Part shown: positions 1 to 64,000 of the stretch, in pieces
How the letters are laid out: every line of letters begins with the position of its first letter
How positions within the stretch are numbered: position 1 is the first letter of the stretch
Assembly (NCBI RefSeq): GCF_000739995.1
Contig: NZ_BBJX01000012.1
Coordinates: 1-64,000, forward strand
Direction: 5' to 3'
Length of the DNA: 64,000 nt
Origin: Comamonas granuli NBRC 101663
GTDB lineage: Bacteria; Pseudomonadota; Gammaproteobacteria; Burkholderiales; Burkholderiaceae_C
Notes under the pieces: model-generated
The model's input: the letters and a program-made list of their open reading frames with translations, nothing else
What the model was told of the DNA's origin: nothing
The model's database searches: none
Position numbers and translations under genes: made by a program

Positions 1-27
1 TTTTGCAAATTCCCCATCACTCTCGAC

Positions 28-303
28 ATGCCAATCTACGCCTACAAATGCGGCTCCTGCGGCCATGCCAAGGATGTGCTGCAAAAAATCTCTGACCCGA
101 TCCTGACCGTCTGCCCGGCCTGCGGCGCCGAGAGCTTTGCCAAGCAATTGACGGCAGCGGGCTTCCAGCTCAAGGGCTCGGGCTGGTACGCCACCGACTT
201 TCGCGGCGGCTCCGCGCCCCAAGCCGGCAAGCCCGAGGGCGCCAGCACGGGCGACGCCCCGGCTGCCTGCGCCAGCTGCCCGGCAGCGGCTGCCCCGGAC
301 TGA
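28..303 (+). CDS. FmdB-family zinc ribbon protein
   Basis: A 91-residue protein whose first 35 residues form a zinc ribbon: CxxC pairs at C8/C11 and C29/C32 follow the family's typical MPIYAYKC opening. The rest is low-complexity (Gly/Ala/Pro) with a short Cys pair near the end and is probably disordered. FmdB-family ribbons are small putative regulatory or nucleic-acid-binding proteins whose role is not settled. It lies 12 nt upstream of the DUF502 gene and then aspS, an arrangement I associate with Burkholderiales, so the three are probably co-transcribed. The start is well fixed by the conserved N-terminus. Family confident, function unknown. Confidence 0.85.
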   Translation: MPIYAYKCGSCGHAKDVLQKISDPILTVCPACGAESFAKQLTAAGFQLKGSGWYATDFRGGSAPQAGKPEGASTGDAPAACASCPAAAAPD

Positions 304-315
304 GGCGCGTCCCGC

Positions 316-936
316 ATGCTGCCCGTGCGCAAATGGTTCTTCACCGGCTTGCTGGTGATCGTCCCCGGGGCGATCACCATCTCGGTGCTGCACTGGATCG
401 TCGGGCTGCTGGACCAGACCCTGCTCATCCTGCCCCAGGCCTGGCATCCGGACCGGCTGCTGGGCTTTCACATCCCGGGCTTCGGCGTGGTGCTCACGCT
501 GGTCATCCTGCTCGTGGTGGGCGCCACGGCGAGCAACTTCGTCGGCCGCAAGCTCGTGCAATGGGGCGACCAGGTGGTCACCCGCATTCCGGTGGTGCGC
601 TCGATCTACTCCAGCGTCAAGCAGGTCTCCGACACACTGTTTTCCGAGAGCGGCAATGCCTTTCGCACCGCGGTGCTCGTGCAGTGGCCGCGCGAGGGCG
701 TCTGGACGGTGGCCTTCATCACCGGAGCGCCCGGTGGCGAGGTGGCGGGCCTGCTGCGCGACGACTACGTCAGCGTCTATGTTCCCACCACGCCCAACCC
801 CACGGGCGGCTATTTCGTGATGCTGCGCAGGAGCGACTGCATCGAGCTCGACATGAGCGTCGATGCGGCGCTGCGCTACATCGTCTCCATGGGGGTGGTC
901 GTGCCCAACGAGCCTGCTGCCTCCTCACTCCCCTAA
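316..936 (+). CDS. DUF502 family inner-membrane protein
   Basis: A 206-residue protein with two hydrophobic helices (about residues 8-30 and 50-75). A soluble C-terminal domain follows, with the conserved VRSIYSSVKQV stretch and the YVPTTPNPTGG motif typical of DUF502 proteins. The biochemical role is unknown in the family. It sits between the FmdB-like gene (12 nt upstream) and aspS (37 nt downstream), so it is likely part of the same transcript. The ATG at the hydrophobic N-terminus is the natural start. The family call is good; no activity can be inferred. Confidence 0.85.
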   Translation: MLPVRKWFFTGLLVIVPGAITISVLHWIVGLLDQTLLILPQAWHPDRLLGFHIPGFGVVLTLVILLVVGATASNFVGRKLVQWGDQVVTRIPVVRSIYSSVKQVSDTLFSESGNAFRTAVLVQWPREGVWTVAFITGAPGGEVAGLLRDDYVSVYVPTTPNPTGGYFVMLRRSDCIELDMSVDAALRYIVSMGVVVPNEPAASSLP

Positions 937-973
937 ACCTTGATCGCGCCGCAACGGCGCCGGAAGTTCTGCC

Positions 974-2791
974 ATGGCCATGCGCTCCCATTACTGCGGT
1001 CTCGTCACCGAAGCCCTGCTGGGCCAAACCGTCACCCTGTGCGGCTGGGTGAACCGCCGCCGTGACCATGGCGGCGTGATCTTCATCGACCTGCGCGACC
1101 GCGAAGGCTACGTGCAGGTCGTCTGCGACCCCGACCGCCCGGAAATGTTCCAGGCGGCCGAGCACATCCGCAACGAGTTCTGCGTGCAGGTCCAGGGCCT
1201 GGTGCGCGCGCGCCCCGCCGGCACGACCAACGACAAGCTCAAGAGCGGCCAGGTCGAGGTGCTGTGCCACGAGCTCGTGGTGCTCAACCCCTCCGTCACG
1301 CCGCCCTTCCAGATGGACGACGAGAACCTCTCGGAGACCACGCGCCTGACGCACCGCGTGATGGACCTGCGCCGCCCCTACATGCAGCGCAACCTCATGC
1401 TGCGCTACAAGACGGCCATCCAGGTGCGCAACTTCCTCGACCAGGAAGGCTTCGTCGACATCGAAACCCCCATGCTGGGCAAGAGCACGCCCGAAGGCGC
1501 GCGCGACTACCTCGTGCCCAGCCGCGTGCACGACGGCCAGTTCTTCGCGCTGCCCCAGTCGCCCCAGCTCTACAAGCAGATGCTCATGGTGGCCGGCTAC
1601 GACCGCTACTACCAGATCACCAAGTGCTTCCGCGACGAGGACCTGCGCGCCGACCGCCAGCCCGAGTTCACGCAGATCGACTGCGAGACCTCGTTCCTGA
1701 ACGAGGAAGAAATCCGCGCCATCTTCCAGCGCATGATCAAGGAAGTGTTCCAGCAGCAGCTCGGTGTGGACCTGGGTGAATTCCCCACCATGACCTACCA
1801 GGAGGCCATGCACCGTTTCGGCTCCGACAAGCCCGATCTGCGCGTGAAGATCGAGTTCACCGAGCTGACCGACGTGATGAAGGACGTGGACTTCAAGGTC
1901 TTCGCCGGCGCTGCCAACATGAAGGGCGGCCGTGTGGTGGCCCTGCGTGTGCCCGGCGGTTCGGTGGAGGGCGGCGGCATCAGCCGGGGCGAAATCGATG
2001 CCTACACCGAGTTCGTGAAGATCTACGGCGCCAAGGGTCTGGCCTATATCCGCGTCAACGAGCTGGCCAAGGGGCGCGACGGTCTGCAGTCGCCCATCGT
2101 CAAGAACATCCATGACGCCGCCCTGGCCGAAGTGCTCAAGCGCTCGGGCGCCCAGGACGGCGACCTGCTGTTCTTCGGCGCCGACAAGGCGAAGATCGTC
2201 AACGACGCCATCGGCGCGTTGCGCCTGAAGATCGGCCACAGCGAATTCGGCAAGAAAAACGGCCTGTTCGAGGACCGCTGGGCGCCGCTGTGGGTGGTGG
2301 ACTTCCCCATGTTCGAGCACGACGAGGAAGACAACCGCTGGGTGGCCGTGCACCACCCCTTCACCTCGCCCAAGGACGGCCACGAGAACTTGATGGACAC
2401 CGACCCGGGCGCCTGCCTGGCCAAGGCCTACGACATGGTGCTCAACGGCTGGGAGCTGGGCGGCGGCTCGGTGCGTATCCACCGCGCCGACGTGCAGGCC
2501 AAGGTGTTTGCCGCACTCAACATCGGCCCCGAGGACCAGCGCGCCAAGTTCGGCTATCTGCTCGACGCCCTGCAGTACGGCGCGCCCCCGCACGGCGGCC
2601 TGGCCTTCGGCCTGGACCGCCTGATCACGCTGATGACCGGCGCCGAGTCGATCCGCGACGTGATCGCCTTCCCCAAGACCCAGCGCGCCCAGGACCTGCT
2701 CACCCAGGCCCCCTCGCCCGTGGACGAGAAGCAGCTGCGCGAGCTGCACATCCGCCTGCGCAACCCGGACGCGGTCAAGGCCGCCGGCTGA
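974..2791 (+). CDS. aspS: Aspartyl-tRNA synthetase
   Basis: A 605-residue class IIb aminoacyl-tRNA synthetase that charges tRNA-Asp in the cytoplasm. The N-terminal OB-fold anticodon-binding domain is visible as [20 protein letters not shown]. The catalytic core carries motif 2 ([18 protein letters not shown]) and motif 3 (GLAFGLDRL). The bacterial GAD insertion domain lies between them, at about residues 300-420. Length matches bacterial AspRS (about 590-600). Two ATGs (974 and 980) are in frame and either could start. Whether the enzyme is discriminating or also charges tRNA-Asn cannot be told here. A strong hairpin terminator follows at 2816-2837. Confidence 0.97.
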
Positions 2792-2815
2792 GACCCGCCG
2801 GTAGGGCAGAATCAA

Positions 2816-2837
2816 GGGCGCCTGAGGGCGCCCTTTT
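2816..2837 (+). terminator. Rho-independent terminator after aspS
   Basis: A perfect 7-bp stem GGGCGCC/GGCGCCC (2816-2822 with 2827-2833), loop TGAG, followed directly by TTTT. It lies 25 nt after the aspS stop and before the next gene. Confidence 0.85.
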
Positions 2838-2874
2838 CCGTGGCGCGGTGTGCGCCCTGTGCATCGAACCGGGG

Positions 2875-3681
2875 ATGAATGTGGCCCGACATTTCACGAA
2901 CACGACGTGTGCTGCCTTGCTGGCCGTGCTGGCCCTGGCGGGCTGCGGCGAAAAGAAAACCGAACTCGGCCAGGGCGGCTCGGTCGTCACCGGCTCGGCC
3001 GGGCCGCAGGGCGCGCAGAACGCGGCGCGCGAGCTGCTGCGCTGCGAGGCGCCCGTGGCCACCGTGGCGCTGGCCGAGAACCCGCAAGGCTACGTCATGG
3101 GCGGCGCCTACCAGCTGCCGGCCTCGCCCGTGCCCCTGGTCAAGCTGCTGGCGCAGCAGAGCGGCTGCTTTCGAGTGGTGGACCGCGCAGCCGGCCTGCG
3201 CGGCACGCTGCAGGAGCAGGAGCTGCGCGAATCGGGCGTGCTGCGCCAGAACACCACCGTGGCCAAGGGCAAGGGCTACGAGGCGCAGTACACGCTGACC
3301 CCTAGCCTGACCTTCAGCGAGCAGGATGCGGGGCGCGGCCTGGCGGGCCTGCTGGGCATGATTCCCGTGCTGCGCGACATGGCCGGCCTCATCGGGCTGG
3401 CCGAGCAGGTCAAGCTCAAGGAGGCGCAGACGGCCTTGCTGCTGTCGGACAACGAAACCACGGAGCAGGTGGCCGCCGCCACGGGCGCGGCGCGCACCAC
3501 CGACCTGGGGGTGGCCGGCATCGCGTTCGGCCGGCTCGGCGGCGCCGCCGGTGCGGGCTGGAGCAACACCAACGAAGGCAAGGTCATCGCCGCGGCCTTC
3601 CTGGACGCGCACAACCAGCTCGTGGTGCAGGTGCGCGCGCTGCAGGCCAAGGCGCTGCCACCGGCCGTGCCGGTGCGCTGA
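2875..3681 (+). CDS. CsgG-like outer-membrane lipoprotein (orphan)
   Basis: A 268-residue protein with a lipoprotein signal peptide (hydrophobic run then LALAGC, acylated Cys at residue 24). The body resembles the CsgG/curli-assembly family: VATVALAEN, then the QSGCFRVVDR segment like the CsgG 'sGwF.vveR' motif, then the QEQELRESG region. A glycine-rich stretch near residues 220-235 (RLGGAAGAGW) could be part of the membrane loop. CsgG proper is the curli export pore, but no csgA, csgB, csgE or csgF genes are nearby. The product may therefore be a CsgG-fold lipoprotein with another job. The ATG at 2875 was chosen because it gives the signal peptide. It follows the aspS terminator and so probably has its own promoter. 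Confidence 0.7.
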   Translation: MNVARHFTNTTCAALLAVLALAGCGEKKTELGQGGSVVTGSAGPQGAQNAARELLRCEAPVATVALAENPQGYVMGGAYQLPASPVPLVKLLAQQSGCFRVVDRAAGLRGTLQEQELRESGVLRQNTTVAKGKGYEAQYTLTPSLTFSEQDAGRGLAGLLGMIPVLRDMAGLIGLAEQVKLKEAQTALLLSDNETTEQVAAATGAARTTDLGVAGIAFGRLGGAAGAGWSNTNEGKVIAAAFLDAHNQLVVQVRALQAKALPPAVPVR

Positions 3682-3717
3682 ACGCGCAGGGGCTCGCGCA
3701 CAAGCCGGAGCGCAGGC

Positions 3718-4170
3718 GTGTACAAGATCCCTGAATCCGTGCTGGTGGTCGTGCACACCCGCGCCCTGCAGGTGCTGCTGATCCGCCGCGCCGATGCCGC
3801 CGAGGCGTTCTGGCAGTCGGTCACCGGCAGCAAGGACCACCCGCATGAGAGCTTTGAGGCCGCGGCAGTGCGTGAGGTGCGCGAGGAGACGGGCATCGAC
3901 GCGCGCGCGCCCGGCGCCGTGCTGCGCGACTGGCAGCTGGAGAACGTGTACGCCATCTACCCCCAGTGGCGCCACCGCTACGCACCGGGCGTGTACCTGA
4001 ACACGGAACGGGTGTTCGCCCTGGAGGTGCCGCACGCCGTGCCTGTGACCTTGAATCCGCGCGAACACACGGCATATACCTGGCTGGACTGGCGTGCCGC
4101 GGCCGACCGCTGCTTTTCTCCCTCCAACGCCGAGGCCATACTCTGGCTTCCGAGATTTGCCCGCCCATGA
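3718..4170 (+). CDS. nudB: Dihydroneopterin triphosphate diphosphatase
   Basis: A 150-residue Nudix hydrolase. The Nudix box begins at GSKDHPHESFE and ends REVREETGID (about residues 40-62), with the catalytic REVREE core. The N-terminus (YKIPESVLVVVHT) and the WQSVTGS segment are typical of NudB, which removes pyrophosphate from 7,8-dihydroneopterin triphosphate in folate synthesis. folE, which makes that substrate, is only 2.1 kb downstream on the same strand. The start is a GTG, since no ATG fits the conserved N-terminus. Its TGA overlaps the ATG of the next gene, suggesting translational coupling. Confidence 0.9.
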   Translation: MYKIPESVLVVVHTRALQVLLIRRADAAEAFWQSVTGSKDHPHESFEAAAVREVREETGIDARAPGAVLRDWQLENVYAIYPQWRHRYAPGVYLNTERVFALEVPHAVPVTLNPREHTAYTWLDWRAAADRCFSPSNAEAILWLPRFARP

Positions 4171-4934
4171 TGACCCCTACCGCCGACCGGCCCGCAGCGC
4201 ACCCAGGTCTGCTGCGCGTGGCCACCTACAACATCCACAAGGGCGTGCAGGGCCTGGGCCCCGCGCGCCGCCTGGAGATCCACAACCTGGGCCTGGCCGT
4301 GGAGCAGCTCGACGCCGACATCGTCTGCCTGCAGGAGGTGCGCCGGCTCAACCGGCGCGAAGCGCGCTACTTCGAGCGCTGGCCCGCCGTGCCGCAGGCC
4401 GAGTACCTGGCCCCCGAGGGCTACGAGGCCGTCTACCGCACCAATGCCTACACGCGCCACGGCGAGCACGGCAATGCGCTGCTCACGCGCTGGCCCGTGG
4501 TCGCGCACCAGCACGAGGACATCTCGGACCACCGCTTCGAGCAGCGCGGCCTGCTGCATGTGGAGGTGGAGGTGCACGGGCGGCGCGTGCACGCCATCGT
4601 CGTGCACCTGGGGCTGGTCCCCGGCAGCCGCGTGCGCCAGGTCGGGCAGTTGCAGCGCTTCATCGAGCGCGAGGTGCCGCGCGGCGCACCCCTGGTGGTG
4701 GCGGGCGACTTCAACGACTGGGGCACGCAGATCCAGCGCATGCTCGCCAGCTTCGGCCTGCGCGAATACACGGACGCGCGCCCGGCCCTGACCTACCCGG
4801 CGCGCCTGCCGCTGGCGCAGCTCGACCACGTGTACGTGCGCGGCCTCGAACCCCTGGGCCTGCACGTGCCGCGCGGGCGCATCTGGTGGCGCATGTCGGA
4901 CCACCTGCCGCTGATCGCGGAGTTCCGGCTCTGA
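4167..4934 (+). CDS. Endonuclease/exonuclease/phosphatase (EEP) family protein, YbhP-like
   Basis: A 255-residue EEP-fold protein (the family of ExoIII, DNase I and phosphodiesterases). Visible motifs are ATYNIHKG near the start, the metal-binding Glu in CLQEVRR, the catalytic GDFND, and the C-terminal SDHLPLIAE. In E. coli the related ybhP lies next to clsB, and here the next gene is also clsB, so a link to phospholipid metabolism is plausible but unproven. The start is the first of two adjacent ATGs, overlapping the nudB stop. The catalytic set looks complete; the substrate is unknown. Confidence 0.85.
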   Translation: MMTPTADRPAAHPGLLRVATYNIHKGVQGLGPARRLEIHNLGLAVEQLDADIVCLQEVRRLNRREARYFERWPAVPQAEYLAPEGYEAVYRTNAYTRHGEHGNALLTRWPVVAHQHEDISDHRFEQRGLLHVEVEVHGRRVHAIVVHLGLVPGSRVRQVGQLQRFIEREVPRGAPLVVAGDFNDWGTQIQRMLASFGLREYTDARPALTYPARLPLAQLDHVYVRGLEPLGLHVPRGRIWWRMSDHLPLIAEFRL

Positions 4935-4973
4935 TGGCGCCGCGGCCTGTCTGCGCCAGGGCAGGGGGCTGAG

Positions 4974-6194
4974 ATGCCCATGTCCCGCTTCGTCGGCTCG
5001 GACCACCAGATCCTGCTGCTGCAGGGCGCGCAGGAGCTGTTCCCGGCCATGGTGGCCGAGATGGATGGGGCGCTGTCCGACATCCAGCTCGAAACCTACA
5101 TCTTCAACTGCGCGGGCGCCGGGGCCACGGTGGCCGAGGCGCTAATCCGCGCCGCCGCGCGCGGGGTGCGCGTGCACCTGGTCGTCGATGGGGTGGGCAC
5201 GGGGCGCCTGCCCCAGCCCTGGGCCGACCGCCTGGCGCAGGCCGGCGTGCGCGTGCAGGTGTACTCGCCGCTGGGGCCGCTGGGCCTGCTGCTGCCGCGG
5301 CGCTGGCGGCGCCTGCACCGCAAGCTGTGCGTGGTCGATGGGCGGGTGCTGTTCTGCGGCGGCATCAATGTGCTGGACGACTTCCACGACCCGAACCACG
5401 GCACGCTGCCCGCCCCGCGCCTGGACTTTGCCGTGCGCGTCGAGGGCACGCTGGTGCGCTACGCCAGCGACGTGATGGAGCAGTTGTGGTGGCGCATGCG
5501 CGCGCTGCGCGACGTGCAGCGCCGGCGCCTGTCGCTGGCGCTGGCCGACCTGCGTGCGGCAAGCGCCGCGCAGGCCGGCCTGCGCCGCACGGAGCAGGCC
5601 GGGCCGGGCATGCGCGCCTCCTTCATGCTGCGCGACAACCTGCGCCACCGCGGGCGCATCGAGCGCGCCTACCGCCGCGCCATCGCCCGCGCGCGCCACG
5701 AGATCATCATCGCCAACGCCTACTTCGTCCCTGGGCGCAAGCTGCGGCGCGCGCTGGTGCTGGCGGCGCGGCGCGGAGTGCGCGTGCAACTGCTGCTGCA
5801 GGGGCGCTACGAGTACTTCATGCAGTACCACGCCGCGCGGCCGGTGTACGGCGTGCTGCTGGCAGCCGGCGTCGAGATCTACGAGTACGCGCCCAGCTTT
5901 CTGCACGCCAAGGTGGCCGTCATCGACGCGCTGGGCGAGCAGCCCTGGGCCACGGTCGGCTCGTCCAACCTCGACCCCCTGAGCCTGCTGCTGGCGCGCG
6001 AGGCCAATGTGATGGTGCGCGATGCCCAGTTCGCGCGCGAGCTGCGTGCGCGCCTGGTGCAGGCCATGGCCAGCGGCGCCGGCATGCTCGACGCGCAGGA
6101 ATATGCCCAGCGCCCCTGGCGCGAGCGCGTGCTCGACCGCGTGGCCTTCGGCCTGATGCGCGCCTTGCTCTGGCTGACCGGCAATCGCTACTGA
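4974..6194 (+). CDS. clsB: Cardiolipin synthase B
   Basis: A 406-residue phospholipase D superfamily enzyme with two HKD motifs: HRKLCVVDGRVLFCGGIN (about residues 115-132) and HAKVAVIDALG with GSSNLDP (about residues 308-336). It lacks N-terminal transmembrane helices, as ClsB does and ClsA does not. Family members make cardiolipin or phosphatidylglycerol by transphosphatidylation at the inner membrane. It follows the YbhP-like gene, the same pairing as in E. coli ybhP-clsB. Its last codons (Arg-Tyr-stop) lie inside the first hairpin arm of a dispersed repeat (6187-6245), so the repeat supplies the stop codon. Confidence 0.92.
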   Translation: MPMSRFVGSDHQILLLQGAQELFPAMVAEMDGALSDIQLETYIFNCAGAGATVAEALIRAAARGVRVHLVVDGVGTGRLPQPWADRLAQAGVRVQVYSPLGPLGLLLPRRWRRLHRKLCVVDGRVLFCGGINVLDDFHDPNHGTLPAPRLDFAVRVEGTLVRYASDVMEQLWWRMRALRDVQRRRLSLALADLRAASAAQAGLRRTEQAGPGMRASFMLRDNLRHRGRIERAYRRAIARARHEIIIANAYFVPGRKLRRALVLAARRGVRVQLLLQGRYEYFMQYHAARPVYGVLLAAGVEIYEYAPSFLHAKVAVIDALGEQPWATVGSSNLDPLSLLLAREANVMVRDAQFARELRARLVQAMASGAGMLDAQEYAQRPWRERVLDRVAFGLMRALLWLTGNRY

Positions 6195-6245
6195 ATTGAT
6201 AGCTGCTTGCGCTTTCTGGATGGGCGCTGGAGCCAAAAAACACAC
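6187..6245 (+). repeat. Dispersed double-hairpin repeat, copy 1
   Basis: First of about 14 copies of a ~60-bp repeat in this window. Shared plan: a GCTAT-N6-ATAGC hairpin, then TGCTNGCGCTT, a short variable loop, an AGCGCTGGAGCC half that can fold back on GCGCTT, and an A-rich end (CAAAAA). Here the first arm is GCTACTGAATTGATAGC and contains the clsB stop codon. Plus orientation. Confidence 0.85.
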
Positions 6246-6283
6246 GCAAAACCGGCTTTCGCAATCGCTGGTACCATGCCAGC

Positions 6284-7006
6284 ATGTTCTCTTCCACCCC
6301 CGCCCCATCGGACGCCCAGGCCCAGGCCGAAGGCGTGCCCGTCTCCGTGAAAATCCGCGAGCGGCTCAAGGCGGCGCGCAAGCGCTTCAACGCCAACGAC
6401 AACATCGCCGACTTCATCCGGCCCGGTGAGCTGGAAATGCTGCTCGACGAGGTCGAGGCGAAGATGCAGGGCGTGCTCGACAGCCTGGTGATCGACACCG
6501 TGGGCGACCACAACACCCAGAACACCGCGCGCCGTGTGGCCAAGATGTATGTCAACGAGGTGTTCAAGGGCCGCTACGCCGAGCCGCCCACCATCACCGA
6601 GTTTCCCAACGCCGAGCACCTCAACGAGCTGATGATCGTCGGCCCGCTGACGGTGCGCAGCGCCTGCAGCCACCATTTCTGCCCCGTCATCGGCAAGATC
6701 TGGATCGGCATCATGCCCAACGAGCACACCAACGTGATCGGCCTGTCCAAGTACGCGCGCCTGGTGGACTGGATCATGGGCCGCCCGCAGATTCAGGAAG
6801 AGGCCGTGGTGCAGCTCGCTGACCTGATCATGGAGAAGACCCAGCCCGACGGCCTGGCCGTGGTCATGGAGGCCAGCCACTTCTGCATGTCCTGGCGCGG
6901 CGTGCGCGAGATGGACAGCAAGATGATCAACTCCGTGATGCGCGGCGTGTTCCTCAAGGACAGCGCGCTGCGCCGCGAATTCCTCTCCCTCATCCCCGGA
7001 AAGTGA
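6284..7006 (+). CDS. folE: GTP cyclohydrolase I (variant active-site loop)
   Basis: A 240-residue GTP cyclohydrolase I, which opens GTP to 7,8-dihydroneopterin triphosphate, the first folate step. Conserved blocks are visible: DTVGDHNTQNTARRVAKM, the zinc loop with C128 and H130/H131 (SACSHHFCP), NVIGLSKYARL, RPQIQEE and the second Cys in SHFCMSWRGVRE. The usual Glu before the two His (CEHH) is Ser here (CSHH), so this belongs to a divergent branch of the family. A ~45-residue N-terminal extension precedes the core. The BLUF gene starts 7 nt downstream and is likely co-transcribed. nudB, the next folate step, is 2.1 kb upstream. Confidence 0.88.
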   Translation: MFSSTPAPSDAQAQAEGVPVSVKIRERLKAARKRFNANDNIADFIRPGELEMLLDEVEAKMQGVLDSLVIDTVGDHNTQNTARRVAKMYVNEVFKGRYAEPPTITEFPNAEHLNELMIVGPLTVRSACSHHFCPVIGKIWIGIMPNEHTNVIGLSKYARLVDWIMGRPQIQEEAVVQLADLIMEKTQPDGLAVVMEASHFCMSWRGVREMDSKMINSVMRGVFLKDSALRREFLSLIPGK

Positions 7007-7013
7007 GCCGACC

Positions 7014-7436
7014 ATGCTGGTACGCCTGCTCTATGCCAGCCGCGCGGTGGACACCTCGCCCGCGGCCATCGAAGCCATTCTCACCCAGTCGCGCCAGCAC
7101 AACCCGGCCTGCGGCATCACCGGCGTGCTGTGCTACGGCGGCGGCATCTTCCTGCAGGCCATCGAGGGCGGGCGCAGTGCCGTCAGCGAGCTCTACGGCC
7201 ACATCCAGCGCGACCCGCGCCACAAGGACGTGGAGCTGCTGCACTTCGAGGAGATCACCGAGCGGCGCTTCGGCGGCTGGACCATGGGCCAGGTCAACCT
7301 CAGCAAGATCAACCACTCCATCCTGCTCAAATACTCCGAGAAGCCCGAGCTCGACCCCTACGCCGTCTCCGGCCGCGTGTCGTTCGCGCTGCTCGAAGAG
7401 CTCATGGCCACGGCCTGCATCATCGGCCGCGCCTGA
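7014..7436 (+). CDS. BLUF-domain blue-light photoreceptor
   Basis: A 140-residue stand-alone BLUF protein, a flavin-binding blue-light sensor. All hallmark residues can be placed: Tyr7 (LLYASRA), Asn30 (HNPACGITG), Gln48 (FLQAIEG), and the Trp89/Met91 pair (GGWTMG). The hydrogen-bonding network used in photoactivation therefore looks intact. The ~45-residue C-terminus is helical and carries no enzymatic output domain, so it must act by protein contact, as other short BLUF proteins do. It starts 7 nt after folE and is followed 8 nt later by a small secreted protein gene. The partner is unknown. Confidence 0.92.
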   Translation: MLVRLLYASRAVDTSPAAIEAILTQSRQHNPACGITGVLCYGGGIFLQAIEGGRSAVSELYGHIQRDPRHKDVELLHFEEITERRFGGWTMGQVNLSKINHSILLKYSEKPELDPYAVSGRVSFALLEELMATACIIGRA

Positions 7437-7444
7437 GGGGGCCC

Positions 7445-7684
7445 ATGCCGCGGCCGGGCGCACGCTGGCGGTGGCGCGGCGCCTGCGCGGCGTTCGCGGG
7501 CCTGGCCCTGTGCGGCGCGGCGCTGGCCGCGCCGGCCCCCTGGTACTGGTGGCGCAGCAAGATCGACGGCCACCGCCTGTGCGCCCAGGTCTCTCCGGGC
7601 ACGGGCTGGGAGCGCGACAGCGGCCCGTTCGAGGGGCCGCTGTGCCAGCCGCGGCGCCGCGTGTTCGTGCTGCCCGCGCGGTAG
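7445..7684 (+). CDS. Small secreted hypothetical protein
   Basis: A 79-residue protein, not recognised. The N-terminus is an Arg-rich start followed by a hydrophobic stretch ending GAALAAPA, a plausible Sec signal peptide cleaved near residue 29. The mature part is only about 50 residues, Trp-rich (WYWW) with two Cys that could form one disulfide, and ends in RVFVLPAR. A purine-rich GAGGGG lies 5 nt before the ATG, supporting the start. It is 8 nt downstream of the BLUF gene, so probably co-transcribed. It could be a periplasmic protein or a lineage-specific orphan. Confidence 0.55.
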   Translation: MPRPGARWRWRGACAAFAGLALCGAALAAPAPWYWWRSKIDGHRLCAQVSPGTGWERDSGPFEGPLCQPRRRVFVLPAR

Positions 7685-7763
7685 GCGCGGGCACTCCGTC
7701 GGGTACCATGCCGGCTTGCGGCCGGCTCCGCGGCCGGCTGCCTTCACCGTTCGGACCCCCTGT

Positions 7764-8408
7764 ATGCCCGCCCTCGAAACCCTGATCGCATTTTTCGGCG
7801 TCGCCGTCGTGCTGGCGCTCACGCCCGGCCCTGACAACCTGTTCGTCCTGGTCCAGTCCATCCAGCGTGGCTGGCGCCTGGGGCTGGCCGTGGTGCTGGG
7901 CCTGTGCCTGGGCATCACCGGGCACACGGTCGCTGTGGCGCTGGGCCTGGCCGCGGTGTTTGCCGCATCGGCCATGGCCTTCACCGTGCTCAAGTTCTGC
8001 GGCGCGGCCTACCTGGCCTGGCTGGCCTGGCAGGCGCTGCGCGCCCCGGCCACGGTGGCGGCCGAGCCCGGCAGCACCGCCGCGGCGGCGCAGGCGCCCG
8101 GCGGCTGGAGGATGGTGGGGCGCGGCGTCGTCATGAACCTCACCAACCCCAAGGTGCTGATCTTCTTCCTGGCCTTTCTGCCGCAGTTTGCCGACCCGGC
8201 GCGCGGCAGCGTGGCCGTGCAGATCCTGGTGCTGGGCCTGGTGTTCATGCTGGCCACGGCGCTGGTGTTCGGTGCCATCGCCTGCTTTTCCGGGGTGTTC
8301 GGCACGCTGCTGCAGCGCTCGGCGCGCGCCCAGACCGTGCTCAACCGCGTGGCCGGGCTGGTCTTCCTCGGGCTGGCCGTGCGCCTGGCGACCGTGAGCC
8401 GCACCTAG
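7764..8408 (+). CDS. LysE/RhtB family amino-acid exporter
   Basis: A 214-residue membrane protein of the LysE/RhtB family. The N-terminus carries the diagnostic TPGPDNLFV motif after the first helix, and five to six hydrophobic segments follow. NLTNPKVLIFFLAFLPQF in the middle is the second conserved family block. Members export amino acids such as homoserine, threonine or lysine; the substrate cannot be predicted from sequence. The ATG at 7764 gives the canonical N-terminus. The 79-bp spacer upstream holds a GC-rich inverted repeat (GCGGCCGGC twice) that may separate it from the folE-BLUF transcript. Confidence 0.88.
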   Translation: MPALETLIAFFGVAVVLALTPGPDNLFVLVQSIQRGWRLGLAVVLGLCLGITGHTVAVALGLAAVFAASAMAFTVLKFCGAAYLAWLAWQALRAPATVAAEPGSTAAAAQAPGGWRMVGRGVVMNLTNPKVLIFFLAFLPQFADPARGSVAVQILVLGLVFMLATALVFGAIACFSGVFGTLLQRSARAQTVLNRVAGLVFLGLAVRLATVSRT

Positions 8409-8423
8409 CCCGCTCTCTTTTCA

Positions 8424-8465
8424 GGAGCTGTCTGCGCATGCTCCCATGGGCCTGGAGCCATTTTT
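8424..8465 (+). repeat. Degenerate dispersed repeat copy (copy 2)
   Basis: Contains AGCTGTCTGCGC and GGGCCTGGAGCC spaced as in the intact repeats, but the first hairpin arm is lost. Probably an eroded copy, in plus orientation. Confidence 0.45.
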
Positions 8466-8483
8466 GGTACTGAACGGCGCAGC

Positions 8484-8521
8484 GCTGCACCGGGCCGTGC
8501 AGCCTCCCCTGACACCAGGGG
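8484..8521. other. Two tandem GC-rich hairpins
   Basis: A perfect 7-bp stem GCTGCAC/GTGCAGC (8484-8490 with 8497-8503) is followed 2 nt later by a 6-bp stem CCCCTG/CAGGGG (8506-8511 with 8516-8521). They lie between the exporter gene and the ferredoxin gene. No T-run follows, so termination is uncertain. Confidence 0.4.
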
Positions 8522-8543
8522 GGATATCGCGTGCCGACGATAA

Positions 8544-8870
<327 letters not shown>

Positions 8871-8875
8871 TGGGT

Positions 8876-8929
8876 AAATCGGGCTCCAGCGCCCTGTGGC
8901 AAAGCGCTGGCAGCTATTGAATCAATAGC
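8876..8929 (-). repeat. Dispersed double-hairpin repeat, copy 3
   Basis: Minus orientation. Its palindrome GCTATTGAATCAATAGC (8913-8929) is the cleanest in the window and begins 2 bp after the pth stop codon. It sits between the convergent ferredoxin and pth genes. Confidence 0.9.
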
Positions 8930-8931
8930 AC

Positions 8932-9555
8932 TCAGGAGGCCTCTGCGGGCGGTGCGGCCGGCCGGGGCGGTTTGGGGCGCGGCGGCTTGGTGGTGTGCAC
9001 CAGCAGCGTGGCCTTCTCCATGTCGCCCGCCAGCAGCGCGGGCCAGGCCTTGAGGCTGTGGGCGATGCTGTCCTCGATCAGCGTGCGCTGCTCGGCCGGG
9101 GGCTTCTTGAGCACCCAGTGGGCGACCTCGGCCTTGTGCCCCGGGTGGCCGATGCCGATGCGCAGGCGCCAGTAGTCGGCCGAGCCGAGCTGCGCATGGA
9201 TGTCGCGCAGCCCGTTGTGCCCCGCATGGCCGCCGCCGAACTTGAGCTTGGCCTGGCCGGGCGGGAGGTCGAGTTCGTCGTGCACCACCAGGATTTCCCC
9301 GGGCGCGATCTTGAAGAAGCGCGCCAGCGCGGCCACGGCCTTGCCCGAGAGATTCATGAAGGTCTGCGGCTGCAGCAGCCACACGGCCTGGCCCTGCACC
9401 GTGGCACGCGCCGCCAGGCCCCAGTAGCTGCGCTCGGGCTGCAGGTGCACGTTGAGTTCGCGCGCCAGGGCGTCTATCCACCAGAAACCCGCGTTGTGGC
9501 GCGTGGCCTCGTATTCCGGCCCGGGGTTGCCCAGGCCCACAAACAGCTTGATCAT
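8932..9555 (-). CDS. pth: Peptidyl-tRNA hydrolase
   Basis: A 207-residue Pth enzyme that recycles peptidyl-tRNA dropped by stalled ribosomes. The N-terminus [21 protein letters not shown] contains the catalytic His (RHNAGF). The substrate-contacting MNLSG and the [12 protein letters not shown] block also match the family. The C-terminus ends in a Pro/Ala-rich tail after residue ~185 that is not part of the core fold. It follows rplY on the minus strand, the usual prs-rplY-pth order, with a terminator hairpin between rplY and pth, so some transcripts probably end before pth. Confidence 0.95.
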
Positions 9556-9585
9556 GGGTTGGCCATTTCAGCAGCGGAAACAAAA

Positions 9586-9609
9586 ACGGCCCACACACTG
9601 GTGGGCCGT
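9586..9609 (-). terminator. Terminator between rplY and pth
   Basis: A 9-bp perfect stem ACGGCCCAC/GTGGGCCGT with a 6-nt loop. Read on the minus strand it is followed by a T-run (the AAAAA at 9582-9586 on the plus strand). It lies 31-54 nt downstream of the rplY stop. Confidence 0.8.
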
Positions 9610-9639
9610 CGGAGAGCCTTCAGCAAGCCCGGCGGGGGA

Positions 9640-10269
9640 TTACTTCTTGCCCTTGCCCTTGCCCTTGGCGGGTGCGGCAGCGTCGGCGGCAGGCGCCTCG
9701 ACCTCGGCCACCGGTGCCACCACGGACACCAGCACGGGGTTGTTCTGCGCACCGCGGGTCTTGGCGGCCACGCCCTTGGGCAGCTTGATGTCCTTGAGGT
9801 GCAGCGAGACGTTCTTCTGCAGGCCGGAGAGGTCCACGGCGATGAACTCGGGCAGGTCCGAGGGCATGCAGGTCACGTCCAGTTCGGTCACCACGGGCGT
9901 GACCATGCACTTGTCCACCTTCACGGCGGGCGATTCTTCGGCGCCGCTGTAGTGCAGGGGCACCTTCATGTGCAGCTTGGTCTTGTCGTCCACGCGCTGG
10001 AAGTCCACGTGCAGCACCAGCTGCTTGTAGGGGTGGTACTGCACATCGCGCAGCAGCACCTTGCTGACCTGGCCGTTGTACTCCATGTCGAGCACGCTGG
10101 AGTGGAAGGCTTCCTTCTTCAGGGCGTGCCACAGGGCGTTGTGGTCCACTTCGATGGCCAGGGGCTGGGCGCCCGCGCCGTAGACGATGGCGGGCGTACG
10201 GCCCGAGTTGCGCAGGCGGCGGCTCGCACCCGTGCCTTGCTTGGCGCGCTCAAAAGCGACGAAATTCAT
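9640..10269 (-). CDS. rplY: 50S ribosomal protein L25 (Ctc form)
   Basis: A 209-residue long-form bL25, which binds 5S rRNA. The first ~95 residues are the L25 domain ([23 protein letters not shown], then AIVYGAG). The next ~95 are the Ctc/TL5 beta domain ([20 protein letters not shown]). A Lys/Gly-rich tail (KGKGKGKK) follows. The ATG at 10269 gives the conserved start. It is flanked by hairpin terminators on both sides (after prs and after rplY), so its level can be set independently of its neighbours. Confidence 0.95.
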
Positions 10270-10324
10270 GAGATTCTCCGTAAAAGACGCACCGCGACCA
10301 GTGTCGTCTTCGGTTGGGTAAAAA

Positions 10325-10344
10325 GGGCGCCTCGCAGGGCGCCC
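10325..10344 (-). terminator. Terminator between prs and rplY
   Basis: Stem GGGCGCC/GGCGCCC (10325-10331 with 10338-10344), 6-nt loop. On the minus strand it is followed by TTTT. It falls 17 nt after the prs stop and probably attenuates read-through into rplY. Confidence 0.75.
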
Positions 10345-10360
10345 GGCTTCTTGCAAGGGA

Positions 10361-11335
10361 TCAGAACAGCTTGTCCTGGTCCGCGAACAAACTCATCACC
10401 GAGTCCCCGCGGGCGATGCGCTGTATCGTCTCGGCGATCAGCGGCGCCACGGAAAGCTGGCGGATCTTGGCGCAGCCGCGTGCGGCCGCGCTCAGGGGAA
10501 TGGTGTTGGTGACGACGACCTCGTCGAGCGCCGTGCCCTGCGCGATGCGCTCGATGGCCGGGCCGGAGAAGATCGGGTGCGTGCAGTAGGCGTACACGTT
10601 CTTGGCGCCACGCTCCTTGAGCACCTCGGCCGCCTTCACCAGCGTGCCGGCGGTGTCGATCATGTCGTCCATGATGACGCAGTTGCGGCCCTCGATCTCG
10701 CCGATCACGTGCATGACCTCCGAGACATTGGCCTTGGGGCGGCGCTTGTCGATGATGGCCAGGTCGCAGCCGAGCTGCTTGGCCAGTGCGCGCGCGCGCA
10801 CCACGCCGCCCACGTCGGGGGAGACGACGATCAGGTCTTCGTACTTCTTCTGGATCAGGTCGCCCAGCAGCACGGGGGAGGCGTAGATGTTGTCGACCGG
10901 AATATCGAAGAAGCCCTGGATCTGGTCGGCATGCAGGTCCATGGTCAGCACGCGGGCGACGCCCACGGCCTGCAGCATGTTGGCGACCACCTTGGCCGTG
11001 ATGGGCACGCGCGTCGAGCGCGGGCGGCGGTCCTGGCGGGCGTAGCCGAAATAGGGGATCACGGCGCTGATGCGTTCGGCCGAGGCGCGCTTGAGCGCGT
11101 CGACCATGATCAGCAGTTCCATGAGGTTATCGTTGGTCGGCGCGCAGGTGGACTGCACGACGAACACGTCGCGCGCACGCACGTTCTGGTTGATCTCGAC
11201 CGTGACTTCGCCGTCGGAGAAGCGTCCCACATGGGCGGCGCCGAGGGAGATGCGCAGGTAATCGGCGATTTCAGATGCCAGCACGGGGTTGGCATTGCCG
11301 GTGAAAACCATGAAGTCGGGGTGATTGGCTTGCAT
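10361..11335 (-). CDS. prs: Ribose-phosphate pyrophosphokinase
   Basis: A 324-residue PRPP synthetase, which makes phosphoribosyl pyrophosphate from ribose-5-phosphate and ATP for nucleotide, His and Trp synthesis. Key motifs: FSDGE near the start, the flexible loop [24 protein letters not shown], and the PRPP-binding loop DDMIDTAGT. Length matches the class I bacterial enzyme (about 315). The tRNA-Gln gene lies 57 nt upstream on the same strand, with ispE before it, a typical betaproteobacterial order. Confidence 0.97.
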
Positions 11336-11392
11336 GAGCGTCCCAGCAATCGGAAATATTGACCTGCGGCTTACCTGCGCGCAACAGGGTTT

Positions 11393-11469
11393 TGGCAGGG
11401 GAGGAAGGACTCGAACCCTCGCATGCCGGAATCAAAATCCGGTGCCTTGACCAACTTGGCGACTCCCCT
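11393..11469 (-). tRNA. tRNA-Gln (anticodon TTG)
   Basis: Read on the minus strand: acceptor AGGGGAG pairs with CTCCCCT, anticodon loop TTTTGAT with TTG, the T-loop TTCGAGT, and an encoded CCA at the 3' end (11393-11395). The sequence matches the glutamine tRNA that lies between ispE and prs in many betaproteobacteria. Confidence 0.95.
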
Positions 11470-11497
11470 ACACAGGTCGATGGTTCAGCCAGAACCC

Positions 11498-12361
11498 TCA
11501 ACCGCAACTCTCATCTGCTGCCCACCCTGCCAGAGGGTGCTGCGCCAGATTTTCACACACCCTGATCTGCCAGGCGCCGGGTGCGCCTTCGAGATCCGCG
11601 GTGTGCGGTATTGGTGCAAACACTGCACTTCCAGAGCCCGTCATTCTGCCACGTAATCCGCGTGTTTGCAGCCAATCGATAGCTTTTTTCACATCCGGAC
11701 ACAGCGCCTGCGCGACACTCTGCAAGTCGTTTCGACCGAAATCGAAGTGCTCTGCAGCAAAGCCTAAGATTGTAGCACTGTTTGAATCGCGTTTCAAAGT
11801 CGGCGCCGAAAAAATCTTTCCGGTATCGAGTCCGGCGGCGGGCTTGACGACGGCAAACCGCGCGCGCGGCAAGGCATGCGCGCCGGTCAGCGGGGTGATG
11901 CGCTCGCCGATACCTTCCACCCAGGCATGGTGGCCGCAAAGAAAAAATGGCACATCGGCGCCCAGGCGCAGGGCGATGTCCTGCAACTGCGTGCGCGTCA
12001 GCCGCAGGCGCCAGAGCTGGTTGAGCGCCAGCAGGGTGCTGGCGGCGTCCGAGGAGCCTCCGCCCAGGCCTGCCTGCGTGGGAATGCGCTTGTGCACGCC
12101 GATGTGCACGCCCAGGGGGCATCCCGTGGCCTGTCGCAGTGCCTGTGCGGCGCGCACGGTGAGGTCCTGCGCGGGCAGGGCGCCGGCCAGGTCCTCGCGG
12201 CTGATGGCGCCGTCCGTCCGCACGGAAAAATGCAGCGTGTCGCACCAGTCGATCAGCATGAACACCGACTGCAGCAGGTGGTAGCCGTCCGCCCTGCGGC
12301 CGGTGACGTGCAGGAACAGGTTGAGCTTGGCGGGTGCGGGAACGTCGTAGAGGGCTTGCAT
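11498..12361 (-). CDS. ispE: 4-diphosphocytidyl-2-C-methyl-D-erythritol kinase
   Basis: A 287-residue GHMP kinase of the MEP isoprenoid pathway that phosphorylates CDP-methylerythritol. Visible motifs are VPAPAKLNLFLHVTGRRADGYH at the N-terminus, the ATP-binding glycine loop AGLGGGSSDAAS, and the C-terminal RMTGSGSAVFA. The ATG at 12361 gives the conserved N-terminus; an ATG eight codons earlier is possible. It starts 24 nt after lolB and is followed by tRNA-Gln, a conserved order. Confidence 0.95.
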   Translation of the reverse strand: MQALYDVPAPAKLNLFLHVTGRRADGYHLLQSVFMLIDWCDTLHFSVRTDGAISREDLAGALPAQDLTVRAAQALRQATGCPLGVHIGVHKRIPTQAGLGGGSSDAASTLLALNQLWRLRLTRTQLQDIALRLGADVPFFLCGHHAWVEGIGERITPLTGAHALPRARFAVVKPAAGLDTGKIFSAPTLKRDSNSATILGFAAEHFDFGRNDLQSVAQALCPDVKKAIDWLQTRGLRGRMTGSGSAVFAPIPHTADLEGAPGAWQIRVCENLAQHPLAGWAADESCG

Positions 12362-12385
12362 GGGGAGGGGCGCGGGCCCGCGCAC

Positions 12386-12889
12386 TCAGTCCAGAAGAAT
12401 GCGCAGCAGAGCCGCCGGAGCAGGTGCGGTGCGCTGGGCGCTCAGGCGCCCCTGGTTCAGCGCCTGCAGGTCCACCTCCCAGCCGCTGGCGGCCGTGGCC
12501 ACGCCCGCCAGCCAGTCGAACAAGGCTTCGACGGGCAGGGGGGCTGGCGTCACTTCCTGCAGCAAGGCCTGGAGCGAGGCCGCGGTGCGTTGCCCGCCGG
12601 AGGTCTCCAGCCGGGCTTGCCCTGGGTGCCATTGCAGGCGGGCCAGCGTGGTGCCCCAAGGGGAGGAGAGGTCCAGCGTGCCTTGCTGCGCCGAGCCGTG
12701 CAGCTCGAAGTGGGCGGCAAACGACTGGGGTGCGTCCGGATCCTGCACGCGCAACTGGATGCGGCCGCTCCAGTGCGCTGCACCCGCGCCCGGCCGGCGT
12801 TCCGGCTGAGCGCACGCGGCCAGCAGCGCCAGCGGCATGCCTCCCAGCCAGGCGCGGCAAAAGCGGCGCCGCCCGTCGACAGGGGTCAC
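12386..12889 (-). CDS. lolB: Outer-membrane lipoprotein LolB
   Basis: A 167-residue lipoprotein, the outer-membrane acceptor that receives lipoproteins from LolA. The start is a GTG that overlaps the TGA of the upstream TPR gene (GTGA). It gives a short signal peptide with RRR, a hydrophobic run and LLAAC, with the lipid-carrying Cys at residue 26. The mature part fits the LolB beta-barrel (WSGRIQLRV, FAAHFELHG, LDLSSPWGT, LPVEALFDWLAG). Position between a TPR gene and ispE is the standard betaproteobacterial context. Confidence 0.88.
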   Translation of the reverse strand: MTPVDGRRRFCRAWLGGMPLALLAACAQPERRPGAGAAHWSGRIQLRVQDPDAPQSFAAHFELHGSAQQGTLDLSSPWGTTLARLQWHPGQARLETSGGQRTAASLQALLQEVTPAPLPVEALFDWLAGVATAASGWEVDLQALNQGRLSAQRTAPAPAALLRILLD

Positions 12890-14643
12890 GGCTGCACACC
12901 CAGGCGTTTGAGTGTTGCGCGCAGCACCTCGTTGTCGGCGTTGAGCCGGGCGCTTTCCTTCCAGATGGCGCGCGCACGCTCCTGCTCGCCCAGCACCCAC
13001 AGCACCTCGCCCAGGTGCGCTGCGATCTCGACGTCCGGGCGCATGCCGTAGGCTTTCTCCAGCAGGCGGCGGGCCTCCTGCAGATTGCCCAGGCGGAACT
13101 CCACCCAGCCCAGGCTGTCGGTGATGAAGGGGTCGTTGGGCGACAGCCCCAGGGCCTGCTCGATCAGGCGCTTGGCTTCGTCGAGCTGGATGCCGCGATC
13201 GGCCAGCGTGTAGCCCAGGGCATTGAGCGCATGCTGGTAGGAGGGGTTTCGCGCAATCACCTTGCGCAACAGCTGCTCCATGAAGTCGTGCTTGCCGACC
13301 TTCTCGGCGAGCATGGCCAGCTCGTACTCGAGGTCGTCGTCGTCGGGTTGCGCCGCTACCAGCTTTTCCTGCAGGGCGTAGGCGTCGCGCCAGGCATGTG
13401 CGTCGCGCAGCAACTGCACTTCGGCGCGCAGGTTCATGCGCCGGGCTTCCTCGGTGTCGGCCGGCAGGCTGTGCAGCAGTGCGCGCGCTTCCTTGAGCTT
13501 GCCCTGGCGCGCGAGCAGCGATGCGCGCCGGATCTGTGCGGCCGGCAGGTCCTTGTCGGTGTCGATGCGCCGCAGCCACTGGTCCGCTGCGGCGAAGTCG
13601 GCACGCTTTTCCGCCACCTGGGCATGCAGCAGATAGGTCTGGTTCAGCAGGGCGCGGCCCGCTTCGCTGTCCGGGTTCTGCTGCGCCAGGCGCGTGAGCT
13701 GGGCCAGGGAGCGCTCGGCATCGTCGAGCGCGTCCTCCTGCACCTGCAAGGCCGCCTGGGCCAGCCAGGCCTGGGGCATGTCGGGTTTCTCGCGCGTCAC
13801 GGCCTGCAACTGTGTCCGTGCCTCGGCGTAGCGCTGCTGCTCCAGCAGCAGGCGCGCATAGGCCATGCGCAGGTCCGGGTTGGGCTGGGCCTGCAGATAG
13901 GGCGCCAGCAGCTCCTCGGCCTGGAGCTGCCCGCTTTCCATGAGTTCGAGGGCCAGCAGGGCCGGGCCATCGCTGCGCGCGTCCTGCGCCTGGGCCAGGC
14001 GCGCCGCCTCGAGTGCACCCGGGGCATCCTGGGCCAGCAGGCGCATGCGGCCTATGGCCGTCCAGGCGGCGGCCGCGGTATCGGCGCTGCGCAGCTCCGC
14101 ATCCAGGGCGGTCTGCAGCATGCGGGCGGCCTGCTGCTTGTCGGACAAGCCGCGCAGGAGCTGCGCAATGGCCAGCAGCAGGGCGGGTTTGTCGGCGGTC
14201 GGCGTCTGGTCGAGCATGGCGCGCAGCGGCACGGCGATATCGTCCACGCGGTTGAGGGCCACGAGGATTTGCAGGGTGTAGCGGCTCGCCTCGCGCGATC
14301 CGGGCCAGGCCTGCTGCCAGGCCTGGGCCGCGGCCAGCGCCTGCTCGCCGGCGCGCGCCTGCAGGGCGATGTCGGTGGCGCGGCGGTACAGGCGCTCGTC
14401 CCCGCTGCGCCGCGCGGCCTCCAGCAGCAGCGCGTAGCCCGAGGCCATGTCACCTTCGCGCGTGGCCAGCTCCCCGATCAGGATTTCATAGAAGAGCGTC
14501 GCATCCAGCAAGGCCGGCGAGAGCGCGGTGGCCGGGGCGGAGGCTGCCGGTCTCTGCACGGCGGCCTGCGAGGCCGCAAGCGCCGGGCTGGCCGCCGCGA
14601 TACCGGGCAGCAATACGGCCAGAATACGAAGGAAATGAACCAT
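12886..14643 (-). CDS. Tetratricopeptide-repeat protein, exported
   Basis: A 585-residue protein with an N-terminal signal sequence (MVHFLRILAVLLPGIAAASPALA) and then almost entirely helical TPR-like repeats. The clearest are near the C-terminus (NALGYTLADRGIQLDEAKRL and DSLGWVEFRLGNLQEARRLL). It is a likely periplasmic or envelope scaffold. Homologues occupy the same place upstream of lolB-ispE in Burkholderiales, so a role in envelope assembly is a guess from context. Its stop codon overlaps the lolB GTG start, so the two are translationally coupled. It is divergent from mutM with only 46 bp between. Confidence 0.8.
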   Translation of the reverse strand: MVHFLRILAVLLPGIAAASPALAASQAAVQRPAASAPATALSPALLDATLFYEILIGELATREGDMASGYALLLEAARRSGDERLYRRATDIALQARAGEQALAAAQAWQQAWPGSREASRYTLQILVALNRVDDIAVPLRAMLDQTPTADKPALLLAIAQLLRGLSDKQQAARMLQTALDAELRSADTAAAAWTAIGRMRLLAQDAPGALEAARLAQAQDARSDGPALLALELMESGQLQAEELLAPYLQAQPNPDLRMAYARLLLEQQRYAEARTQLQAVTREKPDMPQAWLAQAALQVQEDALDDAERSLAQLTRLAQQNPDSEAGRALLNQTYLLHAQVAEKRADFAAADQWLRRIDTDKDLPAAQIRRASLLARQGKLKEARALLHSLPADTEEARRMNLRAEVQLLRDAHAWRDAYALQEKLVAAQPDDDDLEYELAMLAEKVGKHDFMEQLLRKVIARNPSYQHALNALGYTLADRGIQLDEAKRLIEQALGLSPNDPFITDSLGWVEFRLGNLQEARRLLEKAYGMRPDVEIAAHLGEVLWVLGEQERARAIWKESARLNADNEVLRATLKRLGVQP

Positions 14644-14689
14644 CGGATCATGATAATTCATGCCCATCGTGGGGCGGGGAAGGGTGTCC

Positions 14690-15508
14690 ATGCCTGAGTT
14701 ACCTGAAGTGGAAGTGACCCGGCGCGGAATTGCGTCCGTGCTGCAGGGGCTGCGGATCGAGGCGGTGGTGCTGGGCAAGCCGCTGCGCTGGCCCCTGGGG
14801 GTCGAGCCGCAGGCCCTGGCCGGATGCACGGTGACCGATGTGCAGCGGCGCGGCAAGTACCTGCTGCTGGTGCTCGATGCCGGGATGCTGCTGGTGCACC
14901 TGGGCATGTCGGGCAGCCTGCGTTGGCGGCCCGGGCCGCCGCTGCCGCCCGGGCCGCACGACCACTTCGATCTGGTCACCGCGCGCGGCACGCTGCGCCT
15001 GCATGATCCGCGGCGCTTCGGCGCCGTCGTGTACGTGCAGGGCCTGCAGGACCCGCAGGCACGCAAGCTCCTGGGGCGGCTGGGGGCCGAGCCCCTGTCC
15101 GAGGGCTTCCGGTTCGAGGACTGGTTCGCCGCCTTGCGCCAGAGCCGCCAGGCCATCAAGCCCTTGCTGCTGTCCGGGCGGGTGGTGGTGGGGGCGGGCA
15201 ATATCTACGCCTGCGAGGCGCTGTTTCGCGCAGGCATCCGGCCGACCACGCCGGCCGCGCGCATCGGCCCGGTGCGGGCGCGGCGGCTGTACGATGCCCT
15301 GCGCGCCGTGCTGGGCGAGGCGGTGGATTGTGGTGGCACCACGCTGCGCAATTTCTCGGGGGCGGGCGGGGATGCCGGGCATTTCCAGGAATATGCCCAG
15401 GTGTACGGGCGCGAGGGCCAGCCCTGTCGCACCTGCGGCACCCCGGTGCGCATGCTGCGCCAGGGCCAGCGCAGCAGCTATTACTGTCCGCACTGCCAGC
15501 GTGCCTGA
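14690..15508 (+). CDS. mutM: Formamidopyrimidine-DNA glycosylase
   Basis: A 272-residue Fpg/MutM glycosylase-lyase that removes 8-oxoguanine and other oxidised purines. The processed N-terminus [12 protein letters not shown] carries the catalytic Pro2 and Glu3. The H2TH region contains the [10 protein letters not shown] segment. The C-terminal zinc finger has the four Cys ([10 protein letters not shown]...YYCPHC). The start is fixed by PELPEVE. mutY, which removes adenine opposite 8-oxoG, is two genes downstream on the same strand. Confidence 0.96.
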
Positions 15509-15629
15509 CGTGGACCCGGTCTGAGGCAGCGAAACCACGTTTGCGGGCCGCAAGGCGCATGCTGGTGGTCGCCGGTGCTATATTTTGCGTCTATTCAGGG
15601 TGGATGACCCATAGACCATCGGGAGCAAA

Positions 15630-17594
15630 GTGGGACCCTCATTCAACGAGCAGTTCGAGCAGCATGGCGCCTGGCGCCGTGCGTTTGCGCGCCAGCTCCA
15701 GCAATTGGGCGAATGGCTGGCTGCCAATGAGCTCATGGACGCCGCTGTGCAGGAGCGCCTGCAGCGGCTGGAGGGGCAATTGCGCACGGACCGCATCGTG
15801 GTCGCGTTCGTCGCCGAGTTCTCGCGCGGCAAGTCCGAGTTGATCAACGCCCTGTTCTTTGCCGACTATGGGCGGCGCATCATGCCGGCCAGCGCCGGGC
15901 GCACCACCATGTGCCCCACCGAGCTGGGCTATGACCCCGATGTGCCGCACGGGCTGCGCTTGCTGCCCATAGAGACGCGCATGCAGATGCAGAGCCTGGC
16001 CGAGTGGCGCCTCAAGCCCGAGCGCTGGGTTGAGGCGCCGCTCCAGGTGGGCGACGCCGACCAGATCGCGCGCGCCCTGGAGAAGGTCGCGCAAGTGCGC
16101 AAGGTGAGCGTGGACGACGCCCGCGCCATGGGTTTCTGGCATGACGACATGCCCGAGGAAAACCCCGCCCAGGATGCGGCCGGCCTGGTCGAGGTGCCCA
16201 TGTGGCGCCATGCCATCATCAACCTGCCCCATCCCTTGCTCAAGCAGGGCCTGGTGATTCTGGATACGCCGGGCCTCAACGCCGTCGGCGCCGAGCCCGA
16301 ACTCACGGTCAATCTGATCCCGCAGGCGCACGCGGTGGTGTTCATGCTGGCGGCGGACGCGGGTGTCACGCGCTCGGATCTGGCCATCTGGCGCGAGCAC
16401 CTGGCGGCCACGTCGCAGACGGCGGATGCACGCCTGGTGGTGCTCAACAAGATCGACGTGCTGTGGGATTCGCTCAATTCCATGCAGCAGATCCAGGAGC
16501 AGCTCCAGCGCCAGCGCCAGACTTCCGCCGAAATGCTGGGCGTGCGGCTCGACCAGGTCATCCCCGTCTCGGCGCAAAAGGGGCTGGTGGCCAAGATCCA
16601 GTGCGACGACGTGATGCTCGAAGCCAGCGGCCTGCCCGCGCTGGAGGACGCGCTGGCGCACGGCATCATGGGGCAGCGCCAAGGCATATTGCGCGCCGCC
16701 ATCGCCGGGGGCATCGCCAGCCTGCGCACCGAGACCACGCGCGTGCTCAACATCCGCAGGCGCGACCTGGACGAGCAGATGCTGGAACTGCGCAGCCTGC
16801 GGGGCAAGAATGCCTCGGTCATCCACGCCATGCGCAACCGCATCGAGCAGGAGCAGCACGAGTTCGACCGCAGCAGCTCGCGCATCCATGCCGTGCGCGC
16901 CGTGCACCACAAGCTGCTGCGCGACGTGTTCCAGCGGCTGGGCTCCAAGGCCCTGAAGGAGCAGTTGGCGCCGCTGATGACTGGCTTGCAGCAAAAAGGC
17001 ATCAAGCTCGGCGTGCGCAAGCAGTACGAAGACACCTTTCTGCAGTTGCGGGGAACGCTTGACGCGGTGCAGGCCGCGGCGACCGAGATCCAGGCCATGC
17101 TCGAAGGGAGTTTCCGCCAGCTCAATGCCGAATTCGGGTTCTCGCTGCAGGTTCCTCCCGTGCCCTCCCTGGACGGCTTCGTCCGCGAACTCGCCGATAT
17201 CGAGCACGGCCACCTGCAGTACCTGGGCGTGGGCAATGCCCTCAAGCTGCTGCAGATGGAGTTTGCCGAGCGGCTGGGCCGGGCGCTGTCCATCCGCGTG
17301 CGCGCCGTGTTCGAGTCGGTGGCCAATGATCTGGAACTGTGGAGCAAGTCGGCCACGGCGCAGCTCGATGCGCAATTGCGCGAGCGCAAGCGCAGCTTTG
17401 CGCGGCGCATCGAGGCGGTCGATCGCATCCAGCAGGCGGCCACCGGCCTGGAGGAGCGCATCGCCGAAATCGAGGAGGGCGAGGCCGATCTGCGGCGGCT
17501 CGACGCCCACCTGCAGCAGCAGGCCGACCAGTTGCTGGCGCTGGCGGCAGACCCCGCCGAAGTCGAACACCACGACATCTTCTCCGTCGCATGA
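15630..17594 (+). CDS. Dynamin-like GTPase
   Basis: A 654-residue bacterial dynamin-family protein. The GTPase domain shows G1 AEFSRGKSELINALF (GKS at residues 67-69), G2 Thr in AGRTTMCPTEL, G3 DTPGLN near residue 212 and G4 NKID near residue 273. The C-terminal 300 residues are predicted helical and rich in coiled-coil heptads (for example REFDRSSSRIHAVRAVHHKLL-like stretches), typical of membrane-remodelling dynamins. The start is GTG at 15630 with GGGAG 5 nt upstream. Its stop overlaps the mutY start (ATGA), so the two are coupled. The cellular role in this lineage is unknown. Confidence 0.85.
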   Translation: MGPSFNEQFEQHGAWRRAFARQLQQLGEWLAANELMDAAVQERLQRLEGQLRTDRIVVAFVAEFSRGKSELINALFFADYGRRIMPASAGRTTMCPTELGYDPDVPHGLRLLPIETRMQMQSLAEWRLKPERWVEAPLQVGDADQIARALEKVAQVRKVSVDDARAMGFWHDDMPEENPAQDAAGLVEVPMWRHAIINLPHPLLKQGLVILDTPGLNAVGAEPELTVNLIPQAHAVVFMLAADAGVTRSDLAIWREHLAATSQTADARLVVLNKIDVLWDSLNSMQQIQEQLQRQRQTSAEMLGVRLDQVIPVSAQKGLVAKIQCDDVMLEASGLPALEDALAHGIMGQRQGILRAAIAGGIASLRTETTRVLNIRRRDLDEQMLELRSLRGKNASVIHAMRNRIEQEQHEFDRSSSRIHAVRAVHHKLLRDVFQRLGSKALKEQLAPLMTGLQQKGIKLGVRKQYEDTFLQLRGTLDAVQAAATEIQAMLEGSFRQLNAEFGFSLQVPPVPSLDGFVRELADIEHGHLQYLGVGNALKLLQMEFAERLGRALSIRVRAVFESVANDLELWSKSATAQLDAQLRERKRSFARRIEAVDRIQQAATGLEERIAEIEEGEADLRRLDAHLQQQADQLLALAADPAEVEHHDIFSVA

Positions 17595-18628
17595 GTGCAG
17601 CGCCGGTGGCCGGTCTGGTCGTGCGCTGGCAGGCGCAGCATGGGCGCTCGGAGCTGCCCTGGCAGCAAACACGCGACCCCTACCGCGTCTGGCTGTCCGA
17701 GATCATGCTGCAGCAGACGCAGGTGGCCACGGTGCTCGATTACTACGCGCGTTTTCTTGCACGCTTTCCCGACGTGCAGACCCTGGCCGCTGCCTCCAGC
17801 GATGAGGTGCTGGCCCTGTGGAGCGGGCTGGGCTACTACAGCCGGGCGCGCAACCTGCACCGCTGCGCGCAGCAGGTGGTGCAGGTGCACGGCGGCCAGT
17901 TCCCGCGCACCGCCGAAGCGCTGGCGGACTTGCCGGGCATAGGCCGTTCCACGGCGGGGGCCATTGCGGCGTTCTGTTTCGGTCAGCGTGCGCCCATTCT
18001 GGATGCCAACGTCAAGCGCGTGCTCACGCGGCTGCTCGGTTTTGGCGGCGACCTGGCGCAGGCGGCGCAGGAGCGCACGCTCTGGCAGCATGCCGAGGCC
18101 TTGCTGCCGCGCACCCATCTGCAGCAGAGCATGCCGCGCTACACGCAGGGGCTGATGGACCTGGGAGCCCTGGTCTGCCTGCCGCGCAACCCGCAGTGCG
18201 CGGCCTGCCCCTTGCAGGCGCACTGCGTGGCGCGTGCCGAGGGCGAGCCTGAGCGTTACCCGGTGCGCACGTGCAAGCTGGCGCGCAAGGCCCAGGCGTG
18301 GTGGCTGCTGCAACTGGAGGATGGTGCGGGCCGCATCTGGTTCGAGCGCCGCCCCGAGCGCGGCATCTGGGCAGGCTTGCACTGCCTGCCGGTTTTCGGC
18401 AGCCGCGCGGCCTTGCTCGATGGGGTGGCCCAGGCGGGAGGCAGCCTGGGAATCGAGTACCCGGCGCTGCTGCACGTGCTCACCCACCGCGATCTGCACC
18501 TGCACCGCGTGACGGCCCGTGTGCCGCAGCCGCCGCCCGGCATGCAGGGCGGCGGCTGGCACCATCCGCAGGAGCTCGCCGCACTGGGCCTGCCGGCACC
18601 GGTGCGCAGGCTGCTGCAGGAAGCCTGA
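17591..18628 (+). CDS. mutY: A/G-specific adenine glycosylase
   Basis: A 345-residue MutY that removes adenine mispaired with 8-oxoguanine. Visible are the catalytic Glu in LSEIMLQQTQV, the helix-hairpin-helix LPGIGRSTAGAI, and the 4Fe-4S ligands spaced C-x6-C-x2-C-x5-C (CLPRNPQCAACPLQAHC). The C-terminal Nudix-like domain that recognises 8-oxoG starts near residue 225 and includes FERRPERGIWAGL. It overlaps the stop of the dynamin-like gene by 4 nt and is convergent with rapZ. Confidence 0.96.
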   Translation: MSAAPVAGLVVRWQAQHGRSELPWQQTRDPYRVWLSEIMLQQTQVATVLDYYARFLARFPDVQTLAAASSDEVLALWSGLGYYSRARNLHRCAQQVVQVHGGQFPRTAEALADLPGIGRSTAGAIAAFCFGQRAPILDANVKRVLTRLLGFGGDLAQAAQERTLWQHAEALLPRTHLQQSMPRYTQGLMDLGALVCLPRNPQCAACPLQAHCVARAEGEPERYPVRTCKLARKAQAWWLLQLEDGAGRIWFERRPERGIWAGLHCLPVFGSRAALLDGVAQAGGSLGIEYPALLHVLTHRDLHLHRVTARVPQPPPGMQGGGWHHPQELAALGLPAPVRRLLQEA

Positions 18629-18640
18629 AGAAGACGCTGC

Positions 18641-19501
18641 TCAGCGGCCGTCGAGTTCACGGTGGCGGCGCAGCGTGGGCCAGTGGGGGCGAAAATGCTG
18701 CGCCAACTGCTCCACCAGGTAGACCGAGCGATGCTGGCCGCCGGTGCAGCCCACGGCCACGGTCACGTAGCTGCGGTGGTTGCGCGCCATGGCGGGCAGC
18801 CAGTGGTCCAGGAAGGCCGTGATGTGCTGCTGCATGGTGGCGACCTCGGGTTCCTGCTCCAGAAAACCGATGACGGGCGCGTCCAGGCCGGTGAGTTCGC
18901 GCAGCTCGCTCTCGTAGTACGGATTGGGCAGCATGCGCACGTCGAAGACGTAGTCCGCATCGACCGGGACGCCGCGCTTGAAGGCGAAGGACTGGAACAC
19001 CAGCGACAGCGTGCCCTTGTCCGTGCCGATCAGATCCTTGATGTAGGCCTGCAACTGGGAGGCGCGCAGGTTGCTGGTGTCTATCACATGGGCCTGTTCG
19101 CGCAGCTCGGCCAGGAGCTCGCGCTCGAGTTCGATGACAAGCGCCAGCGCCTGCCGCCCCTTGGCCTGCTCGGCGCCGAACAGCGGGTGGCGCCTGCGGG
19201 TCTCGGAAAACCGGCGCACCAGCGTGCCGGTGGAGGCGTCCAGGAAAATGCACAGCACCGAGCAGCCCTGCTGGCGCAGTTGCGCCAGCCGCGCAGGCAC
19301 CTGCGGCAGGGACGTGGCGCTGCGCACGTCCATGGCGATGGCCAGGCGGTTGCCGTGGTGCTGGTGCTCCAGGGCGACGAAGGGCTGCAGCAGTTCGGGC
19401 GGGAGGTTGTCCACGCAGAAATAGCCCGCGTCCTCCAGCGCCCGCAGGGCAATGGACTTGCCCGAGCCCGACATGCCGGTGATGAGAACGATTTCCATCA
19501 T
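18641..19501 (-). CDS. rapZ: RNase adapter protein RapZ
   Basis: A 286-residue RapZ/YvcJ-family nucleotide-binding protein. The Walker A loop is GMSGSGKS, and the N-terminal block [16 protein letters not shown] is diagnostic. The C-terminal block [17 protein letters not shown] is the strongest family signature. In E. coli RapZ guides RNase E to the sRNA GlmZ to control glucosamine-6-phosphate synthase; whether that circuit exists here is not visible. It lies 3 nt downstream of recN on the same strand. Two consecutive ATGs open the gene. Confidence 0.94.
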
Positions 19502-19504
19502 GGT

Positions 19505-21163
19505 TCAGCCGCGCTCGTGCGCTGGTGCGCCCAGCATCTCGCGCGCGTGGGCCAGGGAATGGGCGGTGGGGCGCTCGCCACCGAGCATGCGCGCCACTTC
19601 GGCGACGCGCGCCTCGTCCTGCACGGCCGTCACGCTGCTGGTGGTCGGTTCGCCCCGGCGCTTGGTGACCACCAGGTGGTGGTGCGCGCAGGCTGCCACC
19701 TGCGGCAGGTGGGTGACGGCCAGCACCTGCCGGTCCTGGCCGATCTGGCGCATCAGGCGGCCCACGCTGGCGGCCACGGCGCCGCCCACGCCGGCGTCCA
19801 CCTCGTCGAAGATCAGGGTGCCCGCGCGGCCCAGGGTGCTGGTGGCCACGGCAATGGCCAGCGAGATGCGCGAGAGCTCGCCGCCCGAGGCGATCTTGCC
19901 GATGGGCCGGGGCGTGGCGCCGGGGTGGCCCGCCACGAGGAAGTCGATATCGTCGATGCCGTGGGCAGCGGGCGCAGCCGCCTTGCGCAATTGCACCACG
20001 AAGCGCCCGCCGGCCATGCCCAGATCCTGCATGGCGGCGGTGATTTGCTGCGAGAGCCGGGGGGCGGTCTGGGCGCGGGCCTGCGAGAGCGCCTGCGCTG
20101 CGGCCTCGTAGGCCTGGGCCTGGGCGCGCGCCTCCTGCTCCAGTGCGGCCAGGTCGCTGGCGGCGTCCAGGCGCTGCAGGGCCTGCTGCCAGGATTGGCG
20201 CAGCGCCGGCAGCTCCTCGGGCGGCCGCTTGTAGCGGCGCGCCAGCGCGATCCACTCGGCCACGCGGGCGTCGAGCTGTTCCAGGCGCGCGGGGTCGATG
20301 TCGGTGTGGGCCAGGTAGGCGTGCAGGCTGCGCAGCGCGTCATCGGTCTGCGCCAGGATGGAGGCCAGGGCGGCGGCCAGGTCCTGGAAGGCGGGTTCGA
20401 GGTGCTCCTGCCGCTGCAGCACGTCGAGCGCGCGCGCCAGGTGGTTGCGTGCGCCGCCGTCTTCGGCGTCCAGCCATTCGCGTGCGGCGTGGGCCGCCTC
20501 CAGCAGCGACTGCGCGTGCGTGAGCCGGGTGTGCTGGGTGTTGAGCTCGGCCCACTCGCCGGCGCCCGGGTCGAGCTTGTCCATCTCGGCCAGTTGCCAT
20601 TGCAGGCGCTCACGTTCCTGCTGCAACTGGTCCTGGGCGGCGCGGGCGTCCGCGCAGGCCTTCAGGGCCGCTTGCCAGCGCGTCCAGCAGGCGGTCACCG
20701 CCGCGCACGAGGTACCCGCGTAGGCGTCGAGCAGGTCGCGGATGGCGCCTGCGCGCATCAGGCTTTGCCACGCATGCTGGCCGTGGATGTCGAGCAACTG
20801 CTCGCCCAGGTGGCGCAACTGCGTGGCCGTGGCGGGCAGGCCGTTGATCCATGCCCGGCTCTTGCCCGCCGCGTCGATGGTGCGGCGCAGCAGCAATTCC
20901 GGCGTGGCCTCGAAGCCGGCTTCCTCCAGCCAGGGGGCGAGGTGGGGCGGCAGATCGAATTCCGCGCACAGGTCGGCGCGTGCGGCGCCTTCGCGCACGC
21001 AGGCCGCATCCGCCCGCGCGCCCAGGATGAGCTGCAGCGCCTCCACCAGGATGGACTTGCCTGCGCCGGTCTCGCCGGTCAAGGCCGTGAAGCCTTCGTG
21101 CAGATCGAGTTCCAGCGCCTGCACGATGACAAAGTCGTGCAGCACGATGCGTTTGAGCGCCAT
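19505..21163 (-). CDS. recN: DNA repair protein RecN
   Basis: A 552-residue SMC-like ATPase involved in double-strand-break repair. Walker A is GETGAGKS near residue 35, a long central coiled-coil region follows (about residues 150-380), and the C-terminal Walker B is LIFDEVDAGVGG. Length agrees with RecN (about 555). The start ATG lies only 2 nt after the nadK stop, so nadK-recN-rapZ form a tight minus-strand operon. In many bacteria recN is LexA-regulated. I see no clear LexA box in the few bases upstream, as expected if it is transcribed from nadK. Confidence 0.95.
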   Translation of the reverse strand: MALKRIVLHDFVIVQALELDLHEGFTALTGETGAGKSILVEALQLILGARADAACVREGAARADLCAEFDLPPHLAPWLEEAGFEATPELLLRRTIDAAGKSRAWINGLPATATQLRHLGEQLLDIHGQHAWQSLMRAGAIRDLLDAYAGTSCAAVTACWTRWQAALKACADARAAQDQLQQERERLQWQLAEMDKLDPGAGEWAELNTQHTRLTHAQSLLEAAHAAREWLDAEDGGARNHLARALDVLQRQEHLEPAFQDLAAALASILAQTDDALRSLHAYLAHTDIDPARLEQLDARVAEWIALARRYKRPPEELPALRQSWQQALQRLDAASDLAALEQEARAQAQAYEAAAQALSQARAQTAPRLSQQITAAMQDLGMAGGRFVVQLRKAAAPAAHGIDDIDFLVAGHPGATPRPIGKIASGGELSRISLAIAVATSTLGRAGTLIFDEVDAGVGGAVAASVGRLMRQIGQDRQVLAVTHLPQVAACAHHHLVVTKRRGEPTTSSVTAVQDEARVAEVARMLGGERPTAHSLAHAREMLGAPAHERG

Positions 21164-21165
21164 GC

Positions 21166-22062
21166 TCAGGATCCCCCTTCGTTCCAGCGCAGCTTTCGGC
21201 GCAGGGTGTCGAAATAGTTCCACCCGCGCGGGTGCAGAAAGCGCACGCAGTGCTCCGAGCGGCGCACGATGACGCGGTCGCCGTGCAGCAGCGAGGCGAG
21301 CGACTGCATGTCGAAATTGGCGCTGGCGTCGCGCCCGCTGACCAGTTCGATGGCGATCTCGGAGATGTCGGCCAGCACGATGGGTCGGTTGGACAGCGTG
21401 TGCGGCGCGATCGGCACCAGCACCCAGCCCGGGATGGAGGGGTGCAGCATGGGGCCACCGGCCGACAGGGCATAGGCCGTGGAGCCCGTGGGCGAGGCGA
21501 TGATCAGGCCGTCGGCGCGCTGGTTGGCCACGAAATGGCCGTCCACCTCCACGCGCAATTCCACCATGCCCGAGGTCGCGCCGCGGTTGACCACCACGTC
21601 GTTCATGGCCAGGGCGTTGAACACCACGCGCCCCTCGCGCAGCACCTGGGCCTGCATCAGGGGGCGGTGGTCCTCCTCGAACTCGCCGTGCAGCATGGGC
21701 ATGAGGGTGGCGCGGTAGTTCTCCAGCGGGATGTCGGTGACGAAGCCCAGCCGCCCCTGGTTGATGCCGATGAGCGGCGTGCCGTGGCGCGCGAGCTGGC
21801 GCCCGATGCTCAGCATGGTGCCGTCTCCGCCCACCACCAGCCCCAGGTCGCACTGTGCGCCAATGGCGTCGGCGTCCAGCGTGTCGTACTGCGTCATGCC
21901 GGCCAGGTCTGCGGTCTGCGCCTCCAGCGCCACCTCGCAGCCCTGGGCGTGCAGGAAGTGGGCGATGTCGTCCAGCACCTTGCGCGCACCGCGGGCGGCT
22001 GCGTTCGCCGCCGGGTTCTGGTACTTGCCGATCAAGGCCACATGGCGGAAGTGGAGTTTCAT
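21166..22062 (-). CDS. nadK: NAD kinase
   Basis: A 298-residue NAD kinase making NADP from NAD. The phosphate-binding GGDGTML motif and the NE/D-type region (NDVVVNRG, then [12 protein letters not shown]) are clear. It is first in the nadK-recN-rapZ block and divergent from hrcA across only 28 bp, so the two promoters must overlap. This hrcA/nadK/recN order recurs in Burkholderiales. The start at 22062 gives the standard N-terminus ([13 protein letters not shown]). Confidence 0.96.
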
Positions 22063-22090
22063 GCCGAAATTACATCATTAAAATGAAGCG

Positions 22091-23095
22091 ATGCTCGACG
22101 ACCGTGCCAAGTTGTTGCTCAAGACGCTGGTGGAGCGCTATATCGACGAGGGCCAACCCGTGGGCTCGCGCACGCTGTCGCGGGCCTCGGGGCTGGACCT
22201 GTCCCCCGCCACCATCCGCAATGTGATGGCCGACCTGGAGGAGCTGGGCCTGATCGCCAGTCCGCACACCTCGGCCGGGCGCATCCCCACCGCCCGGGGC
22301 TACCGCCTGTTCGTGGACACCATGCTCACCGTGCAGCGCGAGCAGATTCCCTCGCTCCCCCTGGCGCCCGAGCAGCCGCAGAAGGTCATCGCCAACGCTG
22401 CGCAGATGCTCTCCAACCTCTCGCAGTTCGTGGGCGTGGTCATGGCGCCGCGGCGCACCTCGGTGTTTCGCCAGATCGAGTTCCTGCGCCTGTCGCAGCA
22501 GCGCTTCCTGGTCATCATCGTCTCGCCCGATGGCGACGTGCAGAACCGCGTGATCGTCTCGGAGACCGACTACACCCAGTCGCAACTGACCGAGACGGCC
22601 AACTACCTCAACACGCACTACGCCGGCATGGCCATGGAGAAGGTGCGCGAGCGCCTGCGCACCGAGGTCGAGTCGCTGCAGGGCGAGATCGCCGCGCTCA
22701 TGCAGGCGGCCGTGAACGTCAGCTCCGAGGCGCTGCACCAGGCCCAGGAGGAGGTGGTGATTGCCGGCGAGAGCAAGCTGCTGGCCGTGAGCGAGTTCTC
22801 GCGCGACATGGGCAACCTGCGGCGCGCGTTCGAGCTGTTCGAGCAGAAGACCCAGATCCTGCGCCTGCTCGACGTCTCCAGCCAGGCGCAGGGGGTGCGC
22901 ATCTTCATCGGCGGCGAGAGCCAGGTCGTGCCGTTCGAGGACCTCTCGGTCGTGAGCGCGCCCTACGAGGTCGACGGCCAGGTCGTGGGCACGCTGGGCG
23001 TGATCGGCCCCACGCGCATGCCCTACGACCGCATGATCCAGATCGTGGACATCACCTCGCGGCTGGTCTCCAACGCCCTGAGCCACCAGCGCTGA
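22091..23095 (+). CDS. hrcA: Heat-inducible transcription repressor HrcA
   Basis: A 334-residue HrcA, the repressor that binds CIRCE elements upstream of groE and dnaK operons. The N-terminal winged helix shows [21 protein letters not shown] and [18 protein letters not shown]. The rest fits the dimerisation and inserted domains, ending in a conserved [15 protein letters not shown] block. I see no CIRCE inverted repeat (TTAGCACTC-N9-GAGTGCTAA) in the adjoining 28-bp spacer, so autoregulation by that site is not supported. Confidence 0.95.
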
Positions 23096-23109
23096 GGGGT
23101 GCGCTGCGG

Positions 23110-23128
23110 CCGGCCCGGCGAGGGCCGG
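23110..23128 (+). terminator. GC-rich hairpin after hrcA
   Basis: Stem CCGGCCC/GGGCCGG with a GGCGA loop, 15 nt after the hrcA stop. No T-run follows, so it may only weakly terminate. Confidence 0.35.
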
Positions 23129-23137
23129 GGGCGCGGT

Positions 23138-23143
23138 TAGAAT
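23138..23143 (+). promoter_or_regulatory. Probable -10 box of the CAU tRNA gene
   Basis: TAGAAT lies 53 nt before the mature tRNA 5' end, between the hrcA hairpin and the tRNA. The form TAGAATCC is a common -10 context in this family of bacteria. No convincing -35 was found. Confidence 0.4.
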
Positions 23144-23196
23144 CCAGGCCTGTTTTTCAGCACGCCACCCGGCTTTGCCCTGGGTGCGGGTGCTGC

Positions 23197-23275
<79 letters not shown>

Positions 23276-23376
23276 TGCAACATGGCAAGGCCACGCCGTT
23301 TCGGGCGCGGCAGGGCGTGCGCCGGTCCGGGGCTCCTCTACAATTTGCGGCCCGTTTTTGCATTCAGCCGCTGCCC

Positions 23377-23979
23377 ATGACCGAAAAATACCGCCCGAGC
23401 GCCGCCTTGCGCCCCTTGCCGTCCCTCATTTTTGCCAGCCGTTGGCTGCAGTTGCCGCTCTACCTGGGGTTGATCGCTGCGCAGGCCGTGTACGTGTTCC
23501 ATTTCTGGGTGGAGCTGGTGCATTTGCTGGAGGCCGCTTTCGGCAATGCCGAGGCGCTGCAGGCGCTGGTCGCCAACCTGGGCTACAAGGCCGATGTGCA
23601 GGTCACCCGACTCAACGAGACCATCACCATGCTGGTGGTGCTGGGCCTGATCGACGTGGTGATGATCTCCAACCTGCTCATCATGGTCATCGTGGGCGGG
23701 TACGAGACTTTCGTCAGCCGCATGAACCTCGAAGGCCACCCCGACCAGCCCGAATGGCTCAACCACGTGAACGCCTCGGTGCTCAAGGTCAAGCTGGGCA
23801 TGGCCATCATCGGCATCAGTTCGATCCACCTGCTCAAGAGCTTCATCAACGCCGCCAACTACGACGTGAAGGTGCTGATGTGGCAGACCATCATCCACAG
23901 CGTGTTCCTGCTGTCCGCGCTGGCCATTGCGCTGACCGACCGCCTGATGGGCCACTCCGCGCACGACGCCGACCACTGA
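23377..23979 (+). CDS. YqhA/TIGR00645 family membrane protein
   Basis: A 200-residue protein of the UPF0114 (YqhA) family. It has an N-terminal hydrophobic helix after SLIFASRWLQLPLYLGL, two central hydrophobic segments around LVVLGLIDVVMISNLLIMVIVGGYE, and a fourth near the C-terminus (IIHSVFLLSALAIALTDRLM). Function in the family is unknown. It is a lone gene between the tRNA and convergent recJ. A TACAAT hexamer 33 nt upstream of the ATG is a candidate -10 box. Confidence 0.88.
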   Translation: MTEKYRPSAALRPLPSLIFASRWLQLPLYLGLIAAQAVYVFHFWVELVHLLEAAFGNAEALQALVANLGYKADVQVTRLNETITMLVVLGLIDVVMISNLLIMVIVGGYETFVSRMNLEGHPDQPEWLNHVNASVLKVKLGMAIIGISSIHLLKSFINAANYDVKVLMWQTIIHSVFLLSALAIALTDRLMGHSAHDADH

Positions 23980-24000
23980 GCGCCGCACGCCAGGGGTGGC

Positions 24001-25710
24001 CTATTCCTGCGCCCCCTCGATCACGAACTGCACCTTGCGCTCGCCGCGCCATTCGTTGACGTCCAGGCGCCAGGCGAGCAGGGCGCGCGCGGGCAGGGGC
24101 TCGGTGCGGCCGAACCAGATGCCGTCCACGGGCGCGCCCTGGTGGCGCAGCTTGAGCGAGAGGTGGCGCTCGCCCACCAGGCGCTGGCCCAGCACCTCCA
24201 CCTCCTCGCTGAACAGGGGCGGCGCAAAGCCCTGGCCCCAGACTTCGCGCTGCAGCGTGTCGGCCAGGTCGGCGCGGCGCCATTCGGGGGCCAGGGGGCC
24301 GTCGGTCTCCAGGCGGCGTGTGAGGGTGGCGGCGTCCAGCCATTCGCGGGCGACCTGGGCCAGGGCCTGCTCGAACTCGGCAAAGCGCTCGGCGGGCACG
24401 GTGCAGCCCGCGGCCATGGCGTGGCCGCCAAAGCGCAGCAGCACGCCGGGGTGGCGCTTGGCCACCAGGTCCAGCGCGTCGCGCAGGTGAAAGCCGGGAA
24501 TGGAGCGGCCCGAGCCCTTGAGCTCATGCGCCTTGCCCGGCGCGCCGCTGGCGGCAAAGACGAAGGTGGGGCGGTGCAGCTTGTCCTTGATGCGCGAGGC
24601 GACGATGCCCACCACGCCTTCGTGGAAGTCGGGGTCGAACACGCTGACGGCGGGCGGGGGCTCGTCCTGCGCGCCAAACCGGTCTTCGGCCAGCAGCAGG
24701 GCCTGTTCGCGCATGCCGCCCTCGATCTCGCGGCGTTCGCGGTTGATGGCGTCGAGCTGCTGCGCCAGGTGCTCGGCGCGCGCGGCGTCGTCGGTGAGCA
24801 GGCATTCGATGCCCAGCGTCATGTCGGCCAGGCGCCCGGCGGCGTTGATGCGCGGACCCAGCGCAAAGCCGAAGTCGAAAGTGGTGGCCAGGGGCGGCTG
24901 GCGCCCGGCTACGCGCAGCAGGGCGGCAATGCCCGGCGGCATCTGCCCGGCGCGGATGCGCTTCAAGCCCTGAGCCACCAGGCGGCGGTTGTTGGCGTCC
25001 AGACGCACCACGTCGGCCACCGTGCCCAGGGCGACCAGGGGCAGCAGGGGCTCCAGGCGCGGCTGCTGGGCGGCATCGAACACGCCGCGCTGGCGCAGTT
25101 CGGCGCGCAGTTGCATGAGCACGTAGAACATCACGCCCACCCCGGCCAGGGACTTGCTCGCAAAGTGGCAGCCCGGCTGGTTGGGGTTGACGATGGCCTG
25201 GGCCGGCGGCAGCTCGGCGCCGGGCAGGTGGTGGTCGGTGATGAGCACGGCCAGGCCCAGAGCGCGAGCCTGGGCCACGCCCTCCACGCTGGCGATGCCG
25301 TTGTCCACGGTGATGAGCAGGTCGGCGCCGCGCTCGTGCACGCGCCGGGCGATGGGCGGGGTGAGGCCGTAGCCATCGACCACGCGGTCGGGCACCAGGT
25401 AGTCCACATGGCGTGCGCCCAGCAGGCGCAGGCCGCGCACGGCCACGGCGCAGGCGGTGGCGCCGTCGCAGTCGTAGTCGGCCACGATGCACAGGCGCTG
25501 GTCGCGCGCGATGGCGTCGGCCAGCAGGCGCGCGGCCTCTTGCACGCCCTGCAGTCCGCCGGGCGGCAGCAGCTGGGCCAGGCTGTCATCCAGCTCGCCC
25601 GGCGCCTGCACGCCGCGCGCGGCATACAGGCGCGCCAGCAGCGGGTGCAGGCCCGCCTGCTCCAGCGCCCAGACGGCGCGCGGGGGGATGTCTCTCGCTA
25701 TTATTTTCAT
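24001..25710 (-). CDS. recJ: Single-stranded-DNA-specific exonuclease RecJ
   Basis: A 569-residue DHH-family 5'-3' exonuclease used in recombination and repair. The metal-binding motifs are present: VADYDCDGATA, the D in LLITVDNGI, TDHHLPGAELPPA, and LKGSGRSIPGFHLRDAL. Length matches RecJ (about 575). Its ATG overlaps the upstream gene's TGA (ATGA). The ATG sits inside the first hairpin of a dispersed repeat (25697-25752), so the repeat covers its first codons (MKIIAR). Confidence 0.96.
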   Translation of the reverse strand: MKIIARDIPPRAVWALEQAGLHPLLARLYAARGVQAPGELDDSLAQLLPPGGLQGVQEAARLLADAIARDQRLCIVADYDCDGATACAVAVRGLRLLGARHVDYLVPDRVVDGYGLTPPIARRVHERGADLLITVDNGIASVEGVAQARALGLAVLITDHHLPGAELPPAQAIVNPNQPGCHFASKSLAGVGVMFYVLMQLRAELRQRGVFDAAQQPRLEPLLPLVALGTVADVVRLDANNRRLVAQGLKRIRAGQMPPGIAALLRVAGRQPPLATTFDFGFALGPRINAAGRLADMTLGIECLLTDDAARAEHLAQQLDAINRERREIEGGMREQALLLAEDRFGAQDEPPPAVSVFDPDFHEGVVGIVASRIKDKLHRPTFVFAASGAPGKAHELKGSGRSIPGFHLRDALDLVAKRHPGVLLRFGGHAMAAGCTVPAERFAEFEQALAQVAREWLDAATLTRRLETDGPLAPEWRRADLADTLQREVWGQGFAPPLFSEEVEVLGQRLVGERHLSLKLRHQGAPVDGIWFGRTEPLPARALLAWRLDVNEWRGERKVQFVIEGAQE

Positions 25711-25752
25711 AGCTGCTCGCGCACGTCTGCAAAGCGCTGGGGCCGCAAAAAG
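25697..25752 (+). repeat. Dispersed repeat, copy 4, spanning the recJ start
   Basis: GCTATTATTTTCATAGC then TGCTCGCGC and AAGCGCTGGGGCC, plus orientation. The copy is entirely coding. On the minus strand it encodes the C-terminus of the COG4255-like gene and the first residues of recJ, and holds their ATGA overlap. Confidence 0.85.
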
Positions 25753-26663
25753 CTTTGAAGCTTCTGCCCCAGGCTGCGCGGTGCCGTGTGCCAGGTGAGC
25801 GCGCCGCGCTCGCCGCACAGGGTGAGCCGCACGGCCTGGCCCTGCGTGGCCTGGGCGTGCAGCCGGGCCAGGGGGCCGGCGTCCAGCGCCTGCCAGGCGG
25901 CGGCCCAGGCGGGCCAGTCCTCGCGCAGCGCGGCGTCCTGCAGGGTGGTATCGACCTGGGGCGCTGCGCCGGTGGCGGGGGGCGGTGCGTCCAGACGGCC
26001 CGCGCCGTGCACCCAGAAGGCGTTGACGGGCGGCAGGCCCTGGGCCTCGCGCGCGTCGTTCAGGGGGTGGGTGTAGAGCAGCATCTGCATCTCGCTGTGC
26101 AGGCGGCGCAGCGGGTGGGCCTTGTGCTCGCCGGGCAGCCAGTGCGAGACGTCGCGGTGCAGCACGCGCTCGACCGACGCCGTGGCCAGGCCGGCCAGCA
26201 CCTCGCCTTGGGCCAGCCAGCGCGTGGGGCGGTCGTAGTGCAGGGTGATGCCGTCCTGTGCAAACCAGGGCGCCAGCACTTCCAGCAGCGCGCGCGCGGC
26301 GGCTTCGTCCAACTGCAGCGCGGCCGGGTCGGCCAGGGTCACGTGGTCGGTGCGCACCTGCCAGTGGCAGGGCGTGATCCAGGCCCAGGCGCTGTGCAGG
26401 GCGTCTGGCGTGCGGCCGCGCAAGTAGACCTCCCAGGCGGCCCAGGGGGTGCGACCGTCGTCCTCGGGCAGACCCAGGGCGCGCGCCAGCACGCGCTCGT
26501 GCGGGGCGCTCAGCGCGTCTTCGGGGGTCTGGGTGTTGTCTTGCAGGCTCAGGCGCTGGAGCAGGGCGTCCAGGTGCGGCAGGCGCAGGGCCTGCAGGGC
26601 CTGGCGGCAGGCGTCGCCGGGGTGGGCGGCGCTGGGGAGGATGAGGTGCGGGGTGTCCGGCAT
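25707..26663 (-). CDS. COG4255/RpfE-like protein encoded upstream of recJ
   Basis: A 318-residue protein of a family found next to recJ in many betaproteobacteria and xanthomonads. I recall it being annotated variously as RpfE-type regulatory protein or cofactor-independent phosphoglycerate mutase-like. Its own sequence shows no catalytic motif I can name. Conserved-looking stretches are TPCHWQVRTDHVTL, LHRDVSHWLP, LHSEMQMLLYTHPLN and VNAFWVHGAGRL. It overlaps recJ by 4 nt and is probably co-transcribed. About the last 17 residues are encoded by a dispersed repeat. It is divergent from lolC across 36 bp. Enzymatic annotation should be treated as unproven. Confidence 0.7.
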   Translation of the reverse strand: MPDTPHLILPSAAHPGDACRQALQALRLPHLDALLQRLSLQDNTQTPEDALSAPHERVLARALGLPEDDGRTPWAAWEVYLRGRTPDALHSAWAWITPCHWQVRTDHVTLADPAALQLDEAAARALLEVLAPWFAQDGITLHYDRPTRWLAQGEVLAGLATASVERVLHRDVSHWLPGEHKAHPLRRLHSEMQMLLYTHPLNDAREAQGLPPVNAFWVHGAGRLDAPPPATGAAPQVDTTLQDAALREDWPAWAAAWQALDAGPLARLHAQATQGQAVRLTLCGERGALTWHTAPRSLGQKLQSFLRPQRFADVREQL

Positions 26664-26699
26664 GCCCGGTATTTTGCGGGATGCCACAATCGCGCTCTC

Positions 26700-27948
26700 A
26701 TGCAGATCCCCTACGAACTGGCCCTGGGCTGGCGCTACACGCGCGCGGGCCGCGCCACGCGGCGCAATGGCTTCATCTCGTTCATCTCGGGCGTGTCCAT
26801 GCTGGGCATTGCGCTCGGGGTGGCGGCGCTCATCATCGTGCTGTCGGTGATGAACGGCTTCCAGAAAGAGGTGCGCGACCGCATGCTCAGCGTGGTCTCG
26901 CACATCGAAATCTTCGCCCCCGGCGGCGCGGCCCTGCCCGACGTGGCGCGCACCCTGCAGGAGGCGCGTGCCAACCCGGCCGTGGTGGCTGCCGCGCCCT
27001 TTGTGGCGGCGCAGGCGCTCTTGGCGCGCGGCGAGGACATGAAGGGCGCGCTGGTGCGCGGCATCGACCCGGCGCGCGAGCCCGAGGTCACCGATCTGCT
27101 GGCAGGCGCCCAGGGCGACACGCTGGCCCAGCTCGTGCCCGGCGCATTCCGCGTGGTGCTGGGCGGTGAGCTGGCGCGCATGCTGGGCGTGCGCGCGGGC
27201 GACGTGGTGACGCTGATCGCGCCCACCGGCCAGGTCACGCCGGCGGGTGTGGTGCCGCGCCTCAAGCAGATGCAGGTGGCCGGCACCTTCGACTCGGGCC
27301 ACTATGAATACGACTCCACGCTGGTGCTGCTGCACCACGAGGACGCCGAGCGCATCTTCCGCCTCGAAGGCCCCACGGGCATTCGCCTGAAGCTGCGCGA
27401 CCTGCACCAGGCGCACGCCGTGGCGCAGGAGCTGGCCCACTCGCTGAGCGGCGACCTGCGCATCCGCGACTGGACGCAGCAGAACCGCACCTGGTTCGCC
27501 GCCGTGCAGCTCGAAAAACGCATGATGTTCATCATCCTCACGCTCATCGTGGCCGTGGCGGCGTTCAACCTCGTCTCCACGCTGGTGATGACGGTGCAGG
27601 ACAAGCGCGCCGACATCGCCATCCTGCGCACCCTGGGCGCGAGCCCGCGCAGCATCATGGGCGTGTTCGTGGTGCAGGGGGCGATGGTGGGCGTCATCGG
27701 CACGCTGGCCGGGCTGGTGCTGGGCCTTTCCATCGCCTTCAACATCGACGTGATCGTGCCCGCCATCGAGCGCCTGCTGAGCGCCAGCTTCCTGCCCAAG
27801 GACATCTACCTCATCAGCCGCATGCCCAGCGACCCGCAGAGCGCCGACATCGTGCCCGTGGGCGTGATCTCGCTGGTGCTGGCCTTCGTGGCCACGCTGT
27901 ACCCGAGCTGGCGCGCCAGCCGCGTCAACCCTGCGGAGGCCTTGCGCT

Positions 27949-27956
<8 letters not shown>
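26700..27956 (+). CDS. lolC: Lipoprotein-releasing ABC transporter permease LolC/E
   Basis: A 418-residue permease of the LolCDE complex, which extracts lipoproteins from the inner membrane for transfer to LolA. The N-terminus [11 protein letters not shown] and the first membrane helix are conserved. A ~230-residue periplasmic domain follows, then three C-terminal helices with the family's [20 protein letters not shown] motif. Only one permease gene accompanies lolD, so the complex is likely a homodimeric LolCDE variant. The last codons and stop (RYE*) fall in a dispersed repeat that also carries the lolD start. Confidence 0.93.
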
Positions 27957-28698
<742 letters not shown>

Positions 28699-28741
28699 AA
28701 GGTGCATCACCACCGCACCGCAGCACCGCTGCAGCCCTTGC

Positions 28742-29503
28742 TCAGCCCCAGCGGATGTGGTGAAAGTCAAAGCCCTGTGCCAGCGTGGGCTTGACGATGT
28801 CGAAGTACGGCGACACGTCGAAGTCGCGCGGGGCGTACAGGCTGCGGTCGCGGATGTGGAAAATTTCCTCGCGCACCGCCTGGTGACGCACCGGGTCTTC
28901 GTGGCGCTCCTTCGTGATGACCGGCAGCACGGGGTAGTGCACGCTCTGGAAGGCCTCGGCAATCAGCGACGAGCAAATGGCCCGGGTCGGGTCGCCACTG
29001 CCCAGCGCAATCATCTGCCTGCGCCAGCGGGCCGGGACGGGCGGGTTGGGCAGCAGGTAGCGCGCCAGGTCGAATACATTTTTCAGGTCGTACTGTTCGC
29101 CGAGCTTGCCGGTGATCTCGTCCAGCAGGTTCTGCAGTTCGGTGGCGCTCAGGCCCGTGGGTCGGCAGATGCGCGTGGGGTAGGTCTGGTAGTGCTCCAG
29201 GGGGCGCTTGCACACGCCCTGCAGCATATCGGCCTCGATCAGCAGGTAGGGCCGGCCTTGCGCATCCTCCCCGCCCAGTTGCGGGCCCACATAGAACGCC
29301 GCGTGCGACCAGGTGGACTGGGTCAGGTACTTGATGGCGCTGGAAACCCGGCTGCTGCCTTCCATCAGCAGTACATCGCCGGGGCGCAGGCACTGCGCCA
29401 GTGCGCGCCGGTCTGTCGGCACCCCGTTCTGCGCGCTGGGGCGGGGGCGCGACAGGTAGCGTGCCAGCGCCTGGCCAAGGGCATGGAGCAAACGGTGGAG
29501 CAT
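28742..29503 (-). CDS. Permuted papain-fold (YiiX/YebB-like) protein
   Basis: A 253-residue protein with the layout of circularly permuted NlpC/P60-type enzymes. The catalytic His comes first (QSTWSHAAFYVG, about residue 70), and the nucleophile Cys comes late (RAICSSLIAEAFQ, about residue 185). LRPGDVLLMEGSSRVSSAIKYL before the His is also typical. Such proteins are putative amidases, thiol esterases or peptidoglycan hydrolases. No signal peptide is obvious, although the N-terminus is mildly hydrophobic. The ATG at 29503 was chosen; upstream in-frame starts would run into the promoter of the divergent TatD gene. Substrate unknown. Confidence 0.75.
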   Translation of the reverse strand: MLHRLLHALGQALARYLSRPRPSAQNGVPTDRRALAQCLRPGDVLLMEGSSRVSSAIKYLTQSTWSHAAFYVGPQLGGEDAQGRPYLLIEADMLQGVCKRPLEHYQTYPTRICRPTGLSATELQNLLDEITGKLGEQYDLKNVFDLARYLLPNPPVPARWRRQMIALGSGDPTRAICSSLIAEAFQSVHYPVLPVITKERHEDPVRHQAVREEIFHIRDRSLYAPRDFDVSPYFDIVKPTLAQGFDFHHIRWG

Positions 29504-29570
29504 GGCGGTGGAGGCGGTGCGTGAAAACAGTGTGACACAGGCCGCCCGCTCGTGCGGCATGATGGCCGCC

Positions 29571-30395
29571 ATGCCCACCTGGATCGACACCCACTGCCAC
29601 CTCGACGCCCCGGAGTTCGCCCCGGACGTGGACGCCGTGCGCGCCCAGGCGCGCGCCGCCGGCGTGCAGCACCTCGTCATCCCGGCGGTGCAGGTGGCCC
29701 ATGCCGCTGCGGCGCGCAGCCTGGCCCACCGCCATGGCGACAGCTATGCCCTGGGCATCCACCCGCTCTACACCCCGCAGGCGGCGGACGATGACCTGGA
29801 GCGCCTGGCAGAGCTGCTGGAGCAGCAGCGCGGCGACCCGCACCTCGTCGCCGTGGGCGAGATCGGCCTGGACTTCTTCGTGCCCGGGCTGGACGCCGAG
29901 CGGCAGACGCGCTTCTACCGCGCGCAACTGCAACTCGCGCGGCGCCTGGACCTGCCCGTGATCCTGCACGTGCGCCGCTCGGCCGACGCGCTGTTCAAGG
30001 GCCTGCGCGAGTTGCCGGTGCCAGGCGGCATCGCCCACGCCTTCAACGGCAGCCTGCAGCAGGCGCGCGCCTTCATGGCGCTGGGCTTCAAGCTGGGCTT
30101 TGGCGGCGCGCTGAGCTACGAGCGCGCGCTGCAATTGCGCCGCCTGGCCACTGCGCTGCCCATCGAGGCCCTGGTGCTGGAGACCGATGCACCCGACATG
30201 CCGCCGCACTGGCTCTACCGCACCGCCGCCGAGCGCGCCGCCGGCCAGCCGCAGGGGCGCAACACGCCGGCCGAGCTGCCGCGCATCGCACAGGTGCTGG
30301 CCGATCTGCGCGGCATGCCGCTGCAGGCGCTGGCGCAACAGACCCGGGCCAACGCCCTGCAGGCGCTGCCGCGTCTGCGCGCAAGCGCAGAATAA
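29571..30395 (+). CDS. TatD-family metal-dependent deoxyribonuclease (YjjV-like)
   Basis: A 274-residue TatD/amidohydrolase-fold nuclease. Metal ligands can be read in DTHCHLDAPEF, VGEIGLDFF, ILHVRRS, and the Asp in LETDAPDMPP. The family acts as Mg-dependent 3'-5' exonuclease or DNase. ATG 29571 is preferred; two ATGs 9 and 12 nt upstream are in frame. Downstream lies a minus-oriented dispersed repeat. It is divergent from the permuted papain-fold gene. Confidence 0.9.
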   Translation: MPTWIDTHCHLDAPEFAPDVDAVRAQARAAGVQHLVIPAVQVAHAAAARSLAHRHGDSYALGIHPLYTPQAADDDLERLAELLEQQRGDPHLVAVGEIGLDFFVPGLDAERQTRFYRAQLQLARRLDLPVILHVRRSADALFKGLRELPVPGGIAHAFNGSLQQARAFMALGFKLGFGGALSYERALQLRRLATALPIEALVLETDAPDMPPHWLYRTAAERAAGQPQGRNTPAELPRIAQVLADLRGMPLQALAQQTRANALQALPRLRASAE

Positions 30396-30400
30396 TCAGT

Positions 30401-30455
30401 CAAAATGGGCTTATACGCTTTAGAATCAAGCGCCAGCAGCTATTGTTTTGATAGT
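30401..30455 (-). repeat. Dispersed double-hairpin repeat, copy 6
   Basis: Minus orientation. CAAAATGGGCTTATACGCTT at the A-rich/loop side, AAGCGCCAGCAGC, then GCTATTGTTTTGATAG. It lies 5 nt after the TatD stop and covers the region where the next gene might start. Confidence 0.85.
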
Positions 30456-30498
30456 GACTGATTTGCCAAACACGCACCACACCGCGACGCACCGGGCC

Positions 30499-31011
30499 AT
30501 GCCACCGGCGGCGGCACGCCTTGCCGGCCTGCCGCCGGTGGTGGGCGCGGGCACGGTGGTGCTGGTGCTGGGCAGCTTCCCGGGCGCGGCATCGCTGCGC
30601 GCGCAGCAGTACTACGCGCACCCGCAAAACCACTTCTGGCGCATCCTGCAGGCGCTGTGGCCGCAGCACCCCTTGCCGGGGCCCGAGGACTACGCCGCGC
30701 GCTGCGCCTGGCTGCTCGCGCGCGGCCTGGGCCTGTGGGACGTGTACGCCGCCTGCGAGCGCGCGGGCAGCCCGGATGCCCACATCCGCAACGCCCAGGT
30801 GAACGACTTTGCCCGCCTGCGCGCGCACTGCCCGCGCCTGGCGGCCATCGTCCACAATGGCGGCGAGAGCTTTCGCCACGCGCGCGCCACGGCGCAGTTG
30901 GGCGTGCCCGTGCTCCGGCTGCCGTCCACCAGCCCGGCGAATGCCTCGTGGAGCTTCGAGCGCAAGCGCGCCGCCTGGGGCGAAGCCCTGGCCGCGCAGG
31001 GGCTCCTTTGA
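30499..31011 (+). CDS. DNA-deoxyinosine glycosylase / UDG-superfamily protein
   Basis: A protein of about 170 residues with the uracil-DNA-glycosylase fold of the hypoxanthine-DNA glycosylase (family 6) group. LGSFPGAASLRAQQYYAHPQNHFW is the family's characteristic motif, with GLWDVYAACERAGSPDAHIRNA following and a C-terminal LPSTSPANASWSF block. Members excise deaminated purine (hypoxanthine) or related bases. Start uncertain: ATG 30499 is taken, but in-frame GTG 30454 lies inside the dispersed repeat. It is followed 10 nt later by the spermidine-synthase-like gene. Confidence 0.8.
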   Translation: MPPAAARLAGLPPVVGAGTVVLVLGSFPGAASLRAQQYYAHPQNHFWRILQALWPQHPLPGPEDYAARCAWLLARGLGLWDVYAACERAGSPDAHIRNAQVNDFARLRAHCPRLAAIVHNGGESFRHARATAQLGVPVLRLPSTSPANASWSFERKRAAWGEALAAQGLL

Positions 31012-31021
31012 AGAACACCGA

Positions 31022-31786
31022 ATGGCCCGCAAGAAAAGCAACACCGCCGAACTGCCCGAAGTCAGCGTCTCCGACGATGGCGAGGTGCGCCACCTGCACC
31101 TGGGCACGCCCTGGATCCAGGGCTCCATGCGCATCGCCGCGCCCTTCGACCTGGAGCTGGAGTACATCCAGCGCATGATGGCCTGGCTGCTGTTCATGGA
31201 GCCCGAGGCCGTGCGCCAGGGCCACGCCATGCAGTTGGGCCTGGGGGCCGGCGCCATCACCAAGTTCTGCCACAAGAAGCTGCGCATGTGCGCCACCGCC
31301 ATCGAGCTGAACCCGCAGGTCCTGGCCGTGTGCCGCGCCTGGTTCAAGCTGCCGCCCGATGGCCCCAAGCTGCGCGTGGTGCTGGCCGATGCGGCGCAGG
31401 AGATCAAGAACCCCATGTGGCAGGGCACGGTGGACGCGCTGTGCGTGGACCTGTACGACCACGAGGCCGCCGCGCCCGTGCTCGACAGCGCCGCCTTCTA
31501 TGCCGACTGCCGCGCCCTGCTGAGCGAGAACGGCTGCATGACGGTCAACCTGTTCGGCCGCGCATCGAGCTTTGCGCGCAGCGTGGAGCAGATCGCCGCC
31601 GCCTTCGGCGAGGACGCGCTCTGGGCCTTCAAGCCCACGCGCGAGGGCAACACCGTGGTGCTCGCGCAGCGCACGCCCAGCCGGTTCAAGCGCGGCGAGC
31701 AGGCCGCGCGCTGCGCCGACATCCAGGAGCGCTGGGGTATTCCCACCGCCAAATGGGTGCGCGGCTTCAAGCCGCTGGCCTTCTGA
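31022..31786 (+). CDS. Spermidine-synthase-like (polyamine synthase fold) protein
   Basis: A 254-residue protein with the Rossmann fold of spermidine synthases and methyltransferases. Visible blocks are MQLGLGAGAITKFCHKKL (nucleotide-binding glycine loop), AIELNPQVLAVCRAWF (acidic Glu after strand 2), VVLADAAQEI (Asp after strand 3) and DALCVDLYDHEAAAPVLDS (catalytic-Asp position). The N-terminal beta domain of true SpeE is mostly missing, so polyamine activity is not assured. It is 10 nt downstream of the glycosylase gene and 30 nt upstream of the GspE-like gene, a likely operon. Confidence 0.75.
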   Translation: MARKKSNTAELPEVSVSDDGEVRHLHLGTPWIQGSMRIAAPFDLELEYIQRMMAWLLFMEPEAVRQGHAMQLGLGAGAITKFCHKKLRMCATAIELNPQVLAVCRAWFKLPPDGPKLRVVLADAAQEIKNPMWQGTVDALCVDLYDHEAAAPVLDSAAFYADCRALLSENGCMTVNLFGRASSFARSVEQIAAAFGEDALWAFKPTREGNTVVLAQRTPSRFKRGEQAARCADIQERWGIPTAKWVRGFKPLAF

Positions 31787-31816
31787 GACCTTCCCTGTCC
31801 TGACGGAATTCCCACC

Positions 31817-33616
31817 ATGACCTCTGCCGCGACCTCCTCCCAGCCCGCGCCGGCCCACACCCCTGCGGGGCCGCTGGCCTGGCGGCGCATCGTCGATTGG
31901 CTGAGCCACGACGGCGTCATCAGCGCCGAGGAGGCCCAGCGCACCATCGCACGCTGCTCGCAGGCCGAGAGCCACCAGCACCCGCTGGTGCGCCTGGCCA
32001 ACGTGGCCATGGAGCGCGCGCGCGACGGCAAGCCGCTGGACATCGACATGCTCACGGAATACCTCGCCCAGCGCTGCGGCATGGAGTACCTGCGCATCGA
32101 TCCGCTCAAGGTCGATGTGGGCAAGGTGGCCGACGCCATGAGCGCCAGCTACGCCGAGCGCCACAAGGTGCTGCCCGTGCAGGTCACGGCCAAGGAGGTG
32201 GTGGTGGCCACGGCCGAGCCCTTCATCACCGACTGGGTGGCCGAGGTCGAGCGCCAGGCCAAGCGCCCGGTGCGCCGCGTCATCGCCAACCCGCTGGACA
32301 TCCACCGCTACACGGCCGAATTCTTCGCGCTGGCCAAATCCGTGCGCGCCGCGCAAAAGGCCGGCGGCACCATGGCCAACAACAGCTTCGAGCAGCTCGT
32401 CGAGCTGGGCAAGAGCAACAAGCAGCTCGACGCCAACGACCAGGGCGTGATCCGCGTGGTGGATTGGCTCTGGCAGTACGCCTTTGACCAGCGCGCCAGC
32501 GACATCCACCTTGAACCGCGGCGCGAGCAGGGCGTGATCCGCTTTCGCATCGACGGCGTGCTGCACCCCGTCTACCAGATGCCCCTGGGCGTGATGGCCG
32601 CCATGGTGGCGCGCGTCAAGCTGCTCGGGCGCATGGACGTGGTGGAAAAGCGCCGCCCGCAGGACGGCCGCATCAAGACGCGCAACCAGCGCGGCGACGA
32701 GGTCGAGATGCGCCTGGCCACGCTGCCCACGGCCTTTGGCGAGAAGATGGTGATGCGCATCTTCGACCCCGACACCGCCGTCAAGAACCTCGACGCGCTG
32801 GGCTTTGGCACGCACGACGCGCGCCGCTGGGAGGAGCTCATCAAGCGCCCGCACGGCATCATCCTCGTGACCGGGCCCACGGGCTCGGGCAAGACCACCA
32901 CGCTGTACTCCACGCTCAAGCGCGTGGCCACCGAAGAGGTGAACGTCAGCACCGTGGAGGACCCGATCGAGATGATCGAGCCCAGCTTCAACCAGACGCA
33001 GGTGCAGCCGCAGCTTGACTTCAGCTTCGCCGAGGGCGTGCGCGCCCTCATGCGCCAGGACCCGGACATCATCATGGTCGGCGAGATCCGCGACCTGGAG
33101 ACGGCCGAGATGGCCGTGCAGGCCGCGCTCACCGGCCACCTGGTGTTCTCCACCCTGCACACCAACGACGCGCCCAGCGCCATCACGCGCCTGCTGGAGC
33201 TGGGCGTGCCGGCCTACCTCATCAGCGCCACGCTGCTGGGCGTGCTGGCCCAGCGCCTGGTGCGCAAGCTGTGCAAGGAGTGCCGCCAGCCCGACACCGA
33301 GGCCACCGCCGAGACCTTTGCCGAAGCCGTCAAGCCCTGGAAGTTCAGCGGCAGCGTGCGCCCCTACAAGCCCGTGGGCTGCATCGAATGCCGCATGACG
33401 GGCTACCGCGGCCGCTCCGGCCTGTACGAGCTGCTCACGGTGACCGAGACGCTCAAGCAGGGCATCACGGCCGAGCCCTCCATCGACGCGCTGCGCCGCC
33501 AGGCCGTGCACGACGGCATGCGCCCGCTGCGCATGGCCGGTGCCTTGCGCGCCGCCCAGGGCATGACCACGCTGGACGAAGTGATTGCCGCCACGCCCAC
33601 CCCCGCCGCGCACTGA
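31817..33616 (+). CDS. Orphan GspE/PilB-family secretion ATPase
   Basis: A 599-residue type II secretion/type IV pilus ATPase homologue. It has an N-terminal MshEN-like domain (about residues 60-170) and then the core with GPTGSGKTTT (Walker A, about 353-362), the Asp box STVEDPIEM, Walker B DIIMVGEIRDLETAEMA and the His box STLHTND. A C-terminal tetracysteine zinc element follows (CKEC ... CIEC). All catalytic motifs look intact. No other secretion or pilus genes lie in the window, so it is an orphan that must work with proteins encoded elsewhere. Its stop codon abuts a MITE-like element. Confidence 0.88.
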   Translation: MTSAATSSQPAPAHTPAGPLAWRRIVDWLSHDGVISAEEAQRTIARCSQAESHQHPLVRLANVAMERARDGKPLDIDMLTEYLAQRCGMEYLRIDPLKVDVGKVADAMSASYAERHKVLPVQVTAKEVVVATAEPFITDWVAEVERQAKRPVRRVIANPLDIHRYTAEFFALAKSVRAAQKAGGTMANNSFEQLVELGKSNKQLDANDQGVIRVVDWLWQYAFDQRASDIHLEPRREQGVIRFRIDGVLHPVYQMPLGVMAAMVARVKLLGRMDVVEKRRPQDGRIKTRNQRGDEVEMRLATLPTAFGEKMVMRIFDPDTAVKNLDALGFGTHDARRWEELIKRPHGIILVTGPTGSGKTTTLYSTLKRVATEEVNVSTVEDPIEMIEPSFNQTQVQPQLDFSFAEGVRALMRQDPDIIMVGEIRDLETAEMAVQAALTGHLVFSTLHTNDAPSAITRLLELGVPAYLISATLLGVLAQRLVRKLCKECRQPDTEATAETFAEAVKPWKFSGSVRPYKPVGCIECRMTGYRGRSGLYELLTVTETLKQGITAEPSIDALRRQAVHDGMRPLRMAGALRAAQGMTTLDEVIAATPTPAAH

Positions 33617-33776
33617 GAAGGTGTGAACGAACCCACCATGCCCGCTCATCCCGCCACCACACACTCGCTCGGCGTTGCAAATGCGCGCCATAGCCCGCGC
33701 TATGGCTGCGCTTTGCGCCTTGATCGGCCGCGTTGTGACGGCCTGCTCGGGCACGCCGGATTCATTCACACCTTCT
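33616..33776. mobile_element. MITE-like element with 12-bp terminal inverted repeats
   Basis: A ~160-bp unit bounded by AGAAGGTGTGAA (33616-33627) and its exact inverse TTCACACCTTCT (33765-33776). Imperfect similarity extends the arms to about 28 bp, ending in CATGCCCG and its counterpart CGGGCACG. The centre folds into an 8-bp hairpin GCCATAGC/GCTATGGC with loop CCGC (33687-33706). It has no coding capacity. It begins on the last base of the upstream stop codon and ends 37 nt before the DUF3422 start. No flanking target-site duplication is evident. Confidence 0.7.
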
Positions 33777-33812
33777 GACGGCGCCGCCCCGCCCCCCGAC
33801 CCTCCGCCCTCG

Positions 33813-35117
33813 ATGAACCACGTCGCCCCCCTGCAGCCCCTGCCGGCGCCGCACCCGCTGCGCGAGCTCCTGCACAACGAAGTGCATGCCCGCCCGCCCG
33901 AGGCCATTGCCGCGCCCGTGGCGAGCACCCACATCGTGATGTGGGCCGACGCCGCCGCGCGCGAGGCCAGCCGTGCGCACCTGGCGCTGCTGCTGCGCAA
34001 CCACCACCGCCCGCCGCCGGACGCGGACACCACCCACCTGCGCGTGGACCTGGGGCCCGTGCGCATCCGCTGGGAGGTGCACACCGAATTCGTCGCCTGG
34101 ACCTTCACCGTGCCCCTGCACACCGAGGGCTTCGGCCAGAGCGAGCCCGTGGGCGCGGCCGCCAGCGTGCCGCACGACTGGCTGGCCGCGCTGCCGGGCC
34201 AGTGCCTGTGCGGGCTCAACCTGTGGGTGCTGCCCACGCGCGAGTTCGGCTCGGGCTCGCTGGTGCGCCACGTGCTCAACGAGGACGCGCTCGTCGCCTC
34301 CACCGTGGCCGACGGCCATGGCGAGGTCTATACCGACTTTGCCGTGCACCCCGACGGCTACTCGCGCATGGTGCTGCTCGCGGGCAGCATGACGCCGCGC
34401 CGCCTCGGCCGCCTGGTGCAGCGCCTGCAGGAGATCGAGACCTACCGCATGGCCGCGCTGCTGGGCCTGCCGGCCGCGCGCGAAGCCACGCGCGTGCTCG
34501 CCGGCGCCGAGCGCGGCCTGGCCGAGCTGGCCGACGCCATCCGCTCGGCCAACCGACACGACGAGCCGGCCCTGCTCGACCGCCTCACGCGTCTGGCCGG
34601 GCAGGTGGAGAGCCAGTACGCCGCCACGCACTCGCGCTTTTCCGCGAGCACGGCCTACTTCGAGCTGGTGGACCGGCGCATCGCCGAGATCGGCGAATCG
34701 CGCCTGGCGGGCCTGCAGACTATCCGCGAGTTCATGGACCGGCGCCTCACGCCCGCGCGCGGCACCTGCGAGTGGGCCGCGCGGCGCCAGGAGGCGCTCT
34801 CGCGCCGCGTCTCGCGCATCAGCCAGTTGCTGCGCACGCGCGTGGACATCGAGCAGCAGCAAAGCAGCCAGGCGCTGCTGGCGAGCATGAACCAGCGCCA
34901 GGACCTGCAGCTCAAGCTGCAGTCCACGGTGGAGGGGCTGTCGGTGGCGGCCATCACCTACTACATCGTGGGCCTGGTGAGCTACCTGGCCAAGGGCGCG
35001 CAGCAACTGGGCTGGCCGCTGTCGGCCGAGAGTTCGGCGGCCATCGCCATCCCGGCGGTGGCGCTGGCCGTGTGGTGGTCCCTGCGCCGTCTGCACCAGC
35101 GCATGTTCCGGCACTGA
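33813..35117 (+). CDS. DUF3422 family membrane protein
   Basis: A 434-residue protein of the DUF3422 family, recognisable from HPLRELLHNEVHARPPE near the N-terminus, which reads as the family's hallmark. The middle is helical with coiled-coil potential, and two hydrophobic helices lie at the C-terminus (AAITYYIVGLVSYLAKG and IAIPAVALAVWWSL). Function is unknown. ATG 33813 is chosen. A longer reading upstream to 33675 would be translated from the MITE-like element and is rejected. Convergent with ridA across 40 bp that include a GC-rich inverted repeat (CCCCGC/GCGGGG). Confidence 0.85.
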   Translation: MNHVAPLQPLPAPHPLRELLHNEVHARPPEAIAAPVASTHIVMWADAAAREASRAHLALLLRNHHRPPPDADTTHLRVDLGPVRIRWEVHTEFVAWTFTVPLHTEGFGQSEPVGAAASVPHDWLAALPGQCLCGLNLWVLPTREFGSGSLVRHVLNEDALVASTVADGHGEVYTDFAVHPDGYSRMVLLAGSMTPRRLGRLVQRLQEIETYRMAALLGLPAAREATRVLAGAERGLAELADAIRSANRHDEPALLDRLTRLAGQVESQYAATHSRFSASTAYFELVDRRIAEIGESRLAGLQTIREFMDRRLTPARGTCEWAARRQEALSRRVSRISQLLRTRVDIEQQQSSQALLASMNQRQDLQLKLQSTVEGLSVAAITYYIVGLVSYLAKGAQQLGWPLSAESSAAIAIPAVALAVWWSLRRLHQRMFRH

Positions 35118-35157
35118 GCCGGCCCCGCAGCCCCTGGGCCGCGGGGGGGCGGGCGCG

Positions 35158-35616
35158 TCAGGCGAGCTCGGCGATCAGCTCGATCTCCACGCAGGCGCCC
35201 AGCGGGATCTGGGCCACGCCGAAGGCGCTGCGCGCGTGCTTGCCCGCGTCGCCGAACACCGCGCCGAGCAGCTCGCTCGCGCCGTTGGTCACCAGGTGCT
35301 GCTCGGTGTAGTCGCCCGTGGAGTTGACCAGGCTCATCACCTTGACGATGCGCTTGACGCGGTTGAGGTCGCCGCCGCAGGCCGCCTGCAGCGTGCCCAG
35401 CAGGTCGATGGCCACGGCGCGCGCCGCCTGCTGGCCTTCCTCGGTGCTGATGTTCTTGCCGAACTGCGCCACCCAGGGCTTGCCGTCCTTGCGCGCGATG
35501 TGGCCGCTCAGGAAGACCAGGTTGCCCGTCTGCACATAGGGCACGTAGGCGGCGGCGGGCACGCTGACCGGGGGCAGCGTGATGTTCAGGGCGGCAAGCT
35601 TGTCGTAAACGCTCAT
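35158..35616 (-). CDS. ridA: RidA family protein
   Basis: A 152-residue RidA/YjgF-family protein; archetypes deaminate reactive enamine/imine intermediates from PLP enzymes. The VFLSGHIARKDGK block and the C-terminal GVAQIPLGACVEIELIAEL fit the family. The usual catalytic Arg region is read as RSAFGVAQIPLG, a slightly diverged version, so this is a RidA-subgroup member rather than the archetype. It is a single minus-strand gene between the DUF3422 gene and comEC. Confidence 0.88.
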   Translation of the reverse strand: MSVYDKLAALNITLPPVSVPAAAYVPYVQTGNLVFLSGHIARKDGKPWVAQFGKNISTEEGQQAARAVAIDLLGTLQAACGGDLNRVKRIVKVMSLVNSTGDYTEQHLVTNGASELLGAVFGDAGKHARSAFGVAQIPLGACVEIELIAELA

Positions 35617-35739
35617 GGGATACCTCGAAGGAAGTGGAGAGGGCGCGGCGCGCGGGCCGCCGGAGCCGGCATGGTACACAGCCTGGGCCCCGGGGCCAGG
35701 GGCCGGGGCTGCGGTTTCATGGCGCATTAGCATGCGCGC

Positions 35740-38259
35740 ATGGAACACCCCACGGGCACACCGGGCGCGGCCGCGCCGGCCGCTTGCGCGCCAGCGGCTG
35801 CGCCGCGTGCCTGGCTGGGCGGCTGGTGGTGTGCCGGCGCCCTGCTGGGTGCTGCGCTGCAGGTGCAGCAGCCGCGCCTGTGGAGCGGCGCCGCCTACGC
35901 GGCGCTGGGCCTGCTGGCGCTGCTGGCCGGGTGGCATGCCTGGCGGCGCGGGCGCCGGGGCCGGGCCGTCTGGCCCGCGGGGGTGGCCCTGGCGGCGGCG
36001 CTGCTGGTGTTCTCGGCCACGGGGCTGCGCGCCCTGCAGCGCCAGGCCCAGGTGCTGGACCCGGCGCTGGAGGGGCGCGACCTGCGCATCGTCGCCACCG
36101 TGGCCGCCATGCCCCAGCCGCTGGAGGCTGGTGTGCGCCTGCGCGTGGCGGTCGAGTCGGCCTTGCTGGCGGGCCAGCCGGTGCGCCTGCCCGAGCACAT
36201 CGACCTGGGCTGGTACGACGGCCCGGCGGCGCCGGAAGCCGCGGACGCGCCGTACAGCCGCTACGCGGGCCTGCCGCGGGCGGGCGAGCGTTGGGCGCTG
36301 ATGGTGCGCCTGAAGGCGCCGCACGGCGCGCGCAACCCGCAGGGCTTTGACTACGAGCTGTGGCTGTGGGAGCAGGGCGTGGGCGCCACCGGCACGGTGC
36401 GCGCGCGCGCGCCCGGCGACGCGCCCCAGCGCCTGGCGCAGACGGCCTGGCACCCCGTGGAGCGCCTGCGCCAGCGGGTGCGCGATGCCGTCTTCGACAC
36501 CCTGGCGCCGGACGCGGGCGACGCGCAGCGCCAGCGCCTGGCGGGCGTGGTCGCCGCGCTGGTGACGGGCGACCAGCGCGCCATCGAGCGCGCCGACTGG
36601 GATGTGTTCCGCACCACCGGGGTGTCGCACCTCATGAGCATCTCGGGCCTGCACATCACCATGTTCGCCTGGCTGGCCTCGGCCTGCGTGGGCCGCCTGT
36701 GGCGGCGCTCGGCGCGCCTGTGCCTGGCCTGGCCCGCGCCCTCGGTGGCCTTGGCGGGCGGTGTGCTGCTGGCCGCGGGCTATGCGCTGTTCAGCGGCTG
36801 GGGCGTGCCCGCGCAGCGCACGGTGACCATGCTCGCCACCGTCGTGCTGCTGCGCCTCACAGGGCGGCGCTGGCCCTGGCCGCAGGTCTGGCTGCTGGCG
36901 GGCGCGGTGGCGGTGCTGGCCGACCCCTGGGCCCTGTTGCAGCCCGGGTTCTGGCTCAGCTTCGTCGCCGTGGCGGCCTTGTTTGCTAGCAGTTTGGTAG
37001 CTGGTGGCGCAGCATCCACGGGCGTTGGTGGCTTTTTAAAGGCCTTGCTGCGCGAGCAGGGCGTGGTCACGCTGGCGCTCACCCCGCTGGGCGTGCTGTT
37101 CTTCGGGCAGCTCTCGCTCGTGGGCCTGGCGGCCAATCTGCTGGCCATCCCCTGGGTCACGCTGGTGCTCACGCCGCTGGCCCTGGGCGGGGTGCTGTGG
37201 GCGCCCCTGTGGCACGCGGCGCTGGCGGCGGCGCAGGTGCTGGTCGCGGTGCTGCAGTGGCTGGCCGCCTGGCCCTGGGCCTCGCTGTGGCTGCCGGTGG
37301 CCCCCTGGGGCGTGGGGGTGGCGGCCGTGCTCGGCGGCCTGTGGCTGGTGCTGCGCCTGCCCTGGGCCTGGCGCGGGCTGGGCCTGCCGCTGGTGCTGCC
37401 CGTGCTGCTGTGGCAGTACCCGCGCCCGGCGCCCGGGCAGTTCGAGCTGCTGGCGGCCGACGTGGGGCAGGGCTCGGCCGTGTGGGTGCGCACGGCCACG
37501 CACGCCCTGCTGTTCGACGCCGGCCCGCGCTACGGCCTGCAGGCCGACGCGGGGGCGCGCGTGCTCGTGCCGCTGCTGCGCGCGCATGGCGAGCGGCTGG
37601 ACCTGCTCATGCTCAGCCACCGCGACAGCGACCACACCGGCGGCGCAGCCGCCGTGCTCGCGCAGCAGCCGCAGGCGCGGCTCGTGGGCTCCATCGCGGG
37701 CGATGCGGCGCTGCAGGCGCTGCGCCCCCATGCGCCCTGCGCGGCCGGCCAGGCCTGGGAGTGGGACGGCGTGCGCTTTGCCGTGCTGCACCCGCCGTCC
37801 GGCGCGGCGCCGGGGCAGGGCGGGCAGAGCAATGCGCACAGTTGCGTGCTGCGCGTGCAGGCGCCCTCGGGCGCGGCGGCGCTGCTCACGGGCGACATCG
37901 AGGCGGCGCAGGAGGCGCAGCTCCTGGCCCAGGCCGCGCCCCTGCAGGCCGATGTGCTGCTGCTGCCGCACCATGGCAGCAGGAGCTCGTCCAGCCCGGC
38001 CTTCCTCGACGCCGTGCAGCCGCGCACCGCCCTGGTGCAGGCGGGCTACCGCAACCGCTACGGCCACCCCGCGCCGCAGGTGCGTGAACGCCTGCAGGTG
38101 CGTGGCGTGCAGGTGGTGGAGACGGCCCGCTGCGGCGCGGCGCGGTGGAGCTCCGCACCTGGCGCAGGGCTGCGCTGCGAGCGCCAGGAGCGCGTGCGCT
38201 ACTGGCAGCATGCGGGCTCTTATGCCCCCGACGCCGGCCCGTCAGAAGGCGAAGAATAG
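35740..38259 (+). CDS. comEC: DNA uptake channel ComEC/Rec2
   Basis: An 839-residue ComEC, the inner-membrane channel for single-stranded DNA uptake in natural transformation. The N-terminal DUF4131 region is followed by the competence domain with many membrane helices (HLMSISGLHITMFAWLAS, then GWGVPAQRTVTM). A C-terminal metallo-beta-lactamase-like domain follows, with LSHRDSDHTGG and LPHHGSRSSSS. The frame is open throughout. At about residues 416-434, a dispersed repeat lies inside the coding region and encodes a stretch around SSLVAGGAAS, in a loop after FASS. No other competence genes are in the window. Confidence 0.9.
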   Translation: MEHPTGTPGAAAPAACAPAAAPRAWLGGWWCAGALLGAALQVQQPRLWSGAAYAALGLLALLAGWHAWRRGRRGRAVWPAGVALAAALLVFSATGLRALQRQAQVLDPALEGRDLRIVATVAAMPQPLEAGVRLRVAVESALLAGQPVRLPEHIDLGWYDGPAAPEAADAPYSRYAGLPRAGERWALMVRLKAPHGARNPQGFDYELWLWEQGVGATGTVRARAPGDAPQRLAQTAWHPVERLRQRVRDAVFDTLAPDAGDAQRQRLAGVVAALVTGDQRAIERADWDVFRTTGVSHLMSISGLHITMFAWLASACVGRLWRRSARLCLAWPAPSVALAGGVLLAAGYALFSGWGVPAQRTVTMLATVVLLRLTGRRWPWPQVWLLAGAVAVLADPWALLQPGFWLSFVAVAALFASSLVAGGAASTGVGGFLKALLREQGVVTLALTPLGVLFFGQLSLVGLAANLLAIPWVTLVLTPLALGGVLWAPLWHAALAAAQVLVAVLQWLAAWPWASLWLPVAPWGVGVAAVLGGLWLVLRLPWAWRGLGLPLVLPVLLWQYPRPAPGQFELLAADVGQGSAVWVRTATHALLFDAGPRYGLQADAGARVLVPLLRAHGERLDLLMLSHRDSDHTGGAAAVLAQQPQARLVGSIAGDAALQALRPHAPCAAGQAWEWDGVRFAVLHPPSGAAPGQGGQSNAHSCVLRVQAPSGAAALLTGDIEAAQEAQLLAQAAPLQADVLLLPHHGSRSSSSPAFLDAVQPRTALVQAGYRNRYGHPAPQVRERLQVRGVQVVETARCGAARWSSAPGAGLRCERQERVRYWQHAGSYAPDAGPSEGEE
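36985..37041 (+). repeat. Dispersed repeat, copy 7, inside comEC
   Basis: GCTAGCAGTTTGGTAGC, TGGTGGCGC, GGGCGTTGG and a CTTTTTAAA end, plus orientation. More diverged than intergenic copies but with the same spacing. It is the only copy wholly inside a gene's middle, and keeps the frame. Confidence 0.6.
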
Positions 38260-38291
38260 CCATACGCAATTCACAACATTCATTCAATTAA

Positions 38292-38321
38292 TTGGATTGA
38301 TTGGACGATACGGCCTAGACT
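38292..38321 (+). promoter_or_regulatory. Candidate ahpC promoter
   Basis: TTGGAT (38292-38297) and TAGACT (38316-38321) with an 18-bp spacer, about 40 nt before the ahpC ATG. This lies in the most AT-rich short patch of the area, with ATTGG direct repeats. OxyR control is expected for ahpC, but I see no convincing OxyR site. Confidence 0.4.
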
Positions 38322-38360
38322 TGCCCCTGTGTTCAATTCCACCCACCTGAGGTAACCACC

Positions 38361-38936
38361 ATGTCCCTGATCAATACGCAAGTGCAACCCTTCAAGACCA
38401 CCGCTTTCGTCAACCGCGGCGGCAAGGGAGAGTTCATTGAAGTGACGGAAGCCAGCCTCAAGGGCAAGTGGTCCGTGCTGATCTTCATGCCGGCCGCCTT
38501 CACCTTCAACTGCCCCACCGAGATCGAGGACGCTGCCGAGCACTACGCCGAGTTCCAGAAGGCCGGTGCCGAGGTCTACATCGTGACCACCGACACGCAT
38601 TTCTCGCACAAGGTGTGGCACGAGACCTCCGACGCCGTGGGCAAGGCCAAGTTCCCCCTGGTCGGCGATCCCACGCACCAGCTCACCAACGCCTTCGGCG
38701 TGCACATCCCCGAAGAAGGCCTGGCGCTGCGCGGCACCTTTGTGATCAACCCCGATGGCGTGATCAAGACCATGGAAGTGCACTCCAACGAGATCGCCCG
38801 CGACGTGTCGGAAACCTTGCGCAAGCTCAAGGCCGCCCAGTTCACGGCAGCGCATCCTGACCAGGTGTGCCCCGCCAAGTGGAAGGAAGGCGCCAAGACC
38901 CTGACGCCGTCGCTGGACCTGGTGGGCAAGATCTAA
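38361..38936 (+). CDS. ahpC: Alkyl hydroperoxide reductase, peroxiredoxin subunit
   Basis: A 191-residue 2-Cys peroxiredoxin that reduces H2O2 and organic peroxides. Peroxidatic Cys51 sits in FTFNCPTE and resolving Cys170 in QVCPAKW, so it is a typical 2-Cys enzyme. Length matches AhpC (about 187). A ribosome-binding GAGG lies 11 nt before ATG. ahpF is 110 nt downstream, after a hairpin that probably lets only part of the transcription continue, giving excess AhpC. Confidence 0.96.
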
Positions 38937-38963
38937 GTCTCGGCTCCCCGCCCCCACTCCAGA

Positions 38964-39007
38964 GCCGGACAGACGCAGGGCCCAGCCGCCCTGCCGTCCG
39001 GCTTTTT
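38964..39007 (+). terminator. Hairpin terminator/attenuator between ahpC and ahpF
   Basis: Outer stem GCCGGAC/GTCCGGC and inner stem GCAGGGC/GCCCTGC separated by an asymmetric bulge, followed by TTTTT (39003-39007). It lies in the middle of the ahpC-ahpF spacer. Confidence 0.8.
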
Positions 39008-39046
39008 CACGCCCGTATCTTGCTGTTTTGTTTAGGAGAGAAGCCC

Positions 39047-40615
39047 ATGCTCGACGACCAACTGAAATCCCAACTCGCCGCTTACCTGGAGCGCGTGCAG
39101 CAACCGTTCGAGCTGGTGGCCTCGCTGGACGACAGCGACACCGCGGCGCAGATGCGCGAGCTGCTCACCACCATCCAGAGCCTGCGCAGCGACAAGATCA
39201 GCGCCCGCTTTGACGGCCAGGACGCGCGCCGCCCCTCGTTCGCCCTGCAGCGCCCGGACGGCCAGCAGCACCTGCGCTTTGCCGGCCTGCCGCTGGGCCA
39301 TGAATTCACCTCGCTGGTGCTGGCCCTGCTGTGGACGGGCGGCCACCCGCCCAAGGTGGAGCAGGACCTGATCGAGCAGGTGCGCGCGCTGCGCGGCGAC
39401 TTCCACTTCGAGGTCTACATGAGCCTGAGCTGCCACAACTGCCCCGACGTGGTGCAGGCGCTCTCGCTCATGGCCGTGCTCAACCCCCAGGTCAAGACCA
39501 CCGTGATCGAAGGCGGCGCCTTCCAGCAGGAAGTGACCGAGCGCGAAATCATGGCCGTGCCCATGGTCTACCTCAACGGTGAGGTGTTCGGCGCAGGCCG
39601 CATGGAGCTGGCCGAGATCGTCGCCAAGCTCGATACCGGCGCCGCCGCGCGCGAAGCCGCCAAGCTCTCGGCCAAGGAAGCGTTTGACGTGCTCATCGTC
39701 GGCGGCGGCCCCGCCGGCGCGGCCGCGGCGGTGTACGCCGCGCGCAAGGGTATACGCACCGGCGTCGCCGCCGAGCGCTTCGGCGGCCAGGTGAACGACA
39801 CCCTGGACATCGAGAACTACATCTCCATCCCGCACACCGAAGGCCCGCAGTTCTCCGCCGCCCTGGAGCGCCACGTGCGCGCGTACGAGGTGGACGTGAT
39901 GAACCTGCAGCGCGCCAAGGCCCTCAAGCCCGCCGCTGCGCCGGGCGGCCTGATCGAGGTGGAGATGGACAACGGCGCCGTGCTCAAGGCCCGCAGCGTC
40001 ATTCTCAGCACCGGCGCGCGCTGGCGCAACATGAACGTGCCCGGCGAGGACCAGTACCGCACCAAGGGCGTGGCCTACTGCCCGCACTGCGACGGCCCGC
40101 TGTACAAGGGCAAGCGCGTGGCCGTGATCGGCGGCGGCAACTCCGGCATCGAGGCCGCCATCGACCTGGCCGGCGTGGTGGCGCATGTCACCGTGTTCGA
40201 GTTCATGCCCCAGCTCAAGGCCGACGCCGTGCTGCAGAAAAAGCTCGCCAGCCTGCCCAACGTGGACGTGGTGCTCAACGCCCAGACCACCGAAGTGCTG
40301 GGCGACGGCAGCAAGGTCAACGCCTTGGCCTACAAGGACCGCACCACCGGCGAGGAAAAGCGCGTGGAGCTCGAAGGCATCTTCGTGCAGATCGGCCTGC
40401 TGCCCAACACCGACTGGCTCAAGGGCACGGTGGAGCTCTCCCGCTTCGGCGAGATCGTGATCGACGCCAAGGGTCAGACCAGCGTGCCCGGCGTGTTTGC
40501 CGCGGGCGACTGCACCACGGTGCCGTACAAGCAGATCATCATCGCCGCCGGCGCGGGCGCCACGGCCGCGCTGAGCGCGTTCGATCACCTGATCCGTACG
40601 TCGGCGCCGGCTTGA
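39047..40615 (+). CDS. ahpF: Alkyl hydroperoxide reductase subunit F
   Basis: A 522-residue flavoprotein disulfide reductase that re-reduces AhpC using NADH. The N-terminal double thioredoxin-like domain carries CHNC (C129/C132). The FAD/NADH domains start at [10 protein letters not shown] and the redox pair is CPHC (C345/C348), exactly the numbering of E. coli Ahp[18 protein letters not shown] is the NADH-binding loop. A GGAGAG ribosome-binding site precedes the ATG. A minus-oriented repeat and a terminator hairpin follow. Confidence 0.96.
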
Positions 40616-40616
40616 G

Positions 40617-40676
40617 TTTCAAGCCAAATCGGGCTCTGGCGCTTGTGGAGTAAGCGCGCGAAGCTATCAAAATGAA
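40617..40676 (-). repeat. Dispersed double-hairpin repeat, copy 8
   Basis: Minus orientation. AAATCGGGCTCTGGCGCTT, AAGCGCGCGAAGCTATC and an imperfect palindrome (GCTATCAAAATGAAAGC). It starts 2 bp after the ahpF stop. Confidence 0.8.
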
Positions 40677-40677
40677 A

Positions 40678-40707
40678 GCGGCGGTGCTGTCCCCACAGCC
40701 CCGCCGC
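40678..40707 (+). terminator. Terminator after ahpF
   Basis: Stem GCGGCGG/CCGCCGC extended by GCTGT/ACAGC with one mismatch and loop CCCC, followed by TTGCGTTTT. It overlaps the end of the neighbouring repeat. Confidence 0.7.
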
Positions 40708-40753
40708 TTGCGTTTTGCAGGCCGTCGCGGGCCATCTCCACCCGCTGGGGTTT

Positions 40754-41020
40754 TCAACGCGGGCTGCTCTGCGGCGCTGCAGAGCCCCGCTCCCGCAACG
40801 CCTCATACCACTGCGCCGGCCCCAGCAAGATGGCCTTGAACCCTGCACGCACGCGCTCGCTGTTCAGCGCCTGTTTGCTCATGGTGGTGTAGGCATCAAA
40901 GGCGTCGATGATGGCGTCGGTCAGGGCGGCTGCCCACCACCATGGCCTTGGCGTGGCCGTCAAGCAGGGGCTGGCTGCTGTGCGCTTCGTCGGCAATCAC
41001 GGCAAAGCTCTTCCCTCGGT
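40754..41020 (-). pseudogene. Shredded remnant of a type I restriction subunit (hsdR)
   Basis: Minus strand, no intact start. Three pieces read in order as parts of HsdR. First, KSFAVIADEAHSSQ (40971-41012), the DEAH helicase motif II. Then LLDGHAKAMVV, which normally lies far downstream in the helicase domain. Then, in another frame, LTDAIIDAFDAYTTMSKQAL with RAGFKAILLG, the C-terminal domain, ending at 40754. The pieces are separated in a normal ~1000-residue HsdR, so several internal deletions and a frameshift have occurred. The first two thirds of the gene are missing. The last fragment (about 60 residues) could still be open but has no reason to be made. It lies directly downstream of the Fic gene. 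Confidence 0.75.
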
Positions 41021-41022
41021 GT

Positions 41023-42537
41023 TTAGTCTTGGTCTTCTGTGCTGCTAAGCGACTGGCCCTGCATACGCTGGGCTACCGCTGCCTCAATAGCATCGAGCAC
41101 ATGCTCCTGCACGCGATCCGCAAAGCGCTTGCGCCGGTTGTTCGATAGTTTGCCGCCGTTCTGGTGGCTGGTGACGATCAGCGTGGCCAAGTCGGTGCTG
41201 CGCAGGTCGTAGCGGTCGTTGATGTAACGGGCGACGTCGTCAAACAGCCCCAGAAAACCCACCTCCTGCCGGAGGTGGGTCTCCAATGACGCCTGGGCCA
41301 TGGCCAGTATGAAGGCCACGCCCTCGGTCACATCCATGTAGCGAAACCACACATCCTCGCCGCTCTGCCATGCATAGCTGTACTGGTCATCGCCCGACCA
41401 CAGCACCTGGCACAGCTCCCGGGCGGGCCTGCTGAAAGCCGTCAGCGCCTGCCAGTATTGCTCTTCGTGTTTTTTCATGGCCACCGACACGGGCAGCAAA
41501 AAGCCCGCAGGCAGACCACCCGACTGCCCCAGGCAGTGGTGAATCAGAAAGCGCGACAGGCGCCCGTTGCCATCCATGAACGGGTGCAGAAAGACAAAGG
41601 CGAACGACACCACGCCGGCATGCACCAGTGGGTCCAGCCCCGCGGGGCGCTGGTTCGACAGCGCCATCAGTTGCTCCATCAGCTCGGCGCACAGCTCGGG
41701 CGGGGGCGGCACATAGGTCACACCCGCCGCGCCCAGGGCATTGCCCTGCAGGCGGTTTTGCTCGGTGCGGAACTGCATCGCCTTGTCGAACGGGTTGCTG
41801 ACGGTGGCGTTCTGCAACTCGATCAGATAGTCCTCGGTCAAGGGGCGTGGGTCGTGCGCCCGCTTGAGCAGCGCGGCAAACCGGCTGGCCTTGTCCTCGC
41901 TGGGCGTCTCGCCCTCGATGGCGAACGAGCCCTCGGTCTCGCTCAGATACGCCCAGGACAGGGCGCGCTCCAGCATCTGCGGGCCGATGGAGGCCGCGAA
42001 CGCCTTGGCATGGGCCAGCACATCGTGCTGCAAGCCCTGCAGCACCGCATCGGTCTTGCGCACCACCGGGCAAAAGGCCAGGTCGCCCAGCCCGTTGAAA
42101 TCCACGCGCCAGCGCGCATTGCGCCGCGAGGCGCCGGTCAAGTAGGCCGCCGGGTCGAACATGGGCACATAGGCAGCCGCCACGGGGTGCTGCTCCACCG
42201 CCTGCAGCGGGCACTGGTGGGCGGCCTCCCACAGCAGGCACAGCTTGCGCACATAGGCGCCGTTGGGCGTGCGCAGAAATTCGGCCTCCATCTCTTCCTG
42301 GCCGACCTGGCGCAGCGCCGCCGTCAGATAGTCCAGCCGCACCCCTTCGTGCTTGATGGCAAACAGGGCATGGTCCAGCCAGCGCGCGCCGGGCGCCAGC
42401 TTGGCAGGTACCAGCAGCGCCCCCTCGGGCAGCCGCTGCAGGCTTTGCACAGCCGCCAGCCGCGCCTTGTGGGCGCCCAGAAAGTCCGGGGCCTGGAGCG
42501 CGTCCTGAATCCAGGCGTAGCCAACAGCGGTGCTCAT
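41023..42537 (-). CDS. Fic-family AMP transferase, class II
   Basis: A 504-residue Fic protein with the active-site motif HPFMDGNGR at residues 318-326, matching HPFx(D/E)GN(G/K)R, so adenylyl transfer is expected. An inhibitory helix motif (S/T)xxxEG is found as SFAIEG at residues 204-209, before the Fic core, which places it in class II (autoinhibited from the N-terminal side). It has a Fic_N-like N-terminal domain, and about 60 residues at the C-terminus (LATLIVTSHQNGGKL...RKRFADRV) look like a winged-helix tail. The frame is open and all motifs are intact. Fic genes are often found within type I restriction loci, and here the adjacent hsdR is in ruins. Target unknown. Confidence 0.88.
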   Translation of the reverse strand: MSTAVGYAWIQDALQAPDFLGAHKARLAAVQSLQRLPEGALLVPAKLAPGARWLDHALFAIKHEGVRLDYLTAALRQVGQEEMEAEFLRTPNGAYVRKLCLLWEAAHQCPLQAVEQHPVAAAYVPMFDPAAYLTGASRRNARWRVDFNGLGDLAFCPVVRKTDAVLQGLQHDVLAHAKAFAASIGPQMLERALSWAYLSETEGSFAIEGETPSEDKASRFAALLKRAHDPRPLTEDYLIELQNATVSNPFDKAMQFRTEQNRLQGNALGAAGVTYVPPPPELCAELMEQLMALSNQRPAGLDPLVHAGVVSFAFVFLHPFMDGNGRLSRFLIHHCLGQSGGLPAGFLLPVSVAMKKHEEQYWQALTAFSRPARELCQVLWSGDDQYSYAWQSGEDVWFRYMDVTEGVAFILAMAQASLETHLRQEVGFLGLFDDVARYINDRYDLRSTDLATLIVTSHQNGGKLSNNRRKRFADRVQEHVLDAIEAAVAQRMQGQSLSSTEDQD

Positions 42538-43086
42538 GTCAGTGGGGTGGTGAGGGGCGGGAAAAAGTTCAGTGTGCGGGAATTTTCTTCAAAAATGAAG
42601 AGACACTCGATGTTTTTCTCAGTCGGAGGGCGTGTGGACTGCACATTCAAGCCCCCGGAGGGCAGAAAAATCTTCTGGCAATGGGGATTTTTCTCAGAAC
42701 TTGGCCATCCGCACGCCTTTTTTTAGCAAGGCTGCAAAAGGTGCCGCTTGCTGACTTGAGGCGCCACGGGGTAAGCAACATGTAAACAGTCCGCCCTGAA
42801 CAATTCCGTTTTCAGCCGCAGGCAGGTCGGTGCTCATGCGCAGGGGGGAACAATACTGCGATCAGGAATTCGAGGGGGCCACAACACGCCCACAGATGCG
42901 CAGAAGGCATGCCCTGGTGGGTGGTCGTGGGCGGCATCGGTGAGCGCTGGTCCGCAGTCCCCAGAGGCCACATCGATGGGCAGAGGGTCGCCAGTTTGCT
43001 ATCAAACAAGTAGCTTTTAGCACTTGCTATATGCGCCTTTGTGCCATATTTCATTCAAAAACGCCCTGGCCTGGTGCGCGCCACCC
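42538..43086. other. Gene-free 550-bp stretch beside the Fic gene
   Basis: No convincing gene on either strand. It contains AT-richer pockets (around 42560-42620 and 42690-42800) unlike the flanking genes and one dispersed repeat copy (42998-43064). An 80-codon minus-strand reading frame (42812-43054) runs through the repeat and looks like chance. Likely the scar of the lost hsdM/hsdS side of the restriction locus, though I cannot read any such protein fragment in it. Confidence 0.5.
42998..43064 (+). repeat. Dispersed repeat, copy 9
   Basis: GCTATCAAACAAGTAGC, TTTTAGCACTTGCTATATGC, and TTTCATTCAAAAACGCC at the end. Plus orientation; the second hairpin is more diverged than usual. Confidence 0.75.
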
Positions 43087-43908
43087 TCAATAGCTCAACC
43101 GCTCCGGCCGCACCTCCTGCAGGATGGTGGTGGCGATTTCCTCGATGGACTTGGTGGTGGACGACAGCCAGCGTATGCCCGAGCGGCGCATCATGGCCTC
43201 GGCCTCCTGCACTTCGTGGCGGCAGCTCTCCAGGCTGGCGTAGCGGGAGCCGGGGCGGCGTTCGCTGCGGATCTCGGACAGGCGCTCGGGGCTGATGGTC
43301 AGGCCGAAGATCTTCTTCTTGTGGGGCACCAGCGCGGGCGGCAGTTGGCGGCGCTCGAAGTCCTCGGGGATCAGCGGGTAGTTGGCCGCCTTCAGGCCAT
43401 GCTGCATGGCCAGGTACAGGCTGGTGGGCGTCTTGCCGCTGCGCGAGACGCCCACCAGGATCACGTCCGCCTCCTCGAGGTTCCTGTGGCTCTGGCCGTC
43501 GTCGTGCGCCAGGCTGTAATTGATGGCCTCGATGCGGTCGTGGTATTCCTTGCTCTTGCTGATGTCGGAGAAGCGCCCCACGCGGTGGTGCGACTTGATG
43601 CCCAGCTCCACCTCCAGCGGGTGCACGAAGGTGCCGAACATGTCCAGCAGCATGCCCTTGCAGCCGTCCTGCAGCACCTTGAGCACTTCCATGTTCACCA
43701 GCGTGGTGAAGACGATGGACTTGCGCCCTTCGAGTTCGGCCGTGTGGTTGATCTGGCGCACGGCCTGGTGCGCCTTGTCCACCGTGTCGATGAAGGGCAG
43801 GCGCACGCGCCGGGGCATCATTTCAAATTGCGCCAGGATGGCGTTGCCGAAGGTCTCGGCGGTGATGCCGGTGCCATCGGAGACGAAGAAGACGGTGCGG
43901 GAGTGCAT
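43087..43908 (-). CDS. ppsR: PEP synthetase regulatory protein (kinase/pyrophosphorylase)
   Basis: A 273-residue DUF299-family bifunctional enzyme that phosphorylates PEP synthase with ADP and removes the phosphate with Pi, switching it off and on. [14 protein letters not shown] at the start and the P-loop [15 protein letters not shown] (about residues 152-166) are diagnostic. It is divergent from ppsA, its target, with 196 bp between, which is the usual arrangement. The ATG at 43908 gives the conserved N-terminus. Confidence 0.95.
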
Positions 43909-43955
43909 GCCAGGGCCTTGGGGGAAGCAGCAGGCCGCCGCCCGGAGCGGGGCCC

Positions 43956-43961
43956 TACAAT
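43956..43961 (+). promoter_or_regulatory. Possible -10 box for ppsA
   Basis: TACAAT followed by GGCGCCC in the ppsR-ppsA divergent region, about 145 nt before the ppsA ATG. No clear -35. The long leader (43962-44104) holds nothing I recognise. Confidence 0.3.
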
Positions 43962-44104
43962 GGCGCCCATTATTCCCAAATTCCATCCAGGCGTGCCGTG
44001 GGCCCACACATACAACGACAAAGCCGTGCGCCACGCCTGGACACCCGCCCGCAGCCCTGCACGGGCCTGGGCGCAGACCCGGTTTCAACTTCTGGAGCTT
44101 TCCC

Positions 44105-46495
44105 ATGTCTGCACTCTTTGACGCGACCGCCCTGGTCGTACCGTTTGAGAACCTGAGAATGAGCGACGTCGAGGTCGTTGGCGGCAAGAACGCCAGCCTC
44201 GGCGAGATGATCTCGCAACTGCCGCAGGGCGTGCGCGTGCCCACGGGCTTTGCCACCACGGCGCATGCCTTCCGCGAGTTCCTCAAGCACGAGGGGCTGC
44301 ACGAGCGCATCAGCCAGCGCCTGGCCGCGCTCGACACCGAAGACGTGCGCGCCCTGGCCGCCGCTGGCGCCGAGATCCGCGGCTGGGTCGAGGCCCAGCC
44401 CTTCCCCGCAGACCTGGAAAAGGCCGTGCGCGATGCCTTTGCGCAACTGAGCGCGGGCACCCCGCACGCCAGCTTCGCCGTGCGCTCGTCCGCCACGGCC
44501 GAGGACCTGCCCGACGCCTCCTTCGCCGGCCAGCAGGAAACCTTTTTGAACGTGCACGGCATCGACGAGGTGCTGCACAAGATGAAGGAGGTGTTCGCCT
44601 CCCTCTACAACGACCGCGCCATCAGCTACCGCGTGCACAAGGGCTTTGCGCACGATGTGGTGGCCCTGTCGGCGGGCGTGCAGCGCATGGTGCGCTCCGA
44701 CCTGGGCGCGGCGGGCGTGATGTTCACCATCGACACCGAGAGCGGCTTTGAGGACGTGGTGTTCATCACCAGCAGCTACGGCCTGGGCGAGACGGTGGTG
44801 CAGGGCGCCGTGAACCCCGACGAGTTCTACGTGCACAAGCCCATGCTCAAGGCGGGCAAGCAGGCGGTGATCCGCCGCAACCTCGGCAGCAAGCTGATCC
44901 AGATGGTGTTCTCCACGCCCGACGAGAAGAAGGCCACGGGCAAGCTGGTCAAGACCATCGACGTGCCGGCCGAGCAGCGCAACCGCTATTCGCTCACCGA
45001 CGCCGAGGTGGCGCAACTGGCGCACTACGCGCTGGTCATCGAGCAGCACTACGGCCGCCCCATGGACATCGAATGGGGCAAGGACGGCGAGGACGGCCAA
45101 CTCTACATCCTGCAGGCGCGCCCCGAGACGGTGAAGAGCCAGGTGCAGGGCCAGGCCGAGCTGCGCTACAAGCTCAAGGGCACGGGCACGGTGCTGGCCG
45201 AGGGCCGCGCCATCGGCCAGAAGATCGGCACGGGCCCGGTGCGCCTGGTGCACAACATTTCCGAGATGGACAAGGTGCAGCCCGGCGACGTGCTCGTCAC
45301 CGACATGACCGACCCCAACTGGGAGCCGGTGATGAAGCGCGCCAGCGCCATCGTCACCAACCGCGGCGGGCGCACCTGCCACGCGGCCATCATCGCGCGC
45401 GAACTGGGTATTCCGGCCGTGGTGGGCTGCGGCAACGCCACCGACAAGCTGAGCGACGGCACCCTGGTCACCGTGAGCTGCGCCGAGGGCGACACCGGCA
45501 AGATCTACGACGGCCTGCTGGAAACCGAGGTCACCGAGGTGCAGCGCGGCACCATGCCCAAGATTGCCACCAAGATCATGATGAACGTGGGCAACCCGCA
45601 GCTCGCCTTCGACTTCGCTCAGTTGCCCAACGAGGGCGTGGGCCTGGCGCGGCTGGAGTTCATCATCAACAACAACATCGGCGTGCACCCCAAGGCCATC
45701 CTGGACTACCCGGCCGTCGATGCCGACCTGAAGAAGGCCGTGGAATCCGTGGCGCGCGGCCACGCCTCGCCCCGTGCCTTCTACGTCGACAAGGTGGCCG
45801 AGGGCGTGGCCACCATCGCTGCGGCCTTCTGGCCCAAGCCGGTCATCGTGCGCCTGTCCGACTTCAAGAGCAACGAGTACCGCAAGCTCATCGGCGGCAG
45901 CCGCTACGAGCCCGAGGAAGAGAACCCCATGCTGGGCTTCCGCGGCGCGGCGCGCTACGTGAGCGCGGACTTCGGCGAAGCCTTTGCCATGGAGTGCGAG
46001 GCCTTGAAGCGCGTGCGCAACGACATGGGCCTGACCAACGTGCAGGTCATGGTGCCCTTTGTGCGCACGCTGGGCCAGGCCGAGCGCGTGACCAAGCTGC
46101 TGGCGCAGCATGGCCTGCAGCGCGGCGAGAACGAGCTCAAGCTCATCATGATGTGCGAGATCCCGAGCAACGCCATCCTGGCCGAGCGCTTCCTGGAGTT
46201 CTTCGACGGCTTCTCCATCGGCTCCAACGACCTGACCCAGCTCACCCTGGGCCTGGACCGCGACTCGGGTCTGGAACTGCTGGCCGCTGACTTCGACGAG
46301 CGCGACCCGGCCGTGGAGGCGCTGATCCACCTGGCCATCCAGGCCTGCCGCGCGCAGGGCAAGTACATCGGCATCTGCGGCCAGGGCCCCAGCGACCACC
46401 CGGACTTCGCCCAGTGGCTGGCCCGGGAGGGCATCACGTCCATCTCGCTCAACCCCGACAGCGTGATGGCCACCTGGCAGCAACTGGCGGGCTGA
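44105..46495 (+). CDS. ppsA: Phosphoenolpyruvate synthase
   Basis: A 796-residue PEP synthase, converting pyruvate and ATP to PEP, AMP and Pi for gluconeogenesis. The N-terminal ATP-binding domain contains [12 protein letters not shown]. The phosphohistidine domain has [15 protein letters not shown] with catalytic His426. The C-terminal PEP/pyruvate domain contains [16 protein letters not shown] and [12 protein letters not shown]. Length matches E. coli PpsA (792). PpsR, encoded divergently, controls it by phosphorylating a Thr near the catalytic His (the T in GGRTCH). Confidence 0.97.
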
Positions 46496-46532
46496 GCGCG
46501 CCGCCCCGCGAGAACCCGTCTCCGGTCCCCGC

Positions 46533-46862
46533 ATGCCGCCCGCGCCCCCACCTGCACCCGAAGCCCCGCAGGGCGTGCTGTTCCCGCCCGACCTGCACGA
46601 CGTGCGCCACCTGCAGCTCAAGGGGGCGCTGCTGCTGCTGTGGATGCTGGTGTCCTTCGTCGCCATGTACTTTGCGCGCGAGCTCGGCAGCATCGTGGTG
46701 GCGGGCTGGCCGCTGGGCTACTGGATCGCGGCGCAGGGCGGGGTGCTGGTGTTCATCGCCATCGTGGTGGCCTACGGCTGGGCCATGAATCGGCTCGAAC
46801 GCATCGACGCCCAGACGCAAACCCCGCAGGGCCCGGAGTCCGGTGCACGGCGCCATGGCTGA
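46533..46862 (+). CDS. DUF4212 small subunit of a sodium:solute symporter
   Basis: A 109-residue protein with two hydrophobic helices (about residues 30-47 and 60-82). DUF4212 proteins are encoded immediately before VC_2705-type sodium:solute symporters and are thought to be a second subunit. Here the next gene overlaps by 8 nt (its ATG at 46855), which supports a partnership. Pro-rich N-terminus. No enzymatic role expected. Confidence 0.85.
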   Translation: MPPAPPPAPEAPQGVLFPPDLHDVRHLQLKGALLLLWMLVSFVAMYFARELGSIVVAGWPLGYWIAAQGGVLVFIAIVVAYGWAMNRLERIDAQTQTPQGPESGARRHG

Positions 46863-48939
46863 GGACCAGGACGCGCGCAGCTACCAGTGGCGGCTGCACC
46901 GCATCCTGGCGCTGTACGTGGGCGGGGTGCTGTGCTTTCTCGCCCTCATGGCCTGGGCCGAGGCGCAGGGGCTGGCGCGCCACTGGATCGGGCCGATCTT
47001 CCTGTTCCTCTCGGTCATGGTGTACGCGGGCATCGGCGTCTACGGCCGCACCACCGATGCCGACGAGTACTACGTCGCCGGCCGGCGCATCCCGCCGGTC
47101 TACAACGGCATGGCCGCCGCCGCCGACTGGATGAGCGCCGCCTCATTCATCAGCCTCTCGGGCGCGCTGTACCTGCAGGGCTTCGGCGGCACCACCGACA
47201 GCGCCGGGGGCCTGGCCTACCTGCTGGGCTGGACGGGGGGCTTCTGCCTGGTCGCCATCCTCGTGGCGCCGCACCTGCGCGCCATGGGGCTGTACACCAT
47301 TCCGGACTTCTTCCACGTGCGCTTTGGCGGGCGCTGGCCGCGCGTCATCGCCGCGCTGGCGGCGGTGCTCACCTCGTTCACCTACGTGGTCGCGCAAATC
47401 TACGGCGTGGGCCTGATCGCCTCGCGCCTGACGGGCGTGCAGTTCGAGATCGGCATCATGCTGGGCCTGGGCGGCGTGCTGCTGTGCTCCTTCCTGGGCG
47501 GCATGCGCGCCATCACCTGGACGCAGGTGGCGCAGTACGTGGTGCTGCTGCTGGCCTTTCTCATCCCCGTCTCCTGGCTGGCGTACAAGCAGCTCGGCAA
47601 CCCCGTGGCGCCGCTGGTCTACGGCCAGCAGATCGGCAAGATCGCCGACCTGGAGGTGCAACTGCTCGCCTCGCCCGCCGAGGAGCAGGTCGTCGCCGTC
47701 TACCTGCAGCGTGCGCGCGACTACGAGGCGCGCCTGCAGAACGTGGAGCATGCGCTCGAGGAGGAGCGCCGCGCCATCCAGGACCGCATCCGCAAGCTGC
47801 GCTCGCACAACGCCGACGTGGGCCTGATCATCGCCGCCAGCCGCGAGCTCGCGGCCCTGCCGCGCGATGCCGAGGTGGCGCGCGAGCGCTGGACGCGCCT
47901 GATGCGCGAGAACTACGCCCGCGCCCAGCCCCTGGGCGGCCTGCCGCCGCACAGCCGGGCGTTTGCCGGCTACCCCGACGGCACGCCCGAGGAGCAGCAG
48001 GCCTATTCCGACTCGCGGCGCAACTTCCTTGCGCTGATGTTCTGCCTCATGGTGGGCACGGCCGGCATGCCGCACCTGCTCACGCGCTACTACACCGCGC
48101 CCTCGGTGGCCGGGGCGCGTGCGTCGGTGGCCTGGTCGCTGTTCTTCATCGCGCTGCTGTACCTGAGCGCGCCGGCGCTCGCCGTGCTCGTGAAGTTCGA
48201 GGTCATGAACAACCTGGTCGGCAGCCGCTTCGACCAGTTGCCCAACTGGATCGCGCAGTGGGCGCGGGTCGATGCCTCGCTGCTGTCCATCGAGGACGTC
48301 AACCACGACGGCCTGGTGCAGTTCGGCGAGATCCGCCTGGGCGCCGACCTCATCATGCTGGCCACGCCCGAGCTCGGGGGGCTGCCCTACGTCATCTCCG
48401 GCCTGGTGGCCGCCGGCGGGCTGGCGGCGGCGCTCTCCACGGCCGACGGCCTGCTGCTGACCATCAGCAATGCGCTGGTGCGCGACCTGTACTTCCAGTC
48501 CCGCCCGCGCAAGACCTCGTCCGAGCAGCGCGTGATCCTGAGCAAATTCACCCTGCTGGCCGTGGCCCTGGCGGCGGCCTTCGTCGCGGCCCTCAAGGCC
48601 TCGGACATCCTGCCGCTGGTCTCGGCCTCGTTCTCGCTCGCGGCCTCGGCCTTCGTGCCGGTCATGGTGCTGGGCATCTTCTGGCGCGGCACCACGCGCC
48701 AGGGCGCCGTGGCGGGCATGCTGTGCGGCCTGGGCGTGACCATGTACTACATGCTCTCGCACGTGGCGGGCGTGCGCGCCGTGCTGCCCGGCTGGCTGCT
48801 GGCCGACGGCCACTGGTTTGCCATCCAGCCCATCTCGGCCGGCGTGTTCGGCGTGCCCGCGGGCCTGGCGGCGGCCGTGCTGGTGAGCTGGGTCACGCGC
48901 CCGGCGCCGCCGCGGCCGCCGGTGCGCCTGGAGATGTGA
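46855..48939 (+). CDS. Sodium:solute symporter, VC_2705 subfamily, with EF-hand-like loop
   Basis: A 694-residue SSS-family membrane transporter with about 12-13 hydrophobic helices, related to acetate permease ActP. Conserved are the TDADEYYVAGRRIPPVYNGMA segment and the sodium-site helices. Two additions stand out. A hydrophilic coiled-coil-like insertion spans about residues 265-370 (ARDYEARLQNVEHAL and following). An EF-hand-like calcium loop DVNHDGLVQFGE lies at residues 481-492, between helices. ATG 46855 overlaps the DUF4212 gene; a GTG at 46843 is possible. Substrate unknown, perhaps a carboxylate. It is convergent with the FKBP gene, 10 bp away. Confidence 0.85.
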   Translation: MAEDQDARSYQWRLHRILALYVGGVLCFLALMAWAEAQGLARHWIGPIFLFLSVMVYAGIGVYGRTTDADEYYVAGRRIPPVYNGMAAAADWMSAASFISLSGALYLQGFGGTTDSAGGLAYLLGWTGGFCLVAILVAPHLRAMGLYTIPDFFHVRFGGRWPRVIAALAAVLTSFTYVVAQIYGVGLIASRLTGVQFEIGIMLGLGGVLLCSFLGGMRAITWTQVAQYVVLLLAFLIPVSWLAYKQLGNPVAPLVYGQQIGKIADLEVQLLASPAEEQVVAVYLQRARDYEARLQNVEHALEEERRAIQDRIRKLRSHNADVGLIIAASRELAALPRDAEVARERWTRLMRENYARAQPLGGLPPHSRAFAGYPDGTPEEQQAYSDSRRNFLALMFCLMVGTAGMPHLLTRYYTAPSVAGARASVAWSLFFIALLYLSAPALAVLVKFEVMNNLVGSRFDQLPNWIAQWARVDASLLSIEDVNHDGLVQFGEIRLGADLIMLATPELGGLPYVISGLVAAGGLAAALSTADGLLLTISNALVRDLYFQSRPRKTSSEQRVILSKFTLLAVALAAAFVAALKASDILPLVSASFSLAASAFVPVMVLGIFWRGTTRQGAVAGMLCGLGVTMYYMLSHVAGVRAVLPGWLLADGHWFAIQPISAGVFGVPAGLAAAVLVSWVTRPAPPRPPVRLEM

Positions 48940-48949
48940 GCGCGCTGTC

Positions 48950-49309
48950 TCAGCGCCCCACGTTGAGCAGCTCGACGTCGAACTTGAGCGTGGCGTTGGG
49001 CGGAATCACGCCGCCCGCGCCGCGCGCGCCGTAACCCAGGCCGGGGGGAATGATCAGCGTGCGCTGGCCACCCACCTTCATGCCTTGCACGCCTTCGTCC
49101 CAGCCCTGGATGACCATGCCCATGCCCAGGCCGAAGATGAAGGGGTCGTTGCGGTCGCGGCTGGAGTCGAACTTGGCGCCCTGCTGGCCGTCGTTGTAGA
49201 GCCAGCCCGTGTAGTGCACGGCGACCTGCATGCCGCGCGCGGCCTCGGCGCCGGTGCCGGCCACGGTGTCTTCGTACTGCAGGCCCGAGGGGGTGGTGGT
49301 CATGGCCAT
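48950..49309 (-). CDS. FKBP-type peptidyl-prolyl isomerase
   Basis: A 119-residue single-domain FKBP. VAVHYTGWLYNDGQQGAKFDSS, FIFGLGMGMVIQGWDEGVQGM and GARGAGGVIPPNATLKFDVELL cover the canonical drug-binding pocket residues (Y, D, F, V-I, W, Y). No signal peptide, so cytoplasmic. Two start codons (49309 and 49303) are possible. A dispersed repeat lies just upstream of its start. Confidence 0.93.
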   Translation of the reverse strand: MAMTTTPSGLQYEDTVAGTGAEAARGMQVAVHYTGWLYNDGQQGAKFDSSRDRNDPFIFGLGMGMVIQGWDEGVQGMKVGGQRTLIIPPGLGYGARGAGGVIPPNATLKFDVELLNVGR

Positions 49310-49324
49310 GGTGGTATTCCTGGT

Positions 49325-49384
49325 GCTATCAAAAAAAATAGCTTCCAGCACTGATGAACAGGGCGCTGGAAGCGAAAAACTCTG
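49325..49384 (+). repeat. Dispersed repeat, copy 10
   Basis: GCTATCAAAAAAAATAGC, TTCCAGCACTG, GGGCGCTGGAAGC and GAAAAACTC. Plus orientation, between the FKBP start and the HxlR-type gene. Confidence 0.85.
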
Positions 49385-49407
49385 AAACCCGGGCGGGGCG
49401 CGGGAGC

Positions 49408-49713
49408 TTACTTGCGCGCGCGCCCGGCGGCCCAGCGGTTGGCAAAGGCCTGCACGTCCGAGAGGCGCTTGAGCAGGTCGGCCCCGGAGGCGGTCACAGC
49501 GTAGCCTTCGCTGCCGTGGTCGATGAGGCCGGCCTCGCGCAGCTCCTTGATGCGCGTGTTCAGCGTATTGGGGGTGATGCCGCCCACGCTGTCCTGCAGC
49601 AGACGGAAGGTTTGCGGATGTCCGTCGCGCAGCGCCCAAAGTACGCGCAGTGCGTAACGGCATTCGAGTTTCTCGAAGAGCTGGTGGATGGCTGCGTTTT
49701 CCTTGGAGCTCAT
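49408..49713 (-). CDS. HxlR-like winged-helix regulator
   Basis: A 101-residue single-domain transcription factor of the HxlR/MarR-like winged-helix type. The recognition region reads TFRLLQDSVGGITPNTLNTRIKELREAGLI, followed by a wing (SEGYAVTASGADLL). HxlR proteins act as dimers and often sense thiol or aldehyde stress through a Cys near the N-terminus; here one Cys (ECRYALRV) is in the right place. It is divergent from a CaiB/BaiF CoA-transferase across 137 bp holding a symmetric operator-like array, so it may control both genes. Ligand unknown. Confidence 0.8.
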   Translation of the reverse strand: MSSKENAAIHQLFEKLECRYALRVLWALRDGHPQTFRLLQDSVGGITPNTLNTRIKELREAGLIDHGSEGYAVTASGADLLKRLSDVQAFANRWAAGRARK

Positions 49714-49748
49714 GCGTGTTCTCCTGCGCTAAAGTGACTGAAAAACGA

Positions 49749-49792
49749 TAGCACTATAGTAGCGTGGAATTGCCGTTGCTACAAGTTTGCTA
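49749..49792. promoter_or_regulatory. Symmetric four-site operator-like array
   Basis: TAGC at 49749 and 49760, then the inverse GCTA at 49778 and 49789. Each pair is spaced exactly 11 bp (one helical turn) and the halves face each other across 14 bp. The central part includes GTAGC/GCTAC arms and a CTATAG (49754-49759) that can serve as -10 in either direction. It lies between the divergent HxlR-like and CoA-transferase genes. Confidence 0.5.
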
Positions 49793-49850
49793 GCTCGAAA
49801 CGCACGGCAGACCTGCTTTGAGTTAAAAAAGTCCCGACAACTGTTTCGCC

Positions 49851-51068
49851 ATGACGACATCCGCCGACGCCGCTTCCCCTGACCGACCGCTGCCGCTTGC
49901 CGGGCTGCGCGTGGTCGAGTTCTCCCACATGGTCATGGGGCCCACCTGCGGCATGGTGCTGGGCGACCTGGGCGCTGAGGTCATCAAGGTCGAGCCCATC
50001 GAGGGCGACCGCACGCGCCACCTGCTGGGCGCGGGGGCGGGCTTCTTCCCGCTGTTCAACCGCAACAAGAAAAGCATCGCCATCGACCTGCGCCACCCCG
50101 AGGGCCAGGCGGCGGCGCGCAAGCTGGCGCTCTCGGCCGACGTGGTGCTGCAGAACTTCAAGCCCGGCGCGCTGGCCAAGTACGGGCTGGACTACGCCGC
50201 CCTCAGTGCGGAGAACCTGCGCCTCATCTACGTCAACCACACGGGCTTTCTGCCCGGCCCCTACGAGCACCGCACGGCGCTGGACGAGGTGGTGCAGATG
50301 ATGGGCGGCCTGGCCTACATGACCGGCCGCCCGGGCGACCCGCTGCGCGCGGGCTCCAGCGTGAACGACATCATGGGCGGCATGTTCGGCGCCATCGGCG
50401 CCATGGCGGCGCTGATGCAGCGCGGCATCACCGGGCGCGGGCAGGAGATCGACTCGGCCCTGTACGAGAACAACGTCTTTCTCGTCGGCCAGCACATGCT
50501 GCAGTACGCCATCACCGGCCAGCCCGCCGCGCCCATGCCCGAGCGCATTTCGTCCTGGGGCCTGTACGACGTGTTCAGCGTGAAGGACGGCGAGCAGATC
50601 TTCCTCGCCGCCGTGAGCGATGCGCAGTGGAACACCTTCTGCGACGCCCTGGGCTTTGCCGACCTCCAGGCCGACCCGCAGCTCGCCACCAACAACGACC
50701 GCGTGCGGGCCCGCGCCACCCTGCTGCCCGAGCTGCGCCAGAGGCTGGCTTCGCGCTCGGCGGCCGAGCTGTCCGACCTGTTCGAGCGCAACGGCCTGCC
50801 CTATGCGCCCATCCGGCGGCCCGAGCAGCTCTACGACGACCCGCACCTCAATGCCACGGGCGGCCTGGCCGAGATCACCCTGCCCGACGGCGACCTGGCG
50901 GGCCAGACCGTGCGCACCACGCTGTTCCCCCTGCGCATGGACGGCCAGCGCCTGGGCGTGCGCCTGGACCCGCCGCGGCGCGGTGAGCACACGCAGGAGC
51001 TGCTGGCCGGTTTGGGCTACGGCCCGGCGCAGGTGCAGGCGCTGCGGGAGGCCGGGGCGGTGGCCTGA
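49851..51068 (+). CDS. CaiB/BaiF family CoA-transferase
   Basis: A 405-residue family III CoA-transferase, which moves CoA between acyl groups. VVEFSHMVMGPTCGMVLGDLGAEVIKVEP at the start, the catalytic Asp region (SVNDIMGGMFGAIGAM, D about residue 178), and PYAPIRRPEQLYDDPHL near the end match the family. The acyl substrate is unknown. It is the divergent neighbour of an HxlR-type regulator and shares its operator region. No other catabolic genes adjoin it. Confidence 0.88.
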   Translation: MTTSADAASPDRPLPLAGLRVVEFSHMVMGPTCGMVLGDLGAEVIKVEPIEGDRTRHLLGAGAGFFPLFNRNKKSIAIDLRHPEGQAAARKLALSADVVLQNFKPGALAKYGLDYAALSAENLRLIYVNHTGFLPGPYEHRTALDEVVQMMGGLAYMTGRPGDPLRAGSSVNDIMGGMFGAIGAMAALMQRGITGRGQEIDSALYENNVFLVGQHMLQYAITGQPAAPMPERISSWGLYDVFSVKDGEQIFLAAVSDAQWNTFCDALGFADLQADPQLATNNDRVRARATLLPELRQRLASRSAAELSDLFERNGLPYAPIRRPEQLYDDPHLNATGGLAEITLPDGDLAGQTVRTTLFPLRMDGQRLGVRLDPPRRGEHTQELLAGLGYGPAQVQALREAGAVA

Positions 51069-51081
51069 GGGGTGTTCGTTT

Positions 51082-51147
51082 GCTACGAATGCGATAGCTG
51101 GTAGCGCTTTCTGGATGAGCGCTGCAGGCCGAAAATGCCGAACATTC
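51082..51147 (+). repeat. Dispersed repeat, copy 11
   Basis: GCTACGAATGCGATAGC, TGGTAGCGCTTTCTGG, AGCGCTGCAGGCC and a GAAAATGCC end. Plus orientation, starting 13 nt after the CoA-transferase stop. Confidence 0.9.
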
Positions 51148-51155
51148 CATGAAAA

Positions 51156-51187
51156 AGGCGCCTGTCTCCTTGCGGGGACAGGCGCCT
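51156..51187 (-). terminator. rpoD terminator
   Basis: An 11-bp perfect stem AGGCGCCTGTC/GACAGGCGCCT with a 10-nt loop. On the minus strand the AAAAA at 51152-51156 gives a T-run. It begins 13 nt after the rpoD stop and may also act on transcripts from the CoA-transferase. Confidence 0.85.
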
Positions 51188-51200
51188 GGGGCGGGGCTTC

Positions 51201-53561
<2,361 letters not shown>

Positions 53562-53805
53562 GGACGACCTCAGATTCAAAAAGAAGACAAAGAGAACACA
53601 AGCGCCACTATTCCCGGCGCGGGAGGCACGGCGAAGTCAGGGCTTCGCGGTTCGGGGGTAAAACCCCTGGGCAAGATGGGTGGGCGATCATTTGGTGTGC
53701 AGTCCTTGCGGTGGGGTGGGCCATTGCAGTGCCTGCAATATGCGTGGGTGTCACGGGGGCCCGGTCCGGAGGTGCTGCTGTCGCTCTTGCCGCGAGAAAC
53801 TCTAC

Positions 53806-53811
53806 ATTATA
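53806..53811 (-). promoter_or_regulatory. Strong -10 box of the rpoD promoter
   Basis: A perfect TATAAT on the minus strand, 245 nt upstream of the rpoD ATG and just after the dnaG stop. The nearest -35-like hexamer, TTGAAA, is only 14 bp away, so the -35 is imperfect. It implies that rpoD can be transcribed apart from dnaG. The long leader (53562-53805) has no gene I can see. Confidence 0.5.
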
Positions 53812-53838
53812 CCGTTAGCGGCATTTTTCAAGGGGTTT

Positions 53839-55746
53839 TCAGGGGTTGGGGCCCTGCGCTGCGATGCGGCCCAGCAGAGCGTTGCGTTTTTGCTCCAGGG
53901 CGCGGTAGTGCTCCAGGGCCTGGGGGTCCTGCGCCGCGCGCGCGATGAGCGCGCGCTGGCGCGCCTGGATGTCCTCGATCAGCATGCGGTCGAGCAGGCC
54001 GCGCAGCTCGCGCTGCAGTTCGGGCAGGTCGCCCTCGGTCTGGGCGTGGGCGCCGGTCATCACGTGCAGCGCCAGCGCCTCGCAGGGGTGCGTGCGCAGG
54101 CGCTCGCGCAGCACGGCCCAGGGCTGGGCGCCGTGGGCGTGGAACTGCTCCTCGATCCAGGCGAACAGCGGCCCGTGCGGCGCCTCCTGGGCGCACAGCA
54201 CGGCGTGGTCCTCATGGTCCAGGTGCTCCAGGAAGTCCATGTGCGACAGCAGCAGGCGCGCCGCGTGGTCGATGCGTGCGCTGGGTAGGTTGCGCGGCAG
54301 GCGGGCCGGCGGGCTCCACACGGGGGCCGTGCGCGACCGCCCGGGCGGCCGGTGCGCGCCCGCCGGAGCGGCGCCGGCGCCGCGTGCGCCCGGGCCTGTG
54401 CGCGGCGCCGCGGGGGCCGGGCCCGGGGCGTGCGGCGTCTCGCGGGCATTGGCGCGCTGCCACAGGTCGAGCAGGTCGCGCGCGTCGAGCTGGGTCAGAC
54501 CGGCGAGCTCGCCCAGCAACTGGCGCTTGAGTGCGCCGTCGGGCAGCAGGCTCCAGAGCGGGCGGGCGTGGCTGGCCATGAGTGCGCGCCCCTCGCCCGT
54601 GCCCAGGTCGCAGCCTTCGCTGGCGGCCTCCACGAGGAAGCGGCTGAGCGGCAGCGCGTCGCCCACGTGGCGCGCGAAGGCGTCGGCGCCGAAGGCGCGG
54701 ATGAAGCTGTCGGGGTCGTGCTCGGCGGGCAGGAACAGGAACTTGATGGCGCGCGTGTCGCTGGCGTAGGGCAGGGCGCCTTCGAGCGCCTTGCGCGCCG
54801 CGCGCCGGCCCGCGGCGTCGCCGTCGAAGCTGAAGACCACCTGGTCCGTGAAGCGGAACAGCTTGTGCACGTGCTCGGGCGTGCAGGCCGTGCCCAGCGT
54901 GGCCACGGCGTTGGGAAAGCCGAGCTGGGCCAGTGCCACCACGTCCATGTAGCCCTCGGTGACCAGCGCGTAGCCCTGCTCGCGGATGGCGGCGCGCGCC
55001 TCGTACAGGCCGTAGAGCTCGCGGCCCTTGTGAAAGACCGGGGTCTCGGGCGAGTTGAGGTACTTGGGCTTGTCGTCGCCCAGCACGCGCCCGCCAAAGC
55101 CTATGCACTCGCCCTTGACGTTGCGGATGGGGAACATGATGCGGTCGCGAAAGCGGTCGTAGCGCTTGCCGTCGTCCTCGTTCACGATCACCAGCCCGGC
55201 CTCCTGCAGCAGGGGGCTGTCGTACTCCGGGAACACGCTGGCGAGGCTGCGCCAGCCCTCCGGGGCATAGCCCAGGCCGTAGTGCTTGGCCACGGCGCCC
55301 GATACGCCGCGCCCCTGCAGGTAGGCGATGGCGCGCGGCCCGGCCTTGAGGTGCTTGCGGTAGGCTGCGGCGGCGGTCTCCAGCACCTCGCTGAGCGTGG
55401 CCTGCTTTTTGCGCGCGGCGGCGGCGCGCTCGCGCTCCAGCGGCGAAACCTCCTCCTGCGGCACCACCAGGCCCGCGGCCTGCGCCAGATCCTGCACCGC
55501 CTCGATGAAGCCCATGCCCGCGTGCTCCATGAGAAAGCCGATGGCGTTGCCGTTGCGGCCGCAGCCGAAGCAGTGGTAGAACTGCTTGGACGGGCTGACG
55601 CTGAACGAGGGCGACTTCTCGCCGTGGAAAGGGCACAGGCCCATGTAGTTGGCCCCGCCCTTCTTGAGCTGCACGTAGCGCCCGACGACCTCGACGACGT
55701 CGGTGCGCGCGAGCAGCTCCTGGATGAATGGCTGGGGGATGGACAC
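53839..55746 (-). CDS. dnaG: DNA primase
   Basis: A 635-residue DnaG primase. The zinc ribbon is complete: C38, H41, C59 and C62 (CPFHGEKSPSF ... CFGC). The RNA polymerase/TOPRIM core carries VTEGYMDVVAL, FDGDAAGRRAA and EHDPDSF. The C-terminal helicase-binding domain is present but preceded by a Pro/Arg-rich linker (about residues 435-485). GTG at 55746 (MSIPQPFIQEL) was taken as start, since DnaG normally begins close to IPxxFI; a TTG six codons upstream is less likely. It lies before rpoD on the minus strand, without rpsU beside it. Confidence 0.95.
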   Translation of the reverse strand: MSIPQPFIQELLARTDVVEVVGRYVQLKKGGANYMGLCPFHGEKSPSFSVSPSKQFYHCFGCGRNGNAIGFLMEHAGMGFIEAVQDLAQAAGLVVPQEEVSPLERERAAAARKKQATLSEVLETAAAAYRKHLKAGPRAIAYLQGRGVSGAVAKHYGLGYAPEGWRSLASVFPEYDSPLLQEAGLVIVNEDDGKRYDRFRDRIMFPIRNVKGECIGFGGRVLGDDKPKYLNSPETPVFHKGRELYGLYEARAAIREQGYALVTEGYMDVVALAQLGFPNAVATLGTACTPEHVHKLFRFTDQVVFSFDGDAAGRRAARKALEGALPYASDTRAIKFLFLPAEHDPDSFIRAFGADAFARHVGDALPLSRFLVEAASEGCDLGTGEGRALMASHARPLWSLLPDGALKRQLLGELAGLTQLDARDLLDLWQRANARETPHAPGPAPAAPRTGPGARGAGAAPAGAHRPPGRSRTAPVWSPPARLPRNLPSARIDHAARLLLSHMDFLEHLDHEDHAVLCAQEAPHGPLFAWIEEQFHAHGAQPWAVLRERLRTHPCEALALHVMTGAHAQTEGDLPELQRELRGLLDRMLIEDIQARQRALIARAAQDPQALEHYRALEQKRNALLGRIAAQGPNP

Positions 55747-55862
55747 GCGGGTATTTTCGCCCAAGGGCGCGCGGGGGCGGGTTTTCAGGCTGGCGTCAGT
55801 CGTCTCTGTTGTAATGAAAAGTTCTGTTTTCCCCGCACCCGAAAAAGCCCGAGGAGCCCGCC

Positions 55863-57509
55863 GTGACCAGCATTTTTGACCAGCACCTGCCCCGCACCGA
55901 AGCCAACCATGCGCCGCTCTCGCCGCTGGCGTTCATCGAGCGCACAGCCGAGGTCTACCCCGAGCGCCTGGCCATCGTGCACGGCAGCCTGCGCCAGACC
56001 TGGGCCCAGACCTACGCGCGCTGCCGCCGGCTCGCCAGCGCCCTGCAGCGCGCCGGCATAGGCAAGAACGACACCGTGGCCGTGATGCTGCCCAACACCC
56101 CACCCATGGTGGAGGCGCATTTCGGCGTGCCCATGGCCGGTGCCGTGCTCAATGCGCTGAACACGCGCCTGGACCCCGAGGCCATCGCCTTCATGCTCGA
56201 CCATGGCGAGGCCAAGGCCGTGATCGTGGACCCGGAGTTCGCGCCCACCATGGCCAAGGCGCTGGCGCTGCGCCAGTCGCAGGCGCCGCTGCTGCTCATC
56301 GACGTGGAGGACGCCGTCTACGGCCCGGCCGCGCAGCGCCTGGGCACGCAGACCTACGAGGACTTCCTGGCCCAGGGCGATGCGCAGTTCGCCTGGGAGC
56401 TGCCGGGCGACGAGTGGGACGCCATCGCGCTCAACTACACCTCAGGCACCACGGGCAACCCCAAGGGCGTGGTCTACCACCACCGCGGCGCCTACACCAA
56501 CGCCATCAGCAACGTGCTGGAATGGGACATGCCCAAGCACGCCGTGTACCTGTGGACGCTGCCCATGTTCCACTGCAACGGCTGGTGCTTTCCCTGGACG
56601 GTGGCGGCGCGCGCGGGCGTCAACGTGTGCCTGCGCCGCGTGGAGGCGCAGGCCATCTTCGATGCCATCCGCCAGCACGGCGTCACGCACTACTGCGGCG
56701 CGCCCATCGTGCACGGCCTGCTGGTCAACGCCCCGGCCGCGCTGAAGGAGGGCGTGCCCGCCGGCGTCAAGGCCATGGTGGCGGGGGCGGCGCCGCCGGC
56801 CTCGATGATCGAGGGCATGGAGAAGATGGGCTTTGACCTGACCCATGTGTACGGCCTGACCGAGGTCTACGGCCCGGCCACCGTGTGCGCCCAGCACGAG
56901 GCGTGGAACGCGCTCGACATCGGCGAGCGCGCGCGCCTGAACGCGCGCCAGGGCGTGCGCTACCACCTGCAGCGCGCGGCGCGCGTGCTCGACCCCGAGA
57001 CGATGCAGCCCGTGCCCTGGGACGGCGAGACCATGGGCGAGATCATGTTCCAGGGCAACATCGCCATGAAGGGCTACCTCAAGAACCCCAAGGCCACCGA
57101 AGAGGCCTTCCGCGGCGGCTGGTTCCACAGCGGCGACCTGGCGGTGCAGTACCCCGACGGCTACATCAAGATCAAGGACCGCAGCAAGGACATCATCATC
57201 TCGGGCGGCGAGAACATCTCGTCCATCGAGGTCGAGGACGTGCTCTACCGCCACCCCGACGTGCTCGCCGCCGCCGTGGTCGCCAAGCCCGACGCCAAGT
57301 GGGGCGAGACGCCCTGTGCCTTCGTCGAGCTCAAGGCCGGTGCCCAGACCACGCCCGAGGACATCGTGGCGCACTGCAGGAAGCACCTGGCCGGCTTCAA
57401 GGTGCCGCGCGCCGTGGTCTTTGGCGAACTGCCCAAGACCAGCACCGGCAAGATCCAGAAGTTCGAGCTGCGCAAGCAGGCCGGCTCGGCCGCGGCCATC
57501 GACGTCTGA
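55863..57509 (+). CDS. Acyl-CoA synthetase (AMP-forming)
   Basis: A 548-residue ANL-superfamily adenylating enzyme that activates a carboxylic acid to its CoA thioester. The phosphate loop YTSGTTGNPKG, the YGLTEVYG motif, the hinge DRSKDIIISGGENIS, and the catalytic Lys in TSTGKIQKFELR are all intact. The acid-pocket motif MFHCNGWCFPW is shared with medium-chain and methylthio-propionate-type ligases (DmdB group), so a medium or branched acid is likely. The start is GTG 55863 with GAGGAG upstream. A dispersed repeat begins 2 nt after its stop. Confidence 0.88.
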   Translation: MTSIFDQHLPRTEANHAPLSPLAFIERTAEVYPERLAIVHGSLRQTWAQTYARCRRLASALQRAGIGKNDTVAVMLPNTPPMVEAHFGVPMAGAVLNALNTRLDPEAIAFMLDHGEAKAVIVDPEFAPTMAKALALRQSQAPLLLIDVEDAVYGPAAQRLGTQTYEDFLAQGDAQFAWELPGDEWDAIALNYTSGTTGNPKGVVYHHRGAYTNAISNVLEWDMPKHAVYLWTLPMFHCNGWCFPWTVAARAGVNVCLRRVEAQAIFDAIRQHGVTHYCGAPIVHGLLVNAPAALKEGVPAGVKAMVAGAAPPASMIEGMEKMGFDLTHVYGLTEVYGPATVCAQHEAWNALDIGERARLNARQGVRYHLQRAARVLDPETMQPVPWDGETMGEIMFQGNIAMKGYLKNPKATEEAFRGGWFHSGDLAVQYPDGYIKIKDRSKDIIISGGENISSIEVEDVLYRHPDVLAAAVVAKPDAKWGETPCAFVELKAGAQTTPEDIVAHCRKHLAGFKVPRAVVFGELPKTSTGKIQKFELRKQAGSAAAIDV

Positions 57510-57511
57510 AT

Positions 57512-57579
57512 GCTATTGAATCAGTAGCTGCTGGCGCTTTTTGGATAAGCGCTGCAGCCCGATTTCATCCAAAAACGCC
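57512..57579 (+). repeat. Dispersed repeat, copy 12
   Basis: GCTATTGAATCAGTAGC, TGCTGGCGCTTTTTGGATAA, AGCGCTGCAGCCCG and TTTCATCCAAAAACGCC. Plus orientation. This is one of the best-preserved copies. Its end overlaps the stop codon of the convergent NSS transporter (57565-57567). Confidence 0.95.
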
Positions 57580-58962
57580 GAGCCCGCCCAGCATCACCAG
57601 CAGGATGAGCGGCGGCGTGACCCAGCGCAGCAGCCAGGCGATGGGGCCGGCCAGGCGGGCATGGGAGGGCGGGCCCTCCCCGCGCAGGGCCGCGCGCAGG
57701 GCCTGCGCGCCCCAGGCCCAGCCCACGAACAGCGCGATGCCGATGCCGCCCGCGGGCAGCAGCAGGTTGGACGAGAGGAAGTCCGCCCAGTCGAACAGCG
57801 AGCGCCCGCCGGGTTTGAAATGCGCCAGCGTGCTCTGGCTGAGCGCGCAGCCCGCGCCCGGCACCACGAGGGCGAGCAGCGTGAGCAGCGTGGCCCGCGC
57901 GCGCGACAGGCCCCAGCGCTCGTGCAGCGTGGCCACCGGCACCTCCATGAGCGAGAGCATGGCGCCCGTGGCGGCGATGGCCGTGAGCACGAAGAACGCC
58001 GCCATCAGCACCTGGCCCGCCGGCATCTGCGCGAACACCGCCGGGATGGTGATGAACACCAGCGAAGGCCCGGCCGATGGCGCAAAGCCGAAGCTGAACA
58101 CCGCCGGGAAAATGGCCATGCCCGCCAGCAGCGACACGCACAGGTCGGCCGCCATGACGCGCGCGGCCGTGGCCGGGATGTTCTGCTGCGCGCCGAAATA
58201 GCTGCCGTAGGTCAGCATGGTGCCCATGCCGATGGACAGCTTGAAGAACGCCAGCCCCATGGCCGTGAGCACCACGGGCGCGCTGATCTTGTGCCACTCG
58301 GGCAGGAACAGAAAGGCCAGCGCCTGCGCCGCGCCGGGCAGCGTCAGGCTGTAGGCGCACAGCAGCAGCAGGAGCAGGAACAGCAGCGGCATGAGCTTCT
58401 TGGTCAGCGCCTCGATGCCTTTGGCCACGCCCAGGAGCAGGATGGCGCCGATGAAGCCCAGCACGCCCCATTGCCACAGCAGCGCGGACACGGGGTCGCC
58501 GATCAGCGCCTCGAAGGCCGCCTGCGTCACCGCCGGGTCGCTGCTGAGCAGTTGCCCGCCCAGCGCCTTGGCCACGTAGGCGAACACCCAGGCCACCACC
58601 TCGGAGTAGAACGACAGGATCAGAAAGGCCGCCAGCATGCCCGCCACGCCCAGCAGCCACCAGGGCTGGCCCGCGGGTGCGAGCTGGCGCAGCGCCGTGA
58701 TGGGGTTGGCGCGCGCCTGGCGGCCGATGCTGATCTCGGCCACCATCAGCGGCAGGCCGATGAGCAGCGTGGCCAGCAGGTACACGAGCAGAAAGCCCGC
58801 GCCGCCGTTGGCGCCGGTGAGTGAGGGGAACTTCCAGATATTGCCCAGGCCCACGGCGGAGCCCAGGGTGGCGGCGAGCACGCCGAAACCGGAGGTGAAA
58901 CTGCCGCGCGCGGTAGCGGCGACGGGGGCGTGCGAACGCCCGGCAGAGCGGGGTGTGCTCAT
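57565..58962 (-). CDS. Sodium-dependent transporter of the NSS/SNF family
   Basis: A 465-residue transporter with about 11-12 hydrophobic helices. The N-terminal family motif GSAVGLGNIWKFPSLTGANGG and the sodium-site region near it are intact. The family (LeuT-like) co-transports amino acids or related amines with Na+. The bacterial form here is short, as typical for SNF proteins. The substrate is unknown. Its last codons (GVFG*) come from the end of repeat copy 12, and its start codon lies at the edge of copy 13, so the gene is framed by two repeats. Confidence 0.9.
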   Translation of the reverse strand: MSTPRSAGRSHAPVAATARGSFTSGFGVLAATLGSAVGLGNIWKFPSLTGANGGAGFLLVYLLATLLIGLPLMVAEISIGRQARANPITALRQLAPAGQPWWLLGVAGMLAAFLILSFYSEVVAWVFAYVAKALGGQLLSSDPAVTQAAFEALIGDPVSALLWQWGVLGFIGAILLLGVAKGIEALTKKLMPLLFLLLLLLCAYSLTLPGAAQALAFLFLPEWHKISAPVVLTAMGLAFFKLSIGMGTMLTYGSYFGAQQNIPATAARVMAADLCVSLLAGMAIFPAVFSFGFAPSAGPSLVFITIPAVFAQMPAGQVLMAAFFVLTAIAATGAMLSLMEVPVATLHERWGLSRARATLLTLLALVVPGAGCALSQSTLAHFKPGGRSLFDWADFLSSNLLLPAGGIGIALFVGWAWGAQALRAALRGEGPPSHARLAGPIAWLLRWVTPPLILLVMLGGLGVFG

Positions 58963-59018
58963 GATTTGATAGCTGCTTGCGCAGGTCGGTAGTGCGCGAA
59001 CGGCCTATTTTGCCCCAA
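58961..59018 (+). repeat. Dispersed repeat, copy 13
   Basis: First arm partly eroded (GATTTGATAGC), then TGCTTGCGCAGGTCGG, TGCGCGAACGGCC and TTTTGCCCC. Plus orientation. It begins at the NSS transporter start codon and ends 17 bp before the phoD stop. Confidence 0.7.
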
Positions 59019-59035
59019 AGATCGTGAGCCGGCTC

Positions 59036-60574
59036 TCAGGCGCGCTGCGGCCCGGCGCGGCCGTCCTCGACCACGAAGCGCGCCAGCACCTGGGCGCCGC
59101 TGTCGGCGCGCAGCGGGTCGTCCACGGCGTGCAGCGTGGTCGTCCAGAGCCGGGGCGTGAGCTCCGCCAGGGCCCAGCCGCGCTCGGCGCAGCGCGCCAG
59201 CAGCACATGCGGGTTGTGGCGCGCGATGGCGTCCAGCCGCTCCTGCGTGGTGCCCGCGCGCGAGCTGATCGAGGTGCCGCAGAACTCGCTGGCCAGCACG
59301 GGCGAGGCGGGGTCGCCGGGGTCGGCGTGCACGCGGCAGACATAGTTCTGGTGGATGTCGCCGCCCAGCAGCACGGTGTTGCGCTGCGGGTGGCGCTCCA
59401 GGGCCTGCAGCAGGCGCACGCGGGCGCCGGGGTAGCCGTCCCAGGTGTCGGTGCTGCGCAGGCCCGAGGGGTAGTGGCGCGGGGCAAACAGCGTCTGCTG
59501 CGCGAGCACGCTCCAGCACGGCGCCTGCCGGGCGAGCTGGCGCGCCAGCCACTGCTCCTGCGCCGCGCCCAGCAGCGTGCGCTCTGGCTCGTGCCAGGCA
59601 GGGCAGGCGTGCGGGTGCACGCTGGCCGCGCCGCTGCTGCCCGGGGCGCGGCAGGCCTGCCAGTCGCGGTACTGGCGCGTGTCCAGCAGGTGGATGCGCG
59701 CCAGCCGCCCCCAGTCCAGGCTGCGGTAGAGCCCCAGCGCCTGCCCGCCCTGCGCCCGGCGCGCCGCGCGCAGCGGCATGTTCTCGCCAAAGGCCTGCCA
59801 GGCCGCCAGGCGCTGCTCCAGGAAGGCCAGCGGGTCGGCCTCGCGCCCCAGCGTGCCGGCCCAGTCGTTCTGCACCTCGTGGTCGTCCCAGGTCACGCTC
59901 CAGGGGCAGGCGGCGTGCGCCTCCTGCAGTTGCGGGTCGCTCTTGTGCAGGGCGTAGCGGTCGCGGTAGTCCTGCAGGGTGCGGGCATGGCGCAGGCCGT
60001 GCACGCGCGCCAGGCCCGTGGTGTCGCGCGGGCTGGCGTATTCGTAGATGTAGTCGCCCAGGAAGAGCACCAGGTCGGGCGCCTGCGCCGCCACATGGCC
60101 CCAGGCGGCGTAGTGGCCGTGCTCCCAGCGCTGGCAGGAGGCAAAGGCCAGGCGCAGGCGCGCGGGCAGGGCGCCGGGGGCGGGTGCGGTGCGCGTGCGG
60201 CCGGTGCGGCTCACGGCGTCGCCGCAGCGGAAGCGGTAGTGGTACCAGCGCCCCGGCGCCAGCCCCTGCAGCTCCACGTGCACGCTGTAGCCCCAGGCGG
60301 GCAGGGCCAGGGCCTGGCCGCGCTGCACCGGGCGGCGAAAGTGCGCGTCCTCCGCCAGCTCCCAGTGCACGGTGAGGGCGGCGGGCGGCGCATCGGCGCC
60401 GGGCACCAGGCGCGTCCACAGCACCACGCCGTCGGGCGTGGGGTCGCCGCTGGCCACGCCCAGGGTGAAGGGGTCGTCGCGCAGCGGCGGCGTGCGCCCC
60501 CAGCCGCTGTGCGGCCAGGGCGTGGCGGCGGCCAGCGCAGCGCGCAGCAGCCATTGGCGGCGAAGAGAGTCCAT
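59036..60574 (-). CDS. phoD: Alkaline phosphatase D family metallophosphatase
   Basis: A 512-residue PhoD-family phosphodiesterase/phosphatase. The first ~25 residues contain a twin-Arg motif (SLRRQWLLRAALAAA), so Tat export to the periplasm is likely. The N-terminal beta domain (about residues 30-130) begins LGVASGDPTPDGVVLWTRL. The catalytic core shows GDYIYEY, WDDHEVQNDW and GGDIHQNYV. The family uses Ca/Fe to release phosphate from phosphodiesters. ATG 60574 is used because it places the RR motif correctly. It is divergent from the PotD-like gene (90 bp); no Pho box is evident. Confidence 0.9.
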   Translation of the reverse strand: MDSLRRQWLLRAALAAATPWPHSGWGRTPPLRDDPFTLGVASGDPTPDGVVLWTRLVPGADAPPAALTVHWELAEDAHFRRPVQRGQALALPAWGYSVHVELQGLAPGRWYHYRFRCGDAVSRTGRTRTAPAPGALPARLRLAFASCQRWEHGHYAAWGHVAAQAPDLVLFLGDYIYEYASPRDTTGLARVHGLRHARTLQDYRDRYALHKSDPQLQEAHAACPWSVTWDDHEVQNDWAGTLGREADPLAFLEQRLAAWQAFGENMPLRAARRAQGGQALGLYRSLDWGRLARIHLLDTRQYRDWQACRAPGSSGAASVHPHACPAWHEPERTLLGAAQEQWLARQLARQAPCWSVLAQQTLFAPRHYPSGLRSTDTWDGYPGARVRLLQALERHPQRNTVLLGGDIHQNYVCRVHADPGDPASPVLASEFCGTSISSRAGTTQERLDAIARHNPHVLLARCAERGWALAELTPRLWTTTLHAVDDPLRADSGAQVLARFVVEDGRAGPQRA

Positions 60575-60664
60575 CGGAGTGCAGGGCGTGAGTGCAAACG
60601 CCATTGTGGGCCCAGGGGCGGCGTGCGATCATGGCTCCCGTCGGCAGAACAGGATGGAGGCGCG

Positions 60665-61819
60665 ATGGCACGGTCAGGGGGGGCGGGGGAACAAGGGGTG
60701 GAAAAAAAGAGCACAGGATCGGAGGGCGCCGCCCCGGAGGAGGGCGCGGCAGACGCGCCCGGGCAGCGCCGCAGGGGCATGGTGCGCCGGCGCATGCTGC
60801 TGGCCGGAGCCGCGCAGGCCCTGCTGCTGCCGGGCGGCGTGGCCTGGGCGGCCAAGCCCGTGCTGCGCGTGCTCGCCTGGCCCGGCTACGCCGATGCCGA
60901 CGCCGTCAAGGCCTTCGAGGCGCGCCATGGCGTGCAGGTGGAGCTCACCGTCGTCGGCTCCGACGACGTGCTGCGCGCGCGCCTGGCGGACGAGCGCGGC
61001 GGCGGCTACGACGTGGTGGCCGCCAACACCGTGGAGCTGGCGGCCCTGCGGGCGCAGGGCGCGCTGGCGGCGCTCACGCCCGCGGACATTCCCCAGATGG
61101 CGCGCCAGTTGCCGCGTTTTCGCAGCCCCATCCCCGGCATCGTCCATGACGGGCAGGTCTACGCCGTGCCCTACACCTACTCCGAGATGGGCCTGATCTA
61201 CGACCGGCGGCAGGTCCCCACGGCGCCCTCGTCGCTCGCGGCGCTGTGGGACGCGCGCTGGCAGGGCAAGGTGCTGGCCTTCGACGGCAGCAGCCACGGT
61301 TTTTCGCTGGCCGCCATGGCGCAGGGCCTGCCCCCGTTCCAGATCGCCGGCGGGCAGTTCGCCGCGCTGGCGCGCCGCCTGGTCGCTTTGCGGCGCAACC
61401 TGCTGTCGTTCTACGCGCTGCCCGAGGAGGCGGTGGAGCTGTTTCGCCGCCACCAGGTCGCCGTGATGCATGCCAACTACGGCCAGCAGCAGCTCAAGCT
61501 GCTGCGCGATGCCGGGCTCGATGTGGGCTACGTGGTGCCGCGCGAGGGTGCGCTGGCCTGGCTGGACTGCTGGGCCATTTTGCGCCGCTCGCCGCAGCAG
61601 GCGCTGGCAGCGCGCTGGATAGACCACCTGCTCGAGCCCGCCGCCAGCCGCGAGTTCACGCGCCGCCAGGGTCTGGCCAATACGCTGGAAGAGCCCACGG
61701 CGCTGGATGCGGCCCATCTGCTGGGGCCGCTGGCCTGGCTGGAGCCCGTCGAGGACGGCGCGCGGCGCGAGCGCCTGTGGCGGCGCATCATCGCCGGTGA
61801 CCGGCTGGAGACCTTCTGA
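60665..61819 (+). CDS. PotD-like periplasmic binding protein paired with a diguanylate cyclase
   Basis: A 384-residue class D-type substrate-binding protein resembling PotD/NspS. After a ~38-residue Gly/Arg-rich leader comes an export signal RRRMLLAGAAQALLLPGGVAWA (twin-Arg-like). The mature protein opens VLRVLAWPGYADADAVKAFEARHGV, and the hinge block is YAVPYTYSEMGLIYD. The Trp and Tyr of the PotD pocket are kept (WPGY) but the adjacent acidic residue is Gly, so the ligand may not be spermidine. GGAGG lies 6 nt before ATG 60665; ATG 60779 is an alternative that removes the leader. The diguanylate cyclase ATG follows its stop with no gap. No transporter permease or ATPase genes are nearby. 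Confidence 0.8.
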   Translation: MARSGGAGEQGVEKKSTGSEGAAPEEGAADAPGQRRRGMVRRRMLLAGAAQALLLPGGVAWAAKPVLRVLAWPGYADADAVKAFEARHGVQVELTVVGSDDVLRARLADERGGGYDVVAANTVELAALRAQGALAALTPADIPQMARQLPRFRSPIPGIVHDGQVYAVPYTYSEMGLIYDRRQVPTAPSSLAALWDARWQGKVLAFDGSSHGFSLAAMAQGLPPFQIAGGQFAALARRLVALRRNLLSFYALPEEAVELFRRHQVAVMHANYGQQQLKLLRDAGLDVGYVVPREGALAWLDCWAILRRSPQQALAARWIDHLLEPAASREFTRRQGLANTLEEPTALDAAHLLGPLAWLEPVEDGARRERLWRRIIAGDRLETF

Positions 61820-63493
61820 ATGCGCTGGAACATAGGACAACGGCTGGGCCTGCTGCTTGCCAGCTTCAGCGTGCTGGCGGCGCTGGTGCTGGGCTACCTC
61901 ACCTACACGGCGGCGCGCGACATGCTTGAGCAGCGCGCCCAGCGCACCCTGCAGCGCACGGCGCGCGTGCTGGCAGCCCAGTTGCAGTCGGGCTTTGACA
62001 GCGTGGGGCGCGATGCGACCGTGCTGGCGCACCTGGCCGCCAGCCCCACGGTGCAGCAGGCGGCAGCGCACCGGCAGGTGCTGGCCGATGCCTTCCAGTC
62101 CCTGCTGCTGGCGCGGCCGGCCTACCTGCAGGTGCGCTTCGTCGGCATGCAGGACCATGGCCTGGAGCTGGTGCGCGTGCACCGGCAGGCCGATGGCCGC
62201 GTTGCGCGCACGCCCGATGCGCAATTGCAGGAGAAGGCGCACTTCCCCTTCGTCTTCGAGACCCGGCGCCTGGCGCCGGGGCAGGTGTATCTGGGCGACT
62301 TCGGCACCAGCCTGGACGAGGCCCAGGGCCTGCCGGGGGAGGCGGTGTTCAGCGTCGCCGCCCCCGTGGTGGCCGGCACGGACGTGGTGGGCGTGGTCGA
62401 GGTGCGCGTGGATGCCTCGGTCTTTCTCGCGCGCGTGAGCGCGGGCCTGCCCGAACCCTATGGTTTCTACCTGGCCAACCGCTGGGGCGACTACCTGGTG
62501 CACCCCGAGCGCAGCAAGGCCTTCGGCTTCGAGCGCGGCGAGCGCGTGCTGGTGCAGGAGGAGTTTCCCTCCACCGCCGCCCTGCTCGACGGCGCTGCGG
62601 CGGAGCAGGGTTTTGCCCAGCCCGACGCGCAGGGCATGGACGAGGCCTACGCCTTCCTGCGCGTGCCCCAGGGCGTGCCCGAGAGCGGGCGCTTCCTGGT
62701 GATGGGCCTGTCCGAGCCCATGGCGGCCGTGCAGGCCGATGTGCAGCAACTGGGGCGCAGCATGCTGCAGATGCTGGCCGTGGTGGCGCTGGCGGCGCTG
62801 CTGCTGGCGGCCGGGGTGTCGCGCGTGGTCACCGGGCCGCTGCGCTCCGTGATGCGCGCCGCCGAGGCCTTCTCGCAGGGCCGCTCGCATGGGGATTTGC
62901 CGGTGGCGCGCCAGGACGAGCTGGGCGAGCTGGCGCGCAGCTTTGCCGACATGGAGGAGCAGATCCGCCGCCAGATGCACGAGCTCAACCGCAGCCGCGA
63001 TGCCATGGCGCACCTGGCCCACCACGATCCGCTCACCGGCCTGCCCAACCGCCGCATGTTCGAGCAGCGCCTGCAGGAGGCGCTCGAGCGCGCGCAGCGC
63101 AGCGGGCGCTCCTGCATGGTGGTGTTCGTCGACCTCGACGATTTCAAGGCCGTGAACGACAAGCTCGGCCACGCCGTGGGCGACGCCGTGCTGCAGGCGG
63201 CGGCGCGCACCATCCGCGGCGCCGTGCGCCAGGTGGACACGGTGGCGCGCCTGGCGGGCGACGAGTTCACCGTGCTGTGCGAGAACGTGGACACCGAGGC
63301 GGACGCGCAGCGCGTGCTGGCCAAGCTGCGCCGCGCCTTCGAGGAGCCGCTGCCCATCGATGGCCGGCCCCTGGCCGTGCGCGCCAGCATGGGCGTGAGC
63401 CGCTACCCGCAGGACGCGCAGGACGCGCACACCCTGCTGGCCAGCGCCGACGCGGCCATGTACCGCAGCAAGAAGCAGCGCGGCGGCGAGTGA
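61820..63493 (+). CDS. Membrane diguanylate cyclase with Cache-like sensor
   Basis: A 557-residue signal-transduction protein. Helix 1 (about residues 7-29), a ~280-residue periplasmic sensor of the Cache type, helix 2 (about 314-336), a HAMP linker, and a C-terminal GGDEF domain (about 395-557). The active-site signature is AGDEF at 479-483 (Ala for the first Gly is accepted in active enzymes). The inhibitory site RxxD is present five residues upstream (RQVD, 470-473). No EAL domain follows, so it should only make cyclic-di-GMP. It is directly fused in transcription to the PotD-like binding-protein gene, which suggests that the binding protein delivers the signal to its sensor. Confidence 0.9.
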   Translation: MRWNIGQRLGLLLASFSVLAALVLGYLTYTAARDMLEQRAQRTLQRTARVLAAQLQSGFDSVGRDATVLAHLAASPTVQQAAAHRQVLADAFQSLLLARPAYLQVRFVGMQDHGLELVRVHRQADGRVARTPDAQLQEKAHFPFVFETRRLAPGQVYLGDFGTSLDEAQGLPGEAVFSVAAPVVAGTDVVGVVEVRVDASVFLARVSAGLPEPYGFYLANRWGDYLVHPERSKAFGFERGERVLVQEEFPSTAALLDGAAAEQGFAQPDAQGMDEAYAFLRVPQGVPESGRFLVMGLSEPMAAVQADVQQLGRSMLQMLAVVALAALLLAAGVSRVVTGPLRSVMRAAEAFSQGRSHGDLPVARQDELGELARSFADMEEQIRRQMHELNRSRDAMAHLAHHDPLTGLPNRRMFEQRLQEALERAQRSGRSCMVVFVDLDDFKAVNDKLGHAVGDAVLQAAARTIRGAVRQVDTVARLAGDEFTVLCENVDTEADAQRVLAKLRRAFEEPLPIDGRPLAVRASMGVSRYPQDAQDAHTLLASADAAMYRSKKQRGGE

Positions 63494-63503
63494 GGGTGCG
63501 GGT

Positions 63504-63560
63504 GCTATTTTTTCAATAGCTGCCTGCGCTTGCCGGCAGGGCGCTGGGGGCGTTTTTTAG
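63504..63560 (+). repeat. Dispersed repeat, copy 14
   Basis: GCTATTTTTTCAATAGC, TGCCTGCGCTTGCCGG, GGGCGCTGGGGGC and GTTTTTTAG. Plus orientation, 10 nt after the diguanylate cyclase stop. Its end touches the ggt stop codon (63557-63559). Confidence 0.9.
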
Positions 63561-64000
63561 TCGCCCATGACCACGCCTTCGCGCCGCGGGTCGGCGCCGC
63601 CCAGCCATGCGGGCTGGCCCTGGGCCTGGCCGCGCGTGATGGCCTGCAGGCCGCTGGTCATGTTCATCTCGCGCACCTCGGCGCCGCGCGTGCGCAAGGC
63701 CTGCACCGTGGCGGCGGGAAAGCGCTGCTCCTCCAGCAGCGTGGGGCCACCCAGCGAGCCGAAGTTGGGCAGGGCGATGGCCTGCTGCGGCGTCAGGCCC
63801 CACTGCAGCACGCCGTACAGCGTCTTGGCCGTGTAGTGGATGATGAGCGCGCCGCCGGGGCTGCCCGCGCTCATCAGCACCTGGCCCGTGGCCTGGTCCA
63901 GCACCAGCGTGGGCGCCATGGACGAACGTGGGCGCTTGCCCGGCTCCACGCGGTTGGCGATCTTGCGGCCCTGTGCGTCCTGCGGCGCGAAGCTGAAGTC
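63557..64000 (-). CDS. ggt: Gamma-glutamyltransferase, C-terminal part (runs off window)
   Basis: Minus-strand gene truncated by the window edge; about 147 C-terminal residues are visible. ANRVEPGKRPRSSMAPTLV and the oxyanion-loop/GSPGG motif (SAGSPGGALIIHYTAKTLY) are hallmarks of the small subunit of gamma-glutamyltransferase, a periplasmic Ntn hydrolase that cleaves glutathione. The catalytic Thr, the signal peptide and the start lie beyond 64000. The gene's stop codon overlaps the last bases of repeat copy 14. Confidence 0.9.
   Translation of the reverse strand, partial: DFSFAPQDAQGRKIANRVEPGKRPRSSMAPTLVLDQATGQVLMSAGSPGGALIIHYTAKTLYGVLQWGLTPQQAIALPNFGSLGGPTLLEEQRFPAATVQALRTRGAEVREMNMTSGLQAITRGQAQGQPAWLGGADPRREGVVMGD

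Follow-up and report, generated by a model that had tools for sequence, protein, structure and literature searches.

A dispersed palindromic repeat behind the genes of Comamonas granuli and its candidate link to a Y1 transposase

The window, a stretch of 64,000 nt from the genome of Comamonas granuli (G000), contains fourteen copies of a palindromic, mostly extragenic repeat that occurs at least 150 times in this genome. The interpretation we lean towards is that the family is REP-like, with a non-autonomous unit of about 64 bp cognate to a single-copy Y1 (HUH) tyrosine transposase of the RAYT/TIRYT type, and is now mostly immobile. The transposase or its ancestor would recognise the RTAGCT foot and the second hairpin (hairpin 2) of the unit as single-stranded DNA. 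Such recognition would spread the copies, the survivors being mainly those just past stop codons, and the spread would now be slow, many copies being inherited at the same site and in the same orientation. Selection may hold the core of individual copies, and what is selected would be an orientation-independent role at 3' ends, at the level of DNA or mRNA.

All fourteen copies listed for the window in the earlier note are genuine. Thirteen align without gaps over 54 nt, and the eroded fourteenth is recovered by a covariance model of those thirteen (26 bits, E 9e-5). A PSSM of 67 columns, trained on 65 copies from G000, matches exactly these fourteen in the window. Over 400 kb of G000, 77 positions score at least 10, most of them the training copies of the PSSM itself; the reversed sequence yields none. 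Counted by locus, 464 kb of sequence, the window included, hold 87 copies, again with zero in the reversed null. The model from the window's thirteen copies, which is independent of the PSSM training, has 150 matches in the genome, of which about 140 lie beyond the window. The genome scan proposed earlier as a check for copies beyond chance gives at least 150. Four of the 88 matches to an earlier, shorter model (R1) were dropped, each overlapping a better match. The consensus is similar in six further genomes, where copies were found with the G000-trained PSSM.

The unit is made up of an arm rich in A and T (GCTAT..ATAGC), the near-invariant foot TAGCT, a GC-rich hairpin and a tail of the form ATTT..AAA, and its GC content is about 50%. 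Its information content spans about 64 positions, the 54-nt core continuing some 10 nt further; the foot and hairpin 2 alone take up about 36, compared with 20-40 bp for the GTAG REP unit. In the shared layout of about 60 bp described earlier, the first loop has 7 nt instead of 6, the unit extends to about 64, and the end, described as A-rich, is usually ATTT followed some nucleotides later by AAA. Two of the earlier positions are corrected (8424 to 8412-8465 and 58961 to 58957), and the copies given at 8876, 30401 and 40617 are on the minus strand.

Most copies in the window lie close to the 3' ends of genes. The copy at 6187..6240 (plus strand; 54-nt core, as for the others) supplies the TGA stop of a clsB-like PLD gene. 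The eroded copy at 8412..8465 (plus) is 3 nt past the stop of a LysE-type gene, and that at 8876..8929 (minus) is between convergent genes, 2 nt past the pth stop. The copy at 25697..25750 (plus) overlaps a called ORF on the minus strand (25707-26663, no Pfam match) at its 3' end and a recJ-like gene (24001-25710) at its called start. The one at 27946..27999 (plus) precedes an ABC-transporter ATPase gene and overlaps the stop of the gene that ends at 27956. Four copies are antisense to the gene that they follow: 30402..30455 (minus), 6 nt past a TatD-type gene; 40626..40679 (minus), 10 nt past a pyridine nucleotide-disulphide oxidoreductase gene that is convergent with a Fic gene; 42998..43051 (plus), 35 nt past the stop of a Kinase-PPPase gene; and 58957..59010 (plus), 25 nt past a PhoD-type gene. 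The copy at 49326..49379 (plus) lies between two minus-strand genes and is shared, by site and by orientation, with the eight congeners aligned there. The copy at 51082..51135 (plus) is 13 nt past the stop of a CoA-transferase gene, convergent with the gene at 51201-53561, which we take to be rpoD-like. Two more are in convergent regions, 57512..57565 (plus), which fills the space between acyl-CoA synthetase and SNF-type transporter genes, and 63504..63557 (plus), between GGDEF and gamma-glutamyltranspeptidase genes. The remaining copy, at 36985..37038 (plus), is in frame inside a comEC-like gene (Competence domain). The five stop-codon adjacencies reported earlier hold: by gene calls and Pfam, the copies start -8, +2, +13, +2 and +10 nt from the stops of PLD/clsB-like, Pth, CoA-transferase III, AMP-binding and GGDEF genes.

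The same placement is seen beyond the window. Among the 87 sampled copies 65 are intergenic, 20 lie in called genes and two at gene edges. None of the 65 intergenic copies of G000 lies in a divergent region, and across seven genomes 4 of 147 do; such regions make up about 23% of intergenic bases there. Between tandem genes the median distances from the stop are 7 and 5 nt. The pattern of copies oriented like the preceding gene is not general, since tandem pairs have 41 sense and 58 antisense copies and thus no orientation bias. In G000, 19 copies are found in 52 convergent regions and 44 in 245 tandem ones, about twice as many per convergent region. No close inverted pairs were observed; the only pair less than 100 nt apart in the 464 kb is direct (13811 and 13896 in L040).

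The earlier description of a double hairpin needs correcting, as it is sequence more than pairing that is conserved. The conserved segments are TAGCT and the GCGC on both sides; within the foot, TAG (positions 14-16) is near-invariant and is preceded by A in 55 and by G in 23 of 79 copies. The stem-1 partners of TAGCT drift while TAGCT stays, and no covariation was found in hairpin 1. Pair counts on 13 and on 88 copies give little support for the stems, and stem signal is absent among the top pairs of a general mutual-information scan. The lower stem of hairpin 2 has a weak signal (pair 20-44, 9 of 1000 shuffles), and its core has no covariation after score matching of the copies. A column-permutation folding test gave z of about -6 for hairpin 2, and little or nothing once copies were matched for decay; this value was not used because half-swaps between similarly decayed copies removed the signal in G000. 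In the congeners, none of 100 score-matched half-swaps was as stable as hairpin 2 at scores of at least 55 (n=35, some of them orthologous), and 6 of 100 were when all 50 copies were taken. A 42-row congener alignment looked better for the stems; its rows are related. The RNA folding z-scores of five single copies (-0.04, -2.5, -1.9, -1.4 and -1.1) are not strikingly low. An Rfam scan of the window found two tRNAs only, and a lax scan of 301 bases around one copy gave one sub-threshold match. The structured RNA suggested earlier, with both stems conserved, is not supported: hairpin 1 shows no covariation and the signal of hairpin 2 is at most weak after decay matching.

Of 120 genomes sampled from the host's family (one per genus), 29 have the repeat, 17 of them with at least 10 copies and 12 with 1-9; the other 91 have no detected copies. 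An order-wide scan of 250 genomes gave three positives, all from the host's family. Many copies are old, inherited at the same site and in the same orientation between species. Two congeners, G123 and G134, share 12 such copies, and identity is 77% in these orthologous pairs versus 56% in non-orthologous ones. In 11 of the pairs (one doubtful pair was dropped from the per-position table) RTAGCT and GCGCTT are 97% identical, compared with 71% at fourfold sites. On the other hand, over 14 genomes the core in ortholog pairs is no more alike than in random cross-species pairs (0.95 versus 0.93 at positions 13-18, 0.82 versus 0.88 at positions 23-26), and therefore site-specific selection is not cleanly separable from a shared consensus and detection bias. 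No clean empty site was seen.

One Y1 gene in G000 exceeds the PF01797 cut-off. Its best NCBIfam match is NF047646 REP_Tyr_transpos (79.4 and 77.1 bits, cut-off 80). In many repeat-bearing genera a related copy abuts, in antisense, the stop codon of the Y1 transposase gene: PSSM scores at the 3' end are 10 to 46 in 14 of 42 distinct loci, a fifteenth being added later, and the best null score in 2000 windows is -9. This reversed a judgement of absence made from a search with R1, which gave no enrichment of the repeat around the transposase, and an inverted-repeat search at four Y1 loci, which gave nothing clear. In six aligned ends the native motif GGGACANATYAAA replaces the left arm of the element, with no intact element beside it; in G000 the TIR motif at the Y1 gene is single-copy. 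The 5' sides have no clear copy except in G010 (score 76), with a weak score of 8 in G134. A pair of inverted copies flanking the gene on either side, the arrangement of canonical RAYTs with their REPs, was thus not found. The earlier TnpA-REP reading is supported by the 3'-end bias and by the Y1 gene with a related copy at its end; the one-sided arrangement and the R1 result do not fit it. The resemblance at the transposase end suggests an old, tamed mobile element, and the transposase presumably moved the copies.

A Y1 gene is found in all 17 genomes with at least 10 copies, but also in 62 of the 91 without detected copies, a count that includes IS200 types and assumes that the two surveys drew the same genomes. 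Three genomes (G122, G095 and G046) were negative with PF01797 but positive in a protein search, which did not recover the gene in G040. Compared with bare presence of the gene, the 3'-end motif is more specific to repeat-bearing genomes. In its loose form, GGGAC-N8..18-RNAGC, it occurs in 12 of the 17 high-copy genomes, the other five lacking even this form, in 4 of 6 examined genomes with 1-9 copies and in 1 of 16 examined without copies; the latter two samples, from 12 and 91 genomes, were picked by Y1 score and are not random. Four rows were dropped, L164 and L172 as duplicates and L165 and L173 as lacking a frame. The matches in G007, the only copy-free genome with the loose motif, and in G010 look doubtful. 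The genera are not independent, since most of the transposase ends represent a single orthologous site and the repeat-free genera partly cluster on the Y1 tree.

We found no published description of this repeat family in Comamonadaceae in the open PMC literature. As far as the accounts in PMC2817692 and PMC3733652 go, the GTAG REPs associated with RAYT/TnpA-REP are palindromic and high-copy, favour unidirectional and convergent genes, may supply stop codons, and have some copies inside ORFs. The present repeat shares the high copy number, palindromic form, 3' bias, supply of stops, occasional place inside ORFs and candidate link to a Y1 HUH enzyme, and differs from the GTAG REPs in those accounts in its length (about 64 bp, not 20-40), its mostly ATAG head and its one-sided position at the transposase. 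Inverted pairs of the BIME/REPIN type, which not every REP copy has to form, were not seen in the 464 kb. Within the criteria given in PMC2817692, RAYT homologs were reported only from gammaproteobacteria, with Thauera as a horizontal case in that account. Transposase-tied REP families are best known from gammaproteobacteria; the present one is common to many genera of one betaproteobacterial family. A further parallel is provided by the TIRYTs and TIRtrons of PMC3733652, in whose description Y1 transposases have end motifs of the GGGGWSAS type; here these are GGGGTCAG and GGGGACA. Some TIRYTs are described there as having moderately abundant TIR repeat families, of which that in Stenotrophomonas maltophilia is the largest. 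TIRYTs and TIRtrons are probably subclass 2.1 of TnpA-REP. The survey PMC6006769 did not find REP-like sequences near the genes of this subclass, whereas here a dispersed family with at least 150 copies matches the 3' end of the Y1 gene. The present family suggests a partner for a kind of transposase that had no REP-like sequences nearby in that survey and for which smaller TIR families are described in PMC3733652. Another short dispersed repeat, BRE, is described in PMC3110155 from Bordetella and several Comamonadaceae as mostly intergenic and sometimes in ORFs. It has about 90 bp and a GC content that is 69% in Bordetella, is often arranged in tandem and does not exceed 29 copies. With about 64 bp, about 50% GC and at least 150 copies the present repeat is set apart by description, and identity with BRE in Comamonadaceae is unlikely.

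The arrangement at the Y1 gene might also be due to an unrelated MITE-like repeat that landed once behind the transposase gene in an ancestor, as behind many genes; this is rather unlikely. In a congener sample 103 of 419 genes carry an element no more than 200 nt from the stop, and thus one old insertion behind the transposase would be unsurprising; the element-free 5' sides of most Y1 genes and the R1 result agree with this. However, the native GGGACANATYAAA itself takes the place of the left arm, and the Y1-end arrangement goes with the presence of the repeat family. Returning to the transposase-linked reading, a bolder version of it, in which a domesticated TIRYT-type HUH transposase and its genome-wide set of cognate hairpins behind genes form a host system at 3' ends across many Comamonadaceae, acting on single-stranded DNA, supercoils or transcripts, is quite doubtful. 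If true, it would explain why copies stay at the same sites between species. As many copies do stay, the question whether such repeats are parasites or host assets can be put to each site separately.

We consider it unlikely that the repeat is an mRNA 3'-end element whose GC hairpin, kept by selection after stops, terminates transcription intrinsically or blocks 3' exonucleases. Several observations are consistent with such a role: copies sit past stop codons and almost never in divergent regions, the core is highly identical between orthologous sites, and hairpin 2 is more stable than score-matched half-swaps in the congeners. In addition, a terminator-like site (63533) coincides with one of the four copies in 50000-64000. 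However, tandem pairs have no orientation bias, neither hairpin 1 nor the core of hairpin 2 shows covariation, and a plain barrier has no need for a near-invariant TAGCT. A directional terminator in particular is unlikely given the lack of orientation bias and of a sense-side T-tract: TTT at positions 52-54 is rarer in sense (22 of 41) than in antisense copies (46 of 58), and the shortage of other terminators near elements (2 of 81 versus 25 of 165) is accounted for by the room available, which predicts 1.2 of 81. A DNA-level site, bound downstream of genes in either orientation by a host protein (gyrase, a nucleoid protein or a domesticated transposase), for instance for supercoil relief, would agree with the orientation-neutral distribution, the excess in convergent regions and the conservation of sequence rather than pairing. 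BIMEs are bound by gyrase and IHF; the binding here is putative, and we regard this explanation as improbable.

Copies inside genes are reminiscent of Rickettsia palindromic elements, some of which are in frame within proteins, although most copies here lie behind genes. In DapF about 12 residues are extra at the element relative to solved homologs; relative to orthologs from the family no more than a few are gained, and the WPL motif next to the element is native. Compared with solved homologs, FabD has six extra residues, a carboxylase about 11 and PurK none. Weak in-gene matches may be chance hits. The comEC-like genes of G123 and G134 that correspond, by neighbour order and flanking sequence, to the one in the window also carry a copy.

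The repeat family is real. Of the 14 copies listed in the earlier note, 13 align ungapped over 54 nt, and the eroded fourteenth was found again, at 8412-8465, by R1, a covariance model built from these 13 copies. All 150 first-look candidates from the whole genome of Comamonas granuli NBRC 101663, the only ones scored with R1, passed, so the copy number is at least 150. Crude capture-recapture gives about 270, an estimate biased low because the stretches for examination had been chosen where copies were already listed. The density in the window alone is 14 copies per 64 kb. PSSM, a longer matrix of 67 columns trained on 65 copies from this genome, yielded 77 positions with score at least 10 in 400 kb, chiefly copies it was trained on; the reversed sequence yielded no such position. 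Just one pair in 464 kb of this genome lies as close as 85 nt, a direct tandem at L040:13811-13949.

The anatomy of the unit was read from 79 copies, in which information spans from about position -1 to about 64. Positions 1-17 read GCTAT-N7-ATAGC, whose 5' arm varies, and TAGCT at 14-18 is near-invariant. The core of the GC-rich hairpin 2 is formed by GCGCTT (23-28) and AAGCGC (36-41) and can be extended to 16-48. The unit ends with an ATTT tract (51-54) followed by a looser AAA (61-63).

No covariation was observed in the alignment of 13 copies, and little in 88 copies. Hairpin 2 has on average a lower folding energy than in column-permuted copies (z -5.9). After its halves were swapped between copies of similar score, z was -1.1 in C. 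granuli; in 35 congener copies with score at least 55, some of them orthologous, z was -2.4 and 0 of 100 swaps were as stable. The AT-rich hairpin 1 gave no signal when halves were swapped between similar-score copies. Thus the structured-RNA reading of the earlier note, which stems without covarying changes would refute, is partly refuted.

The repeat behaves as REP elements do, and its cognate protein seems to be of RAYT/TIRYT type. The C. granuli genome has a single match to Y1_Tnp (HUH tyrosine transposase), with a repeat copy at the end of that gene. R1 showed no enrichment of the repeat around Y1 genes. With PSSM, 14 of 42 distinct loci, and also family genome G132, were found to have a diverged antisense element at the Y1 stop codon; it sits just inside the native motif GGGGAC, and the whole unit is visible in an alignment of six Y1 gene ends with four window copies. 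With up to one mismatch, the C. granuli genome has a single occurrence of GGGACAYATYAAA, at the Y1 gene end. The loose motif GGGAC-N8..18-RNAGC was observed at the Y1 end in 12 of 17 genomes with at least 10 R1 copies. Among further genomes examined, it was present in 4 of 6 with fewer than 10 copies and in 1 of 16 without copies; of the congeners examined, 14 of 15 have it. The Fisher value for motif against copies overstates independence, because the transposase tree has low resolution and groups many of the repeat-free genera together. Canonical RAYT-REP units have two inverted flanking copies, inverted pairs and a short unit, features that this repeat lacks, and therefore we call it REP-like, a variant. 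In the repeat-rich genome G015:C1, Y1_Tnp is matched 20 times; several of these matches are IS200-like with almost no differences between them, and there is a single RAYT-like gene besides.

Of 120 genomes of the bacterial family, each from a different genus, 29 contain the repeat by R1 at E <= 1e-6, 17 of them with at least 10 matches. A scan of the order with stricter filters (E <= 1e-7) found it in 3 of 250 genomes, including that of the window, all in the same family. Matches were present in 5 of 80 named loci (Simplicispira hankyongi, Polaromonas glacialis, and Polaromonas, Comamonas and Burkholderiaceae MAGs) and in 2 of 72,556 plasmid records (Diaphorobacter, Acidovorax; one copy).

Sites and a common consensus are shared between species. 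In the dnaG-like gene region the element occupies the same sites in many congeners. Comparison of the congeners G123 and G134, whose identity at fourfold sites is 0.71 across 60 genes, yielded 14 orthologous pairs of elements, of which 12 agree in orientation. In 11 of these 12, identity is 0.97 in RTAGCT and GCGCTT and 0.89 in AAGCGC; ungapped, it is 0.66-0.79 in the loops, 0.57 in the upstream flank and 0.41 in the downstream flank. Among ordered, non-independent comparisons over 14 genomes, the 399 with an element at one ortholog showed an element of like orientation at the other in 238, of opposite orientation in 68 and none in 93; where one lacked it, so did the other in 823 of 916. No clean empty site was found. 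Among pairs with both copies detectable, the only comparable ones, core identity in orthologs of the 14 genomes was not above that of random cross-species pairs (0.95 vs 0.93 at positions 13-18, 0.82 vs 0.88 at 23-26). Hence the comparison establishes site sharing and the common consensus only; selection may also act on each single copy.

Genes were predicted with a purpose-made caller; a Pfam check of 19 window proteins left one without a match. Among 84 R1 copies from C. granuli there are 19 sense-tandem, 25 antisense-tandem, 19 convergent and 0 divergent ones, besides 19 within called genes and 2 at edges. By PSSM, 147 intergenic copies from seven genomes, in stretches picked around known copies, comprise 41 sense-tandem, 58 antisense-tandem, 44 convergent and 4 divergent ones. 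Median distances to the stop are 7 and 5 nt. Some copies, e.g. that at 6187, themselves provide the stop codon, as GTAG REPs can according to PMC3733652. The Fic/DOC-family protein gene at 41023-42537 stands beside long intergenic gaps with two copies (40626, 42998). A terminator-looking hairpin at about 51150-51190, adjoining a repeat copy, belongs to gene 51201-53561, presumably rpoD-like.

Of 11 same-strand copies within C. granuli genes, 8 are in codon phase 0, in which TAGCT gives no TAG codon; all 6 copies that lie on the opposite strand and well within a gene have phase 2. Domain borders hold 5 of 17 in-gene copies (pyruvate dehydrogenase E2, lipoyl-Lpd, biotin carboxylase fusion, asparaginase, thioredoxin-TPR protein); others lie within domains instead, as in exonuclease VII large subunit and comEC. 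The copy in the comEC-like gene (36985-37038) is in frame, inside the Competence domain; the counterpart in G123 and G134 also has a copy. Of the 30 DapF loci L260-L289, nine have the element in frame and antisense at one shared place (e.g. L047:8090-8143), and a tenth has it at a shifted position; the element overlaps a WPL-like motif that is native there in the loci without a copy.
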